Position numbers and translations under genes: made by a program | Assembly: GCA_964019135.1 (NCBI GenBank) | Contig: CAXHSH010000579.1 | Location: forward strand, 1 to 64,000 | Reading direction: 5' to 3' | From: Arenicola marina | Taxonomy: Eukaryota > Annelida > Polychaeta > Arenicolidae | Length of the DNA: 64,000 bases | Notes under the pieces: model-generated | Told to the model about the DNA's origin: nothing | What the model saw: only the letters and a program-made list of their open reading frames with translations | Databases searched by the model: none | Shown: positions 1 through 64,000 of the stretch, piece by piece | Layout: the number at the start of each line of letters is the position of its first letter | Position numbering within the stretch: the first letter of the stretch is position 1

Positions 1-23
1 GGAATACCGGGTGCTGTAGAATT
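1..23 (+). rRNA. 5S: 5S rRNA gene, unit 1 (3' fragment)
   Basis: Residues 98-120 only, cut by the window edge. The remaining 3' strand of helix I and a T7 run are normal. Its type cannot be read. Confidence 0.93.
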
Positions 24-533
24 TTTTTGCCGGTATCTTTGTTGCTTTTTAGGGGAAAACAATCTTAATAATCCGATCAGCCGCAAACAGTTATTAGCCT
101 GACACGTAGGATGTCAGAGCGTTTGAAATGGTGACGCATCCTCCTGCTCGGTCCGTGGCTAATGATGATTCAAGGGAGAAAAACACTTGCGGCTCTTGCG
201 ATTGGGAATGGCCGCGGCTCACTTAATATTGAAGGTACAGAGCTGGGACCGGTTTCAAACGACGGGGAAAGGTAACATGTAGCGATAAGGATTGCTATTG
301 GTTAAGTGGGTCGAGAATTTACGGCGCTAGAGATTGCTGTAACGGACCACCCCTTTTCATCCCGTTACAAATGATTAGTGCACGGCGAAATCTCACAGGC
401 CCGCGATGGTTTGGGTATCGACGTTTGCTGATGGGGTGCCACGTTTCTTATACAAATGCGTGCGGCGGCTGCTTATCATGTCAGTTGAACGTGTCCATGT
501 CATTTTGTAAGTCGAAGGTGGCGTTCATACGAC
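24..533 (+). other. Intergenic spacer, first and most divergent
   Basis: This spacer has changes not seen elsewhere: aatcttaat for aatcgtaat, gatcag for gatgag near position 88, and gacacgtagg for gatgcgtagg near 101. The rest follows the common spacer. No gene is seen in it. The changes suggest it lies outside the most recently homogenised blocks. Confidence 0.85.
501..510 (+). promoter_or_regulatory. Candidate upstream TATA-like element (-33 to -24)
   Basis: The AT-rich motif cattttgtaa lies 24-33 bp before the first base of the gene and is present in every unit read. Animal 5S genes often need an AT-rich element near -30 for start-site choice in addition to the internal promoter. The role here is inferred from position and conservation only. 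Confidence 0.4.
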
Positions 534-653
534 ATCTACGGCCATACCAGATTGAAAGCACCGGTTATCGTCCGATCACCGAAGTTAAGCAACGTCGGGC
601 CCGGTTAGTACTTGGATGGGTGACCGCCTGGGAATACCGGGTGCTGTAGAATT
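534..653 (+). rRNA. 5S: 5S rRNA gene, unit 2 (type IV, C34A)
   Basis: First complete copy. 5S rRNA is part of the large ribosomal subunit, where it binds ribosomal proteins L5 and L11. Secondary structure by eye: helix I pairs residues 2-9 with 110-117, helix II pairs 14-21 with 57-65 around a bulged C63, helix V pairs 67-71 with 104-108, and loop D is a GUGA tetraloop (87-90) closed by G86-C91. The start A1 was chosen by alignment with the animal 5S start; residue 1 is normally G, and A1 faces A118 here, so the terminal pair is lost. Type IV residues G17 and A18 face G61 and C60, giving two mismatches in helix II. C34A lies in loop C and is shared only with units 6 and 16. T7 terminator. Confidence 0.97.
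583..630 (+). promoter_or_regulatory. Internal Pol III promoter (box A, IE, box C), shown for unit 2
   Basis: By the positions known for animal type 1 Pol III promoters, box A is residues 50-64 (583-597), the intermediate element 67-72 (600-605) and box C 80-97 (613-630). TFIIIA binds here. The same block is in every unit. Copies with C69A/T, G86A or C91A change the intermediate element or box C as well as the RNA. Confidence 0.8.
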
Positions 654-658
654 TTTTT
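652..658 (+). terminator. Pol III oligo-T terminator, shown for unit 2
   Basis: T7 directly after the 3' strand of helix I. A second run (T6 at 675-680; T5 in units with gcttttt) lies about 17 bp further on in each spacer and can act as a backup. Across the array the first run is T7, T8, T9, T5-C-T or T3-C-T3. Confidence 0.9.
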
Positions 659-1163
659 GCCGGTATCTTTGTTGTTTTTTAGGGGAAAACAATCGTAATA
701 ATCCGATGAGCCGCAAACAATTATTAGCCTGATGCGTAGGATGTCAGAGCGTTTGAAATGGTGACGCACCCTCCTGCTCGGTCCGTGGCTAATGATGATT
801 CAAGGGAGAAAAACACTTGCGGCTCTTGCGATTGGGAATGGCCGCGGCTCACATAATATTGAAGGTACAGAGCTGGGACCGGTTTCAAACGACGGGGAAA
901 GGTAAAGTGTAGCGATAAGGATTGCTATTGGTTAAGTGGGTCGAGAATTTACGGCGCTAGAGTTTGCTGTAACGGACCACCCCTTTTCATCCCGTTACAA
1001 ATGATTAGTGCACGGCGAAATCTCACAGGCCCGCGATGGTTTGAGTATCGACGTTTGCTGAAGGGGTGCCACGTTTCTTATACAAATGCGTGCGGCGGCT
1101 GCTTATCATGTCAGTTGAACGTGTCCATGTCATTTTGTAAGTCGAAGGTGGCGTTCATACGAC
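654..1163 (+). other. Typical intergenic spacer
   Basis: A 510-bp spacer, representative of the array. In order it holds the terminator tail and backup T-run, a short inverted repeat region (gatgcgt ... acgcatc in many units, imperfect in this one), a gccgcggc palindrome, the cttaatattga motif (cataatattga here) that is the SINE target in other units, a CCCCTTTTC tract that could stop Pol III coming from upstream, and the AT-rich -30 motif. An open frame covers its last 163 bp and runs into the rRNA. No gene is seen. Confidence 0.8.
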
Positions 1164-1283
1164 ATCTACGGCCATACCAGGTTGAAAGCACCGGTTCTCG
1201 TCCGATCACCGAAGTTAAGCAACGTCGGGCCCGGTTAGTACTTGGATGGGTGACCGCCTGGGAATACCGGGTGCTGTAGAATT
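1164..1283 (+). rRNA. 5S: 5S rRNA gene, unit 3 (type III)
   Basis: G17 faces G61 in helix II; no other change seen. T7 terminator. Its spacer is of the cataatattg, aagtgt kind. Confidence 0.97.
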
Positions 1284-1793
1284 TTTTTGCCGGTATCTTT
1301 GTTGTTTTTTAGGGGAAAACAATCGTAATAATCCTATGAGCCGCAAGCAATTATTAGCCTGATGCGTAGGATGTCAGAGCGTTTGAAATGGTGACGCATC
1401 CTCCTGCTCGGTCCGTGGCTAATGATGATTCAAGGGAGAAAAACACTTGCGGCTCTTGCGATTGGGAATGGCCGCGGCTCACATAATATTGAAGGTACAG
1501 AGCTGGGACCAGTTTCAAACGACGGGGAAAGGTAAAGTGTAGCGATAAGGATTGCTATTGGTTAAGTGGGTCGAGAATTTCCGGCGCTAGAGGTTGCTGT
1601 AACGGACCACCCCTTTTCATCCCGTTACAAATGATTAGTGCACGGCGAAATCTCACAGGCCCGCGATGGTGTGAGTATCGACGTTTGCTGAAGGGGTGCC
1701 ACGTTTCTTATACAAATGCGTGCGGCGGCTGCTTATCATGTCAGTTGAACGTGTCCATGTCATTTTGTAAGTCGAAGGTGGCGTTCATACGAC

Positions 1794-1913
1794 ATCTACG
1801 GCCATACCAGGTTGAAAGCACCGGTTCTCGTCCGATCACCGAAGTTAAGCAACGTCGGGCCCGGTTAGTACTTGGATGGGTGACCGCCTGGGAATACCGG
1901 GTGCTGTAGAATT
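1794..1913 (+). rRNA. 5S: 5S rRNA gene, unit 4 (type III)
   Basis: G17-G61 clash only. T7 terminator. The preceding spacer has ccagtttc, tttccgg and gtgtgag, a combination shared with units 8 and 18. Confidence 0.97.
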
Positions 1914-2122
1914 TTTTTGCCGGTATCTTTGTTGTTTTTTAGGGGTAAACAATCGTAATAATCCGATGAGCCGCAAACAATTATTAGCCTGATGCGTAGG
2001 ATGTCAGAGCGTTTGAAATGGTGACGCATCCTCCTGCTCGGTCCGTGGCTAATGATGATTCAAGGGAGAAAAACACTTGCGGCTCTTGCGATTGGGAATG
2101 GCCGCGGCTCACTTAATATTGA

Positions 2123-2310
2123 GGGGGCCTCCCTGGTGTAGTGGTTAGCGCACTAGACCGCAGATCAATAGGTCCTGGGTTCGAATCCGGGCTCGGGCAC
2201 CTAATCTGGGGCATGTTTCATTCCTTCATCCTTCATCGTCTCGGGAGGTTACTTGGCCCAATTTAGCCTGTATGTGCACAAAAGTGGCCTAAAACACCAA
2301 CATTCCATTC
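2123..2310 (+). mobile_element. tRNA-derived SINE, copy 1, in the spacer before unit 5
   Basis: A 188-bp insertion with the target-site duplication cttaatattga on both sides (2112-2122 and 2311-2321). The head (2127-2199) has a perfect Pol III box A, TGGTGTAGTGG (2134-2144), and box B, GGTTCGAATCC (2178-2188). Only four of seven acceptor pairs form and the anticodon stem is broken, so it is not a working tRNA. The 3' half with a GCA anticodon resembles tRNA-Cys. The body has no similarity I recognise. The tail ends in ATTCC repeats, and there is no poly-A. It has the same orientation as the 5S genes. Family not recognised. Confidence 0.9.
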
Positions 2311-2622
2311 CTTAATATTGAAGGTACAGAGCTGGGACCGGTTTCAAACGACGGGGAAAGGTCAAATGTAGCGATAAGGATTGCTATTGGTTAAGTGGGT
2401 CGAGAATTTACGGCGCTAGAGGTTGATGTAACGGACCACCCCTTTTCATCCCGTTACAAATGATTAGTGCACGGCGAAATCTCACAGGCCCGCGATGGTT
2501 TGGGTATCGACGTTTGCTGAAGGGGTGCCACGTTTCTTATACAAATGCGTGCGGCGGCTGCTTATCATGTCAGTTGAACGTGTCCATGTCATTTTGTAAG
2601 TCGAAGGTGGCGTTCATACGAC

Positions 2623-2742
2623 ATCTACGGCCATACTACGTTGAAAGCACCGGTTCCCGTCCGATCACCGAAGTTAAGCAACGTCGGGCCCGGTTAGTAC
2701 TTGGATGGGTGACCGCCTGGGAATACCGGGTGCTGTAGAATT
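2623..2742 (+). rRNA. 5S: 5S rRNA gene, unit 5 (type II)
   Basis: T15 makes a wobble with G64 and C17 pairs with G61, so helix II is complete. C35 in loop C. T8 terminator. First gene after SINE copy 1; the spacer has the rare gtcaaatg. Confidence 0.97.
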
Positions 2743-3253
2743 TTTTTTGCCGGTATCTTTGTTGTTTTTTAGGGGAAAACAATCGTAATAATCCGATGAG
2801 CCGCAAACAATTATTAGCCTGATGCGTAGGATGTCCGAGCGTTTGAAATGGTGACGCATCCTCCTGCTCGGTCCGTGGCTAATGATGATTCAAGGGAGAA
2901 AAACACTTGCGGCTCTTGCGATTGGGAATGGCCGCGGCTCACTTAATATTGAAGGTACAGAGCTGGGACCGGTTTCAAACGACGGGGAAAGGTAACATGT
3001 GGCGATAAGGATTGCTATTGGTTAAGTGGGTCGAGAATTTACGGCGCTAGATGTTGCTGTAACGGACCACCCCTTTTCATCCCGTTACAAATGATTAGTG
3101 CACGGCGAAATCTCACAGGCCCGCGATGGTTTGGGTATCGACGTTTGCTGATGGGGTGCCACGTTTCTTATACAAATGCGTGCGGCGGCTGCTTATCATG
3201 TCAGTTGAACGTGTCCATGTCATTTTGTAAGTCGAAGGTGGCGTTCATACGAC

Positions 3254-3373
3254 ATCTACGGCCATACCAGATTGAAAGCACCGGTTATCGTCCGATCACC
3301 GAAGTTAAGCAACGTCGGGCCCGGTTAGTACTTGGATGGGTGACCGCCTGGGAATACCGGGTGCTGTAGAATT
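3254..3373 (+). rRNA. 5S: 5S rRNA gene, unit 6 (type IV, C34A)
   Basis: Duplicate of unit 2, with two helix II mismatches and A34 in loop C. T7 terminator. The spacer has gtggcgataagg, unlike that of unit 2. Confidence 0.97.
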
Positions 3374-3883
3374 TTTTTGCCGGTATCTTTGTTGTTTTTT
3401 AGGGGAAAACAATCGTAATAATCCGATGAGCCGCAAACAATTATTAGCCTGATGCGTAGGATGTCAGAGCGTTTGAAATGGTGACGCACCCTCCTGCTCG
3501 GTCCGTGGCTAATGATGATTCAAGGGAGAAAAACACTTGCGGCTCTTGCGATTGGGAATGGCCGCGGCTCACATAATATTGAAGGTACAGAGCTGGGACC
3601 GGTTTCAAACGACGGGGAAAGGTAAAGTGTAGCGATAAGGATTGCTATTGGTTAAGTGGGTCGAGAATTTACGGCGCTAGAGTTTGCTGTAACGGACCAC
3701 CCCTTTTCATCCCGTTACAAATGATTAGTGCACGGCGAAATCTCACAGGCCCGCGATGGTTTGAGTATCGACGTTTGCTGAAGGGGTGCCACGTTTCTTA
3801 TACAAATGCGTGCGGCGGCTGCTTATCATGTCAGTTGAACGTGTCCATGTCATTTTGTAAGTCGAAGGTGGCGTTCATACGAC

Positions 3884-4003
3884 ATCTACGGCCATACCAG
3901 GTTGAAAGCACCGGTTCTCGTCCGATCACCGAAGTTAAGCAACGTCGGGCCCGGTTAGTACTTGGATGGGTGACCGCCTGGGAATACCGGGTGCTGTAGA
4001 ATT
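3884..4003 (+). rRNA. 5S: 5S rRNA gene, unit 7 (type III)
   Basis: Duplicate of unit 3. G17-G61 clash only. T7 terminator. Confidence 0.97.
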
Positions 4004-4513
4004 TTTTTGCCGGTATCTTTGTTGTTTTTTAGGGGAAAACAATCGTAATAATCCTATGAGCCGCAAGCAATTATTAGCCTGATGCGTAGGATGTCAGAGC
4101 GTTTGAAATGGTGACGCATCCTCCTGCTCGGTCCGTGGCTAATGATGATTCAAGGGAGAAAAACACTTGCGGCTCTTGCGATTGGGAATGGCCGCGGCTC
4201 ACATAATATTGAAGGTACAGAGCTGGGACCAGTTTCAAACGACGGGGAAAGGTAAAGTGTAGCGATAAGGATTGCTATTGGTTAAGTGGGTCGAGAATTT
4301 CCGGCGCTAGAGGTTGCTGTAACGGACCACCCCTTTTCATCCCGTTACAAATGATTAGTGCACGGCGAAATCTCACAGGCCCGCGATGGTGTGAGTATCG
4401 ACGTTTGCTGAAGGGGTGCCACGTTTCTTATACAAATGCGTGCGGCGGCTGCTTATCATGTCAGTTGAACGTGTCCATGTCATTTTGTAAGTCGAAGGTG
4501 GCGTTCATACGAC

Positions 4514-4633
4514 ATCTACGGCCATACCAGGTTGAAAGCACCGGTTCTCGTCCGATCACCGAAGTTAAGCAACGTCGGGCCCGGTTAGTACTTGGATGGG
4601 TGACCGCCTGGGAATACCGGGTGCTGTAGAATT
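4514..4633 (+). rRNA. 5S: 5S rRNA gene, unit 8 (type III)
   Basis: Duplicate of unit 4. G17-G61 clash only. T7 terminator. Followed by the spacer with SINE copy 2. Confidence 0.97.
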
Positions 4634-4842
4634 TTTTTGCCGGTATCTTTGTTGTTTTTTAGGGGTAAACAATCGTAATAATCCGATGAGCCGCAAACAA
4701 TTATTAGCCTGATGCGTAGGATGTCAGAGCGTTTGAAATGGTGACGCATCCTCCTGCTCGGTCCGTGGCTAATGATGATTCAAGGGAGAAAAACACTTGC
4801 GGCTCTTGCGATTGGGAATGGCCGCGGCTCACTTAATATTGA

Positions 4843-5030
4843 GGGGGCCTCCCTGGTGTAGTGGTTAGCGCACTAGACCGCAGATCAATAGGTCCTGGGT
4901 TCGAATCCGGGCTCGGGCACCTAATCTGGGGCATGTTTCATTCCTTCATCCTTCATCGTCTCGGGAGGTTACTTGGCCCAATTTAGCCTGTATGTGCACA
5001 AAAGTGGCCTAAAACACCAACATTCCATTC
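4843..5030 (+). mobile_element. tRNA-derived SINE, copy 2, before unit 9
   Basis: Identical by eye to copy 1, with the same duplication (4832-4842 and 5031-5041). Box A 4854-4864, box B 4898-4908. It arose by duplication of the 2720-bp block, not by a new insertion. Confidence 0.9.
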
Positions 5031-5342
5031 CTTAATATTGAAGGTACAGAGCTGGGACCGGTTTCAAACGACGGGGAAAGGTCAAATGTAGCGATAAGGA
5101 TTGCTATTGGTTAAGTGGGTCGAGAATTTACGGCGCTAGAGGTTGATGTAACGGACCACCCCTTTTCATCCCGTTACAAATGATTAGTGCACGGCGAAAT
5201 CTCACAGGCCCGCGATGGTTTGGGTATCGACGTTTGCTGAAGGGGTGCCACGTTTCTTATACAAATGCGTGCGGCGGCTGCTTATCATGTCAGTTGAACG
5301 TGTCCATGTCATTTTGTAAGTCGAAGGTGGCGTTCATACGAC

Positions 5343-5462
5343 ATCTACGGCCATACTACGTTGAAAGCACCGGTTCCCGTCCGATCACCGAAGTTAAGCA
5401 ACGTCGGGCCCGGTTAGTACTTGGATGGGTGACCGCCTGGGAATACCGGGTGCTGTAGAATT
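5343..5462 (+). rRNA. 5S: 5S rRNA gene, unit 9 (type II)
   Basis: Duplicate of unit 5. Helix II complete, C35. T8 terminator. Confidence 0.97.
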
Positions 5463-5973
5463 TTTTTTGCCGGTATCTTTGTTGTTTTTTAGGGGAAAAC
5501 AATCGTAATAATCCGATGAGCCGCAAACAATTATTAGCCTGATGCGTAGGATGTCCGAGCGTTTGAAATGGTGACGCATCCTCCTGCTCGGTCCGTGGCT
5601 AATGATGATTCAAGGGAGAAAAACACTTGCGGCTCTTGCGATTGGGAATGGCCGCGGCTCACTTAATATTGAAGGTACAGAGCTGGGACCGGTTTCAAAC
5701 GACGGGGAAAGGTAACATGTGGCGATAAGGATTGCTATTGGTTAAGTGGGTCGAGAATTTACGGCGCTAGATGTTGCTGTAACGGACCACCCCTTTTCAT
5801 CCCGTTACAAATGATTAGTGCACGGCGAAATCTCACAGGCCCGCGATGGTTTGGGTATCGACGTTTGATGATGGGGTGCTACGTTTCTTATACAAATGCG
5901 TGCGGCGGCTGCTTATCATGTCAGTTGAACGTGTCCATGTCATTTTGTAAGTCGAAGGTGGCGTTCATACGAC

Positions 5974-6093
5974 ATCTACGGCCATACCAGATTGAAAGCA
6001 CCGGTTCTCGTCCGATCACCGAAGTTAAGCAACGTCGGGCCCGGTTAGTACTTGGATGGGTGACCGCCTGGGAATACCGGGTGCTGTAGAATT
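5974..6093 (+). rRNA. 5S: 5S rRNA gene, unit 10 (type IV)
   Basis: G17 and A18 give two helix II mismatches; residue 34 is the normal C. T7 terminator. Its spacer carries gtttgatgatgggg and gctacg, shared only with units 20 and 50. Confidence 0.97.
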
Positions 6094-6603
6094 TTTTTGC
6101 CGGTATCTTTGTTGTTTTTTAGGGGAAAACAATCGTAATAATCCGATGAGCCGCAAACAATTATTAGCCTGATGCGTAGGATGTCAGAGCGTTTGAAACG
6201 GTGACGCACCCTCCTGCTCGGTCCGTGGCTAATGATGATTCAAGGGAGAAAAACACTTGCGGCTCTTGCGATTGGGAATGGCCGCGGCTCACATAATATT
6301 GAAGGTACAGAGCTGGGACCGGTTTCAAACGACGGGGAAAGGTAAAGTGTAGCGATAAGGATTGCTATTGGTTAAGTGGGTCGAGAATTTACGGCGCTAG
6401 AGTTTGCTGTAACGGACCACCCCTTTTCATCCCGTTACAAATGATTAGTGCACGGCGAAATCTCACAGGCCCGCGATGGTTTGAGTATCGACGTTTGCTG
6501 AAGGGGTGCCACGTTTCTTATACAAATGCGTGCGGCGGCTGCTTATCATGTCAGTTGAACGTGTCCATGTCATTTTGTAAGTCGAAGGTGGCGTTCATAC
6601 GAC

Positions 6604-6723
6604 ATCTACGGCCATACCAGGTTGAAAGCACCGGTTCTCGTCCGATCACCGAAGTTAAGCAACGTCGGGCCCGGTTAGTACTTGGATGGGTGACCGCCTG
6701 GGAATACCGGGTGCTGTAGAATT
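6604..6723 (+). rRNA. 5S: 5S rRNA gene, unit 11 (type III)
   Basis: G17-G61 clash only. T7 terminator; the backup run is followed by agtgg instead of agggg. Confidence 0.97.
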
Positions 6724-7233
6724 TTTTTGCCGGTATCTTTGTTGTTTTTTAGTGGAAAACAATCGTAATAATCCTATGAGCCGCAAGCAATTATTAGCCT
6801 GATGCGTAGGATGTCAGAGCGTTTGAAATGGTGACGCATCCTCCTGCTCGGTCCGTGGCTAATGATGATTCAAGGGAGAAAAACACTTGCGGCTCTTGCG
6901 ATTGGGAATGGCCGCGGCTCACATAATATTGAAGGTACAGAGCTGGGACCAGTTTCAAACGACGGGGAAAGGTAAAGTGTAGCGATAAGGATTGCTATTG
7001 GTTAAGTGGGTCGAGAATTTCCGGCGCTAGAGGTTGCTGTAACGGACCACCCCTTTTCATCCCGTTACAAATGATTAGTGCACGGCGAAATCTCACAGGC
7101 CCGCGATGGTGTGAGTATCGACGTTTGCTGAAGGGGTGCCACGTTTCTTATACAAATGCGTGCGGCGGCTGCTTATCATGTCAGTTGAACGTGTCCATGT
7201 CATTTTGTAAGTCGAAGGTGGCGTTAATACGAC

Positions 7234-7353
7234 ATCTACGGCCATACCAGGTTGAAAGCACCGGTTCTCGTCCGATCACCGAAGTTAAGCAACGTCGGGC
7301 CCGGTTAGTACTTGGATGGGTGAACGCCTGGGAATACCGGGTGCTGTAGAATT
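7234..7353 (+). rRNA. 5S: 5S rRNA gene, unit 12 (type III, C91A)
   Basis: Besides the helix II clash, C91A destroys the G86-C91 pair that closes the loop D tetraloop and changes box C of the promoter. The upstream base at -7 is A (gttaatac). T7 terminator. Probably impaired. Confidence 0.96.
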
Positions 7354-7863
7354 TTTTTGCCGGTATCTTTGTTGTTTTTTAGGGGTAAAAAATCGTAATA
7401 ATCCGATGAGCCGCAAACAATTATTAGCCTGATGCGTAGGATGTCAGAGCGTTTGAAATGGTGACGCATCCCCCTGCTCGGTCCGTGGCTAATGATGATT
7501 CAAGGGAGAAAAACACTTGCGGCTCTTGCGATTGGGAATGGCCGCGGCTCACATAATATTGAAGGTACAGAGCTGGGACCGGTTTCAAACGACGGGGAAA
7601 GGTAAAATGTAGCGATAAGGATTGCTATTGGTTAAGTGGGTCGAGAATTTACGGCGCTAGAGGTTGATGTAACGGACCACCCCTTTTCATCCCGTTACAA
7701 ATGATTAGTGCACGGCGAAATCTCACAGGCCCGCGATGGTTTGGGTATCGACGTTTGCTGAAGGGGTGCCACGTTTCTTATACAAATGCGTGCGGCGGCT
7801 GCTTATCATGTCAGTTGAACGTGTCCATGTCATTTTGTAAGTCGAAGGTGGCGTTCATACGAC

Positions 7864-7983
7864 ATCTACGGCCATACCACGTTGAAAGCACCGGTTCCCG
7901 TCCGACCACCGAAGTTAAGCAACGTCGGGCCCGGTTAGTACTTGGATGGGTGACCGCCTGGGAATACCGGGTGTTGTAGAATT
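7864..7983 (+). rRNA. 5S: 5S rRNA gene, unit 13 (type I, C35, T43C, C111T)
   Basis: C17 with C15 gives a complete helix II, but C35 is the type II allele, so this gene looks like a type I/II recombinant. T43C is in loop C. C111T turns the helix I pair G8-C111 into a G-U wobble. T8 terminator. Confidence 0.96.
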
Positions 7984-8495
7984 TTTTTTGCCGGTATCTT
8001 TGTAATTTTTTAGGGGAAAACAATCGCAATAATCCGATGAGCCGCAAACAATTATTAGCCTGATGCGTAGGATGTCCGAGCGTTTGAAATGATGACGCAT
8101 CCTCCTGCTCGGTCCGTGGCTAATGATGATTCAAGGGAGAAAAACACTTGCGGCTCTTGCGATTGGGAATGGCCGCGGCTCACTTAATATTGAAGGTACA
8201 GAGCTGGGACCGGTTTCAAACGACGGGGAAAGGTAAAATGTAGCGATAAGGATTGCTATTGGTTAAGTGGGTCGAGAATTTACGGCGCTAGAGGTTGATG
8301 TAACGGACCACCCCTTTTCATCCCATTACAAATGATTAGTGCACGGCGATATTCTCACAGGCCCGCGATGGTTTGGGTATCGACGTTTGCTGAAGGGGTG
8401 CCACGTTTCTTATACAAATGCGTGCGGCGGCTGCTTATCATGTCAGTTGAACGTGTCCATGTCATTTTGTAAGTCGAAGGTGGCGTTCATACGAC

Positions 8496-8615
8496 ATCTA
8501 CGGCCATACCACGTTGAAAGCACCGGTTCTCGTCCGATCACCGAAGTTAAGCAACGTCGGGCCCGGTTAGTACTTGGATGGGTGACCGCCTGGGAATACC
8601 GGGTGCTGTAGAATT
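8496..8615 (+). rRNA. 5S: 5S rRNA gene, unit 14 (type I)
   Basis: Canonical copy with helix II, loop D, loop E and helix V intact. T7 terminator. The spacer has an extra T (cgatattctc for cgaaatctc) about 147 bp upstream. Confidence 0.97.
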
Positions 8616-8824
8616 TTTTTGCCGGTATCTTTGTTGCTTTTTAGGGGAAAACAATCGTAATAATCCGATGAGCCGCAAACAGTTATTAGCCTGATGCGTA
8701 GGATGTCATGGCGTTTGAAATGGTGACGCATCCTCCTGCTCGGTCCGTGGCTAATGATGATACAAGGGAGAAAAACACTTGCGGCTCTTGCGATTGGGAA
8801 TGGCCGCGGCTCACTTAATATTGA

Positions 8825-9012
8825 GGGGGCCTCCCTGGTGTAGTGGTTAGCGCACTAGACCGCAGATCAATAGGTCCTGGGTTCGAATCCGGGCTCGGGC
8901 ACCTAATCTGGGGCATGTTTCATTCCTTCATCCTTCATCGTCTCGGGAGGTTACTTGGCCCAATTTAGCCTGTATGTGCACAAAAGTGGCCTAAAACACC
9001 AACATTCCATTC
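8825..9012 (+). mobile_element. tRNA-derived SINE, copy 3, before unit 15
   Basis: Identical by eye to copy 1; duplication at 8814-8824 and 9013-9023. Here the flank to its left is of the catggcg, gatacaagg kind found with type I units, while the right flank is the usual gtcaaatg. So it sits at a recombination junction. Confidence 0.9.
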
Positions 9013-9324
9013 CTTAATATTGAAGGTACAGAGCTGGGACCGGTTTCAAACGACGGGGAAAGGTCAAATGTAGCGATAAGGATTGCTATTGGTTAAGTGG
9101 GTCGAGAATTTACGGCGCTAGAGGTTGATGTAACGGACCACCCCTTTTCATCCCGTTACAAATGATTAGTGCACGGCGAAATCTCACAGGCCCGCGATGG
9201 TTTGGGTATCGACGTTTGCTGAAGGGGTGCCACGTTTCTTATACAAATGCGTGCGGCGGCTGCTTATCATGTCAGTTGAACGTGTCCATGTCATTTTGTA
9301 AGTCGAAGGTGGCGTTCATACGAC

Positions 9325-9444
9325 ATCTACGGCCATACTACGTTGAAAGCACCGGTTCCCGTCCGATCACCGAAGTTAAGCAACGTCGGGCCCGGTTAGT
9401 ACTTGGATGGGTGACCGCCTGGGAATACCGGGTGCTGTAGAATT
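9325..9444 (+). rRNA. 5S: 5S rRNA gene, unit 15 (type II)
   Basis: Helix II complete, C35. T8 terminator. Same 3' flank as unit 5. Confidence 0.97.
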
Positions 9445-9955
9445 TTTTTTGCCGGTATCTTTGTTGTTTTTTAGGGGAAAACAATCGTAATAATCCGATG
9501 AGCCGCAAACAATTATTAGCCTGATGCGTAGGATGTCCGAGCGTTTGAAATGGTGACGCATCCTCCTGCTCGGTCCGTGGCTAATGATGATTCAAGGGAG
9601 AAAAACACTTGCGGCTCTTGCGATTGGGAATGGCCGCGGCTCACTTAATATTGAAGGTACAGAGCTGGGACCGGTTTCAAACGACGGGGAAAGGTAACAT
9701 GTGGCGATAAGGATTGCTATTGGTTAAGTGGGTCGAGAATTTACGGCGCTAGATGTTGCTGTAACGGACCACCCCTTTTCATCCCGTTACAAATGATTAG
9801 TGCACGGCGAAATCTCACAGGCCCGCGATGGTTTGGGTATCGACGTTTGCTGATGGGGTGCCACGTTTCTTATACAAATGCGTGCGGCGGCTGCTTATCA
9901 TGTCAGTTGAACGTGTCCATGTCATTTTGTAAGTCGAAGGTGGCGTTCATACGAC

Positions 9956-10075
9956 ATCTACGGCCATACCAGATTGAAAGCACCGGTTATCGTCCGATCA
10001 CCGAAGTTAAGCAACGTCGGGCCCGGTTAGTACTTGGATGGGTGACCGCCTGGGAATACCGGGTGCTGTAGAATT
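9956..10075 (+). rRNA. 5S: 5S rRNA gene, unit 16 (type IV, C34A)
   Basis: Third copy of the unit 2/6 allele. Two helix II mismatches and A34. T7 terminator. Confidence 0.97.
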
Positions 10076-10585
10076 TTTTTGCCGGTATCTTTGTTGTTTT
10101 TTAGGGGAAAACAATCGTAATAATCCGATGAGCCGCAAACAATTATTAGCCTGATGCGTAGGATGTCAGAGCGTTTGAAATGGTGACGCACCCTCCTGCT
10201 CGGTCCGTGGCTAATGATGATTCAAGGGAGAAAAACACTTGCGGCTCTTGCGATTGGGAATGGCCGCGGCTCACATAATATTGAAGGTACAGAGCTGGGA
10301 CCGGTTTCAAACGACGGGGAAAGGTAAAGTGTAGCGATAAGGATTGCTATTGGTTAAGTGGGTCGAGAATTTACGGCGCTAGAGTTTGCTGTAACGGACC
10401 ACCCCTTTTCATCCCGTTACAAATGATTAGTGCACGGCGAAATCTCACAGGCCCGCGATGGTTTGAGTATCGACGTTTGCTGAAGGGGTGCCACGTTTCT
10501 TATACAAATGCGTGCGGCGGCTGCTTATCATGTCAGTTGAACGTGTCCATGTCATTTTGTAAGTCGAAGGTGGCGTTCATACGAC

Positions 10586-10705
10586 ATCTACGGCCATACC
10601 AGGTTGAAAGCACCGGTTCTCGTCCGATCACCGAAGTTAAGCAACGTCGGGCCCGGTTAGTACTTGGATGGGTGACCGCCTGGGAATACCGGGTGCTGTA
10701 GAATT
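10586..10705 (+). rRNA. 5S: 5S rRNA gene, unit 17 (type III)
   Basis: Third copy of the unit 3 allele. G17-G61 clash only. T7 terminator. Confidence 0.97.
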
Positions 10706-11215
10706 TTTTTGCCGGTATCTTTGTTGTTTTTTAGGGGAAAACAATCGTAATAATCCTATGAGCCGCAAGCAATTATTAGCCTGATGCGTAGGATGTCAGA
10801 GCGTTTGAAATGGTGACGCATCCTCCTGCTCGGTCCGTGGCTAATGATGATTCAAGGGAGAAAAACACTTGCGGCTCTTGCGATTGGGAATGGCCGCGGC
10901 TCACATAATATTGAAGGTACAGAGCTGGGACCAGTTTCAAACGACGGGGAAAGGTAAAGTGTAGCGATAAGGATTGCTATTGGTTAAGTGGGTCGAGAAT
11001 TTCCGGCGCTAGAGGTTGCTGTAACGGACCACCCCTTTTCATCCCGTTACAAATGATTAGTGCACGGCGAAATCTCACAGGCCCGCGATGGTGTGAGTAT
11101 CGACGTTTGCTGAAGGGGTGCCACGTTTCTTATACAAATGCGTGCGGCGGCTGCTTATCATGTCAGTTGAACGTGTCCATGTCATTTTGTAAGTCGAAGG
11201 TGGCGTTCATACGAC

Positions 11216-11335
11216 ATCTACGGCCATACCAGGTTGAAAGCACCGGTTCTCGTCCGATCACCGAAGTTAAGCAACGTCGGGCCCGGTTAGTACTTGGATG
11301 GGTGACCGCCTGGGAATACCGGGTGCTGTAGAATT
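11216..11335 (+). rRNA. 5S: 5S rRNA gene, unit 18 (type III)
   Basis: Third copy of the unit 4 allele. G17-G61 clash only. T7 terminator. Confidence 0.97.
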
Positions 11336-11544
11336 TTTTTGCCGGTATCTTTGTTGTTTTTTAGGGGTAAACAATCGTAATAATCCGATGAGCCGCAAAC
11401 AATTATTAGCCTGATGCGTAGGATGTCAGAGCGTTTGAAATGGTGACGCATCCTCCTGCTCGGTCCGTGGCTAATGATGATTCAAGGGAGAAAAACACTT
11501 GCGGCTCTTGCGATTGGGAATGGCCGCGGCTCACTTAATATTGA

Positions 11545-11732
11545 GGGGGCCTCCCTGGTGTAGTGGTTAGCGCACTAGACCGCAGATCAATAGGTCCTGG
11601 GTTCGAATCCGGGCTCGGGCACCTAATCTGGGGCATGTTTCATTCCTTCATCCTTCATCGTCTCGGGAGGTTACTTGGCCCAATTTAGCCTGTATGTGCA
11701 CAAAAGTGGCCTAAAACACCAACATTCCATTC
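11545..11732 (+). mobile_element. tRNA-derived SINE, copy 4, before unit 19
   Basis: Identical by eye to copy 1; duplication at 11534-11544 and 11733-11743. Copied with the third four-unit block. Confidence 0.9.
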
Positions 11733-12044
11733 CTTAATATTGAAGGTACAGAGCTGGGACCGGTTTCAAACGACGGGGAAAGGTCAAATGTAGCGATAAG
11801 GATTGCTATTGGTTAAGTGGGTCGAGAATTTACGGCGCTAGAGGTTGATGTAACGGACCACCCCTTTTCATCCCGTTACAAATGATTAGTGCACGGCGAA
11901 ATCTCACAGGCCCGCGATGGTTTGGGTATCGACGTTTGCTGAAGGGGTGCCACGTTTCTTATACAAATGCGTGCGGCGGCTGCTTATCATGTCAGTTGAA
12001 CGTGTCCATGTCATTTTGTAAGTCGAAGGTGGCGTTCATACGAC

Positions 12045-12164
12045 ATCTACGGCCATACTACGTTGAAAGCACCGGTTCCCGTCCGATCACCGAAGTTAAG
12101 CAACGTCGGGCCCGGTTAGTACTTGGATGGGTGACCGCCTGGGAATACCGGGTGCTGTAGAATT
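12045..12164 (+). rRNA. 5S: 5S rRNA gene, unit 19 (type II)
   Basis: Helix II complete, C35. T8 terminator. Follows SINE copy 4. Confidence 0.97.
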
Positions 12165-12675
12165 TTTTTTGCCGGTATCTTTGTTGTTTTTTAGGGGAAA
12201 ACAATCGTAATAATCCGATGAGCCGCAAACAATTATTAGCCTGATGCGTAGGATGTCCGAGCGTTTGAAATGGTGACGCATCCTCCTGCTCGGTCCGTGG
12301 CTAATGATGATTCAAGGGAGAAAAACACTTGCGGCTCTTGCGATTGGGAATGGCCGCGGCTCACTTAATATTGAAGGTACAGAGCTGGGACCGGTTTCAA
12401 ACGACGGGGAAAGGTAACATGTGGCGATAAGGATTGCTATTGGTTAAGTGGGTCGAGAATTTACGGCGCTAGATGTTGCTGTAACGGACCACCCCTTTTC
12501 ATCCCGTTACAAATGATTAGTGCACGGCGAAATCTCACAGGCCCGCGATGGTTTGGGTATCGACGTTTGATGATGGGGTGCTACGTTTCTTATACAAATG
12601 CGTGCGGCGGCTGCTTATCATGTCAGTTGAACGTGTCCATGTCATTTTGTAAGTCGAAGGTGGCGTTCATACGAC

Positions 12676-12795
12676 ATCTACGGCCATACCAGATTGAAAG
12701 CACCGGTTCTCGTCCGATCACCGAAGTTAAGCAACGTCGGGCCCGGTTAGTACTTGGATGGGTGACCGCCTGGGAATACCGGGTGCTGTAGAATT
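12676..12795 (+). rRNA. 5S: 5S rRNA gene, unit 20 (type IV)
   Basis: Duplicate of unit 10 at offset 6702, with the same gtttgatgatgggg spacer mark. T7 terminator. Confidence 0.97.
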
Positions 12796-13305
12796 TTTTT
12801 GCCGGTATCTTTGTTGTTTTTTAGGGGAAAACAATCGTAATAATCCGATGAGCCGCAAACAATTATTAGCCTGATGCGTAGGATGTCAGAGCGTTTGAAA
12901 CGGTGACGCACCCTCCTGCTCGGTCCGTGGCTAATGATGATTCAAGGGAGAAAAACACTTGCGGCTCTTGCGATTGGGAATGGCCGCGGCTCACATAATA
13001 TTGAAGGTACAGAGCTGGGACCGGTTTCAAACGACGGGGAAAGGTAAAGTGTAGCGATAAGGATTGCTATTGGTTAAGTGGGTCGAGAATTTACGGCGCT
13101 AGAGTTTGCTGTAACGGACCACCCCTTTTCATCCCGTTACAAATGATTAGTGCACGGCGAAATCTCACAGGCCCGCGATGGTTTGAGTATCGACGTTTGC
13201 TGAAGGGGTGCCACGTTTCTTATACAAATGCGTGCGGCGGCTGCTTATCATGTCAGTTGAACGTGTCCATGTCATTTTGTAAGTCGAAGGTGGCGTTCAT
13301 ACGAC

Positions 13306-13425
13306 ATCTACGGCCATACCAGGTTGAAAGCACCGGTTCTCGTCCGATCACCGAAGTTAAGCAACGTCGGGCCCGGTTAGTACTTGGATGGGTGACCGCC
13401 TGGGAATACCGGGTGCTGTAGAATT
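13306..13425 (+). rRNA. 5S: 5S rRNA gene, unit 21 (type III)
   Basis: Duplicate of unit 11, including the agtgg spacer change. T7 terminator. Confidence 0.97.
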
Positions 13426-13935
13426 TTTTTGCCGGTATCTTTGTTGTTTTTTAGTGGAAAACAATCGTAATAATCCTATGAGCCGCAAGCAATTATTAGC
13501 CTGATGCGTAGGATGTCAGAGCGTTTGAAATGGTGACGCATCCTCCTGCTCGGTCCGTGGCTAATGATGATTCAAGGGAGAAAAACACTTGCGGCTCTTG
13601 CGATTGGGAATGGCCGCGGCTCACATAATATTGAAGGTACAGAGCTGGGACCAGTTTCAAACGACGGGGAAAGGTAAAGTGTAGCGATAAGGATTGCTAT
13701 TGGTTAAGTGGGTCGAGAATTTCCGGCGCTAGAGGTTGCTGTAACGGACCACCCCTTTTCATCCCGTTACAAATGATTAGTGCACGGCGAAATCTCACAG
13801 GCCCGCGATGGTGTGAGTATCGACGTTTGCTGAAGGGGTGCCACGTTTCTTATACAAATGCGTGCGGCGGCTGCTTATCATGTCAGTTGAACGTGTCCAT
13901 GTCATTTTGTAAGTCGAAGGTGGCGTTAATACGAC

Positions 13936-14055
13936 ATCTACGGCCATACCAGGTTGAAAGCACCGGTTCTCGTCCGATCACCGAAGTTAAGCAACGTCGG
14001 GCCCGGTTAGTACTTGGATGGGTGAACGCCTGGGAATACCGGGTGCTGTAGAATT
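13936..14055 (+). rRNA. 5S: 5S rRNA gene, unit 22 (type III, C91A)
   Basis: Duplicate of unit 12. The loop D closing pair is lost and box C changed. T7 terminator. Confidence 0.96.
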
Positions 14056-14565
14056 TTTTTGCCGGTATCTTTGTTGTTTTTTAGGGGTAAAAAATCGTAA
14101 TAATCCGATGAGCCGCAAACAATTATTAGCCTGATGCGTAGGATGTCAGAGCGTTTGAAATGGTGACGCATCCCCCTGCTCGGTCCGTGGCTAATGATGA
14201 TTCAAGGGAGAAAAACACTTGCGGCTCTTGCGATTGGGAATGGCCGCGGCTCACATAATATTGAAGGTACAGAGCTGGGACCGGTTTCAAACGACGGGGA
14301 AAGGTAAAATGTAGCGATAAGGATTGCTATTGGTTAAGTGGGTCGAGAATTTACGGCGCTAGAGGTTGATGTAACGGACCACCCCTTTTCATCCCGTTAC
14401 AAATGATTAGTGCACGGCGAAATCTCACAGGCCCGCGATGGTTTGGGTATCGACGTTTGCTGAAGGGGTGCCACGTTTCTTATACAAATGCGTGCGGCGG
14501 CTGCTTATCATGTCAGTTGAACGTGTCCATGTCATTTTGTAAGTCGAAGGTGGCGTTCATACGAC

Positions 14566-14685
14566 ATCTACGGCCATACCACGTTGAAAGCACCGGTTCC
14601 CGTCCGACCACCGAAGTTAAGCAACGTCGGGCCCGGTTAGTACTTGGATGGGTGACCGCCTGGGAATACCGGGTGTTGTAGAATT
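14566..14685 (+). rRNA. 5S: 5S rRNA gene, unit 23 (type I, C35, T43C, C111T)
   Basis: Duplicate of unit 13 with all three extra changes. T8 terminator. Confidence 0.96.
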
Positions 14686-15197
14686 TTTTTTGCCGGTATC
14701 TTTGTAATTTTTTAGGGGAAAACAATCGCAATAATCCGATGAGCCGCAAACAATTATTAGCCTGATGCGTAGGATGTCCGAGCGTTTGAAATGATGACGC
14801 ATCCTCCTGCTCGGTCCGTGGCTAATGATGATTCAAGGGAGAAAAACACTTGCGGCTCTTGCGATTGGGAATGGCCGCGGCTCACTTAATATTGAAGGTA
14901 CAGAGCTGGGACCGGTTTCAAACGACGGGGAAAGGTAAAATGTAGCGATAAGGATTGCTATTGGTTAAGTGGGTCGAGAATTTACGGCGCTAGAGGTTGA
15001 TGTAACGGACCACCCCTTTTCATCCCATTACAAATGATTAGTGCACGGCGATATTCTCACAGGCCCGCGATGGTTTGGGTATCGACGTTTGCTGAAGGGG
15101 TGCCACGTTTCTTATACAAATGCGTGCGGCGGCTGCTTATCATGTCAGTTGAACGTGTCCATGTCATTTTGTAAGTCGAAGGTGGCGTTCATACGAC

Positions 15198-15317
15198 ATC
15201 TACGGCCATACCACGTTGAAAGCACCGGTTCTCGTCCGATCACCGAAGTTAAGCAACGTCGGGCCCGGTTAGTACTTGGATGGGTGACCGCCTGGGAATA
15301 CCGGGTGCTGTAGAATT
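15198..15317 (+). rRNA. 5S: 5S rRNA gene, unit 24 (type I)
   Basis: Duplicate of unit 14, including the extra spacer T. Canonical RNA. T7 terminator. The next spacer lacks the SINE that follows unit 14. Confidence 0.97.
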
Positions 15318-15827
15318 TTTTTGCCGGTATCTTTGTTGCTTTTTAGGGGAAAACAATCGTAATAATCCGATGAGCCGCAAACAGTTATTAGCCTGATGCG
15401 TAGGATGTCATGGCGTTTGAAATGGTGACGCATCCTCCTGCTCGGTCCGTGGCTAATGATGATACAAGGGAGAAAAACACTTGCGGCTCTTGCGATTGGG
15501 AATGGCCGCGGCTCACTTAATATTGAAGGTACAGAGCTGGGACCGGTTTCCAACGACGGGGAAAGGTAAAATGTAGCGATAAGGATTGCTATTGGTTAAG
15601 TGGGTCGAGAATTTACGGCGCTAGAGGTTGATGTAACGGACCACCCCTTTTCATCCCATTACAAATGATTAGTGCACGGCGAAATCTCACAGGCCCGCGA
15701 TGGTTTGAGTATCGACGTTTGCTGAAGGGGTGCCACGTTTCTTATACAAATGCGTGCGGCGGCTGCTTATCATGTCAGTTGAACGTGTCCATGTCATTTT
15801 GTAAGTCGAAGGTGGCGTTCATACGAC

Positions 15828-15947
15828 ATCTACGGCCATACTACGTTGAAAGCACCGGTTCCCGTCCGATCACCGAAGTTAAGCAACGTCGGGCCCGGTT
15901 AGTACTTGGATGGGTGACCGCCTGGGAATACCGGGTGCTGTAGAATT
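15828..15947 (+). rRNA. 5S: 5S rRNA gene, unit 25 (type II)
   Basis: Helix II complete, C35. T8 terminator. The spacer has tttccaacg, an empty SINE site and cattac for cgttac. Confidence 0.97.
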
Positions 15948-16458
15948 TTTTTTGCCGGTATCTTTGTTGTTTTTTAGGGGAAAACAATCGTAATAATCCG
16001 ATGAGCCGCAAACAATTATTAGCCTGATGCGTAGGATGTCCGAGCGTTTGAAATGGTGACGCATCCTCCTGCTCGGTCCGTGGCTAATGATGATTCAAGG
16101 GAGAAAAACACTTGCGGCTCTTGCGATTGGGAATGGCCGCGGCTCACTTAATATTGAAGGTACAGAGCTGGGACCGGTTTCAAACGACGGGGAAAGGTAA
16201 AATGTAGCGATAAGGATTGCTATTGGTTAAGTGGGTCGAGAATTTACGGCGCTAGAGTTTGATGTAACGGACCACTTCTTTTCATCCCATTACAAATGAT
16301 TAGTGCACGGCGAAATCTCACAGGCCCGCGATGGTTTGGGTATCGACGTTTGCTGAAAGGGTGCCACGTTTCTTATACAAATGCGTGCGGCGGCTGCTTA
16401 TCATGTCAGTTGAACGTGTCCATGTCATTTTGTAAGTCGAAGGTTGCGTTCATACGAC

Positions 16459-16578
16459 ATCTACGGCCATACCAGGTTGAAAGCACCGGTTCTCGTCCGA
16501 TCACCGAAGTTAAGCAACGTCGGGCCCGGTTAGTACTTGGATGGGTGACCGCCTGGGAATACCGGGTGCTGTAGATTT
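16459..16578 (+). rRNA. 5S: 5S rRNA gene, unit 26 (type III, A118T)
   Basis: Residue 118 is T (tagatt), which restores an A1-U118 pair at the end of helix I; the T-run is T9. The helix II clash remains. The upstream flank has gttgcg and an altered tract cacttctttt. Confidence 0.97.
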
Positions 16579-17089
16579 TTTTTTGCCGGTATCTTTGTTG
16601 TTTTTTAGGGGAAAACAATCGTAATAATCCGATGAGCCGCAAACAGTTATTAGCCTGATGCGTAGGATGTCATGGCGTTTGAAATGGTGACGCATCCTCC
16701 TGCTCGGTCCGTGGCTAATGATGATACAAGGGAGAAAAACACTTGCGGCTCTTGCGATTGGGAATGGCCGCGGCTCACTTAATATTGAAGGTACAGAGCT
16801 GGGACCGGTTTCCAACGACGGGGAAAGGTAAAATGTAGCGATAAGGATTGTTATTGGTTAAGTGGGTCGAGAATTTACGGCGCTAGAGGTTGATGTAACG
16901 GACCACCCCTTTTCATCCCATTACAAATGATTAGTGCACGGCGAAATCTCACAGGCCCGCGATGGTTTGAGTATCGACGTTTGCTGAAGGGGTGCCACGT
17001 TTCTTATACAAATGCGTGCGGCGGCTGCTTATCATGTCAGTTGAACGTGTCCATGTCATTTTGTAAGTCGAAGGTGGCGTTCATACGAC

Positions 17090-17209
17090 ATCTACGGCCA
17101 TACTACGTTGAAAGCACCGGTTCCCGTCCGATCACCGAAGTTAAGCAACGTCGGGCCCGGTTAGTACTTGGATGGGTGACCGCCTGGGAATACCGGGTGC
17201 TGTAGAATT
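17090..17209 (+). rRNA. 5S: 5S rRNA gene, unit 27 (type II)
   Basis: Helix II complete, C35. T8 terminator. The spacer has ttgttattgg for ttgctattgg; gtttcaaatgg in the following spacer is unique. Confidence 0.97.
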
Positions 17210-17720
17210 TTTTTTGCCGGTATCTTTGTTGTTTTTTAGGGGAAAACAATCGTAATAATCCGATGAGCCGCAAACAATTATTAGCCTGATGCGTAGGATG
17301 TCCGAGCGTTTCAAATGGTGACGCATCCTCCTGCTCGGTCCGTGGCTAATGATGATTCAAGGGAGAAAAACACTTGCGGCTCTTGCGATTGGGAATGGCC
17401 GCGGCTCACTTAATATTGAAGGTACAGAGCTGGGACCGGTTTCCAACGACGGGGAAAGGTAAAATGTAGCGATAAGGATTGCTATTGGTTAAGTGGGTCG
17501 AGAATTTACGGCGCTAGAGTTTGATGTAACGGACCACTTCTTTTCATCCCATTACAAATGATTAGTGCACGGCGAAATCTGACAGGCCCGCGATGGTTTG
17601 GGTATCGACGTTTGCTGAAAGGGTGCCACGTTTCTTATACAAATGCGTGCGGCGGCTGCTTATCATGTCAGTTGAACGTGTCCATGTCATTTTGTAAGTC
17701 GAAGGTTGCGTTCATACGAC

Positions 17721-17840
17721 ATCTACGGCCATACCAGGTTGAAAGCACCGGTTCTCGTCCGATCACCGAAGTTAAGCAACGTCGGGCCCGGTTAGTACTT
17801 GGATGGGTGACCGCCTGGGAATACCGGGTGCTGTAGATTT
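17721..17840 (+). rRNA. 5S: 5S rRNA gene, unit 28 (type III, A118T)
   Basis: Same gene allele as unit 26, T9. The spacer has ctgacagg for ctcacagg (shared with unit 32) and the cacttctttt tract. Confidence 0.97.
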
Positions 17841-18351
17841 TTTTTTGCCGGTATCTTTGTTGTTTTTTAGGGGAAAACAATCGTAATAATCCGATGAGCC
17901 GCAAACAGTTATTAGCCTGATGCGTAGGATGTCAGAGCGTTTGAAATGGTGACGCATCCTCCTGCTCGGTCCGTGGCTAATGATGATTCAAGGAAGAAAA
18001 ACACTTGCTGCTCTTGCGATTGGGAATGGCCGCGGCTCACTTAATATTGAAGGTACAGAGCTGGAACCGGTTTCAAACGACGGGGAAAGGTAACATGTAG
18101 CGATAAGGATTGCTATTGGTTAAGTGGGTCGAGAATTTACGGCGCTAGATGTTGCTGTAACGGACCACCCCTTTTCATCCCGTTACAAATGATTAGTGCA
18201 CGGCGAAATCTCACAGGCCCGCGATGGTTTGGGTATCGACGTTTGCTGAAGGGGTGCCACGTTTCTTATACAAATGCGTGCGGTGGCTGCTTATCATGTC
18301 AGTTGAACGTGTCCATGTCATTTTGTAAGTCGAAGGTGGCGTTCATACGAC

Positions 18352-18471
18352 ATCTACGGCCATACCAGATTGAAAGCACCGGTTCTCGTCCGATCACCGA
18401 AGTTAAGCAACGTCGGGCCCGGTTAGTACTTGGATGGGTGACCGCCTGGGAATACCGGGTGCTGTAGAATT
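18352..18471 (+). rRNA. 5S: 5S rRNA gene, unit 29 (type IV)
   Basis: Two helix II mismatches. The terminator is T5-C-T. The spacer has gcggtggctgc, shared with unit 33. Confidence 0.97.
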
Positions 18472-18981
18472 TTTCTGCCGGTATCTTTGTTGCTTTTTAG
18501 GGGAAAACAATCGTAATAATCCGATGAGCCGCAAACAATTATTAGCCTGATGCGTAGGATGTCAGAGCGTTTGAAATGGTGACGCGTCCTCCTGCTCGGT
18601 CCGTGGCTAATGATGATTCAAGGGAGAAAAACACTTGCGGCTCTTGCGATTGGGAATGGCCGCGGCTCACTTAATATTGAAGGTACAGAGCTGGGACCGG
18701 TTTCAAACGACGGGGAAAGGTAAAGTGTAGCGATAAGGATTGCTATTGGTTAAGTGGGTCGAGAATTTACGGCGCTAGAGTTTGCTGTAACGGACCACCC
18801 CTTTTCATCCCGTTACAAATGATTAGTGCACGGCGAAATCTCACAGGCCCGCGATGGTTTGAGTATCGACGTTTGCTGAAGGGGTGCCACGTTTCTTATA
18901 CAAATGCGTGCGGCGGCTGCTTATCATGTCAGTTGAACGTGTCCATGTCATTTTGTAAGTCGAAGGTGGCGTTCATACGAC

Positions 18982-19101
18982 ATCTACGGCCATACCAGGT
19001 TGAAAGCACCGGTTCTCGTCCGATCACCGAAGTTAAGCAACGTCGGGCCCGGTTAGTACTTGGATGGGTGACCGCCTGGGAATACCGGGTGCTGTAGATT
19101 T
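18982..19101 (+). rRNA. 5S: 5S rRNA gene, unit 30 (type III, A118T)
   Basis: T9 terminator as in unit 26, but the upstream flank is gtggcg with the normal CCCCTTTTC tract. The junction between the two spacer kinds therefore falls within or next to the gene. Confidence 0.97.
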
Positions 19102-19612
19102 TTTTTTGCCGGTATCTTTGTTGTTTTTTAGGGGAAAACAATCGTAATAATCCGATGAGCCGCAAACAGTTATTAGCCTGATGCGTAGGATGTCATGGCG
19201 TTTGAAATGGTGACGCATCCTCCTGCTCGGTCCGTGGCTAATGATGATACAAGGGAGAAAAACACTTGCGGCTCTTGCGATTGGGAATGGCCGCGGCTCA
19301 CTTAATATTGAAGGTACAGAGCTGGGACCGGTTTCCAACGACGGGGAAAGGTAAAATGTAGCGATAAGGATTGTTATTGGTTAAGTGGGTCGAGAATTTA
19401 CGGCGCTAGAGGTTGATGTAACGGACCACCCCTTTTCATCCCATTACAAATGATTAGTGCACGGCGAAATCTCACAGGCCCGCGATGGTTTGAGTATCGA
19501 CGTTTGCTGAAGGGGTGCCACGTTTCTTATACAAATGCGTGCGGCGGCTGCTTATCATGTCAGTTGAACGTGTCCATGTCATTTTGTAAGTCGAAGGTGG
19601 CGTTCATACGAC

Positions 19613-19732
19613 ATCTACGGCCATACTACGTTGAAAGCACCGGTTCCCGTCCGATCACCGAAGTTAAGCAACGTCGGGCCCGGTTAGTACTTGGATGGGT
19701 GACCGCCTGGGAATACCGGGTGCTGTAGAATT
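19613..19732 (+). rRNA. 5S: 5S rRNA gene, unit 31 (type II)
   Basis: Duplicate of unit 27 (offset 2523). T8 terminator. Confidence 0.97.
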
Positions 19733-20243
19733 TTTTTTGCCGGTATCTTTGTTGTTTTTTAGGGGAAAACAATCGTAATAATCCGATGAGCCGCAAACAA
19801 TTATTAGCCTGATGCGTAGGATGTCCGAGCGTTTGAAATGGTGACGCATCCTCCTGCTCGGTCCGTGGCTAATGATGATTCAAGGGAGAAAAACACTTGC
19901 GGCTCTTGCGATTGGGAATGGCCGCGGCTCAGTTAATATTGAAGGTACAGAGCTGGGACCGGTTTCAAACGACGGGGAAAGGTAAAATGTAGCGATAAGG
20001 ATTGCTATTGGTTAAGTGGGTCGAGAATTTACGGCGCTAGAGTTTGATGTAACGGACCACTTCTTTTCATCCCATTACAAATGATTAGTGCACGGCGAAA
20101 TCTGACAGGCCCGCGATGGTTTGGGTATCGACGTTTGCTGAAAGGGTGCCACGTTTCTTATACAAATGCGTGCGGCGGCTGCTTATCATGTCAGTTGAAC
20201 GTGTCCATGTCATTTTGTAAGTCGAAGGTTGCGTTCATACGAC

Positions 20244-20363
20244 ATCTACGGCCATACCAGGTTGAAAGCACCGGTTCTCGTCCGATCACCGAAGTTAAGC
20301 AACGTCGGGCCCGGTTAGTACTTGGATGGGTGACCGCCTGGGAATACCGGGTGCTGTAGATTT
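20244..20363 (+). rRNA. 5S: 5S rRNA gene, unit 32 (type III, A118T)
   Basis: Duplicate of unit 28. T9 terminator. The spacer has agttaatatt for acttaatatt. Confidence 0.97.
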
Positions 20364-20874
20364 TTTTTTGCCGGTATCTTTGTTGTTTTTTAGGGGAAAA
20401 CAATCGTAATAATCCGATGAGCCGCAAACAGTTATTAGCCTGATGCGTAGGATGTCAGAGCGTTTGAAATGGTGACGCATCCTCCTGCTCGGTCCGTGGC
20501 TAATGATGATTCAAGGAAGAAAAACACTTGCTGCTCTTGCGATTGGGAATGGCCGCGGCTCACTTAATATTGAAGGTACAGAGCTGGAACCGGTTTCAAA
20601 CGACGGGGAAAGGTAACATGTAGCGATAAGGATTGCTATTGGTTAAGTGGGTCGAGAATTTACGGCGCTAGATGTTGCTGTAACGGACCACCCCTTTTCA
20701 TCCCGTTACAAATGATTAGTGCACGGCGAAATCTCACAGGCCCGCGATGGTTTGGGTATCGACGTTTGCTGAAGGGGTGCCACGTTTCTTATACAAATGC
20801 GTGCGGTGGCTGCTTATCATGTCAGTTGAACGTGTCCATGTCATTTTGTAAGTCGAAGGTGGCGTTCATACGAC

Positions 20875-20994
20875 ATCTACGGCCATACCAGATTGAAAGC
20901 ACCGGTTCTCGTCCGATCACCGAAGTTAAGCAACGTCGGGCCCGGTTAGTACTTGGATGGGTGACCGCCTGGGAATACCGGGTGCTGTAGAATT
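20875..20994 (+). rRNA. 5S: 5S rRNA gene, unit 33 (type IV)
   Basis: Duplicate of unit 29. T5-C-T terminator. Confidence 0.97.
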
Positions 20995-21504
20995 TTTCTG
21001 CCGGTATCTTTGTTGCTTTTTAGGGGAAAACAATCGTAATAATCCGATGAGCCGCAAACAATTATTAGCCTGATGCGTAGGATGTCAGAGCGTTTGAAAT
21101 GGTGACGCGTCCTCCTGCTCGGTCCGTGGCTAATGATGATTCAAGGGAGAAAAACACTTGCGGCTCTTGCGATTGGGAATGGCCGCGGCTCACTTAATAT
21201 TGAAGGTACAGAGCTGGAACCGGTTTCAAACGACGGGGAAAGGTAACATGTAGCGATAAGGATTGCTATTGGTTAAGTGGGTCGAGAATTTACGGCGCTA
21301 GATGTTGCTGTAACGGACCACCCCTTTTCATCCCGTTACAAATGATTAGTGCACGGCGAAATCTCACAGGCCCGCGATGGTTTGGGTATCGACGTTTGCT
21401 GAAGGGGTGCCACGTTTCTTATACAAATGCGTGCGGCGGCTGCTTATCATGTCAGTTGAACGTGTCCATGTCATTTTGTAAGTCGAAGGTGGCGTTCATA
21501 TGAC

Positions 21505-21624
21505 ATCTACGGCCATACCACGTTGAAAGCACCGGTTCTCGTCCGATCACCGAAGTTAAGCAACGTCGGGCCCGGTTAGTACTTGGATGGGTGACCGCCT
21601 GGGAATACCGGGTGCTGTAGAATT
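21505..21624 (+). rRNA. 5S: 5S rRNA gene, unit 34 (type I)
   Basis: Canonical RNA. The base at -4 is T (catatgac for catacgac), as in units 62, 67, 74, 92 and 98. T7 terminator. Confidence 0.97.
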
Positions 21625-22134
21625 TTTTTGCCGGTATCTTTGTTGCTTTTTAGGGGAAAACAATCGTAATAATCCGATGAGCCGCAAACAGTTATTAGCC
21701 TGATGCGTAGGATGTCATGGCGTTTGAAATGGTGACGCATCCTCCTGCTCGGTCCGTGGCTAATGATGATACAAGGGAGAAAAACACTTGCGGCTCTTGC
21801 GATTGGGAATGGCCGCGGCTCACTTAATATTGAAGGTACAGAGCTGGGACCGGTTTCAAACGACGGGGAAAGGTAAAATGTAGCGATAAGAATTGCTATT
21901 GGTTAAGTGGGTCGAGAATTTACGGCGCTAGAGGTTGATGTAACGGACCACCCCTTTTCATCCCGTTACAAATGATTAGTGCACGGCGAAATCTCACAGG
22001 CCCGCGATGGTTTGGGTATCGACGTTTGCTGAAGGGGTGCCACGTTTCTTATACAAATGCGTGCGGCGGCTGCTTATCATGTCAGTTGAACGTGTCCATG
22101 TCATTTTGTAAGTCGAAGGTGGCGTTCATACGAC

Positions 22135-22254
22135 ATCTACGGCCATACCAGATTGAAAGCACCGGTTCTCGTCCGATCACCGAAGTTAAGCAACGTCGGG
22201 CCCGGTTAGTACTTGGATGGGTGACCGCCTGGGAATACCGGGTGCTGTAGAATT
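22135..22254 (+). rRNA. 5S: 5S rRNA gene, unit 35 (type IV)
   Basis: Two helix II mismatches. T5-C-T terminator. The spacer has gataagaattg. Confidence 0.97.
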
Positions 22255-22764
22255 TTTCTGCCGGTATCTTTGTTGTTTTTTAGGGGAAAACAATCGTAAT
22301 AATCCGATGAGCCGCAAACAATTATTAGCCTGATGCGTAGGATGTCAGAGCGTTTGAAATGGTGACGCGTCCTCCTGCTCGGTCCGTGGCTAATGATGAT
22401 TCAAGGGAGAAAAACACTTGCGGCTCTTGCGATTGGGAATGGCCGCGGCTCACTTAATATTGAAGGTACAGAGCTGGGACCGGTTTCAAACGACGGGGAA
22501 AGGTAAAATGTAGCGATAAGGATTGCTATTGGTTAAGTGGTTCGAGAATTTACGGCGCTAGAGGTTGCTGTAACGGACCACCCCTTTTCATCCCGTTACA
22601 AATGATTAGTGCACGGCGAAATCTCACAGGCCCGCGATGGTTTGGGTATCGACGTTTGCTGAAGGGGTGCCACGTTTCTTATACAAATGCGTGCGGCGGC
22701 TGCTTATCATGTCAGTTGAACGTGTCCATGTCATTTTGTAAGTCGAAGGTGGCGTTTATACGAC

Positions 22765-22884
22765 ATCTACGGCCATACTACGTTGAAAGCACCGGTTCCC
22801 GTCCGATCACCGAAGTTAAGCAACGTCGGGCCCGGTTAGTACTTGGATGGGTGACCGCCTGGGAATACCGGGTGCTGTAGAATT
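22765..22884 (+). rRNA. 5S: 5S rRNA gene, unit 36 (type II)
   Basis: Helix II complete, C35. The upstream base at -7 region is gtttatac. T8 terminator; the backup T-run is followed by ggggg. Confidence 0.97.
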
Positions 22885-23395
22885 TTTTTTGCCGGTATCT
22901 TTGTTGTTTTTTGGGGGAAAACAATCGTAATAATCCGATGAGCCGCAAACAATTATTAGCCTGATGCGTAGGATGTCCGAGCGTTTGAAATGGTGACGCA
23001 TCCTCCTGCTCGGTCCGTGGCTAATGATGATTCAAGGAAGAAAAACACTTGCGGCTCTTGCGATTGGGAATGGCCGCGGCTCACTTAATATTGAAGGTAC
23101 AGAGCTGGGACCGGTTTCAAACGACGGGGAAAGGTAAAATGTAGCGATAAGGATTGCTATTGGTTAAGTGGGTCGAGAATTTACGGCGCTAGAGGTTGAT
23201 GTAACGGACCACCCCTTTTCATCCCGTTACAAATGATTAGTGCACGGCGAAATCTCACAGGCCCGCGATGGTTTGGGTATCGACGTTTGCTGAAGGGGTG
23301 CCACGTTTCTTATACAAATGCGTGCGGCGGCTGCTTATCATGTCAGTTGAACGTGTCCATGTCATTTTGTAAGTCGAAGGTGGCGTTTATACGAC

Positions 23396-23515
23396 ATCTA
23401 CGGCCATACCAGGTTGAAAGCACCGGTTCTCGTCCGATCACCGAAGTTAAGCAACGTCGGGCCCGGTTAGTACTTGGATGGGTGAACGCCTGGGAATACC
23501 GGGTGCTGTAGAATT
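23396..23515 (+). rRNA. 5S: 5S rRNA gene, unit 37 (type III, C91A)
   Basis: Helix II clash plus loss of the loop D closing pair. T5-C-T terminator, followed by ggtacc for ggtatc. Confidence 0.96.
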
Positions 23516-24025
23516 TTTCTGCCGGTACCTTTGTTGCTTTTTAGGGGAAAACAATCGTAATAATCCGATGAGCCGCAAACAATTATTAGCCTTATGCGTA
23601 GGATGTCAGAGCGTTTGAAATGGTGACGCGTCCTTCTGCTCGGTCCGTGGCTAATGATGATTCAAGGGAGAAAAACACTTGCGGCTCTTGCGATTGAGAA
23701 TGGCCGCGGCTCACTTAATATTGAAGGTACAGAGCTGGGACCGGTTTCAAACGACGGGGAAAGGTAAAATGTAGCGAAAAGGATTGCTATTGGTTAAGTG
23801 GGTCGAGAATTTACGGCGCTAGAGGTTGCTGTAACGGACCACCCCTTTTCATCCCGTTACAAATGATTAGTGCACGGCGAAATCTCACAGGCCCGCGATT
23901 TTTTGGGTATCGACGTTTGCTGAAGGGGTGCCACGTTTCTTATACAAATGCGTGCGGCGGCTGCTTATCATGTCAGTTGAACGTGTCCATGTCATTTTGT
24001 AAGTCGAAGGTGGCGTTTATACGAC

Positions 24026-24145
24026 ATCTACGGCCATACCACGTTGAAAGCACCGGTTCTCGTCCGATCACCGAAGTTAAGCAACGTCGGGCCAGGTTAG
24101 TACTTGGATGGGTGAACGCCTGGGAATACCGGGTGCTGTAGAATT
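24026..24145 (+). rRNA. 5S: 5S rRNA gene, unit 38 (type I, C69A, C91A)
   Basis: Helix II is canonical, but C69A breaks the C69-G106 pair of helix V inside the intermediate element, and C91A breaks the loop D closing pair. T5-C-T terminator. Likely non-functional or poorly transcribed (inference). The spacer has gattttttggg. Confidence 0.96.
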
Positions 24146-24161
24146 TTTCTGCCGGTATCTT

Positions 24162-24167
24162 TATTAT
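24162..24167 (+). other. ATTAT-type 5-nt insertion in a spacer
   Basis: Between the terminator and backup T-run of unit 38 the spacer reads tctttattatattgc where others read tctttgttgc, lengthening this unit to 635 bp. Repeated after unit 44 near 27949-27954. Confidence 0.85.
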
Positions 24168-24660
24168 ATTGCTTTTTAGGGGAAAACAATCGTAATAATC
24201 CGATGAGCCGCAAACAATTATTAGCCTGATGCGTAGGATGTCAGAGCGTTTGAAATGGTGACGCGTCCTCCTGCTCGGTCCGTGGCTAATGATGATTCAA
24301 GGGAGAAAAACACTTGCGGCTCTTGCGATTGGGAAGGGCCGCGGCTCACTTAATATTGAAGGTACAGAGCTGGGACCGGTTTCGAACGACGGGGAAAGGT
24401 AAAATGTAGCGAAAAGATTTGCTATTGGTTAAGTGGGTCGAGAATTTACGGCGCTAGAGGTTGCTGTAACGGACCACCCCTTTTCATCCCGTTACAAATG
24501 ATTAGTGCACGGCGAAATCTCACAGGCCCGCGATGGTTTGGGTATCGACGTTTGCTGAAGGGGTGCCACGTTTCTTATACAAATGCGTGCGGCGGCTGCT
24601 TATCATGTCAGTTGAACGTGTCCATGTCATTTTGTAAGTCGAAGGTGGCGTTCATACGAC

Positions 24661-24780
24661 ATCTACGGCCATACTACGTTGAAAGCACCGGTTCCCGTCC
24701 GATCACCGAAGTTAAGCAACGTCGGGCCCGGTTAGTACTTGGATGGGTGACCGCCTGGGAATACCGGGTGCTGTAGAATT
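24661..24780 (+). rRNA. 5S: 5S rRNA gene, unit 39 (type II)
   Basis: Helix II complete, C35. T8 terminator. The spacer has gggaagggccg and tttcgaacg, shared with unit 45. Confidence 0.97.
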
Positions 24781-25291
24781 TTTTTTGCCGGTATCTTTGT
24801 TGTTTTTTAGGGGAAAACAATCGTAATAATCCGATGAGCCGCAAACAATTATTAGCCTGATGCGTAGGATGTCCGAGCGTTTGAAATGGTGACGCATCCT
24901 CCTGCTCGGTCCGTGGCTAATGATGATTCAAGGGAGAAAAACACTTGCGGCTCTTGCGATTGGGAATGGCCGCGGCTCACTTAATATTGAAGGTACAGAG
25001 CTGGGACCGGTTTCAAACGACGGGGAAAGATAAAATGTAGCGATAAGGATTGCTATTGGTTAAGTGGGTCGAGAATTTACGGCGCTAGAGGTTGATGTAA
25101 CGGACCACCCCTTTTCATCCCATTACAAATGATTAGTGCACGGCGAAATCTCACAGGCCCGCGATGGTTTGGGTATCGACGTTTGCTGAAGGGGTGCCAC
25201 GTTTCTTATACAAATGCGTGCGGCGGCTGCTTATCATGTCAGTTGAACGTGTCCATGTCATTTTGTAAGTCGAAGGTGGCGTTCATACGAC

Positions 25292-25411
25292 ATCTACGGC
25301 CATACCAGGTTGAAAGCACCGGTTCTCGTCCGATCACCGAAGTTAAGCAACGTCGGGCCCGGTTAGTACTTGGATGGGTGACCGCCTGGGAATACCGGGT
25401 GCTGTAGAATT
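25292..25411 (+). rRNA. 5S: 5S rRNA gene, unit 40 (type III)
   Basis: G17-G61 clash only. T7 terminator. The spacer has ggaaagataaaatg. Confidence 0.97.
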
Positions 25412-25921
25412 TTTTTGCCGGTATCTTTGTTGTTTTTTAGGGGAAAACAATCGTAATAATCCTATGAGCCGCAAGCAATTATTAGCCTGATGCGTAGGAT
25501 GTCAGAGCGTTTGAAATGGTGACGCATCCTCCTGCTCGGTCCGTGGCTAATGATGATTCAAGGGGGAAAAACACTTGCGGCTCTTGCGATTGGGAATGGC
25601 CGCGGCTCACATAATATTGAAGGTACAGAGCTGGGACCAGTTTCAAACGACGGGGAAAGGTAAAGTGTAGCGATAAGGATTGCTATTGGTTAAGTGGGTC
25701 GAGAATTTCCGGCGCTAGAGGTTGCTGTAACGGACCACCCCTTTTCATCCCGTTACAAATGATTAGTGCACGGCGAAATCTCACAGGCCCGCGATGGTTT
25801 GGGTATCGACGTTTGCTGAAGGGGTGCCACGTTTCTTATACAAATGCGTGCGGCGGCTGCTTATCATGTCAGTTGAACGTGTCCATGTCATTTTGTAAGT
25901 CGAAGGTGGCGTTCATACGAC

Positions 25922-26041
25922 ATCTACGGCCATACCAGATTGAAAGCACCGGTTCTCGTCCGATCACCGAAGTTAAGCAACGTCGGGCCCGGTTAGTACT
26001 TGGATGGGTGACCGCCTGGGAATACCGGGTGCTGTAGAATT
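25922..26041 (+). rRNA. 5S: 5S rRNA gene, unit 41 (type IV)
   Basis: Two helix II mismatches. T5-C-T terminator. Its spacer is of the tttccgg kind with caaggggg, otherwise seen before type III or II genes (units 47, 49). Confidence 0.97.
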
Positions 26042-26551
26042 TTTCTGCCGGTATCTTTGTTGTTTTTTAGGGGAAAACAATCGTAATAATCCGATGAGCC
26101 GCAAACAATTATTAGCCTGATGCGTAGGATGTCAGAGCGTTTGAAATGGTGACGCGTCCTCCTGCTCGGTCCGTGGCTAATGATGATTCAAGGGAGAAAA
26201 ACACTTGCGGCTCTTGCGATTGGGAATGGCCGCGGCTCACTTAATATTGAAGGTACAGAGCTGGGACCGGTTTCAAACGACGGGGAAAGGTAAAATGTAG
26301 CGATAAGGATTGCTATTGGTTAAGTGGTTCGAGAATTTACGGCGCTAGAGGTTGCTGTAACGGACCACCCCTTTTCATCCCGTTACAAATGATTAGTGCA
26401 CGGCGAAATCTCACAGGCCCGCGATGGTTTGGGTATCGACGTTTGCTGAAGGGGTGCCACGTTTCTTATACAAATGCGTGCGGCGGCTGCTTATCATGTC
26501 AGTTGAACGTGTCCATGTCATTTTGTAAGTCGAAGGTGGCGTTTATACGAC

Positions 26552-26671
26552 ATCTACGGCCATACTACGTTGAAAGCACCGGTTCCCGTCCGATCACCGA
26601 AGTTAAGCAACGTCGGGCCCGGTTAGTACTTGGATGGGTGACCGCCTGGGAATACCGGGTGCTGTAGAATT
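26552..26671 (+). rRNA. 5S: 5S rRNA gene, unit 42 (type II)
   Basis: Duplicate of unit 36 (offset 3787), including ggggg after the backup run. T8 terminator. Confidence 0.97.
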
Positions 26672-27182
26672 TTTTTTGCCGGTATCTTTGTTGTTTTTTG
26701 GGGGAAAACAATCGTAATAATCCGATGAGCCGCAAACAATTATTAGCCTGATGCGTAGGATGTCCGAGCGTTTGAAATGGTGACGCATCCTCCTGCTCGG
26801 TCCGTGGCTAATGATGATTCAAGGAAGAAAAACACTTGCGGCTCTTGCGATTGGGAATGGCCGCGGCTCACTTAATATTGAAGGTACAGAGCTGGGACCG
26901 GTTTCAAACGACGGGGAAAGGTAAAATGTAGCGATAAGGATTGCTATTGGTTAAGTGGGTCGAGAATTTACGGCGCTAGAGGTTGATGTAACGGACCACC
27001 CCTTTTCATCCCGTTACAAATGATTAGTGCACGGCGAAATCTCACAGGCCCGCGATGGTTTGGGTATCGACGTTTGCTGAAGGGGTGCCACGTTTCTTAT
27101 ACAAATGCGTGCGGCGGCTGCTTATCATGTCAGTTGAACGTGTCCATGTCATTTTGTAAGTCGAAGGTGGCGTTTATACGAC

Positions 27183-27302
27183 ATCTACGGCCATACCAGG
27201 TTGAAAGCACCGGTTCTCGTCCGATCACCGAAGTTAAGCAACGTCGGGCCCGGTTAGTACTTGGATGGGTGAACGCCTGGGAATACCGGGTGCTGTAGAA
27301 TT
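27183..27302 (+). rRNA. 5S: 5S rRNA gene, unit 43 (type III, C91A)
   Basis: Duplicate of unit 37. T5-C-T terminator with ggtacc. Confidence 0.96.
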
Positions 27303-27812
27303 TTTCTGCCGGTACCTTTGTTGCTTTTTAGGGGAAAACAATCGTAATAATCCGATGAGCCGCAAACAATTATTAGCCTTATGCGTAGGATGTCAGAGCG
27401 TTTGAAATGGTGACGCGTCCTTCTGCTCGGTCCGTGGCTAATGATGATTCAAGGGAGAAAAACACTTGCGGCTCTTGCGATTGAGAATGGCCGCGGCTCA
27501 CTTAATATTGAAGGTACAGAGCTGGGACCGGTTTCAAACGACGGGGAAAGGTAAAATGTAGCGAAAAGGATTGCTATTGGTTAAGTGGGTCGAGAATTTA
27601 CGGCGCTAGAGGTTGCTGTAACGGACCACCCCTTTTCATCCCGTTACAAATGATTAGTGCACGGCGAAATCTCACAGGCCCGCGATTTTTTGGGTATCGA
27701 CGTTTGCTGAAGGGGTGCCACGTTTCTTATACAAATGCGTGCGGCGGCTGCTTATCATGTCAGTTGAACGTGTCCATGTCATTTTGTAAGTCGAAGGTGG
27801 CGTTTATACGAC

Positions 27813-27932
27813 ATCTACGGCCATACCACGTTGAAAGCACCGGTTCTCGTCCGATCACCGAAGTTAAGCAACGTCGGGCCAGGTTAGTACTTGGATGGGT
27901 GAACGCCTGGGAATACCGGGTGCTGTAGAATT
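27813..27932 (+). rRNA. 5S: 5S rRNA gene, unit 44 (type I, C69A, C91A)
   Basis: Duplicate of unit 38 with the same helix V and loop D damage. T5-C-T terminator followed by the 5-nt insertion. Confidence 0.96.
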
Positions 27933-28447
27933 TTTCTGCCGGTATCTTTATTATATTGCTTTTTAGGGGAAAACAATCGTAATAATCCGATGAGCCGCAA
28001 ACAATTATTAGCCTGATGCGTAGGATGTCAGAGCGTTTGAAATGGTGACGCGTCCTCCTGCTCGGTCCGTGGCTAATGATGATTCAAGGGAGAAAAACAC
28101 TTGCGGCTCTTGCGATTGGGAAGGGCCGCGGCTCACTTAATATTGAAGGTACAGAGCTGGGACCGGTTTCGAACGACGGGGAAAGGTAAAATGTAGCGAA
28201 AAGATTTGCTATTGGTTAAGTGGGTCGAGAATTTACGGCGCTAGAGGTTGCTGTAACGGACCACCCCTTTTCATCCCGTTACAAATGATTAGTGCACGGC
28301 GAAATCTCACAGGCCCGCGATGGTTTGGGTATCGACGTTTGCTGAAGGGGTGCCACGTTTCTTATACAAATGCGTGCGGCGGCTGCTTATCATGTCAGTT
28401 GAACGTGTCCATGTCATTTTGTAAGTCGAAGGTGGCGTTCATACGAC

Positions 28448-28567
28448 ATCTACGGCCATACTACGTTGAAAGCACCGGTTCCCGTCCGATCACCGAAGTT
28501 AAGCAACGTCGGGCCCGGTTAGTACTTGGATGGGTGACCGCCTGGGAATACCGGGTGCTGTAGAATT
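28448..28567 (+). rRNA. 5S: 5S rRNA gene, unit 45 (type II)
   Basis: Duplicate of unit 39. T8 terminator. Confidence 0.97.
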
Positions 28568-29078
28568 TTTTTTGCCGGTATCTTTGTTGTTTTTTAGGGG
28601 AAAACAATCGTAATAATCCGATGAGCCGCAAACAATTATTAGCCTGATGCGTAGGATGTCCGAGCGTTTGAAATGGTGACGCATCCTCCTGCTCGGTCCG
28701 TGGCTAATGATGATTCAAGGGAGAAAAACACTTGCGGCTCTTGCGATTGGGAATGGCCGCGGCTCACTTAATATTGAAGGTACAGAGCTGGGACCGGTTT
28801 CAAACGACGGGGAAAGATAAAATGTAGCGATAAGGATTGCTATTGGTTAAGTGGGTCGAGAATTTACGGCGCTAGAGGTTGATGTAACGGACCACCCCTT
28901 TTCATCCCATTACAAATGATTAGTGCACGGCGAAATCTCACAGGCCCGCGATGGTTTGGGTATCGACGTTTGCTGAAGGGGTGCCACGTTTCTTATACAA
29001 ATGCGTGCGGCGGCTGCTTATCATGTCAGTTGAACGTGTCCATGTCATTTTGTAAGTCGAAGGTGGCGTTCATACGAC

Positions 29079-29198
29079 ATCTACGGCCATACCAGGTTGA
29101 AAGCACCGGTTCTCGTCCGATCACCGAAGTTAAGCAACGTCGGGCCCGGTTAGTACTTGGATGGGTGACCGCCTGGGAATACCGGGTGCTGTAGAATT
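29079..29198 (+). rRNA. 5S: 5S rRNA gene, unit 46 (type III)
   Basis: Duplicate of unit 40, with gataaaatg in the spacer. T7 terminator. Confidence 0.97.
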
Positions 29199-29708
29199 TT
29201 TTTGCCGGTATCTTTGTTGTTTTTTAGGGGAAAACAATCGTAATAATCCTATGAGCCGCAAGCAATTATTAGCCTGATGCGTAGGATGTCAGAGCGTTTG
29301 AAATGGTGACGCATCCTCCTGCTCGGTCCGTGGCTAATGATGATTCAAGGGGGAAAAACACTTGCGGCTCTTGCGATTGGGAATGGCCGCGGCTCACATA
29401 ATATTGAAGGTACAGAGCTGGGACCAGTTTCAAACGACGGGGAAAGGTAAAGTGTAGCGATAAGGATTGCTATTGGTTAAGTGGGTCGAGAATTTCCGGC
29501 GCTAGAGGTTGCTGTAACGGACCACCCCTTTTCATCCCGTTACAAATGATTAGTGCACGGCGAAATCTCACAGGCCCGCGATGGTGTGAGTATCGACGTT
29601 TGCTGAAGGGGTGCCACGTTTCTTATACAAATGCGTGCGGCGGCTGCTTATCATGTCAGTTGAACGTGTCCATGTCATTTTGTAAGTCGAAGGTGGCGTT
29701 CATACGAC

Positions 29709-29828
29709 ATCTACGGCCATACTACGTTGAAAGCACCGGTTCCCGTCCGATCACCGAAGTTAAGCAACGTCGGGCCCGGTTAGTACTTGGATGGGTGACC
29801 GCCTGGGAATACCGGGTGCTGTAGAATT
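29709..29828 (+). rRNA. 5S: 5S rRNA gene, unit 47 (type II)
   Basis: Type II gene behind a gtgtgag spacer that elsewhere precedes type III. The switch lies between about -120 and residue 15. T8 terminator. Confidence 0.97.
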
Positions 29829-30339
29829 TTTTTTGCCGGTATCTTTGTTGTTTTTTAGGGGAAAACAATCGTAATAATCCGATGAGCCGCAAACAATTAT
29901 TAGCCTGATGCGTAGGATGTCCGAGCGTTTGAAATGGTGACGCATCCTCCTGCTCGGTCCGTGGCTAATGATGATTCAAGGGAGAAAAACACTTGCGGCT
30001 CTTGCGATTGGGAATGGCCGCGGCTCACTTAATATTGAAGGTACAGAGCTGGGACCGGTTTCAAACGACGGGGAAAGGTAAAATGTAGCGATAAGGATTG
30101 CTATTGGTTAAGTGGGTCGAGAATTTACGGCGCTAGAGGTTGATGTAACGGACCACCCCTTTTCATCCCATTACGAATGATTAGTGCACGGCGAAATCTC
30201 ACAGGCCCGCGATGGTTTGGGTATCGACGTTTGCTGAAGGGGTGCCACGTTTCTTATACAAATGCGTGCGGCGGCTGCTTATCATGTCAGTTGAACGTGT
30301 CCATGTCATTTTGTAAGTCGAAGGTGGCGTTCATACGAC

Positions 30340-30459
30340 ATCTACGGCCATACCAGGTTGAAAGCACCGGTTCTCGTCCGATCACCGAAGTTAAGCAACG
30401 TCGGGCCCGGTTAGTACTTGGATGGGTGACCGCCTGGGAATACCGGGTGCTGTAGAATT
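30340..30459 (+). rRNA. 5S: 5S rRNA gene, unit 48 (type III)
   Basis: G17-G61 clash only. T7 terminator. The spacer has ttacgaatg, unique in the window. Confidence 0.97.
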
Positions 30460-30969
30460 TTTTTGCCGGTATCTTTGTTGTTTTTTAGGGGAAAACAATC
30501 GTAATAATCCTATGAGCCGCAAGCAATTATTAGCCTGATGCGTAGGATGTCAGAGCGTTTGAAATGGTGACGCATCCTCCTGCTCGGTCCGTGGCTAATG
30601 ATGATTCAAGGGGGAAAAACACTTGCGGCTCTTGCGATTGGGAATGGCCGCGGCTCACATAATATTGAAGGTACAGAGCTGGGACCAGTTTCAAACGACG
30701 GGGAAAGGTAAAGTGTAGCGATAAGGATTGCTATTGGTTAAGTGGGTCGAGAATTTCCGGCGCTAGAGGTTGCTGTAACGGACCACCCCTTTTCATCCCG
30801 TTACAAATGATTAGTGCACGGCGAAATCTCACAGGCCCGCGATGGTGTGAGTATCGACGTTTGCTGAAGGGGTGCCACGTTTCTTATACAAATGCGTGCG
30901 GCGGCTGCTTATCATGTCAGTTGAACGTGTCCATGTCATTTTGTAAGTCGAAGGTGGCGTTCATACGAC

Positions 30970-31089
30970 ATCTACGGCCATACCAGGTTGAAAGCACCGG
31001 TTCTCGTCCGATCACCGAAGTTAAGCAACGTCGGGCCCGGTTAGTACTTGGATGGGTGACCGCCTGGGAATACCGGGTGCTGTAGAATT
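30970..31089 (+). rRNA. 5S: 5S rRNA gene, unit 49 (type III)
   Basis: G17-G61 clash only. T7 terminator; the backup run is broken (gttgttcttt). Followed by the spacer with SINE copy 5. Confidence 0.97.
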
Positions 31090-31298
31090 TTTTTGCCGGT
31101 ATCTTTGTTGTTCTTTAGGGGTAAACAATCGTAATCATCCGATGAGCCGCAAACAATTATTAGCCTGATGCGTAGGATGTCAGAGCGTTTGAAATGGTGA
31201 CGCATCCTCCTGCTCGGTCCGTGGCTAATGATGATTCAAGGGAGAAAAACACTTGCGGCTCTTGCGATTGGGAATGGCCGCGGCTCACTTAATATTGA

Positions 31299-31486
31299 GG
31301 GGGCCTCCCTGGTGTAGTGGTTAGCGCACTAGACCGCAGATCAATAGGTCCTGGGTTCGAATCCGGGCTCGGGCACCTAATCTGGGGCATGTTTCATTCC
31401 TTCATCCTTCATCGTCTCGGGAGGTTCCTTGGCCCAATTTAGCCTGTATGTGCACAAAAGTGGCCTAAAACACCAACATTCCATTC
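31299..31486 (+). mobile_element. tRNA-derived SINE, copy 5, before unit 50
   Basis: Same site and same duplication (31288-31298 and 31487-31497) as copies 1-4, with one substitution: C at 31427 (gaggttcctt for gaggttactt). Its right flank reads gtaaaatg, not gtcaaatg, and it precedes a type IV gene, not type II. It is the most separated copy. Confidence 0.9.
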
Positions 31487-31798
31487 CTTAATATTGAAGG
31501 TACAGAGCTGGGACCGGTTTCAAACGACGGGGAAAGGTAAAATGTAGCGATAAGGATTGCTATTGGTTAAGTGGGTCGAGAATTTACGGCGCTAGAGGTT
31601 GATGTAACGGACCACCCCTTTTCATCCCGTTACAAATGATTAGTGCACGGCGAAATCTCACAGGCCCGCGATGGTTTGGGTATCGACGTTTGATGATGGG
31701 GTGCTACGTTTCTTATACAAATGCGTGCGGCGGCTGCTTATCATGTCAGTTGAACGTGTCCATGTCATTTTGTAAGTCGAAGGTGGCGTTCATACGAC

Positions 31799-31918
31799 AT
31801 CTACGGCCATACCAGATTGAAAGCACCGGTTCTCGTCCGATCACCGAAGTTAAGCAACGTCGGGCCCGGTTAGTACTTGGATGGGTGACCGCCTGGGAAT
31901 ACCGGGTGCTGTAGAATT
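31799..31918 (+). rRNA. 5S: 5S rRNA gene, unit 50 (type IV)
   Basis: Two helix II mismatches. Shares gtttgatgatgggg with units 10 and 20, but here directly behind a SINE. T7 terminator. Confidence 0.97.
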
Positions 31919-32428
31919 TTTTTGCCGGTATCTTTGTTGTTTTTTAGGGGAAAACAATCGTAATAATCCGATGAGCCGCAAACAATTATTAGCCTGATGC
32001 GTAGGATGTCAGAGCGTTTGAAATGGTGACGCACCCTCCTGCTCGGTCCGTGGCTAATGATGATTCAAGGGAGAAAAACACTTGCGGCTCTTGCGATTGG
32101 GAATGGCCGCGGCTCACATAATATTGAAGGTACAGAGCTGGGACCGGTTTCAAACGACGGGGAAAGGTAAAGTGTAGCGATAAGGATTGCTATTGGTTAA
32201 GTGGGTCGAGAATTTACGGCGCTAGAGTTTGCTGTAACGGACCACCCCTTTTCATCCCGTTACAAATGATTAGTGCACGGCGAAATCTCACAGGCCCGCG
32301 ATGGTTTGAGTATCGACGTTTGCTGAAGGGGTGCCACGTTTCTTATACAAATGCGTGCGGCGGCTGCTTATCATGTCAGTTGAACGTGTCCATGTCATTT
32401 TGTAAGTCGAAGGTGGCGTTCATACGAC

Positions 32429-32548
32429 ATCTACGGCCATACCAGGTTGAAAGCACCGGTTCTCGTCCGATCACCGAAGTTAAGCAACGTCGGGCCCGGT
32501 TAGTACTTGGATGGGTGACCGCCTGGGAATACCGGGTGCTGTAGAATT
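32429..32548 (+). rRNA. 5S: 5S rRNA gene, unit 51 (type III)
   Basis: G17-G61 clash only; matches unit 11. T7 terminator. Confidence 0.97.
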
Positions 32549-33058
32549 TTTTTGCCGGTATCTTTGTTGTTTTTTAGGGGAAAACAATCGTAATAATCCT
32601 ATGAGCCGCAAGCAATTATTAGCCTGATGCGTAGGATGTCAGAGCGTTTGAAATGGTGACGCATCCTCCTGCTCGGTCCGTGGCTAATGATGATTCAAGG
32701 GAGAAAAACACTTGCGGCTCTTGCGATTGGGAATGGCCGCGGCTCACATAATATTGAAGGTACAGAGCTGGGACCAGTTTCAAACGACGGGGAAAGGTAA
32801 AGTGTAGCGATAAGGATTGCTATTGGTTAAGTGGGTCGAGAATTTCCGGCGCTAGAGGTTGCTGTAACGGACCACCCCTTTTCATCCCGTTACAAATGAT
32901 TAGTGCACGGCGAAATCTCACAGGCCCGCGATGGTTTGAGTATCGACGTTTGCTGAAGGGGTGCCACGTTTCTTATACAAATGCGTGCGGCGGCTGCTTA
33001 TCATGTCAGTTGAACGTGTCCATGTCATTTTGTAAGTCGAAGGTGGCGTTCATACGAC

Positions 33059-33178
33059 ATCTACGGCCATACCAGGTTGAAAGCACCGGTTCTCGTCCGA
33101 TCACCGAAGTTAAGCAACGTCGGGCCCGGTTAGTACTTGGATGGGTGACCGCCTGGGAATACCGGGTGCTGTAGAATT
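33059..33178 (+). rRNA. 5S: 5S rRNA gene, unit 52 (type III)
   Basis: G17-G61 clash only. T7 terminator. The spacer is tttccgg but with gtttgag, a combination of the unit 3 and unit 4 kinds. Confidence 0.97.
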
Positions 33179-33688
33179 TTTTTGCCGGTATCTTTGTTGT
33201 TTTTTAGGGGAAAACAATCGTAATAATCCTATGAGCCGCAAGCAATTATTAGCCTGATGCGTAGGATGTCAGAGCGTTTGAAATGGTGACGCATCCTCCT
33301 GCTCGGTCCGTGGCTAATGATGATTCAAGGGAGAAAAACACTTGCGGCTCTTGCGATTGGGAATGGCCGCGGCTCACATAATATTGAAGGTACAGAGCTG
33401 GGACCAGTTTCAAACGACGGGGAAAGGTAAAGTGTAGCGATAAGGATTGCTATTGGTTAAGTGGGTCGAGAATTTCCGGCGCTAGAGGTTGCTGTAACGG
33501 ACCACCCCTTTTCATCCCGTTACAAATGATTAGTGCACGGCGAAATCTCACAGGCCCGCGATGGTGTGAGTATCGACGTTTGCTGAAGGGGTGCCACGTT
33601 TCTTATACAAATGCGTGCGGCGGCTGCTTATCATGTCAGTTGAACGTGTCCATGTCATTTTGTAAGTCGAAGGTGGCGTTAATACGAC

Positions 33689-33808
33689 ATCTACGGCCAT
33701 ACCAGGTTGAAAGCACCGGTTCTCGTCCGATCACCGAAGTTAAGCAACGTCGGGCCCGGTTAGTACTTGGATGGGTGAACGCCTGGGAATACCGGGTGCT
33801 GTAGAATT
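33689..33808 (+). rRNA. 5S: 5S rRNA gene, unit 53 (type III, C91A)
   Basis: Helix II clash plus loss of the loop D closing pair; A at the -7 mark (gttaatac) as in unit 12. T7 terminator. Confidence 0.96.
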
Positions 33809-34318
33809 TTTTTGCCGGTATCTTTGTTGTTTTTTAGGGGTAAACAATCGTAATAATCCGATGAGCCGCAAACAATTATTAGCCTGATGCGTAGGATGTC
33901 AGAGCGTTTGAAATGGTGACGCATCCTCCTGCTCGGTCCGTGGCTAATGATGATTCAAGGGAGAAAAACACTTGCGGCTCTTGCGATTGGGAATGGCCGC
34001 GGCTCACATAATATTGAAGGTACAGAGCTGGGACCGGTTTCAAACGACGGGGAAAGGTAAAATGTAGCGATAAGGATTGCTATTGGTTAAGTGGGTCGAG
34101 AATTTACGGCGCTAGAGGTTGATGTAACGGACCACCCCTTTTCATCCCGTTACAAATGATTAGTGCACGGCGAAATCTCACAGGCCCGCGATGGTTTGGG
34201 TATCGACGTTTGCTGAAGGGGTGCCACGTTTCTTATACAAATGCGTGCGGCGGCTGCTTATCATGTCAGTTGAACGTGTCCATGTCATTTTGTAAGTCGA
34301 AGTTGGCGTTCATACGAC

Positions 34319-34438
34319 ATCTACGGCCATACTACGTTGAAAGCACCGGTTCCCGTCCGACCACCGAAGTTAAGCAACGTCGGGCCCGGTTAGTACTTGG
34401 ATGGGTGACCGCCTGGGAATACCGGGTGCTGTAGAATT
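34319..34438 (+). rRNA. 5S: 5S rRNA gene, unit 54 (type II, T43C)
   Basis: Helix II complete, C35 plus T43C in loop C. T8 terminator. The upstream flank has gaagttggcg. Confidence 0.97.
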
Positions 34439-34949
34439 TTTTTTGCCGGTATCTTTGTAGTTTTTTAGGGGAAAACAATCGTAATAATCCGATGAGCCGC
34501 AAACAATTATTAGCCTGATGCGTAGGATGTCCGAGCGTTTGAAATGGTGACGCATCCTCCTGCTCGGTCCGTGGCTAATGATGATTCAAGAGAGAATAAC
34601 ACTTGCGGCTCTTGCGATTGGGAATGGCCGCGGCTCACTTAATATTGAAGGTACAGAGCTGGGACCGGTTTCAAACGACGGGGAAAGGTAAAATGTAGCG
34701 ATCAGGATTGCTATTGGTTAAGTGGGTCGAGAATTTACGGCGCTAGAGGTTGATGTAACGGACCACCCCTTTTCATCCCATTACAAATGATTAGTGCACG
34801 GCGAAATCTCACAGGCCCGCGATGGTTTGGGTATCGACGTTTGCTGAAGGGGTGCCACGTTTCTTATACAAATGCGTGCGGCGGCTGCTTATCATGTCAG
34901 TTGAACGTGTCCATGTCATTTTGTAAGTCGAAGGTGGCGTTCATACCAC

Positions 34950-35069
34950 ATCTACGGCCATACCACGTTGAAAGCACCGGTTCTCGTCCGATCACCGAAG
35001 TTAAGCAACGTCGGGCCCGGTTACTACTTGGATGGGTGACCGCCTGGGAATACCGGGTGCTGTAGAATT
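34950..35069 (+). rRNA. 5S: 5S rRNA gene, unit 55 (type I, G75C)
   Basis: Helix II canonical; G75C is in loop E, a conserved element contacted by TFIIIA. The base at -3 is C (catacca), unique. T7 terminator. Confidence 0.96.
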
Positions 35070-35579
35070 TTTTTGCCGGTATCTTTGTTGCTTTTTAGGG
35101 GAAAACAATCGTAATAATCCGATGAGCCGCAAACAGTTATTAGCCTGATGCGTAGGATGTCAGGGCGTTTGAAATGGTGACGCATCCTCCTGCTCGGTCC
35201 GTGGCTAATGATGATACAAGGGAGAAAAACACTTGCGGCTCTTGCGATTGGGAATGGCCGCGGCTCACTTAATATTGAAGGTACAGAGCTGGGACCGGTT
35301 TCCAACGACGGGGAAAGGTAAAATGTAGCGATAAGGATTGCTATTGGTTAAGTGGGTCGAGAATTTACGGCGCTAGAGGTTGATGTAACGGACCACCCCT
35401 TTTCATCCCATTACAAATGATTAGTGCACGGCGAAATCTCACAGGCCCGCGATGGTTTGAGTATCGACGTTTGCTGAAGGGGTGCCACGTTTCTTATACA
35501 AATGCGTGCGGCGGCTGCTTATCATGTCAGTTGAACGTGTCCATGTCATTTTGTAAGTCGAAGGTTGCGTTCATACGAC

Positions 35580-35699
35580 ATCTACGGCCATACCAGGTTG
35601 AAAGCACCGGTTCTCGTCCGATCACCGAAGTTAAGCAACGTCGGGCCCGGTTAGTACTTGGATGGGTGACCGCCTGGGAATACCGGGTGCTGTAGATTT
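35580..35699 (+). rRNA. 5S: 5S rRNA gene, unit 56 (type III, A118T)
   Basis: Terminal helix I pair restored, T9 run, gttgcg upstream as in unit 26, but with the normal CCCCTTTTC tract. Confidence 0.97.
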
Positions 35700-36210
35700 T
35701 TTTTTGCCGGTATCTTTGTTGTTTTTTAGGGGAAAACAATCGTAATAATCCGATGAGCCGCAAACAGTTATTAGCCTGATGCGTAGGATGTCAGAGCGTT
35801 TGAAATGGTGACGCATCCTCCTGCTCGGTCCGTGGCTAATGATGATTCAAGGAAGAAAAACACTTGCTGCTCTGGCGATTGGGAATGGCCGCGGCTCACT
35901 TAATATTGAAGGTACAGAGCTGGAACCGGTTTCAAACGACGGGGAAAGGTAACATGTAGCGATAAGGATTGCTATTGGTTAAGTGGGTCGAGAATTTACG
36001 GCGCTAGATGTTGCTGTAACGGACCACCCCTTTTCATCCCGTTACAAATGATTAGAGCACGGCGAAATCTCACAGGCCCGCGATGGTTTGGGTATCGACG
36101 TTTGCTGAAGGGGTGCCACGTTTCTTATACAAATGCGTGCGGCGGCTGCTTATCATGTCAGTTGAACGTGTCCATGTCATTTTGTAAGTCGAAGGTGGCG
36201 TTCATACGAC

Positions 36211-36330
36211 ATCTACGGCCATACCACGTTGAAAGCACCGGTTCTCGTCCGATCACCGAAGTTAAGCAACGTCGGGCCCGGTTCGTACTTGGATGGGTGA
36301 CCGCCTGGGAATACCGGGTGCTGTAGAATT
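36211..36330 (+). rRNA. 5S: 5S rRNA gene, unit 57 (type I, A74C)
   Basis: Helix II canonical; A74C falls in loop E. The spacer has gattagagcac. T7 terminator. Confidence 0.96.
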
Positions 36331-36840
36331 TTTTTGCCGGTATCTTTGTTGCTTTTTAGGGGAAAACAATCGTAATAATCCGATGAGCCGCAAACAGTTA
36401 TTAGCCTGATGCGTAGGATGTCATGGCGTTTGAAATGGTGACGCATCCTCCTGCTCGGTCCGTGGCTAATGATGATACAAGGGAGAAAAACACTTGCGGC
36501 TCTTGCGATTGGGAATGGCCGCGGCTCACTTAATATTGAAGGTACAGAGCTGGGACCGGTTTCAAACGACGGGGAAAGGTAAAATGTAGCGATAAGGATT
36601 GCTATTGGTTAAGTGGGTCGAGAATTTACGGCGCTAGAGGTTGATGTAACGGACCACCCCTTTTCATCCCGTTACAAATGATTAGTGCACGGCGAAATCT
36701 CACAGGCCCGCGATGGTTTGGGTATCGACGTTTGCTGAAGGGGTGCCACGTTTCTTATACAAATGCGTGCGGCGGCTGCTTATCATGTCAGTTGAACGTG
36801 TCCATGTCATTTTGTAAGTCGAAGGTGGCGTTTATACGAC

Positions 36841-36960
36841 ATCTACGGCCATACCAGGTTGAAAGCACCGGTTCTCGTCCGATCACCGAAGTTAAGCAAC
36901 GTCGGGCCCGGTTAGTACTTGGATGAGTGAACGCCTGGGAATACCGGGTGCTGTAGAATT
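36841..36960 (+). rRNA. 5S: 5S rRNA gene, unit 58 (type III, G86A, C91A)
   Basis: Three defects: G17-G61 clash, and both partners of the loop D closing pair changed to A, leaving A86 opposite A91, so the second change does not compensate. Box C has two changes. T7 terminator. Strong candidate pseudogene. Confidence 0.95.
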
Positions 36961-37470
36961 TTTTTGCCGGTATCTTTGTTGCTTTTTAGGGGAAAACAAT
37001 CGTAATAATCCGATGAGCCGCAAACAGTTATTAGCCTGATGCGTAGGATGTCAGAGCGTTTGAAATGGTGACGCATCCTCCTGCTCGGTCCGTGGCTAAT
37101 GATGATTCAAGGGAGAAAAACACTTGCGGCTCTTGCGATTGGGAATGGCCGCGGCTCACTTAATATTGAAGGTACAGAGCTGGGACCGGTTTCAAACGAC
37201 GGGGAAAGGTAAAATGTAACGATAAGGATTGCTATTGGTTAAGTGGGTCGAGAATTTACGGCGCTAGAGGTTGCTGTAACGGACCACCCCTTTTCATCCC
37301 GTTACAAATGATTAGTGCACGGCGAAATCTCACAGGCCCGCGATGGTTTGGGTATCGACGTTTGCTGAAGGGGTGCCACGTTTCTTATACAAATGCGTGC
37401 GGCGGCTGCTTATCATGTCAGTTGAACGTGTCCATGTCATTTTGTAAGTCGAAGGTGGCGTTCATACGAC

Positions 37471-37590
37471 ATCTACGGCCATACCAGATTGAAAGCACCG
37501 GTTCTCGTCCGATCACCGAAGTTAAGCAACGTCGGGCCCGGTTAGTACTTGGATGGGTGACCGCCTGGGAATACCGGGTGCTGTAGATTT
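37471..37590 (+). rRNA. 5S: 5S rRNA gene, unit 59 (type IV, A118T)
   Basis: Two helix II mismatches combined with the T118/T9 3' end usually found on type III, which suggests a crossover within the gene. Confidence 0.97.
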
Positions 37591-38101
37591 TTTTTTGCCG
37601 GTATCTTTGTTGTTTTTTAGGGGAAAACAATCGTAATAATCCGATGAGCCGCAAACAGTTATTAGCCTGATGCGTAGGATGTCAGAGCGTTTGAAATGGT
37701 GACGCATCCTCCTGCTCGGTCCGTGGCTATTGATGATTCAAGGAAGAAAAACACTTGCGGCTCTTGCGATTGGGAATGGCCGCGGCTCACTTAATATTGA
37801 AGGTACAGAGCTGGAACCGGTTTCAAACGACGGGGAAAGGTAACATGTAGCGATAAGGATTGCTACTGGTTAAGTGGGTCGAGAATTTACGGCGCTAGAT
37901 GTTGCTGTAACGGACCACCCCTTTTCATCCCGTTACAAATGATTAGTGCACGGCGAAATCTCACAGGCCCGCGATGGTTTGGGTATCGACGTTTGCTGAA
38001 GGGGTGCCACGTTTCTTATACAAATGCGTGCGGCGGCTGCTTATCATGTCAGTTGAACGTGTCCATGTCATTTTGTAAGTCGAAGGTGGCGTTCATACGA
38101 C

Positions 38102-38221
38102 ATCTACGGCCATACCAGATTGAAAGCACCGGTTCTCGTCCGATCACCGAAGTTAAGCAACGTCGGGCCCGGTTAGTACTTGGATGGGTGACCGCCTGGG
38201 AATACCGGGTGCTGTAGAATT
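38102..38221 (+). rRNA. 5S: 5S rRNA gene, unit 60 (type IV)
   Basis: Two helix II mismatches. T5-C-T terminator. The spacer has gctactgg. Confidence 0.97.
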
Positions 38222-38731
38222 TTTCTGCCGGTATCTTTGTTGCTTTTTAGGGGAAAACAATCGTAATAATCCGATGAGCCGCAAACAGTTATTAGCCTGA
38301 TGCGTAGGATGTCAGAGCGTTTGAAATGGTGACGCGTCCTCCTGCTCGGTCCGTGGCTAATGATGATTCAAGGGAGAAAAACAATTGCGGCTCTTGCGAT
38401 TGGGAATGGCCGCGGCTCACTTAATATTGAAGGTACAGAGCTGGGACCGGTTTCAAACGACGGGGAAAGGTAAAATGTAGCGATAAGGATTGCTATTAGT
38501 TAAGTGGGTCGAGAATTTACGGCGCTAGAGGTTGATGTAACGGACCACCCCTTTTCATCCCGTTACAAATGATTAGTGCACGGCGAAATCTCACAGGCCC
38601 GCGATGGTTTGGGTATCGACGTTTGCTGAAGGGGTGCCACGTTTCTTATACAAATGCGTGCGGCGGCTGCTTATCATGTCAGTTGAACGTGTCCATGTCA
38701 TTTTGTAAGTCGAAGGTTGCGTTCATACGAC

Positions 38732-38851
38732 ATCTACGGCCATACCAGGTTGAAAGCACCGGTTCTCGTCCGATCACCGAAGTTAAGCAACGTCGGGCCC
38801 GGTTAGTACTTGGATGGGTGACCGCCTGGGAATACCGGGTGCTGTAGATTT
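38732..38851 (+). rRNA. 5S: 5S rRNA gene, unit 61 (type III, A118T)
   Basis: T9 terminator, gttgcg upstream. The spacer has acaattgcgg and ctattagtt. Confidence 0.97.
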
Positions 38852-39362
38852 TTTTTTGCCGGTATCTTTGTTGTTTTTTAGGGGAAAACAATCGTAATAA
38901 TCCGATGAGCCGCAAACAGTTATTAGCCTGATGCGTAGGATGTCAGAGCGTTTGAAATGGTGACGCATCCTCCTGCTCGGTCCGTGGCTATTGATGATTC
39001 AAGGAAGAAAAACACTTGCGGCTCTTGCGATTGGGAATGGCCGCGGCTCACTTAATATTGAAGGTACAGAGCTGGAACCGGTTTCAAACGACGGGGAAAG
39101 GTAACATGTAGCGATAAGGATTGCTATTGGTTAAGTGGGTCGAGAATTTACGGCGCTAGATGTTGCTGTAACGGACCACCCCTTTTCATCCCGTTACAAA
39201 TGATTAGTGCACGGCGAAATCTCACAGGCCCGCGATGGTTTGGGTATCGACGTTTGCTGAAGGGGTGCCACGTTTCTTATACAAATGCGTGCGGCGGCTG
39301 CTTATCATGTCAGTTGAACGTGTCCATGTCATTTTGTAAGTCGAAGGTGGCGTTCATATGAC

Positions 39363-39482
39363 ATCTACGGCCATACCACGTTGAAAGCACCGGTTCTCGT
39401 CCGATCACCGAAGTTAAGCAACGTCGGGCCCGGTTAGTACTTGGATGGGTGACCGCCTGGGAATACCGGGTGCTGTAGAATT
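39363..39482 (+). rRNA. 5S: 5S rRNA gene, unit 62 (type I)
   Basis: Canonical RNA; T at -4. T7 terminator. Confidence 0.97.
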
Positions 39483-39992
39483 TTTTTGCCGGTATCTTTG
39501 TTGCTTTTTAGGGGAAAACAATCGTAATAATCCGATGAGCCGCAAACAGTTATTAGCCTGATGCGTAGGATGTCATGGCGTTTGAAATGGTGACGCATCC
39601 TCCTGCTCGGTCCGTGGCTAATGATGATACAAGGGAGAAAAACACTTGCGGCTCTTGCGATTGGGAATGGCCGCGGCTCACTTAATATTGAAGGTACAGA
39701 GCTGGGACCGGTTTCAAACGACGGGGAAAGGTAAAATGTAGCGATAAGGATTGCTATTGGTTAAGTGGGTCGAGAATTTACGGCGCTAGAGGTTGATGTA
39801 ACGGACCACCCCTTTTCATCCCGTTACAAATGATTAGTGCACGGCGAAATCTCACAGGCCCGCGATGGTTTGGGTATCGACGTTTGCTGAAGGGGTGCCA
39901 CGTTTCTTATACAAATGCGTGCGGCGGCTGCTTATCATGTCAGTTGAACGTGTCCATGTCATTTTGTAAGTCGAAGGTGGCGTTTATACGAC

Positions 39993-40112
39993 ATCTACGG
40001 CCATACCAGGTTGAAAGCACCGGTTCTCGTCCGATCACCGAAGTTAAGCAACGTCGGGCCCGGTTAGTACTTGGATGAGTGAACGCCTGGGAATACCGGG
40101 TGCTGTAGAATT
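39993..40112 (+). rRNA. 5S: 5S rRNA gene, unit 63 (type III, G86A, C91A)
   Basis: Duplicate of unit 58, with the A86-A91 mismatch. T7 terminator. Candidate pseudogene. Confidence 0.95.
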
Positions 40113-40622
40113 TTTTTGCCGGTATCTTTGTTGCTTTTTAGGGGAAAACAATCGTAATAATCCGATGAGCCGCAAACAGTTATTAGCCTGATGCGTAGGA
40201 TGTCAGAGCGTTTGAAATGGTGACGCATCCTCCTGCTCGGTCCGTGGCTAATGATGATTCAAGGGAGAAAAACACTTGCGGCTCTTGCGATTGGGAATGG
40301 CCGCGGCTCACTTAATATTGAAGGTACAGAGCTGGGACCGGTTTCAAACGACGGGGAAAGGTAAAATGTAACGATAAGGATTGCTATTGGTTAAGTGGGT
40401 CGAGAATTTACGGCGCTAGAGGTTGCTGTAACGGACCACCCCTTTTCATCCCGTTACAAATGATTAGTGCACGGCGAAATCTCACAGGCCCGCGATGGTT
40501 TGGGTATCGACGTGTGCTGAAGGGGTGCCACGTTTCTTATACAAATGCGTGCGGCGGCTGCTTATCATGTCAGTTGAACGTGTCCATGTCATTTTGTAAG
40601 TCGAAGGTGGCGTTCATACGAC

Positions 40623-40742
40623 ATCTACGGCCATACCAGATTGAAAGCACCGGTTCTCGTCCGATCACCGAAGTTAAGCAACGTCGGGCCCGGTTAGTAC
40701 TTGGATGGGTGACCGCCTGGGAATACCGGGTGCTGTAGATTT
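40623..40742 (+). rRNA. 5S: 5S rRNA gene, unit 64 (type IV, A118T)
   Basis: Duplicate of unit 59. T9 terminator. The spacer has cgtgtgctg for cgtttgctg. Confidence 0.97.
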
Positions 40743-41253
40743 TTTTTTGCCGGTATCTTTGTTGTTTTTTAGGGGAAAACAATCGTAATAATCCGATGAG
40801 CCGCAAACAGTTATTAGCCTGATGCGTAGGATGTCAGAGCGTTTGAAATGGTGACGCATCCTCCTGCTCGGTCCGTGGCTATTGATGATTCAAGGAAGAA
40901 AAACACTTGCGGCTCTTGCGATTGGGAATGGCCGCGGCTCACTTAATATTGAAGGTACAGAGCTGGAACCGGTTTCAAACGACGGGGAAAGGTAACATGT
41001 AGCGATAAGGATTGCTACTGGTTAAGTGGGTCGAGAATTTACGGCGCTAGATGTTGCTGTAACGGACCACCCCTTTTCATCCCGTTACAAATGATTAGTG
41101 CACGGCGAAATCTCACAGGCCCGCGATGGTTTGGGTATCGACGTTTGCTGAAGGGGTGCCACGTTTCTTATACAAATGCGTGCGGCGGCTGCTTATCATG
41201 TCAGTTGAACGTGTCCATGTCATTTTGTAAGTCGAAGGTGGCGTTCATACGAC

Positions 41254-41373
41254 ATCTACGGCCATACCAGATTGAAAGCACCGGTTCTCGTCCGATCACC
41301 GAAGTTAAGCAACGTCGGGCCCGGTTAGTACTTGGATGGGTGACCGCCTGGGAATACCGGGTGCTGTAGAATT
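41254..41373 (+). rRNA. 5S: 5S rRNA gene, unit 65 (type IV)
   Basis: Duplicate of unit 60, including gctactgg. T5-C-T terminator. Confidence 0.97.
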
Positions 41374-41883
41374 TTTCTGCCGGTATCTTTGTTGCTTTTT
41401 AGGGGAAAACAATCGTAATAATCCGATGAGCCGCAAACAGTTATTAGCCTGATGCGTAGGATGTCAGAGCGTTTGAAATGGTGACGCGTCCTCCTGCTCG
41501 GTCCGTGGCTAATGATGATTCAAGGGAGAAAAACAATTGCGGCTCTTGCGATTGGGAATGGCCGCGGCTCACTTAATATTGAAGGTACAGAGCTGGGACC
41601 GGTTTCAAACGACGGGGAAAGGTAAAATGTAGCGATAAGGATTGCTATTAGTTAAGTGGGTCGAGAATTTACGGCGCTAGAGGTTGATGTAACGGACCAC
41701 CCCTTTTCATCCCGTTACAAATGATTAGTGCACGGCGAAATCTCACAGGCCCGCGATGGTTTGGGTATCGACGTTTGCTGAAGGGGTGCCACGTTTCTTA
41801 TACAAATGCGTGCGGCGGCTGCTTATCATGTCAGTTGAACGTGTCCATGTCATTTTGTAAGTCGAAGGTTGCGTTCATACGAC

Positions 41884-42003
41884 ATCTACGGCCATACCAG
41901 GTTGAAAGCACCGGTTCTCGTCCGATCACCGAAGTTAAGCAACGTCGGGCCCGGTTAGTACTTGGATGGGTGACCGCCTGGGAATACCGGGTGCTGTAGA
42001 TTT
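41884..42003 (+). rRNA. 5S: 5S rRNA gene, unit 66 (type III, A118T)
   Basis: Duplicate of unit 61, including ctattagtt. T9 terminator. Confidence 0.97.
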
Positions 42004-42514
42004 TTTTTTGCCGGTATCTTTGTTGTTTTTTAGGGGAAAACAATCGTAATAATCCGATGAGCCGCAAACAGTTATTAGCCTGATGCGTAGGATGTCAGAG
42101 CGTTTGAAATGGTGACGCATCCTCCTGCTCGGTCCGTGGCTATTGATGATTCAAGGAAGAAAAACACTTGCGGCTCTTGCGATTGGGAATGGCCGCGGCT
42201 CACTTAATATTGAAGGTACAGAGCTGGAACCGGTTTCAAACGACGGGGAAAGGTAACATGTAGCGATAAGGATTGCTATTGGTTAAGTGGGTCGAGAATT
42301 TACGGCGCTAGATGTTGCTGTAACGGACCACCCCTTTTCATCCCGTTACAAATGATTAGTGCACGGCGAAATCTCACAGGCCCGCGATGGTTTGGGTATC
42401 GACGTTTGCTGAAGGGGTGCCACGTTTCTTATACAAATGCGTGCGGCGGCTGCTTATCATGTCAGTTGAACGTGTCCATGTCATTTTGTAAGTCGAAGGT
42501 GGCGTTCATATGAC

Positions 42515-42634
42515 ATCTACGGCCATACCACGTTGAAAGCACCGGTTCTCGTCCGATCACCGAAGTTAAGCAACGTCGGGCCCGGTTAGTACTTGGATGG
42601 GTGACCGCCTGGGAATACCGGGTGCTGTAGAATT
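42515..42634 (+). rRNA. 5S: 5S rRNA gene, unit 67 (type I)
   Basis: Canonical RNA; T at -4. T7 terminator. Confidence 0.97.
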
Positions 42635-43144
42635 TTTTTGCCGGTATCTTTGTTGCTTTTTAGGGGAAAACAATCGTAATAATCCGATGAGCCGCAAACA
42701 GTTATTAGCCTGATGCGTAGGATGTCATGGCGTTTGAAATGGTGACGCATCCTCCTGCTCGGTCCGTGGCTAATGATGATACAAGGGAGAAAAACACTTG
42801 CGGCTCTTGCGATTGGGAATGGCCGCGGCTCACTTAATATTGAAGGTACAGAGCTGGGACCGGTTTCAAACGACGGGGAAAGGTAAAATGTAGCGATAAG
42901 AATTGCTATTGGTTAAGTGGGTCGAGAATTTACGGCGCTAGAGGTTGATGTAACGGACCACCCCTTTTCATCCCGTTACAAATGATTAGTGCACGGCGAA
43001 ATCTCACAGGCCCGCGATGGTTTGGGTATCGACGTTTGCTGAAGGGGTGCCACGTTTCTTATACAAATGCGTGCGGCGGCTGTTTATCATGTCAGTTGAA
43101 CGTGTCCATGTCATTTTGTAAGTCGAAGGTGGCGTTCATACGAC

Positions 43145-43264
43145 ATCTACGGCCATACCAGATTGAAAGCACCGGTTCTCGTCCGATCACCGAAGTTAAG
43201 CAACGTCGGGCCCGGTTAGCACTTGGATGGGTGACCGCCTGGGAATACCGGGTGCTGTAGAATT
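43145..43264 (+). rRNA. 5S: 5S rRNA gene, unit 68 (type IV, T76C)
   Basis: Two helix II mismatches and T76C in loop E. T5-C-T terminator. The spacer has ggctgtttatc. Confidence 0.96.
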
Positions 43265-43774
43265 TTTCTGCCGGTATCTTTGTTGTTTTTTAGGGGAAAA
43301 CAATCGTAATAATCCGATGAGCCGCAAACAATTATTAGCCTGATGCGTAGGATGTCAGAGCGTTTGAAATGGTGACGCGTCCTCCTGCTCGGTCCGTGGC
43401 TAATGATGATTCAAGGGAGAAAAACACTTGCGGCTCTTGCGATTGGGAATGGCCGCGGCTCACTTAATATTGAAGGTACAGAGCTGGGACCGGTTTCAAA
43501 CGACGGGGAAAGGTAAAATGTAGCGATAAGGATTGCTATTGGTTAAGTGGTTCGAGAATTTACGGCGCTAGAGGTTGCTGTAACGGACCACCCCTTTTCA
43601 TCCCGTTACAAATGATTAGTGCACGGCGAAATCTCACAGGCCCGCGATGGTTTGGGTATCGACGTTTGCTGAAGGGGTGCCACGTTTCTTATACAAATGC
43701 GTGCGGCGGCTGCTTATCATGTCAGTTGAACGTGTCCATGTCATTTTGTAAGTCGAAGGTGGCGTTCATACAAC

Positions 43775-43894
43775 ATCTACGGCCATACTACGTTGAAAGC
43801 ACCGGTTCCCGTCCGATCACCGAAGTTAAGCAACGTCGGGCCCGGTTAGTACTTGGATGGGTGACCGCCTGGGAATACCGGGTGCTGTAGAATT
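43775..43894 (+). rRNA. 5S: 5S rRNA gene, unit 69 (type II)
   Basis: Helix II complete, C35. A at -3 (catacaac). T8 terminator. Confidence 0.97.
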
Positions 43895-44405
43895 TTTTTT
43901 GCCGGTATCTTTGTTGTTTTTTAGGGGAAAACAATCGTAATAATCCGATGAGCCGCAAACAATTATTAGCCTGATGCGTAGGATGTCCGAGCGTTTGAAA
44001 TGGTGACGCATCCTCCTGCTCGGTCCGTGGCTAATGATGATTCAAGGAAGAAAAACACTTGCGGCTCTTGCGATTGGGAATGGCCGCGGCTCACTTAATA
44101 TTGAAGGTACAGAGCTGGGACCGGTTTCAAACGACGGGGAAAGGTAAAATGTAGCGATAAGGATTGCTATTGGTTAAGTGGGTCGAGAATTTACGGCGCT
44201 AGAGGTTGATGTAACGGACCACCCCTTTTCATCCCGTTACAAATGATTAGTGCACGGCGAAATCTCACAGGCCCGCGATGGTTTGGGTATCGACGTTTGC
44301 TGAAGGGGTGCCACGTTTCTTATACAAATGCATGCGGCGGCTGCTTATCATGTCAGTTGAACGTGTCCATGTCATTTTGTAAGTCGAAGGTGGCGTTTAT
44401 ACGAC

Positions 44406-44525
44406 ATCTACGGCCATACCAGGTTGAAAGCACCGGTTCTCGTCCGATCACCGAAGTTAAGCAACGTCGGGCCCGGTTAGTACTTGGATGGGTGAACGCC
44501 TGGGAATACCGGGTGCTGTAGAATT
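44406..44525 (+). rRNA. 5S: 5S rRNA gene, unit 70 (type III, C91A)
   Basis: Helix II clash and loss of the loop D closing pair. T5-C-T terminator. The spacer has tgcatgcgg. Confidence 0.96.
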
Positions 44526-45035
44526 TTTCTGCCGGTATCTTTGTTGCTTTTTAGGGGAAAACAATCGTAATAATCCGATGAGCCGCAAACAATTATTAGC
44601 CTGATGCGTAGGATGTCAGAGCGTTTGAAATGGTGACGCGTCCTTCTGCTCGGTCCGTGGCTAATGATGATTCAAGGGAGAAAAACACTTGCGGCTCTTG
44701 CGATTGAGAATGGCCGCGGCTCACTTAATATTGAAGGTACAGAGCTGGGACCGGTTTCAAACGACGGGGAAAGGTAAAATGTAGCGAAAAGGATTGCTAT
44801 TGGTTAAGTGGGTCGAGAATTTACGGCGCTAGAGGTTGCTGTAACGGACCACCCCTTTTCATCCCGTTACAAATGATTAGTGCACGGCGAAATCTCACAG
44901 GCCCGCGATTTTTTGGGTATCGACGTTTGCTGAAGGGGTGCCAAGTTTCTTATACAAATGCGTGCGGCGGCTGCTTATCATGTCAGTTGAACGTGTCCAT
45001 GTCATTTTGTAAGTCGAAGGTGGCGTTCATACGAC

Positions 45036-45155
45036 ATCTACGGCCATACCAGATTGAAAGCACCGGTTCTCGTCCGATCACCGAAGTTAAGCAACGTCGG
45101 GCCCGGTTAGTACTTGGATGGGTGACCGCCTGGGAATACCGGGTGCTGTAGAATT
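45036..45155 (+). rRNA. 5S: 5S rRNA gene, unit 71 (type IV)
   Basis: Two helix II mismatches. T7 terminator. The spacer is of the gattttttggg kind of unit 38, with ccaagtttc. Confidence 0.97.
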
Positions 45156-45665
45156 TTTTTGCCGGTATCTTTGTTGTTTTTTAGGGGAAAACAATCGTAA
45201 TAATCCGATGAGCCGCAAACAATTATTAGCCTGATGCGTAGGATGTCAGAGCGTTTGAAATGGTGACGCACCCTCCTGCTCGGTCCGTGGCTAATGATGA
45301 TTCAAGGGAGAAAAACACTTGCGGCTCTTGCGATTGGGAATGGCCGCGGCTCACATAATATTGAAGGTACAGAGCTGGGACCGGTTTCAAACGACGGGGA
45401 AAGGTAAAGTGTAGCGATAAGGATTGCTATTGGTTAAGTGGGTCGAGAATTTACGGCGCTAGAGTTTGCTGTAACGGACCACCCCTTTTCATCCCGTTAC
45501 AAATGATTAGTGCACGGCGAAATCTCACAGGCCCGCGATGGTTTGAGTATCGACGTTTGCTGAAGGGGTGCCACGTTTCTTATACAAATGCGTGCGGCGG
45601 CTGCTTATCATGTCAGTTGAACGTGTCCATGTCATTTTGTAAGTCGAAGGTGGCGTTCATACAAC

Positions 45666-45785
45666 ATCTACGGCCATACCAGGTTGAAAGCACCGGTTCT
45701 CGTCCGATCACCGAAGTTAAGCAACGTCGGGCCCGGTTAGTACTTGGATGGGTGACCGCCTGGGAATACCGGGTGCTGTAGAATT
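45666..45785 (+). rRNA. 5S: 5S rRNA gene, unit 72 (type III)
   Basis: G17-G61 clash. A at -3. T5-C-T terminator on a spacer background (cataatattg) that otherwise has T7. Confidence 0.97.
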
Positions 45786-46295
45786 TTTCTGCCGGTATCT
45801 TTGTTGTTTTTTAGGGGAAAACAATCGTAATAATCCTATGAGCCGCAAGCAATTATTAGCCTGATGCGTAGGATGTCAGAGCGTTTGAAATGGTGACGCA
45901 TCCTCCTGCTCGGTCCGTGGCTAATGATGATTCAAGGGAGAAAAACACTTGCGGCTCTTGCGATTGGGAATGGCCGCGGCTCACATAATATTGAAGGTAC
46001 AGAGCTGGGACCAGTTTCAAACGACGGGGAAAGGTAAAGTGTAGCGATAAGGATTGCTATTGGTTAAGTGGGTCGAGAATTTCCGGCGCTAGAGGTTGCT
46101 GTAACGGACCACCCCTTTTCATCCCGTTACAAATGATTAGTGCACGGCGAAATCTCACAGGCCCGCGATGGTGTGAGTATCGACGTTTGCTGAAGGGGTG
46201 CCACGTTTCTTATACAAATGCGTGCGGCGGCTGCTTATCATGTCAGTTGAACGTGTCCATGTCATTTTGTAAGTCGAAGGTTGCGTTCATACGAC

Positions 46296-46415
46296 ATCTA
46301 CGGCCATACCAGGTTGAAAGCACCGGTTCTCGTCCGATCACCGAAGTTAAGCAACGTCGGGCCCGGTTAGTACTTGGATGGGTGACCGCCTGGGAATACC
46401 GGGTGCTGTAGATTT
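46296..46415 (+). rRNA. 5S: 5S rRNA gene, unit 73 (type III, A118T)
   Basis: T9 terminator and gttgcg, but behind a tttccgg, gtgtgag spacer: a junction between the unit 4 kind and the unit 66 kind. Confidence 0.97.
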
Positions 46416-46926
46416 TTTTTTGCCGGTATCTTTGTTGTTTTTTAGGGGAAAACAATCGTAATAATCCGATGAGCCGCAAACAGTTATTAGCCTGATGCGT
46501 AGGATGTCAGAGCGTTTGAAATGGTGACGCATCCTCCTGCTCGGTCCGTGGCTATTGATGATTCAAGGAAGAAAAACACTTGCGGCTCTTGCGATTGGGA
46601 ATGGCCGCGGCTCACTTAATATTGAAGGTACAGAGCTGGAACCGGTTTCAAACGACGGGGAAAGGTAACATGTAGCGATAAGGATTGCTATTGGTTAAGT
46701 GGGTCGAGAATTTACGGCGCTAGATGTTGCTGTAACGGACCACCCCTTTTCATCCCGTTACAAATGATTAGTGCACGGCGAAATCTCACAGGCCCGCGAT
46801 GGTTTGGGTATCGACGTTTGCTGAAGGGGTGCCACGTTTCTTATACAAATGCGTGCGGCGGCTGCTTATCATGTCAGTTGAACGTGTCCATGTCATTTTG
46901 TAAGTCGAAGGTGGCGTTCATATGAC

Positions 46927-47046
46927 ATCTACGGCCATACCACGTTGAAAGCACCGGTTCTCGTCCGATCACCGAAGTTAAGCAACGTCGGGCCCGGTTA
47001 GTACTTGGATGGGTGACCGCCTGGGAATACCGGGTGCTGTAGAATT
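46927..47046 (+). rRNA. 5S: 5S rRNA gene, unit 74 (type I)
   Basis: Duplicate of unit 67 (offset 4412). Canonical RNA; T at -4. T7 terminator. Confidence 0.97.
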
Positions 47047-47556
47047 TTTTTGCCGGTATCTTTGTTGCTTTTTAGGGGAAAACAATCGTAATAATCCGAT
47101 GAGCCGCAAACAGTTATTAGCCTGATGCGTAGGATGTCATGGCGTTTGAAATGGTGACGCATCCTCCTGCTCGGTCCGTGGCTAATGATGATACAAGGGA
47201 GAAAAACACTTGCGGCTCTTGCGATTGGGAATGGCCGCGGCTCACTTAATATTGAAGGTACAGAGCTGGGACCGGTTTCAAACGACGGGGAAAGGTAAAA
47301 TGTAGCGATAAGAATTGCTATTGGTTAAGTGGGTCGAGAATTTACGGCGCTAGAGGTTGATGTAACGGACCACCCCTTTTCATCCCGTTACAAATGATTA
47401 GTGCACGGCGAAATCTCACAGGCCCGCGATGGTTTGGGTATCGACGTTTGCTGAAGGGGTGCCACGTTTCTTATACAAATGCGTGCGGCGGCTGTTTATC
47501 ATGTCAGTTGAACGTGTCCATGTCATTTTGTAAGTCGAAGGTGGCGTTCATACGAC

Positions 47557-47676
47557 ATCTACGGCCATACCAGATTGAAAGCACCGGTTCTCGTCCGATC
47601 ACCGAAGTTAAGCAACGTCGGGCCCGGTTAGCACTTGGATGGGTGACCGCCTGGGAATACCGGGTGCTGTAGAATT
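47557..47676 (+). rRNA. 5S: 5S rRNA gene, unit 75 (type IV, T76C)
   Basis: Duplicate of unit 68, with the loop E change. T5-C-T terminator. Confidence 0.96.
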
Positions 47677-48186
47677 TTTCTGCCGGTATCTTTGTTGTTT
47701 TTTAGGGGAAAACAATCGTAATAATCCGATGAGCCGCAAACAATTATTAGCCTGATGCGTAGGATGTCAGAGCGTTTGAAATGGTGACGCGTCCTCCTGC
47801 TCGGTCCGTGGCTAATGATGATTCAAGGGAGAAAAACACTTGCGGCTCTTGCGATTGGGAATGGCCGCGGCTCACTTAATATTGAAGGTACAGAGCTGGG
47901 ACCGGTTTCAAACGACGGGGAAAGGTAAAATGTAGCGATAAGGATTGCTATTGGTTAAGTGGTTCGAGAATTTACGGCGCTAGAGGTTGCTGTAACGGAC
48001 CACCCCTTTTCATCCCGTTACAAATGATTAGTGCACGGCGAAATCTCACAGGCCCGCGATGGTTTGGGTATCGACGTTTGCTGAAGGGGTGCCACGTTTC
48101 TTATACAAATGCGTGCGGCGGCTGCTTATCATGTCAGTTGAACGTGTCCATGTCATTTTGTAAGTCGAAGGTGGCGTTCATACAAC

Positions 48187-48306
48187 ATCTACGGCCATAC
48201 TACGTTGAAAGCACCGGTTCCCGTCCGATCACCGAAGTTAAGCAACGTCGGGCCCGGTTAGTACTTGGATGGGTGACCGCCTGGGAATACCGGGTGCTGT
48301 AGAATT
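48187..48306 (+). rRNA. 5S: 5S rRNA gene, unit 76 (type II)
   Basis: Duplicate of unit 69. A at -3. T8 terminator. Confidence 0.97.
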
Positions 48307-48817
48307 TTTTTTGCCGGTATCTTTGTTGTTTTTTAGGGGAAAACAATCGTAATAATCCGATGAGCCGCAAACAATTATTAGCCTGATGCGTAGGATGTCC
48401 GAGCGTTTGAAATGGTGACGCATCCTCCTGCTCGGTCCGTGGCTAATGATGATTCAAGGAAGAAAAACACTTGCGGCTCTTGCGATTGGGAATGGCCGCG
48501 GCTCACTTAATATTGAAGGTACAGAGCTGGGACCGGTTTCAAACGACGGGGAAAGGTAAAATGTAGCGATAAGGATTGCTATTGGTTAAGTGGGTCGAGA
48601 ATTTACGGCGCTAGAGGTTGATGTAACGGACCACCCCTTTTCATCCCGTTACAAATGATTAGTGCACGGCGAAATCTCACAGGCCCGCGATGGTTTGGGT
48701 ATCGACGTTTGCTGAAGGGGTGCCACGTTTCTTATACAAATGCATGCGGCGGCTGCTTATCATGTCAGTTGAACGTGTCCATGTCATTTTGTAAGTCGAA
48801 GGTGGCGTTTATACGAC

Positions 48818-48937
48818 ATCTACGGCCATACCAGGTTGAAAGCACCGGTTCTCGTCCGATCACCGAAGTTAAGCAACGTCGGGCCCGGTTAGTACTTGGA
48901 TGGGTGAACGCCTGGGAATACCGGGTGCTGTAGAATT
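48818..48937 (+). rRNA. 5S: 5S rRNA gene, unit 77 (type III, C91A)
   Basis: Duplicate of unit 70, including tgcatgcgg. T5-C-T terminator. Confidence 0.96.
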
Positions 48938-49447
48938 TTTCTGCCGGTATCTTTGTTGCTTTTTAGGGGAAAACAATCGTAATAATCCGATGAGCCGCAA
49001 ACAATTATTAGCCTGATGCGTAGGATGTCAGAGCGTTTGAAATGGTGACGCGTCCTTCTGCTCGGTCCGTGGCTAATGATGATTCAAGGGAGAAAAACAC
49101 TTGCGGCTCTTGCGATTGAGAATGGCCGCGGCTCACTTAATATTGAAGGTACAGAGCTGGGACCGGTTTCAAACGACGGGGAAAGGTAAAATGTAGCGAA
49201 AAGGATTGCTATTGGTTAAGTGGGTCGAGAATTTACGGCGCTAGAGGTTGCTGTAACGGACCACCCCTTTTCATCCCGTTACAAATGATTAGTGCACGGC
49301 GAAATCTCACAGGCCCGCGATTTTTTGGGTATCGACGTTTGCTGAAGGGGTGCCAAGTTTCTTATACAAATGCGTGCGGCGGCTGCTTATCATGTCAGTT
49401 GAACGTGTCCATGTCATTTTGTAAGTCGAAGGTGGCGTTCATACGAC

Positions 49448-49567
49448 ATCTACGGCCATACCAGATTGAAAGCACCGGTTCTCGTCCGATCACCGAAGTT
49501 AAGCAACGTCGGGCCCGGTTAGTACTTGGATGGGTGACCGCCTGGGAATACCGGGTGCTGTAGAATT
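49448..49567 (+). rRNA. 5S: 5S rRNA gene, unit 78 (type IV)
   Basis: Duplicate of unit 71, including ccaagtttc. T7 terminator. Confidence 0.97.
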
Positions 49568-50077
49568 TTTTTGCCGGTATCTTTGTTGTTTTTTAGGGGA
49601 AAACAATCGTAATAATCCGATGAGCCGCAAACAATTATTAGCCTGATGCGTAGGATGTCAGAGCGTTTGAAATGGTGACGCACCCTCCTGCTCGGTCCGT
49701 GGCTAATGATGATTCAAGGGAGAAAAACACTTGCGGCTCTTGCGATTGGGAATGGCCGCGGCTCACATAATATTGAAGGTACAGAGCTGGGACCGGTTTC
49801 AAACGACGGGGAAAGGTAAAGTGTAGCGATAAGGATTGCTATTGGTTAAGTGGGTCGAGAATTTACGGCGCTAGAGTTTGCTGTAACGGACCACCCCTTT
49901 TCATCCCGTTACAAATGATTAGTGCACGGCGAAATCTCACAGGCCCGCGATGGTTTGAGTATCGACGTTTGCTGAAGGGGTGCCACGTTTCTTATACAAA
50001 TGCGTGCGGCGGCTGCTTATCATGTCAGTTGAACGTGTCCATGTCATTTTGTAAGTCGAAGGTGGCGTTCATACAAC

Positions 50078-50197
50078 ATCTACGGCCATACCAGGTTGAA
50101 AGCACCGGTTCTCGTCCGATCACCGAAGTTAAGCAACGTCGGGCCCGGTTAGTACTTGGATGGGTGACCGCCTGGGAATACCGGGTGCTGTAGAATT
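50078..50197 (+). rRNA. 5S: 5S rRNA gene, unit 79 (type III)
   Basis: Duplicate of unit 72. A at -3. T5-C-T terminator. Confidence 0.97.
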
Positions 50198-50707
50198 TTT
50201 CTGCCGGTATCTTTGTTGTTTTTTAGGGGAAAACAATCGTAATAATCCTATGAGCCGCAAGCAATTATTAGCCTGATGCGTAGGATGTCAGAGCGTTTGA
50301 AATGGTGACGCATCCTCCTGCTCGGTCCGTGGCTAATGATGATTCAAGGGAGAAAAACACTTGCGGCTCTTGCGATTGGGAATGGCCGCGGCTCACATAA
50401 TATTGAAGGTACAGAGCTGGGACCAGTTTCAAACGACGGGGAAAGGTAAAGTGTAGCGATAAGGATTGCTATTGGTTAAGTGGGTCGAGAATATCCGGCG
50501 CTAGAGGTTGCTGTAACGGACCACCCCTTTTCATCCCGTTACAAATGATTAGTGCACGGCGAAATCTCACAGGCCCGCGATGGTGTGAGTATCGACGTTT
50601 GCTGAAGGGGTGCCACGTTTCTTATACAAATGCGTGCGGCGGCTGCTTATCATGTCAGTTGAACGTGTCCATGTCATTTTGTAAGTCGAAGGTGGCGTTA
50701 ATACGAC

Positions 50708-50827
50708 ATCTACGGCCATACCAGGTTGAAAGCACCGGTTCTCGTCCGATCACCGAAGTTAAGCAACGTCGGGCCCGGTTAGTACTTGGATGGGTGAACG
50801 CCTGGGAATACCGGGTGCTGTAGAATT
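50708..50827 (+). rRNA. 5S: 5S rRNA gene, unit 80 (type III, C91A)
   Basis: Helix II clash and loss of the loop D closing pair. T7 terminator. The spacer has gaatatccgg, unique. Confidence 0.96.
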
Positions 50828-51337
50828 TTTTTGCCGGTATCTTTGTTGTTTTTTAGGGGTAAACAATCGTAATAATCCGATGAGCCGCAAACAATTATTA
50901 GCCTGATGCGTAGGATGTCAGAGCGTTTGAAATGGTGACGCATCCTCCTGCTCGGTCCGTGGCTAATGATGATTCAAGGGAGAAAAACACTTGCGGCTCT
51001 TGCGATTGGGAATGGCCGCGGCTCACATAATATTGAAGGTACAGAGCTGGGACCGGTTTCAAACGACGGGGAAAGGTAAAATGTAGCGATAAGGATTGCT
51101 ATTGGTTAAGTGGGTCGAGAATTTACGGCGCTAGAGGTTGATGTAACGGACCACCCCTTTTCATCCCGTTACAAATGATTAGTGCACGGCGAAATCTCAC
51201 AGGCCCGCGATGGTTTGGGTATCGACGTTTGCTGAAGGGGTGCCACGTTTCTTATACAAATGCGTGCGGCGGCTGCTTATCATGTCAGTTGAACGTGTCC
51301 ATGTCATTTTGTAAGTCGAAGGTGGCGTTCATACGAC

Positions 51338-51457
51338 ATCTACGGCCATACTACGTTGAAAGCACCGGTTCCCGTCCGACCACCGAAGTTAAGCAACGTC
51401 GGGCCCGGTTAGTACTTGGATGGGTGACCGCCTGGGAATAGCGGGTGCTGTAGAATT
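51338..51457 (+). rRNA. 5S: 5S rRNA gene, unit 81 (type II, T43C, C104G)
   Basis: Helix II complete. C104G, seen only here, breaks the G71-C104 pair at the loop E end of helix V. T43C in loop C. T8 terminator. Confidence 0.96.
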
Positions 51458-51968
51458 TTTTTTGCCGGTATCTTTGTAGTTTTTTAGGGGAAAACAATCG
51501 TAATAATCCGATGAGCCGCAAACAATTATTAGCCTGATGCGTAGGATGTCCGAGCGTTTGAAATGGTGACGCATCCTCCTGCTCGGTCCGTGGCTAATGA
51601 TGATTCAAGAGAGAAAAACACTTGCGGCTCTTGCGATTGGGAATGGCCGCGGCTCACTTAATATTGAAGGTACAGAGCTGGGACCGGTTTCAAACGACGG
51701 GGAAAGGTAAAATGTAGCGATAAGGATTGCTATTGGTTAAGTGGGTCGAGAATTTACGGCGCTAGAGGTTGATGTAACGGACCACCCCTTTTCATCCCAT
51801 TACAAATGATTAGTGCACGGCGAAATCTCACAGGCCCGCGATGGTTTGGGTATCGACGTTTGCTGAAGGGGTGCCACGTTTCTTATACAAATGCGTGCGG
51901 CGGCTGCTTATCATGTCAGTTGAACGTGTCCATGTCATTTTGTAAGTCGAAGGTGGCGTTCATACGAC

Positions 51969-52088
51969 ATCTACGGCCATACCACGTTGAAAGCACCGGT
52001 TCTCGTCCGATCACCGAAGTTAAGCAACGTCGGGCCTGGTTAGTACTTGGATGGGTGACCGCCTGGGAATACCGGGTGCTGTAGAATT
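51969..52088 (+). rRNA. 5S: 5S rRNA gene, unit 82 (type I, C69T)
   Basis: Helix II canonical. C69T, seen only here, turns C69-G106 into a U-G wobble. T7 terminator. Confidence 0.96.
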
Positions 52089-52598
52089 TTTTTGCCGGTA
52101 TCTTTGTTGCTTTTTAGGGGAAAACAATCGTAATAATCCGATGAGCCGCAAACAGTTATTAGCCTGATGCGTAGGATGTCATGGCGTTTGAAATGGTGAC
52201 GCATCCTCCTGCTCGGTCCGTGGCTAATGATGATACAAGGGAGAAAAACACTTGCGGCTCTTGCGATTGGGAATGGCCGCGGCTCACTTAATATTGAAGG
52301 TATAGAGCTGGGACCGGTTTCCAACGACGGGGAAAGGTAAAGTGTAGCGATAAGGATTGCTATTGGTTAAGTGGGTCGAGAATTTCCGGCGCTAGAGGTT
52401 GCTGTAACGGACCACCCCTTTTCATCCCGTTACAAATGATTAGTGCACGGCGAAATCTCACAGGCCCGCGATGGTGTGAGTATCGACGTTTGCTGAAGGG
52501 GTGCCACGTTTCTTATACAAATGCGTGCGGCGGCTGCTTATCATGTCAGTTGAACGTGTCCATGTCATTTTGTAAGTCGAAGGTGGCGTTAATACGAC

Positions 52599-52718
52599 AT
52601 CTACGGCCATACCAGGTTGAAAGCACCGGTTCTCGTCCGATCACCGAAGTTAAGCAACGTCGGGCCCGGTTAGTACTTGGATGGGTGAACGCCTGGGAAT
52701 ACCGGGTGCTGTAGAATT
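52599..52718 (+). rRNA. 5S: 5S rRNA gene, unit 83 (type III, C91A)
   Basis: Same gene allele as unit 53. T7 terminator. Its spacer is a hybrid of two kinds with the switch near 52335. Confidence 0.96.
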
Positions 52719-53228
52719 TTTTTGCCGGTATCTTTGTTGTTTTTTAGGGGTAAACAATCGTAATAATCCGATGAGCCGCAAACAATTATTAGCCTGATGC
52801 GTAGGATGTCAGAGCGTTTGAAATGGTGACGCATCCTCCTGCTCGGTCCGTGGCTAATGATGATTCAAGGGAGAAAAACACTTGCGGCTCTTGCGATTGG
52901 GAATGGCCGCGGCTCACATAATATTGAAGGTACAGAGCTGGGACCGGTTTCAAACGACGGGGAAAGGTAAAATGTAGCGATAAGGATTGCTATTGGTTAA
53001 GTGGGTCGAGAATTTACGGCGCTAGAGGTTGATGTAACGGACCACCCCTTTTCATCCCGTTACAAATGATTAGTGCACGGCGAAATCTCACAGGCCCGCG
53101 ATGGTTTGGGTATCGACGTTTGCTGAAGGGGTGCCACGTTTCTTATACAAATGCGTGCGGCGGCTGCTTATCATGTCAGTTGAACGTGTCCATGTCATTT
53201 TGTAAGTCGAAGTTGGCGTTCATACGAC

Positions 53229-53348
53229 ATCTACGGCCATACTACGTTGAAAGCACCGGTTCCCGTCCGACCACCGAAGTTAAGCAACGTCGGGCCCGGT
53301 TAGTACTTGGATGGGTGACCGCCTGGGAATACCGGGTGCTGTAGAATT
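53229..53348 (+). rRNA. 5S: 5S rRNA gene, unit 84 (type II, T43C)
   Basis: Counterpart of unit 54, including gaagttggcg upstream. T8 terminator. Confidence 0.97.
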
Positions 53349-53859
53349 TTTTTTGCCGGTATCTTTGTAGTTTTTTAGGGGAAAACAATCGTAATAATCC
53401 GATGAGCCGCAAACAATTATTAGCCTGATGCGTAGGATGTCCGAGCGTTTGAAATGGTGACGCATCCTCCTGCTCGGTCCGTGGCTAATGATGATTCAAG
53501 AGAGAATAACACTTGCGGCTCTTGCGATTGGGAATGGCCGCGGCTCACTTAATATTGAAGGTACAGAGCTGGGACCGGTTTCAAACGACGGGGAAAGGTA
53601 AAATGTAGCGATCAGGATTGCTATTGGTTAAGTGGGTCGAGAATTTACGGCGCTAGAGGTTGATGTAACGGACCACCCCTTTTCATCCCATTACAAATGA
53701 TTAGTGCACGGCGAAATCTCACAGGCCCGCGATGGTTTGGGTATCGACGTTTGCTGAAGGGGTGCCACGTTTCTTATACAAATGCGTGCGGCGGCTGCTT
53801 ATCATGTCAGTTGAACGTGTCCATGTCATTTTGTAAGTCGAAGGTGGCGTTCATACGAC

Positions 53860-53979
53860 ATCTACGGCCATACCACGTTGAAAGCACCGGTTCTCGTCCG
53901 ATCACCGAAGTTAAGCAACGTCGGGCCCGGTTACTACTTGGATGGGTGACCGCCTGGGAATACCGGGTGCTGTAGAATT
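53860..53979 (+). rRNA. 5S: 5S rRNA gene, unit 85 (type I, G75C)
   Basis: Counterpart of unit 55 with the loop E change, but with the normal G at -3. T7 terminator. Confidence 0.96.
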
Positions 53980-54489
53980 TTTTTGCCGGTATCTTTGTTG
54001 CTTTTTAGGGGAAAACAATCGTAATAATCCGATGAGCCGCAAACAGTTATTAGCCTGATGCGTAGGATGTCATGGCGTTTGAAATGGTGACGCATCCTCC
54101 TGCTCGGTCCGTGGCTAATGATGATACAAGGGAGAAAAACACTTGCGGCTCTTGCGATTGGGAATGGCCGCGGCTCACTTAATATTGAAGGTACAGAGCT
54201 GGGACCGGTTTCCAACGACGGGGAAAGGTAAAATGTAGCGATAAGGATTGCTATTGGTTAAGTGGGTCGAGAATTTACGGCGCTAGAGGTTGATGTAACG
54301 GACCACCCCTTTTCATCCCATTACAAATGATTAGTGCACGGCGAAATCTCACAGGCCCGCGATGGTTTGAGTATCGACGTTTGCTGAAGGGGTGCCACGT
54401 TTCTTATACAAATGCGTGCGGCGGCTGCTTATCATGTCAGTTGAACGTGTCCATGTCATTTTGTAAGTCGAAGGTTGCGTTCATACGAC

Positions 54490-54609
54490 ATCTACGGCCA
54501 TACCAGGTTGAAAGCACCGGTTCTCGTCCGATCACCGAAGTTAAGCAACGTCGGGCCCGGTTAGTACTTGGATGGGTGACCGCCTGGGAATACCGGGTGC
54601 TGTAGATTT
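54490..54609 (+). rRNA. 5S: 5S rRNA gene, unit 86 (type III, A118T)
   Basis: Counterpart of unit 56. T9 terminator. Confidence 0.97.
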
Positions 54610-55120
54610 TTTTTTGCCGGTATCTTTGTTGTTTTTTAGGGGAAAACAATCGTAATAATCCGATGAGCCGCAAACAGTTATTAGCCTGATGCGTAGGATG
54701 TCAGAGCGTTTGAAATGGTGACGCATCCTCCTGCTCGGTCCGTGGCTAATGATGATTCAAGGAAGAAAAACACTTGCTGCTCTGGCGATTGGGAATGGCC
54801 GCGGCTCACTTAATATTGAAGGTACAGAGCTGGAACCGGTTTCAAACGACGGGGAAAGGTAACATGTAGCGATAAGGATTGCTATTGGTTAAGTGGGTCG
54901 AGAATTTACGGCGCTAGATGTTGCTGTAACGGACCACCCCTTTTCATCCCGTTACAAATGATTAGAGCACGGCGAAATCTCACAGGCCCGCGATGGTTTG
55001 GGTATCGACGTTTGCTGAAGGGGTGCCACGTTTCTTATACAAATGCGTGCGGCGGCTGCTTATCATGTCAGTTGAACGTGTCCATGTCATTTTGTAAGTC
55101 GAAGGTGGCGTTCATACGAC

Positions 55121-55240
55121 ATCTACGGCCATACCACGTTGAAAGCACCGGTTCTCGTCCGATCACCGAAGTTAAGCAACGTCGGGCCCGGTTCGTACTT
55201 GGATGGGTGACCGCCTGGGAATACCGGGTGCTGTAGAATT
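55121..55240 (+). rRNA. 5S: 5S rRNA gene, unit 87 (type I, A74C)
   Basis: Counterpart of unit 57 with the loop E change. The T7 run is followed by ccgg, one G lost, giving a 629-bp unit. Confidence 0.96.
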
Positions 55241-55749
55241 TTTTTCCGGTATCTTTGTTGCTTTTTAGGGGAAAACAATCGTAATAATCCGATGAGCCGC
55301 AAACAGTTATTAGCCTGATGCGTAGGATGTCATGGCGTTTGAAATGGTGACGCATCCTCCTGCTCGGTCCGTGGCTAATGATGATACAAGGGAGAAAAAC
55401 ACTTGCGGCTCTTGCGATTGGGAATGGCCGCGGCTCACTTAATATTGAAGGTACAGAGCTGGGACCGGTTTCAAACGACGGGGAAAGGTAAAATGTAGCG
55501 ATAAGGATTGCTATTGGTTTAGTGGGTCGAGAATTTACGGCGCTAGAGGTTGATGTAACGGACCACCCCTTTTCATCCCGTTACAAATGATTAGTGCACG
55601 GCGAAATCTCACAGGCCCGCGATGGTTTGGGTATCGACGTTTGCTGAAGGGGTGCCACGTTTCTTATACAAATGCGTGCGGCGGCTGCTTATCATGTCAG
55701 TTGAACGTGTCCATGTCATTTTGTAAGTCGAAGGTGGCGTTTATACGAC

Positions 55750-55869
55750 ATCTACGGCCATACCAGGTTGAAAGCACCGGTTCTCGTCCGATCACCGAAG
55801 TTAAGCAACGTCGGGCCCGGTTAGTACTTGGATGAGTGAACGCCTGGGAATACCGGGTGCTGTAGAATT
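55750..55869 (+). rRNA. 5S: 5S rRNA gene, unit 88 (type III, G86A, C91A)
   Basis: Counterpart of unit 58, with the A86-A91 mismatch. T7 terminator. The spacer has ggtttagtggg. Candidate pseudogene. Confidence 0.95.
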
Positions 55870-56379
55870 TTTTTGCCGGTATCTTTGTTGCTTTTTAGGG
55901 GAAAACAATCGTAATAATCCGATGAGCCGCAAACAGTTATTAGCCTGATGCGTAGGATGTCAGAGCGTTTGAAATGGTGACGCATCCTCCTGCTCGGTCC
56001 GTGGCTAATGATGATTCAAGGGAGAAAAACACTTGCGGCTCTTGCGATTGGGAATGGCCGCGGCTCACTTAATATTGAAGGTACAGAGCTGGGACCGGTT
56101 TCAAACGACGGGGAAAGGTAAAATGTAACGATAAGGATTGCTATTGGTTAAGTGGGTCGAGAATTTACGGCGCTAGAGGTTGCTGTAACGGACCACCCCT
56201 TTTCATCCCGTTACAAATGATTAGTGCACGGCGAAATCTCACAGGCCCGCGATGGTTTGGGTATCGACGTTTGCTGAAGGGGTGCCACGTTTCTTATACA
56301 AATGCGTGCGGCGGCTGCTTATCATGTCAGTTGAACGTGTCCATGTCATTTTGTAAGTCGAAGGTGGCGTTCATACGAC

Positions 56380-56499
56380 ATCTACGGCCATACCAGATTG
56401 AAAGCACCGGTTCTCGTCCGATCACCGAAGTTAAGCAACGTCGGGCCCGGTTAGTACTTGGATGGGTGACCGCCTGGGAATACCGGGTGCTGTAGATTT
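56380..56499 (+). rRNA. 5S: 5S rRNA gene, unit 89 (type IV, A118T)
   Basis: Counterpart of unit 59. T9 terminator. Confidence 0.97.
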
Positions 56500-57010
56500 T
56501 TTTTTGCCGGTATCTTTGTTGTTTTTTAGGGGAAAACAATCGTAATAATCCGATGAGCCGCAAACAGTTATTAGCCTGATGCGTAGGATGTCAGAGCGTT
56601 TGAAATGGTGACGCATCCTCCTGCTCGGTCCGTGGCTATTGATGATTCAAGGAAGAAAAACACTTGCGGCTCTTGCGATTGGGAATGGCCGCGGCTCACT
56701 TAATATTGAAGGTACAGAGCTGGAACCGGTTTCAAACGACGGGGAAAGGTAACATGTAGCGATAAGGATTGCTATTGGTTAAGTGGGTCGAGAATTTACG
56801 GCGCTAGATGTTGCTGTAACGGACCACCCCTTTTCATCCCGTTACAAATGATTAGTGCACGGCGAAATCTCACAGGCCCGCGATGGTTTGGGTATCGACG
56901 TTTGCTGAAGGGGTGCCACGTTTCTTATACAAATGCGTGCGGCGGCTGCTTATCATGTCAGTTGAACGTGTCCATGTCATTTTGTAAGTCGAAGGTGGCG
57001 TTCATACGAC

Positions 57011-57130
57011 ATCTACGGCCATACCAGATTGAAAGCACCGGTTCTCGTCCGATCACCGAAGTTAAGCAACGTCGGGCCCGGTTAGTACTTGGATGGGTGA
57101 CCGCCTGGGAATACCGGGTGCTGTAGAATT
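57011..57130 (+). rRNA. 5S: 5S rRNA gene, unit 90 (type IV)
   Basis: Counterpart of unit 60, but the spacer has gctattgg, so the gctactgg change in 60/65 arose after the 11-kb duplication or was converted away here. T5-C-T terminator. Confidence 0.97.
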
Positions 57131-57640
57131 TTTCTGCCGGTATCTTTGTTGCTTTTTAGGGGAAAACAATCGTAATAATCCGATGAGCCGCAAACAGTTA
57201 TTAGCCTGATGCGTAGGATGTCAGAGCGTTTGAAATGGTGACGCGTCCTCCTGCTCGGTCCGTGGCTAATGATGATTCAAGGGAGAAAAACAATTGCGGC
57301 TCTTGCGATTGGGAATGGCCGCGGCTCACTTAATATTGAAGGTACAGAGCTGGGACCGGTTTCAAACGACGGGGAAAGGTAAAATGTAGCGATAAGGATT
57401 GCTATTGGTTAAGTGGGTCGAGAATTTACGGCGCTAGAGGTTGATGTAACGGACCACCCCTTTTCATCCCGTTACAAATGATTAGTGCACGGCGAAATCT
57501 CACAGGCCCGCGATGGTTTGGGTATCGACGTTTGCTGAAGGGGTGCCACGTTTCTTATACAAATGCGTGCGGCGGCTGCTTATCATGTCAGTTGAACGTG
57601 TCCATGTCATTTTGTAAGTCGAAGGTTGCGTTCATACGAC

Positions 57641-57760
57641 ATCTACGGCCATACCAGGTTGAAAGCACCGGTTCTCGTCCGATCACCGAAGTTAAGCAAC
57701 GTCGGGCCCGGTTAGTACTTGGATGGGTGACCGCCTGGGAATACCGGGTGCTGTAGATTT
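57641..57760 (+). rRNA. 5S: 5S rRNA gene, unit 91 (type III, A118T)
   Basis: Counterpart of unit 61, with ctattggtt instead of ctattagtt. T9 terminator. Confidence 0.97.
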
Positions 57761-58271
57761 TTTTTTGCCGGTATCTTTGTTGTTTTTTAGGGGAAAACAA
57801 TCGTAATAATCCGATGAGCCGCAAACAGTTATTAGCCTGATGCGTAGGATGTCAGAGCGTTTGAAATGGTGACGCATCCTCCTGCTCGGTCCGTGGCTAT
57901 TGATGATTCAAGGAAGAAAAACACTTGCGGCTCTTGCGATTGGGAATGGCCGCGGCTCACTTAATATTGAAGGTACAGAGCTGGAACCGGTTTCAAACGA
58001 CGGGGAAAGGTAACATGTAGCGATAAGGATTGCTATTGGTTAAGTGGGTTGAGAATTTACGGCGCTAGATGTTGCTGTAACGGACCACCCCTTTTCATCC
58101 CGTTACAAATGATTAGTGCACGGCGAAATCTCACAGGCCCGCGATGGTTTGGGTATCGACGTTTGCTGAAGGGGTGCCACGTTTCTTATACAAATGCGTG
58201 CGGCGGCTGCTTATCATGTCAGTTGAACGTGTCCATGTCATTTTGTAAGTCGAAGGTGGCGTTCATATGAC

Positions 58272-58391
58272 ATCTACGGCCATACCACGTTGAAAGCACC
58301 GGTTCTCGTCCGATCACCGAAGTTAAGCAACGTCGGGCCCGGTTAGTACTTGGATGGGTGACCGCCTGGGAATACCGGGTGCTGTAGAATT
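58272..58391 (+). rRNA. 5S: 5S rRNA gene, unit 92 (type I, broken terminator)
   Basis: Canonical RNA with T at -4. The terminator is T3-C-T3, below the four T residues Pol III normally needs. The backup T5 run lies about 20 bp downstream. Confidence 0.96.
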
Positions 58392-58396
58392 TCTTT
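58390..58396 (+). terminator. Interrupted Pol III terminator of unit 92
   Basis: The sequence is tttcttt, where the related unit 62 has T7. Readthrough would give a 3' extension ending at the T5 run near 58413-58417. Confidence 0.8.
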
Positions 58397-58901
58397 GCCG
58401 GTATCTTTGTTGCTTTTTAGGGGAAAACAATCGTAATAATCCGATGAGCCGCAAACAGTTATTAGCCTGATGCGTAGGATGTCATGGCGTTTGAAATGGT
58501 GACGCATCCTCCTGCTCGGTCCGTGGCTAATGATGATACAAGGGAGAAAAACACTTGCGGCTCTTGCGATTGGGAATGGCCGCGGCTCACTTAATATTGA
58601 AGGTACAGAGCTGGGACCGGTTTCAAACGACGGGGAAAGGTAAAATGTAGCGATAAGAATTGCTATTGGTTAAGTGGGTCGAGAATTTACGGCGCTAGAG
58701 GTTGATGTAACGGACCACCCCTTTTCATCCCGTTACAAATGATTAGTGCACGGCGAAATCTCACAGGCCCGCGATGGTTTGGGTATCGACGTTTGCTGAA
58801 GGGGTGCCACGTTTCTTATACAAATGCGTGCGGCGGCTGCTTATCATGTCAGTTGAACGTGTCCATGTCATTTTGTAAGTCGAAGGTGGCGTTCATACGA
58901 C

Positions 58902-59021
58902 ATCTACGGCCATACCACGTTGAAAGCACCGGTTCTCGTCCGATCACCGAAGTTAAGCAACGTCGGGCCCGGTTCGTACTTGGATGGGTGACCGCCTGGG
59001 AATACCGGGTGCTGTAGAATT
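58902..59021 (+). rRNA. 5S: 5S rRNA gene, unit 93 (type I, A74C), extra unit
   Basis: Has the gene and terminator of unit 87 (A74C, T7 followed by ccgg) but the upstream spacer of the unit 68/99 kind (gataagaattg). It has no counterpart in the first 11-kb copy and is the junction of the 3781-bp duplication. Confidence 0.96.
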
Positions 59022-59530
59022 TTTTTCCGGTATCTTTGTTGCTTTTTAGGGGAAAACAATCGTAATAATCCGATGAGCCGCAAACAGTTATTAGCCTGAT
59101 GCGTAGGATGTCATGGCGTTTGAAATGGTGACGCATCCTCCTGCTCGGTCCGTGGCTAATGATGATACAAGGGAGAAAAACACTTGCGGCTCTTGCGATT
59201 GGGAATGGCCGCGGCTCACTTAATATTGAAGGTACAGAGCTGGGACCGGTTTCAAACGACGGGGAAAGGTAAAATGTAGCGATAAGGATTGCTATTGGTT
59301 TAGTGGGTCGAGAATTTACGGCGCTAGAGGTTGATGTAACGGACCACCCCTTTTCATCCCGTTACAAATGATTAGTGCACGGCGAAATCTCACAGGCCCG
59401 CGATGGTTTGGGTATCGACGTTTGCTGAAGGGGTGCCACGTTTCTTATACAAATGCGTGCGGCGGCTGCTTATCATGTCAGTTGAACGTGTCCATGTCAT
59501 TTTGTAAGTCGAAGGTGGCGTTTATACGAC

Positions 59531-59650
59531 ATCTACGGCCATACCAGGTTGAAAGCACCGGTTCTCGTCCGATCACCGAAGTTAAGCAACGTCGGGCCCG
59601 GTTAGTACTTGGATGAGTGAACGCCTGGGAATACCGGGTGCTGTAGAATT
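59531..59650 (+). rRNA. 5S: 5S rRNA gene, unit 94 (type III, G86A, C91A)
   Basis: Duplicate of unit 88 and counterpart of unit 63. T7 terminator. The spacer has ggtttagtggg as in 88. Candidate pseudogene. Confidence 0.95.
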
Positions 59651-60160
59651 TTTTTGCCGGTATCTTTGTTGCTTTTTAGGGGAAAACAATCGTAATAATC
59701 CGATGAGCCGCAAACAGTTATTAGCCTGATGCGTAGGATGTCAGAGCGTTTGAAATGGTGACGCATCCTCCTGCTCGGTCCGTGGCTAATGATGATTCAA
59801 GGGAGAAAAACACTTGCGGCTCTTGCGATTGGGAATGGCCGCGGCTCACTTAATATTGAAGGTACAGAGCTGGGACCGGTTTCAAACGACGGGGAAAGGT
59901 AAAATGTAACGATAAGGATTGCTATTGGTTAAGTGGGTCGAGAATTTACGGCGCTAGAGGTTGCTGTAACGGACCACCCCTTTTCATCCCGTTACAAATG
60001 ATTAGTGCACGGCGAAATCTCACAGGCCCGCGATGGTTTGGGTATCGACGTTTGCTGAAGGGGTGCCACGTTTCTTATACAAATGCGTGCGGCGGCTGCT
60101 TTTCATGTCAGTTGAACGTGTCCATGTCATTTTGTAAGTCGAAGGTGGCGTTCATACGAC

Positions 60161-60280
60161 ATCTACGGCCATACCAGATTGAAAGCACCGGTTCTCGTCC
60201 GATCACCGAAGTTAAGCAACGTCGGGCCCGGTTAGTACTTGGATGGGTGACCGCCTGGGAATACCGGGTGCTGTAGATTT
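60161..60280 (+). rRNA. 5S: 5S rRNA gene, unit 95 (type IV, A118T)
   Basis: Duplicate of unit 89. T9 terminator. The spacer has gcttttcatg for gcttatcatg. Confidence 0.97.
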
Positions 60281-60791
60281 TTTTTTGCCGGTATCTTTGT
60301 TGTTTTTTAGGGGAAAACAATCGTAATAATCCGATGAGCCGCAAACAGTTATTAGCCTGATGCGTAGGATGTCAGAGCGTTTGAAATGGTGACGCATCCT
60401 CCTGCTCGGTCCGTGGCTATTGATGATTCAAGGAAGAAAAACACTTGCGGCTCTTGCGATTGGGAATGGCCGCGGCTCACTTAATATTGAAGGTACAGAG
60501 CTGGAACCGGTTTCAAACGACGGGGAAAGGTAACATGTAGCGATAAGGATTGCTATTGGTTAAGTGGGTCGAGAATTTACGGCGCTAGATGTTGCTGTAA
60601 CGGACCACCCCTTTTCATCCCGTTACAAATGATTAGTGCACGGCGAAATCTCACAGGCCCGCGATGGTTTGGGTATCGACGTTTGCTGAAGGGGTGCCAC
60701 GTTTCTTATACAAATGCGTGCGGCGGCTGCTTATCATGTCAGTTGAACGTGTCCATGTCATTTTGTAAGTCGAAGGTGGCGTTCATACGAC

Positions 60792-60911
60792 ATCTACGGC
60801 CATACCAGATTGAAAGCACCGGTTCTCGTCCGATCACCGAAGTTAAGCAACGTCGGGCCCGGTTAGTACTTGGATGGGTGACCGCCTGGGAATACCGGGT
60901 GCTGTAGAATT
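60792..60911 (+). rRNA. 5S: 5S rRNA gene, unit 96 (type IV)
   Basis: Duplicate of unit 90. T5-C-T terminator. Confidence 0.97.
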
Positions 60912-61421
60912 TTTCTGCCGGTATCTTTGTTGCTTTTTAGGGGAAAACAATCGTAATAATCCGATGAGCCGCAAACAGTTATTAGCCTGATGCGTAGGAT
61001 GTCAGAGCGTTTGAAATGGTGACGCGTCCTCCTGCTCGGTCCGTGGCTAATGATGATTCAAGGGAGAAAAACAATTGCGGCTCTTGCGATTGGGAATGGC
61101 CGCGGCTCACTTAATATTGAAGGTACAGAGCTGGGACCGGTTTCAAACGACGGGGAAAGGTAAAATGTAGCGATAAGGATTGCTATTGGTTAAGTGGGTC
61201 GAGAATTTACGGCGCTAGAGGTTGATGTAACGGACCACCCCTTTTCATCCCGTTACAAATGATTAGTGCACGGCGAAATCTCACAGGCCCGCGATGGTTT
61301 GGGTATCGACGTTTGCTGAAGGGGTGCCACGTTTCTTATACAAATGCGTGCGGCGGCTGCTTATCATGTCAGTTGAACGTGTCCATGTCATTTTGTAAGT
61401 CGAAGGTTGCGTTCATACGAC

Positions 61422-61541
61422 ATCTACGGCCATACCAGGTTGAAAGCACCGGTTCTCGTCCGATCACCGAAGTTAAGCAACGTCGGGCCCGGTTAGTACT
61501 TGGATGGGTGACCGCCTGGGAATACCGGGTGCTGTAGATTT
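61422..61541 (+). rRNA. 5S: 5S rRNA gene, unit 97 (type III, A118T)
   Basis: Duplicate of unit 91. T9 terminator. Confidence 0.97.
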
Positions 61542-62052
61542 TTTTTTGCCGGTATCTTTGTTGTTTTTTAGGGGAAAACAATCGTAATAATCCGATGAGC
61601 CGCAAACAGTTATTAGCCTGATGCGTAGGATGTCAGAGCGTTTGAAATGGTGACGCATCCTCCTGCTCGGTCCGTGGCTATTGATGATTCAAGGAAGAAA
61701 AACACTTGCGGCTCTTGCGATTGGGAATGGCCGCGGCTCACTTAATATTGAAGGTACAGAGCTGGAACCGGTTTCAAACGACGGGGAAAGGTAACATGTA
61801 GCGATAAGGATTGCTATTGGTTAAGTGGGTCGAGAATTTACGGCGCTAGATGTTGCTGTAACGGACCACCCCTTTTCATCCCGTTACAAATGATTAGTGC
61901 ACGGCGAAATCTCACAGGCCCGCGATGGTTTGGGTATCGACGTTTGCTGAAGGGGTGCCACGTTTCTTATACAAATGCGTGCGGCGGCTGCTTATCATGT
62001 CAGTTGAACGTGTCCATGTCATTTTGTAAGTCGAAGGTGGCGTTCATATGAC

Positions 62053-62172
62053 ATCTACGGCCATACCACGTTGAAAGCACCGGTTCTCGTCCGATCACCG
62101 AAGTTAAGCAACGTCGGGCCCGGTTAGTACTTGGATGGGTGACCGCCTGGGAATACCGGGTGCTGTAGAATT
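62053..62172 (+). rRNA. 5S: 5S rRNA gene, unit 98 (type I, broken terminator)
   Basis: Duplicate of unit 92 with the same T3-C-T3 terminator. Canonical RNA; T at -4. Confidence 0.96.
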
Positions 62173-62177
62173 TCTTT
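62171..62177 (+). terminator. Interrupted Pol III terminator of unit 98
   Basis: The sequence tttcttt replaces T7. Shared with unit 92 through the 3781-bp duplication. Confidence 0.8.
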
Positions 62178-62682
62178 GCCGGTATCTTTGTTGCTTTTTA
62201 GGGGAAAACAATCGTAATAATCCGATGAGCCGCAAACAGTTATTAGCCTGATGCGTAGGATGTCATGGCGTTTGAAATGGTGACGCATCCTCCTGCTCGG
62301 TCCGTGGCTAATGATGATACAAGGGAGAAAAACACTTGCGGCTCTTGCGATTGGGAATGGCCGCGGCTCACTTAATATTGAAGGTACAGAGCTGGGACCG
62401 GTTTCAAACGACGGGGAAAGGTAAAATGTAGCGATAAGAATTGCTATTGGTTAAGTGGGTCGAGAATTTACGGCGCTAGAGGTTGATGTAACGGACCACC
62501 CCTTTTCATCCCGTTACAAATGATTAGTGCACGGCGAAATCTCACAGGCCCGCGATGGTTTGGGTATCGACGTTTGCTGAAGGGGTGCCACGTTTCTTAT
62601 ACAAATGCGTGCGGCGGCTGTTTATCATGTCAGTTGAACGTGTCCATGTCATTTTGTAAGTCGAAGGTGGCGTTCATACGAC

Positions 62683-62802
62683 ATCTACGGCCATACCAGA
62701 TTGAAAGCACCGGTTCTCGTCCGATCACCGAAGTTAAGCAACGTCGGGCCCGGTTAGCACTTGGATGGGTGACCGCCTGGGAATACCGGGTGCTGTAGAA
62801 TT
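62683..62802 (+). rRNA. 5S: 5S rRNA gene, unit 99 (type IV, T76C)
   Basis: Third copy of the unit 68 allele, with the loop E change and ggctgtttatc in the spacer. T5-C-T terminator. Confidence 0.96.
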
Positions 62803-63312
62803 TTTCTGCCGGTATCTTTGTTGTTTTTTAGGGGAAAACAATCGTAATAATCCGATGAGCCGCAAACAATTATTAGCCTGATGCGTAGGATGTCAGAGCG
62901 TTTGAAATGGTGACGCGTCCTCCTGCTCGGTCCGTGGCTAATGATGATTCAAGGGAGAAAAACACTTGCGGCTCTTGCGATTGGGAATGGCCGCGGCTCA
63001 CTTAATATTGAAGGTACAGAGCTGGGACCGGTTTCAAACGACGGGGAAAGGTAAAATGTAGCGATAAGGATTGCTATTGGTTAAGTGGTTCGAGAATTTA
63101 CGGCGCTAGAGGTTGCTGTAACGGACCACCCCTTTTCATCCCGTTACAAATGATTAGTGCACGGCGAAATCTCACAGGCCCGCGATGGTTTGGGTATCGA
63201 CGTTTGCTGAAGGGGTGCCACGTTTCTTATACAAATGCGTGCGGCGGCTGCTTATCATGTCAGTTGAACGTGTCCATGTCATTTTGTAAGTCGAAGGTGG
63301 CGTTCATACAAC

Positions 63313-63432
63313 ATCTACGGCCATACTACGTTGAAAGCACCGGTTCCCGTCCGATCACCGAAGTTAAGCAACGTCGGGCCCGGTTAGTACTTGGATGGGT
63401 GACCGCCTGGGAATACCGGGTGCTGTAGAATT
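63313..63432 (+). rRNA. 5S: 5S rRNA gene, unit 100 (type II)
   Basis: Third copy of the unit 69 allele. A at -3. T8 terminator. Confidence 0.97.
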
Positions 63433-63943
63433 TTTTTTGCCGGTATCTTTGTTGTTTTTTAGGGGAAAACAATCGTAATAATCCGATGAGCCGCAAACAA
63501 TTATTAGCCTGATGCGTAGGATGTCCGAGCGTTTGAAATGGTGACGCATCCTCCTGCTCGGTCCGTGGCTAATGATGATTCAAGGAAGAAAAACACTTGC
63601 GGCTCTTGCGATTGGGAATGGCCGCGGCTCACTTAATATTGAAGGTACAGAGCTGGGACCGGTTTCAAACGACGGGGAAAGGTAAAATGTAGCGATAAGG
63701 ATTGCTATTGGTTAAGTGGGTCGAGAATTTACGGCGCTAGAGGTTGATGTAACGGACCACCCCTTTTCATCCCGTTACAAATGATTAGTGCACGGCGAAA
63801 TCTCACAGGCCCGCGATGGTTTGGGTATCGACGTTTGCTGAAGGGGTGCCACGTTTCTTATACAAATGCATGCGGCGGCTGCTTATCATGTCAGTTGAAC
63901 GTGTCCATGTCATTTTGTAAGTCGAAGGTGGCGTTTATACGAC

Positions 63944-64000
63944 ATCTACGGCCATACCAGGTTGAAAGCACCGGTTCTCGTCCGATCACCGAAGTTAAGC
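63944..64000 (+). rRNA. 5S: 5S rRNA gene, unit 101 (5' fragment, type III)
   Basis: Residues 1-57, cut by the window edge. The upstream tgcatgcgg and gtttatac marks match units 70 and 77, so C91A is expected beyond the edge. Confidence 0.95.

Follow-up and report, generated by a model that had tools for sequence, protein, structure and literature searches.

Most copies in one sector of the 5S rDNA of the annelid Arenicola marina carry a G at residue 17 that faces G61 across helix II, and we regard these copies as probably relaxed, locally amplified variants of one gene class (class B) in a redundant 5S family. The change is one-sided: the 3′ strand of the helix, which lies within box A of the internal promoter, is invariant, and the 5′ strand, which lies outside box A, varies at the spacer rate. 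The window (that is, the whole 64,000-bp stretch of DNA that was analysed) yields 100 5S genes on the + strand with Rfam (RF00001), of which 99 are whole and one is cut at 63944, and the array continues within its contig (C322; 84,000 bp; 125 5S genes). Its features are as follows.

534..64000, + strand: class B 5S rDNA array of 100 genes (the last cut), mostly 629–635-bp units, 829 bp with a SINE
534..652, + strand: type IV example gene (G17, A18; here also A34), helix II strands at 549–554 and 590–595
1164..1282, + strand: type III example gene (G17, G18), residue 17 at 1180 and residue 61 at 1224; Rfam 111.5 bits
2623..2741, + strand: type II example gene (U15, C17, C35), 17–61 pair intact; Rfam 115.2 bits
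8496..8614, + strand: type I example gene (C17), helix II paired throughout; Rfam 116.1 bits
1213..1227, + strand: box A (residues 50–64) of the gene at 1164, containing the helix II 3′ strand (57–62, at 1220–1225)
1133..1141, + strand: TTTTGTAAG at −31 to −23 of the gene at 1164, at the site of the TATA-like element of classes A and C
1282..1288, + strand: 3′-terminal T run of the gene at 1164, an RNA polymerase III terminator by position
2123..2311, + strand: tRNA-derived SINE in a spacer, with TTAATATTGA flanks at 2113–2122 and 2312–2321

All 100 copies exceed the RF00001 gathering score (38 bits) in the covariance-model search, from 48.4 bits for the cut copy to 116.8 bits, the lowest whole copy scoring 101.1, and a broken helix II is a feature found inside the 5S family rather than, by itself, a bar to membership. 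The 99 whole matches each span 119 bases and the full model, and pseudogene-type truncations and indels were absent among them; single-base indels are present in some copies on contigs C437 and C97, that is, outside the window. The tandem units, with a T run after the gene, are seen both in the window sequence and in the unit alignment, and are spaced by 629–635 bp in 94 of 99 cases and by 829 bp in five, the SINE insertion at 2123 being found again at 4843, 8825, 11545 and 31299. The tRNA match of this SINE (22.6 bits) lies under the Rfam gathering score of 29, and ARAGORN found zero tRNA genes in the window. A search of GTDB and IMG/VR contigs with the 5S pattern gave zero matches, and the flank of the array on C97 (L014) has a single open reading frame of at least 120 amino acids.

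A recount with coordinates confirmed the numbers of the original prediction: residue 17 is G in 64 and C in 36 of the 100 window copies, and A18 is present in 23, every one also G17; U15 accompanies C17 in half of the C17 copies (18 of 36). The claim that G61 and C60 never change in compensation also stands, given that the 3′ strand (residues 57–66) reads CAACGUCGGG in 99 of 99 window copies that include it and that residues 57–62 are identical in 347 of 347 copies read, from roughly 1,130 genomic 5S genes (793 + 335 + 3). Types I and II can form the full canonical helix II (the predicted type I fold pairs 16–62 to 21–57, loops out C63 and resumes with 15–64 and 14–65); in types III and IV (64 of 100) this is impossible, as 17–61 is lost and, in type IV, 18–60 as well. 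Predicted energies for helix II alone are −8.6 kcal/mol in type I, −5.4 in type III and −1.7 in type IV. By the fold test G17 is not special, since type II, in which 17–61 is paired, also folds 2.2 kcal/mol above its own minimum. The register-shifted pairing of type IV (17–63, 18–62) lies 0.2 kcal/mol below the canonical remnant in the constrained fold and has a pair probability of 0.007; we rejected it as hidden compensation.

These folds bear on whether G17 is simply neutral, its RNA being transcribed and used at the level set by gene number, and one G–G mismatch being tolerated in helix II. We find this doubtful. Type III retains its other helix II pairs in the constrained fold, other gene changes show no clear excess with G17 (mean 0.60 in 62 distinct G17 units and 0.51 in 49 C17 units), and some barnacle 5S sequences carry a G/A change at residue 61, as PMC3215682 reports; type IV, however, loses most of its helix energy. 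In Cardamine, moreover, the major 5S variant makes up 42–53% of genes and a larger share of transcripts (for example, 95% in C. amara; PMC13087485), which indicates that variants can be under-represented in RNA.

Across the 867-Mb genome, exact patterns match 166 G17 and 985 C17 copies (14% G17), so the statement that most 5S copies carry the mismatch holds within the window and fails genome-wide. Because C17 is present in 985 of 1,151 exact-pattern copies, there is no need to suppose, as was first offered, that this animal accepts a weakened helix II; and because most copies elsewhere in the genome keep the 17–61 pair, the window gives the impression not of a novel ribosome type but of one ordinary region, under lax control, within a very large gene family. 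Class B itself consists mostly of C17 copies (793 gene starts of this class compared with 166 G17 matches, or about 21%), with G17 concentrated in class B sub-arrays: its local share is 77 of 125 copies on C322 and 23 of 44 on C132, and it is absent from the 147 copies read on C7, C97, C4 and C437:195000–234600. Type IV has 30 exact matches (27 on C322 and 3 on C132) and type III has 136, including, among the matches listed, at least 50 on C322, at least 19 on C132, at least 1 on C105 and at least 30 on C437.

Arrays are hard to assemble, and the round lengths of C322 (84,000 bp) and C437 (545,000 bp) are such as automatic contig breaking may leave; an assembly or sequencing artefact is nevertheless extremely improbable, as the changes linked to G17 differ among the four contigs that carry it (A18 on C322 and C132, C38 on C105 and C437:70001–79900) and no whole unit is common to the compared pieces of C322, C132, C437:195000–234600, C97 and C105. 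The second G17 group, with C38, could mean that G17 succeeded repeatedly. Within the window, the 99 complete units reduce to 61 different sequences, G17 being present in 35 of these; 54 of the 99 units belong to blocks, at least two units long, that recur without any change, so amplification rather than a series of independent mutations accounts for the G17 percentage there. The spacer tree needs 12 changes to explain G17, against about 49 with shuffled labels, that is, G17 is clustered, with exchange, and there is partial linkage (r2 reaching 0.36) between residue 17 and sites in the spacer downstream of the same copy. The four types alternate along the array (52 runs against 46.9 in shuffled order), and among common variable sites up to 136 bp upstream no promoter variant linked to type was found (r2 ≤0.10; 134 distinct pairs). 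Interspersion without upstream markers argues against stage-specific control among types I–IV, and the suggested parallel with frogs is unsupported at this level.

A sharper division separates class A (335 copies; 547-bp unit; TATATAA near −30; G1) from class B, which includes the window (793 copies; 630-bp unit; no TATA; A1). Their spacers are unrelated (in blastn with one unit of each, only the gene and about six bases after it align), so the two classes have the different spacers and upstream elements of a dual system; several differences in the mature RNA between A and B, as such a system might also have, were not found, the consensus genes differing at residues 1 and 118 only. TTTTGTAAG is present in 229 of 234 class B units and TATATAA in none of the 234. 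Between −31 and −19, class A has 11 and 10 of 13 bases in common with the two class C copies read, although the A and C spacers are otherwise unrelated (11 of 13 was reached in 2 of 5,000 shuffles); the corresponding figure for class B, 7 of 13, is not unusual. A candidate conserved upstream block of class B (unit positions 573–614, invariant in window units) was lost once other contigs were added, the longest invariant spacer run then being 11 bases, a length attained in 63% of shuffles. Decay through CpG deamination was likewise rejected: CpG is not depleted in C322, C132 or C437 (observed/expected 1.22–1.25), which leaves no trace of methylation-driven decay.

The classes also differ in where their genes vary, as judged from 219 units of class B and 86 of class A. 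Box A, bounded at residues 50–64 or 50–61 according to PMC6204057 and PMC3215682, respectively, has no variable site in class B (0 of 15 over 50–64, 6.2 expected; P = 0.0004) and none in class A. With segment cuts (48–64 and 65–97) that were picked post hoc, class B residues 65–97, covering the intermediate element and box C, vary at 14 of 33 sites (13.6 expected), against 1 of 33 in class A (7.4 expected), and class B residues 1–47 vary at 19 of 47 (19.4 expected, the spacer rate). Weak constraint may act on box C, which taken alone has 5 of 18 variable sites in class B (7.4 expected; P = 0.18). The contrast between A and B is one of placement of variable sites and not of the whole-gene ratio of gene to spacer, which is 0.60 in class A (P = 0.036) and 0.66–0.76, never significantly, in the class B pieces. 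A mutation hot spot on the helix II 5′ strand was rejected (4 of 8 sites in class B, 3.3 expected; 2 of 8 in class A, 1.8 expected). The helix II 3′ strand is unchanged probably because residues 57–62 sit in box A. For a pseudogene array, with no constraint on the gene relative to the spacer, class B gives mixed signs: residues 1–47 and 65–97 vary at the spacer rate, and box A is fixed as in class A, so the class is not simply dead. The prediction that ribosomes do not use most of the array survives in part: the spacer rate at 65–97 and the missing TATA are consistent with putative non-use.

Described oocyte and somatic 5S types differ at far more than two residues, and the consensus genes of A and B fall well short of that. 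It is unlikely that A and B serve different stages or cell types, with class B RNA, including G17, produced in large amounts (in the egg line, for instance) and a relaxed helix II acceptable where 5S RNA is short-lived or stored. Spacer-rate variation in the intermediate element and box C would be odd for an actively used class, and most class B copies are C17. Such a division would nonetheless accord with two large classes with unrelated spacers, the likeness of A and C upstream of the gene, the fixed box A of class B and the fact that the variable intermediate element and box C belong to the more numerous class; precedents are Xenopus, with 20,000 oocyte and 400 somatic genes, and zebrafish, with 2,330 maternal and 12 somatic genes, according to PMC5513064. 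A frog-like split, if there is any, is more likely to lie between classes A and B than among types I–IV. Very unlikely, in our view, is that G17 RNA is a real second form of 5S RNA, class B being expressed in a restricted setting such as an egg line with stored 5S, and that the weakened helix II, its 3′ strand locked by box A, was amplified in two groups (one with A18, one with C38) as altering TFIIIA or uL18/RPL5 binding; were this true, the overlap of promoter and helix would force one-sided change in helix II.

Under the favoured reading of relaxed, locally amplified variants, the window would be a sector of a large secondary class on which selection per copy is weak, presumably because the genome has more than 1,000 5S genes. 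C17 would be the older state (by parsimony from frequency, unrooted), changed to G on class B repeats, with A18 arising inside one G17 group and C38 inside another, and unequal crossing-over and block duplication may then have raised G17 locally (on C322 and C132). Box A would be held fixed as part of the internal promoter, so that the 3′ partners stay and the 5′ strand drifts. The G17 RNA may add little to ribosomes, whether made less, folding worse or not being assembled. Read over long stretches of array, this case illustrates the amount of structural damage that a redundant set of 5S genes carries, and where it ends: in the relaxed class, no invariant stretch is longer than box A. Such invariance would account for the one-sided helix II change with no appeal to the ribosome. 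Residue 17 and the A1/G1 difference offer clean tags for class expression in small-RNA data.

The array is close to invertebrate multi-type 5S rDNA under birth-and-death and concerted evolution. The barnacle Pollicipes (PMC3215682) likewise combines 5S types whose spacers differ strongly, a TATA-like motif being absent from many sequences, besides the helix II change at residue 61; Tribolium (PMC11202950) has shortened copies scattered among whole genes; and the clam Donax (PMC6204057) has a TATA-like motif near −28. Unlike in these three systems, helix II point variants are here the majority in one sector, and long array stretches make the constraint on box A measurable against the rest of the gene. 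Pikes (PMC5437419) have an extreme 5S amplification, likewise with blocks, mixed blocks and a large gene excess, but their units are heavily methylated with few gene changes, whereas here CpG is undepleted and the gene varies. Xenopus and zebrafish (PMC5513064) also have more than one 5S class, one of them more numerous, but the class consensus sequences here are nearly identical (bar residues 1 and 118) and types I–IV are not in separate arrays. In Cardamine (PMC13087485), gene copies are, as here, more diverse than one dominant RNA requires, although that system is a plant in which RNA was measured and the present comparison concerns genes alone.

Rfam annotates 100 5S genes, 99 of them whole, on the forward strand of the window, and a recount of every gene returns the residue counts of the original prediction: G17 in 64/100 and C17 in 36/100, with A18 in 23 genes (each also G17) and U15 in 18 (each also C17). 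In helix II, which pairs residues 16–21 with 57–62, G17 mismatches G61 and A18 mismatches C60; we distinguish types I (C17), II (U15 and C17), III (G17) and IV (G17 and A18). The further claim that no compensating change occurs opposite these residues holds in the window, where residues 57–66 are identical in 99/99 genes, and the mismatch observation is sound. The predicted fold of type I is the standard 5S structure (pairs 16–62 to 21–57, then 15–64 and 14–65, with C63 looped out), and the commonest forms of types I, III and IV score 116.1, 111.5 and 107.6 bits in Rfam, in each case well clear of the cut-off of 38. The window copies are not independent: the 99 complete units reduce to 61 distinct sequences (35 with G17), exactly repeated blocks of at least two units hold 54/99, and the longest such block, of nine units, starts at both 2623 and 9325. 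G17 and C17 types alternate finely along the window (52 runs observed vs 46.9 after shuffling; P = 0.16 for a run count this high).

The window spans positions 1–64000 of contig C322, which measures 84,000 bp and belongs to an 867-Mb assembly of 762 contigs, in which exact patterns over residues 8–29 (which overlook copies with another change in those residues) match 166 G17 and 985 C17 copies, that is, G17 makes up 14% of 1151. With so small a genome-wide share, the suggestion that this animal accepts a weakened helix II is not sound. Type IV accounts for 30 exact matches (27 on C322 and 3 on contig C132) and type III for 136, of which the matches listed by contig (all but 36) fall on C322 (50), C132 (19) and two further contigs, C437 (30, all between 56 and 120 kb) and C105 (1). 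Direct reading found G17 in 77/125 copies on C322, 23/44 on C132, 1/15 on C105 and 7/16 in C437:70001–79900, and in 0/147 on contigs C7 (90), C97 (8) and C4 (2) and in C437:195000–234600 (47); the 90 genes read on C7 include one A17 and two U17 copies. We consider it likely that the 5S family, which is very large, contains a relaxed class in which the mismatch variant has been amplified locally.

By spacer, we recognize three classes. Class A (547-bp units on C7, mostly G1; 335 copies genome-wide by a pattern across the gene start with ≤2 mismatches) carries TATATAA upstream of the gene in 57/69 units counted. Class B (630-bp units with A1, on at least C322, C132, C97, C105 and C437; 793 copies genome-wide by such a pattern with ≤3 mismatches) has TTTTGTAAG in its place in 229/234 units and TATATAA at that position in 0/234. 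Class C comprises three genes with A25 on C4 (at 10084037, 10108347 and 10110052), two of which were read. In blastn, the alignment of one class A unit with one class B unit is confined to the gene and about six bases after it; class A and C4 align over the same stretch and at one 20-base match. At −31 to −19, class A has 11/13 and 10/13 bases in common with two C4 copies, the higher identity being reached in 2/5000 shuffles; classes A and B have 7/13 in common, which is not unusual (0.226), and B and C have 8/13 in common at another position (0.071). These shared bases point to a putative promoter element that is common to A and C and absent or degenerate in B.

Several further features of the classes were observed. 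At the TATA position of class A, the two class C genes read also carry a TATA-like element, and they have the top scores (120.1 and 118.3 bits) among 47 copies scored. In most class B genes A1 would face A118; U118, present in 15/99 window genes, makes possible an A1–U118 pair that is unavailable to the other window genes. Class A gene starts at C7:17200400 and 17187194 lie about 90–105 kb outside the listed array start (17.292 Mb). In C437:195000–234600, a 427-bp part of the spacer is present in 1, 2 and 3 additional copies in units of 1057, 1485 and 1912 bp, respectively; in the five long units examined, no extra gene accompanies them. A 189-bp tRNA-derived SINE with a 10-bp target duplication lies in the class B spacer and has been copied along with the units.

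SINE copies in 5S spacers
Window 2123–2311, SINE in class B spacer
Window 4843, SINE in class B spacer
Window 8825, SINE in class B spacer
Window 11545, SINE in class B spacer
Window 31299, SINE in class B spacer
C132:1426, SINE in class B spacer
C7 array, two 746-bp units, SINE of the same family in class A spacer, at a different place from that in class B

Helix II alone is predicted to weaken from −8.6 kcal/mol in type I to −7.1 (II), −5.4 (III) and −1.7 (IV), and the standard fold is predicted as the minimum in type I and in class A but lies above it by 2.2 (II), 2.0 (III) and 2.8 kcal/mol (IV); as type II has 17–61 paired, fold energy does not single out the mismatch. G17 units show no clear enrichment in other changes within the gene (mean 0.60 in 62 distinct units vs 0.51 in 49 with C17), and CpG is not depleted. 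Together, predicted helix energies, gene changes and CpG argue against pseudogenes that died long ago and favour variation that is recent and tolerated.

Across all classes, residues 57–62 read CAACGU in 347/347 copies, and the 5′ strand of the helix II region changes at residues 14, 15, 17, 18 and 21 in these copies. The former residues fall within box A of the internal promoter (50–64 for Donax and Xenopus, as quoted in a passage of PMC6204057; 50–61 in one of PMC3215682). Within each set of units (219 of class B and 86 of class A, long units excluded), we compared variable sites in the gene with those in the spacer; the wider cuts of gene regions were picked after a first look at the variation. 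In class B, box A has 0/15 variable sites vs 6.2 expected (Fisher P = 0.0004), residues 1–47 have 19/47 vs 19.4, the intermediate element 4/6 vs 2.5, box C 5/18 vs 7.4 (P = 0.18) and residues 65–97 pooled 14/33 vs 13.6. In class A, for which 69/86 units came from near one end of the C7 array, residues 50–97 have 1/48 vs 10.8 expected (P = 0.00014) and residues 1–47 have 11/47 vs 10.5; among class A genes from further inside the array, 12/18 are identical to the reference throughout the core that was compared. By this comparison, helix II of both classes has its 5′ strand in the drifting part of the gene and its 3′ strand in the fixed part, which in class B appears to have shrunk to box A. The contrast between classes is weakened by their similar whole-gene ratios of variable sites, gene to spacer (0.60 in A; 0.66–0.76 in pieces of B). 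One-sided change would then arise with the 3′ strand held within box A while the 5′ strand outside it drifts. A weak literature search found no title on this overlap as a cause of one-sided change; the overlap itself follows from known coordinates.

On the class B spacer tree, which is poorly resolved (12/147 inner branches starred), residue 17 requires 12 changes, compared with about 49 when labels are shuffled. Residue 17 also differs within two sets of identical spacers, which indicates exchange between units. In C437:70001–79900, C38 accompanies G17 in 7/7 copies (16 read), as it does in the lone G17 gene of C105 (n = 15), and occurs in 0/99 G17 units of C322 and C132. G17 copies thus form two groups, which have either separate origins or a single old one. 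Every 1–3 units, the C437 copies with G17 and C38 alternate with copies that match the consensus or carry C76 or U97. In C322 and C132, residue 17 is nearly independent of common variable sites up to 136 bp upstream (r2 ≤ 0.10, 134 distinct pairs) but shows partial linkage to sites in the spacer downstream of the same gene (r2 up to 0.36, reached at unit position 213). As no linked upstream variant separates G17 from C17 copies there, the proposed frog-like stage control among types finds no support.

The more interesting question remaining is whether classes A and B differ in use. Among known systems, barnacles have several 5S types with different spacers, many sequences without a TATA-like motif and, in some, a changed residue 61 (PMC3215682); clams have TATA-like motifs at 5S genes (PMC6204057), beetles have shortened copies dispersed in arrays (PMC11202950) and pikes combine massive 5S amplification with block structure (PMC5437419). 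Frog and zebrafish have stage-specific 5S (PMC5513064), and in Cardamine transcripts are less diverse than 5S genes, one type constituting 42–53% of the genes and the major transcript (PMC13087485).
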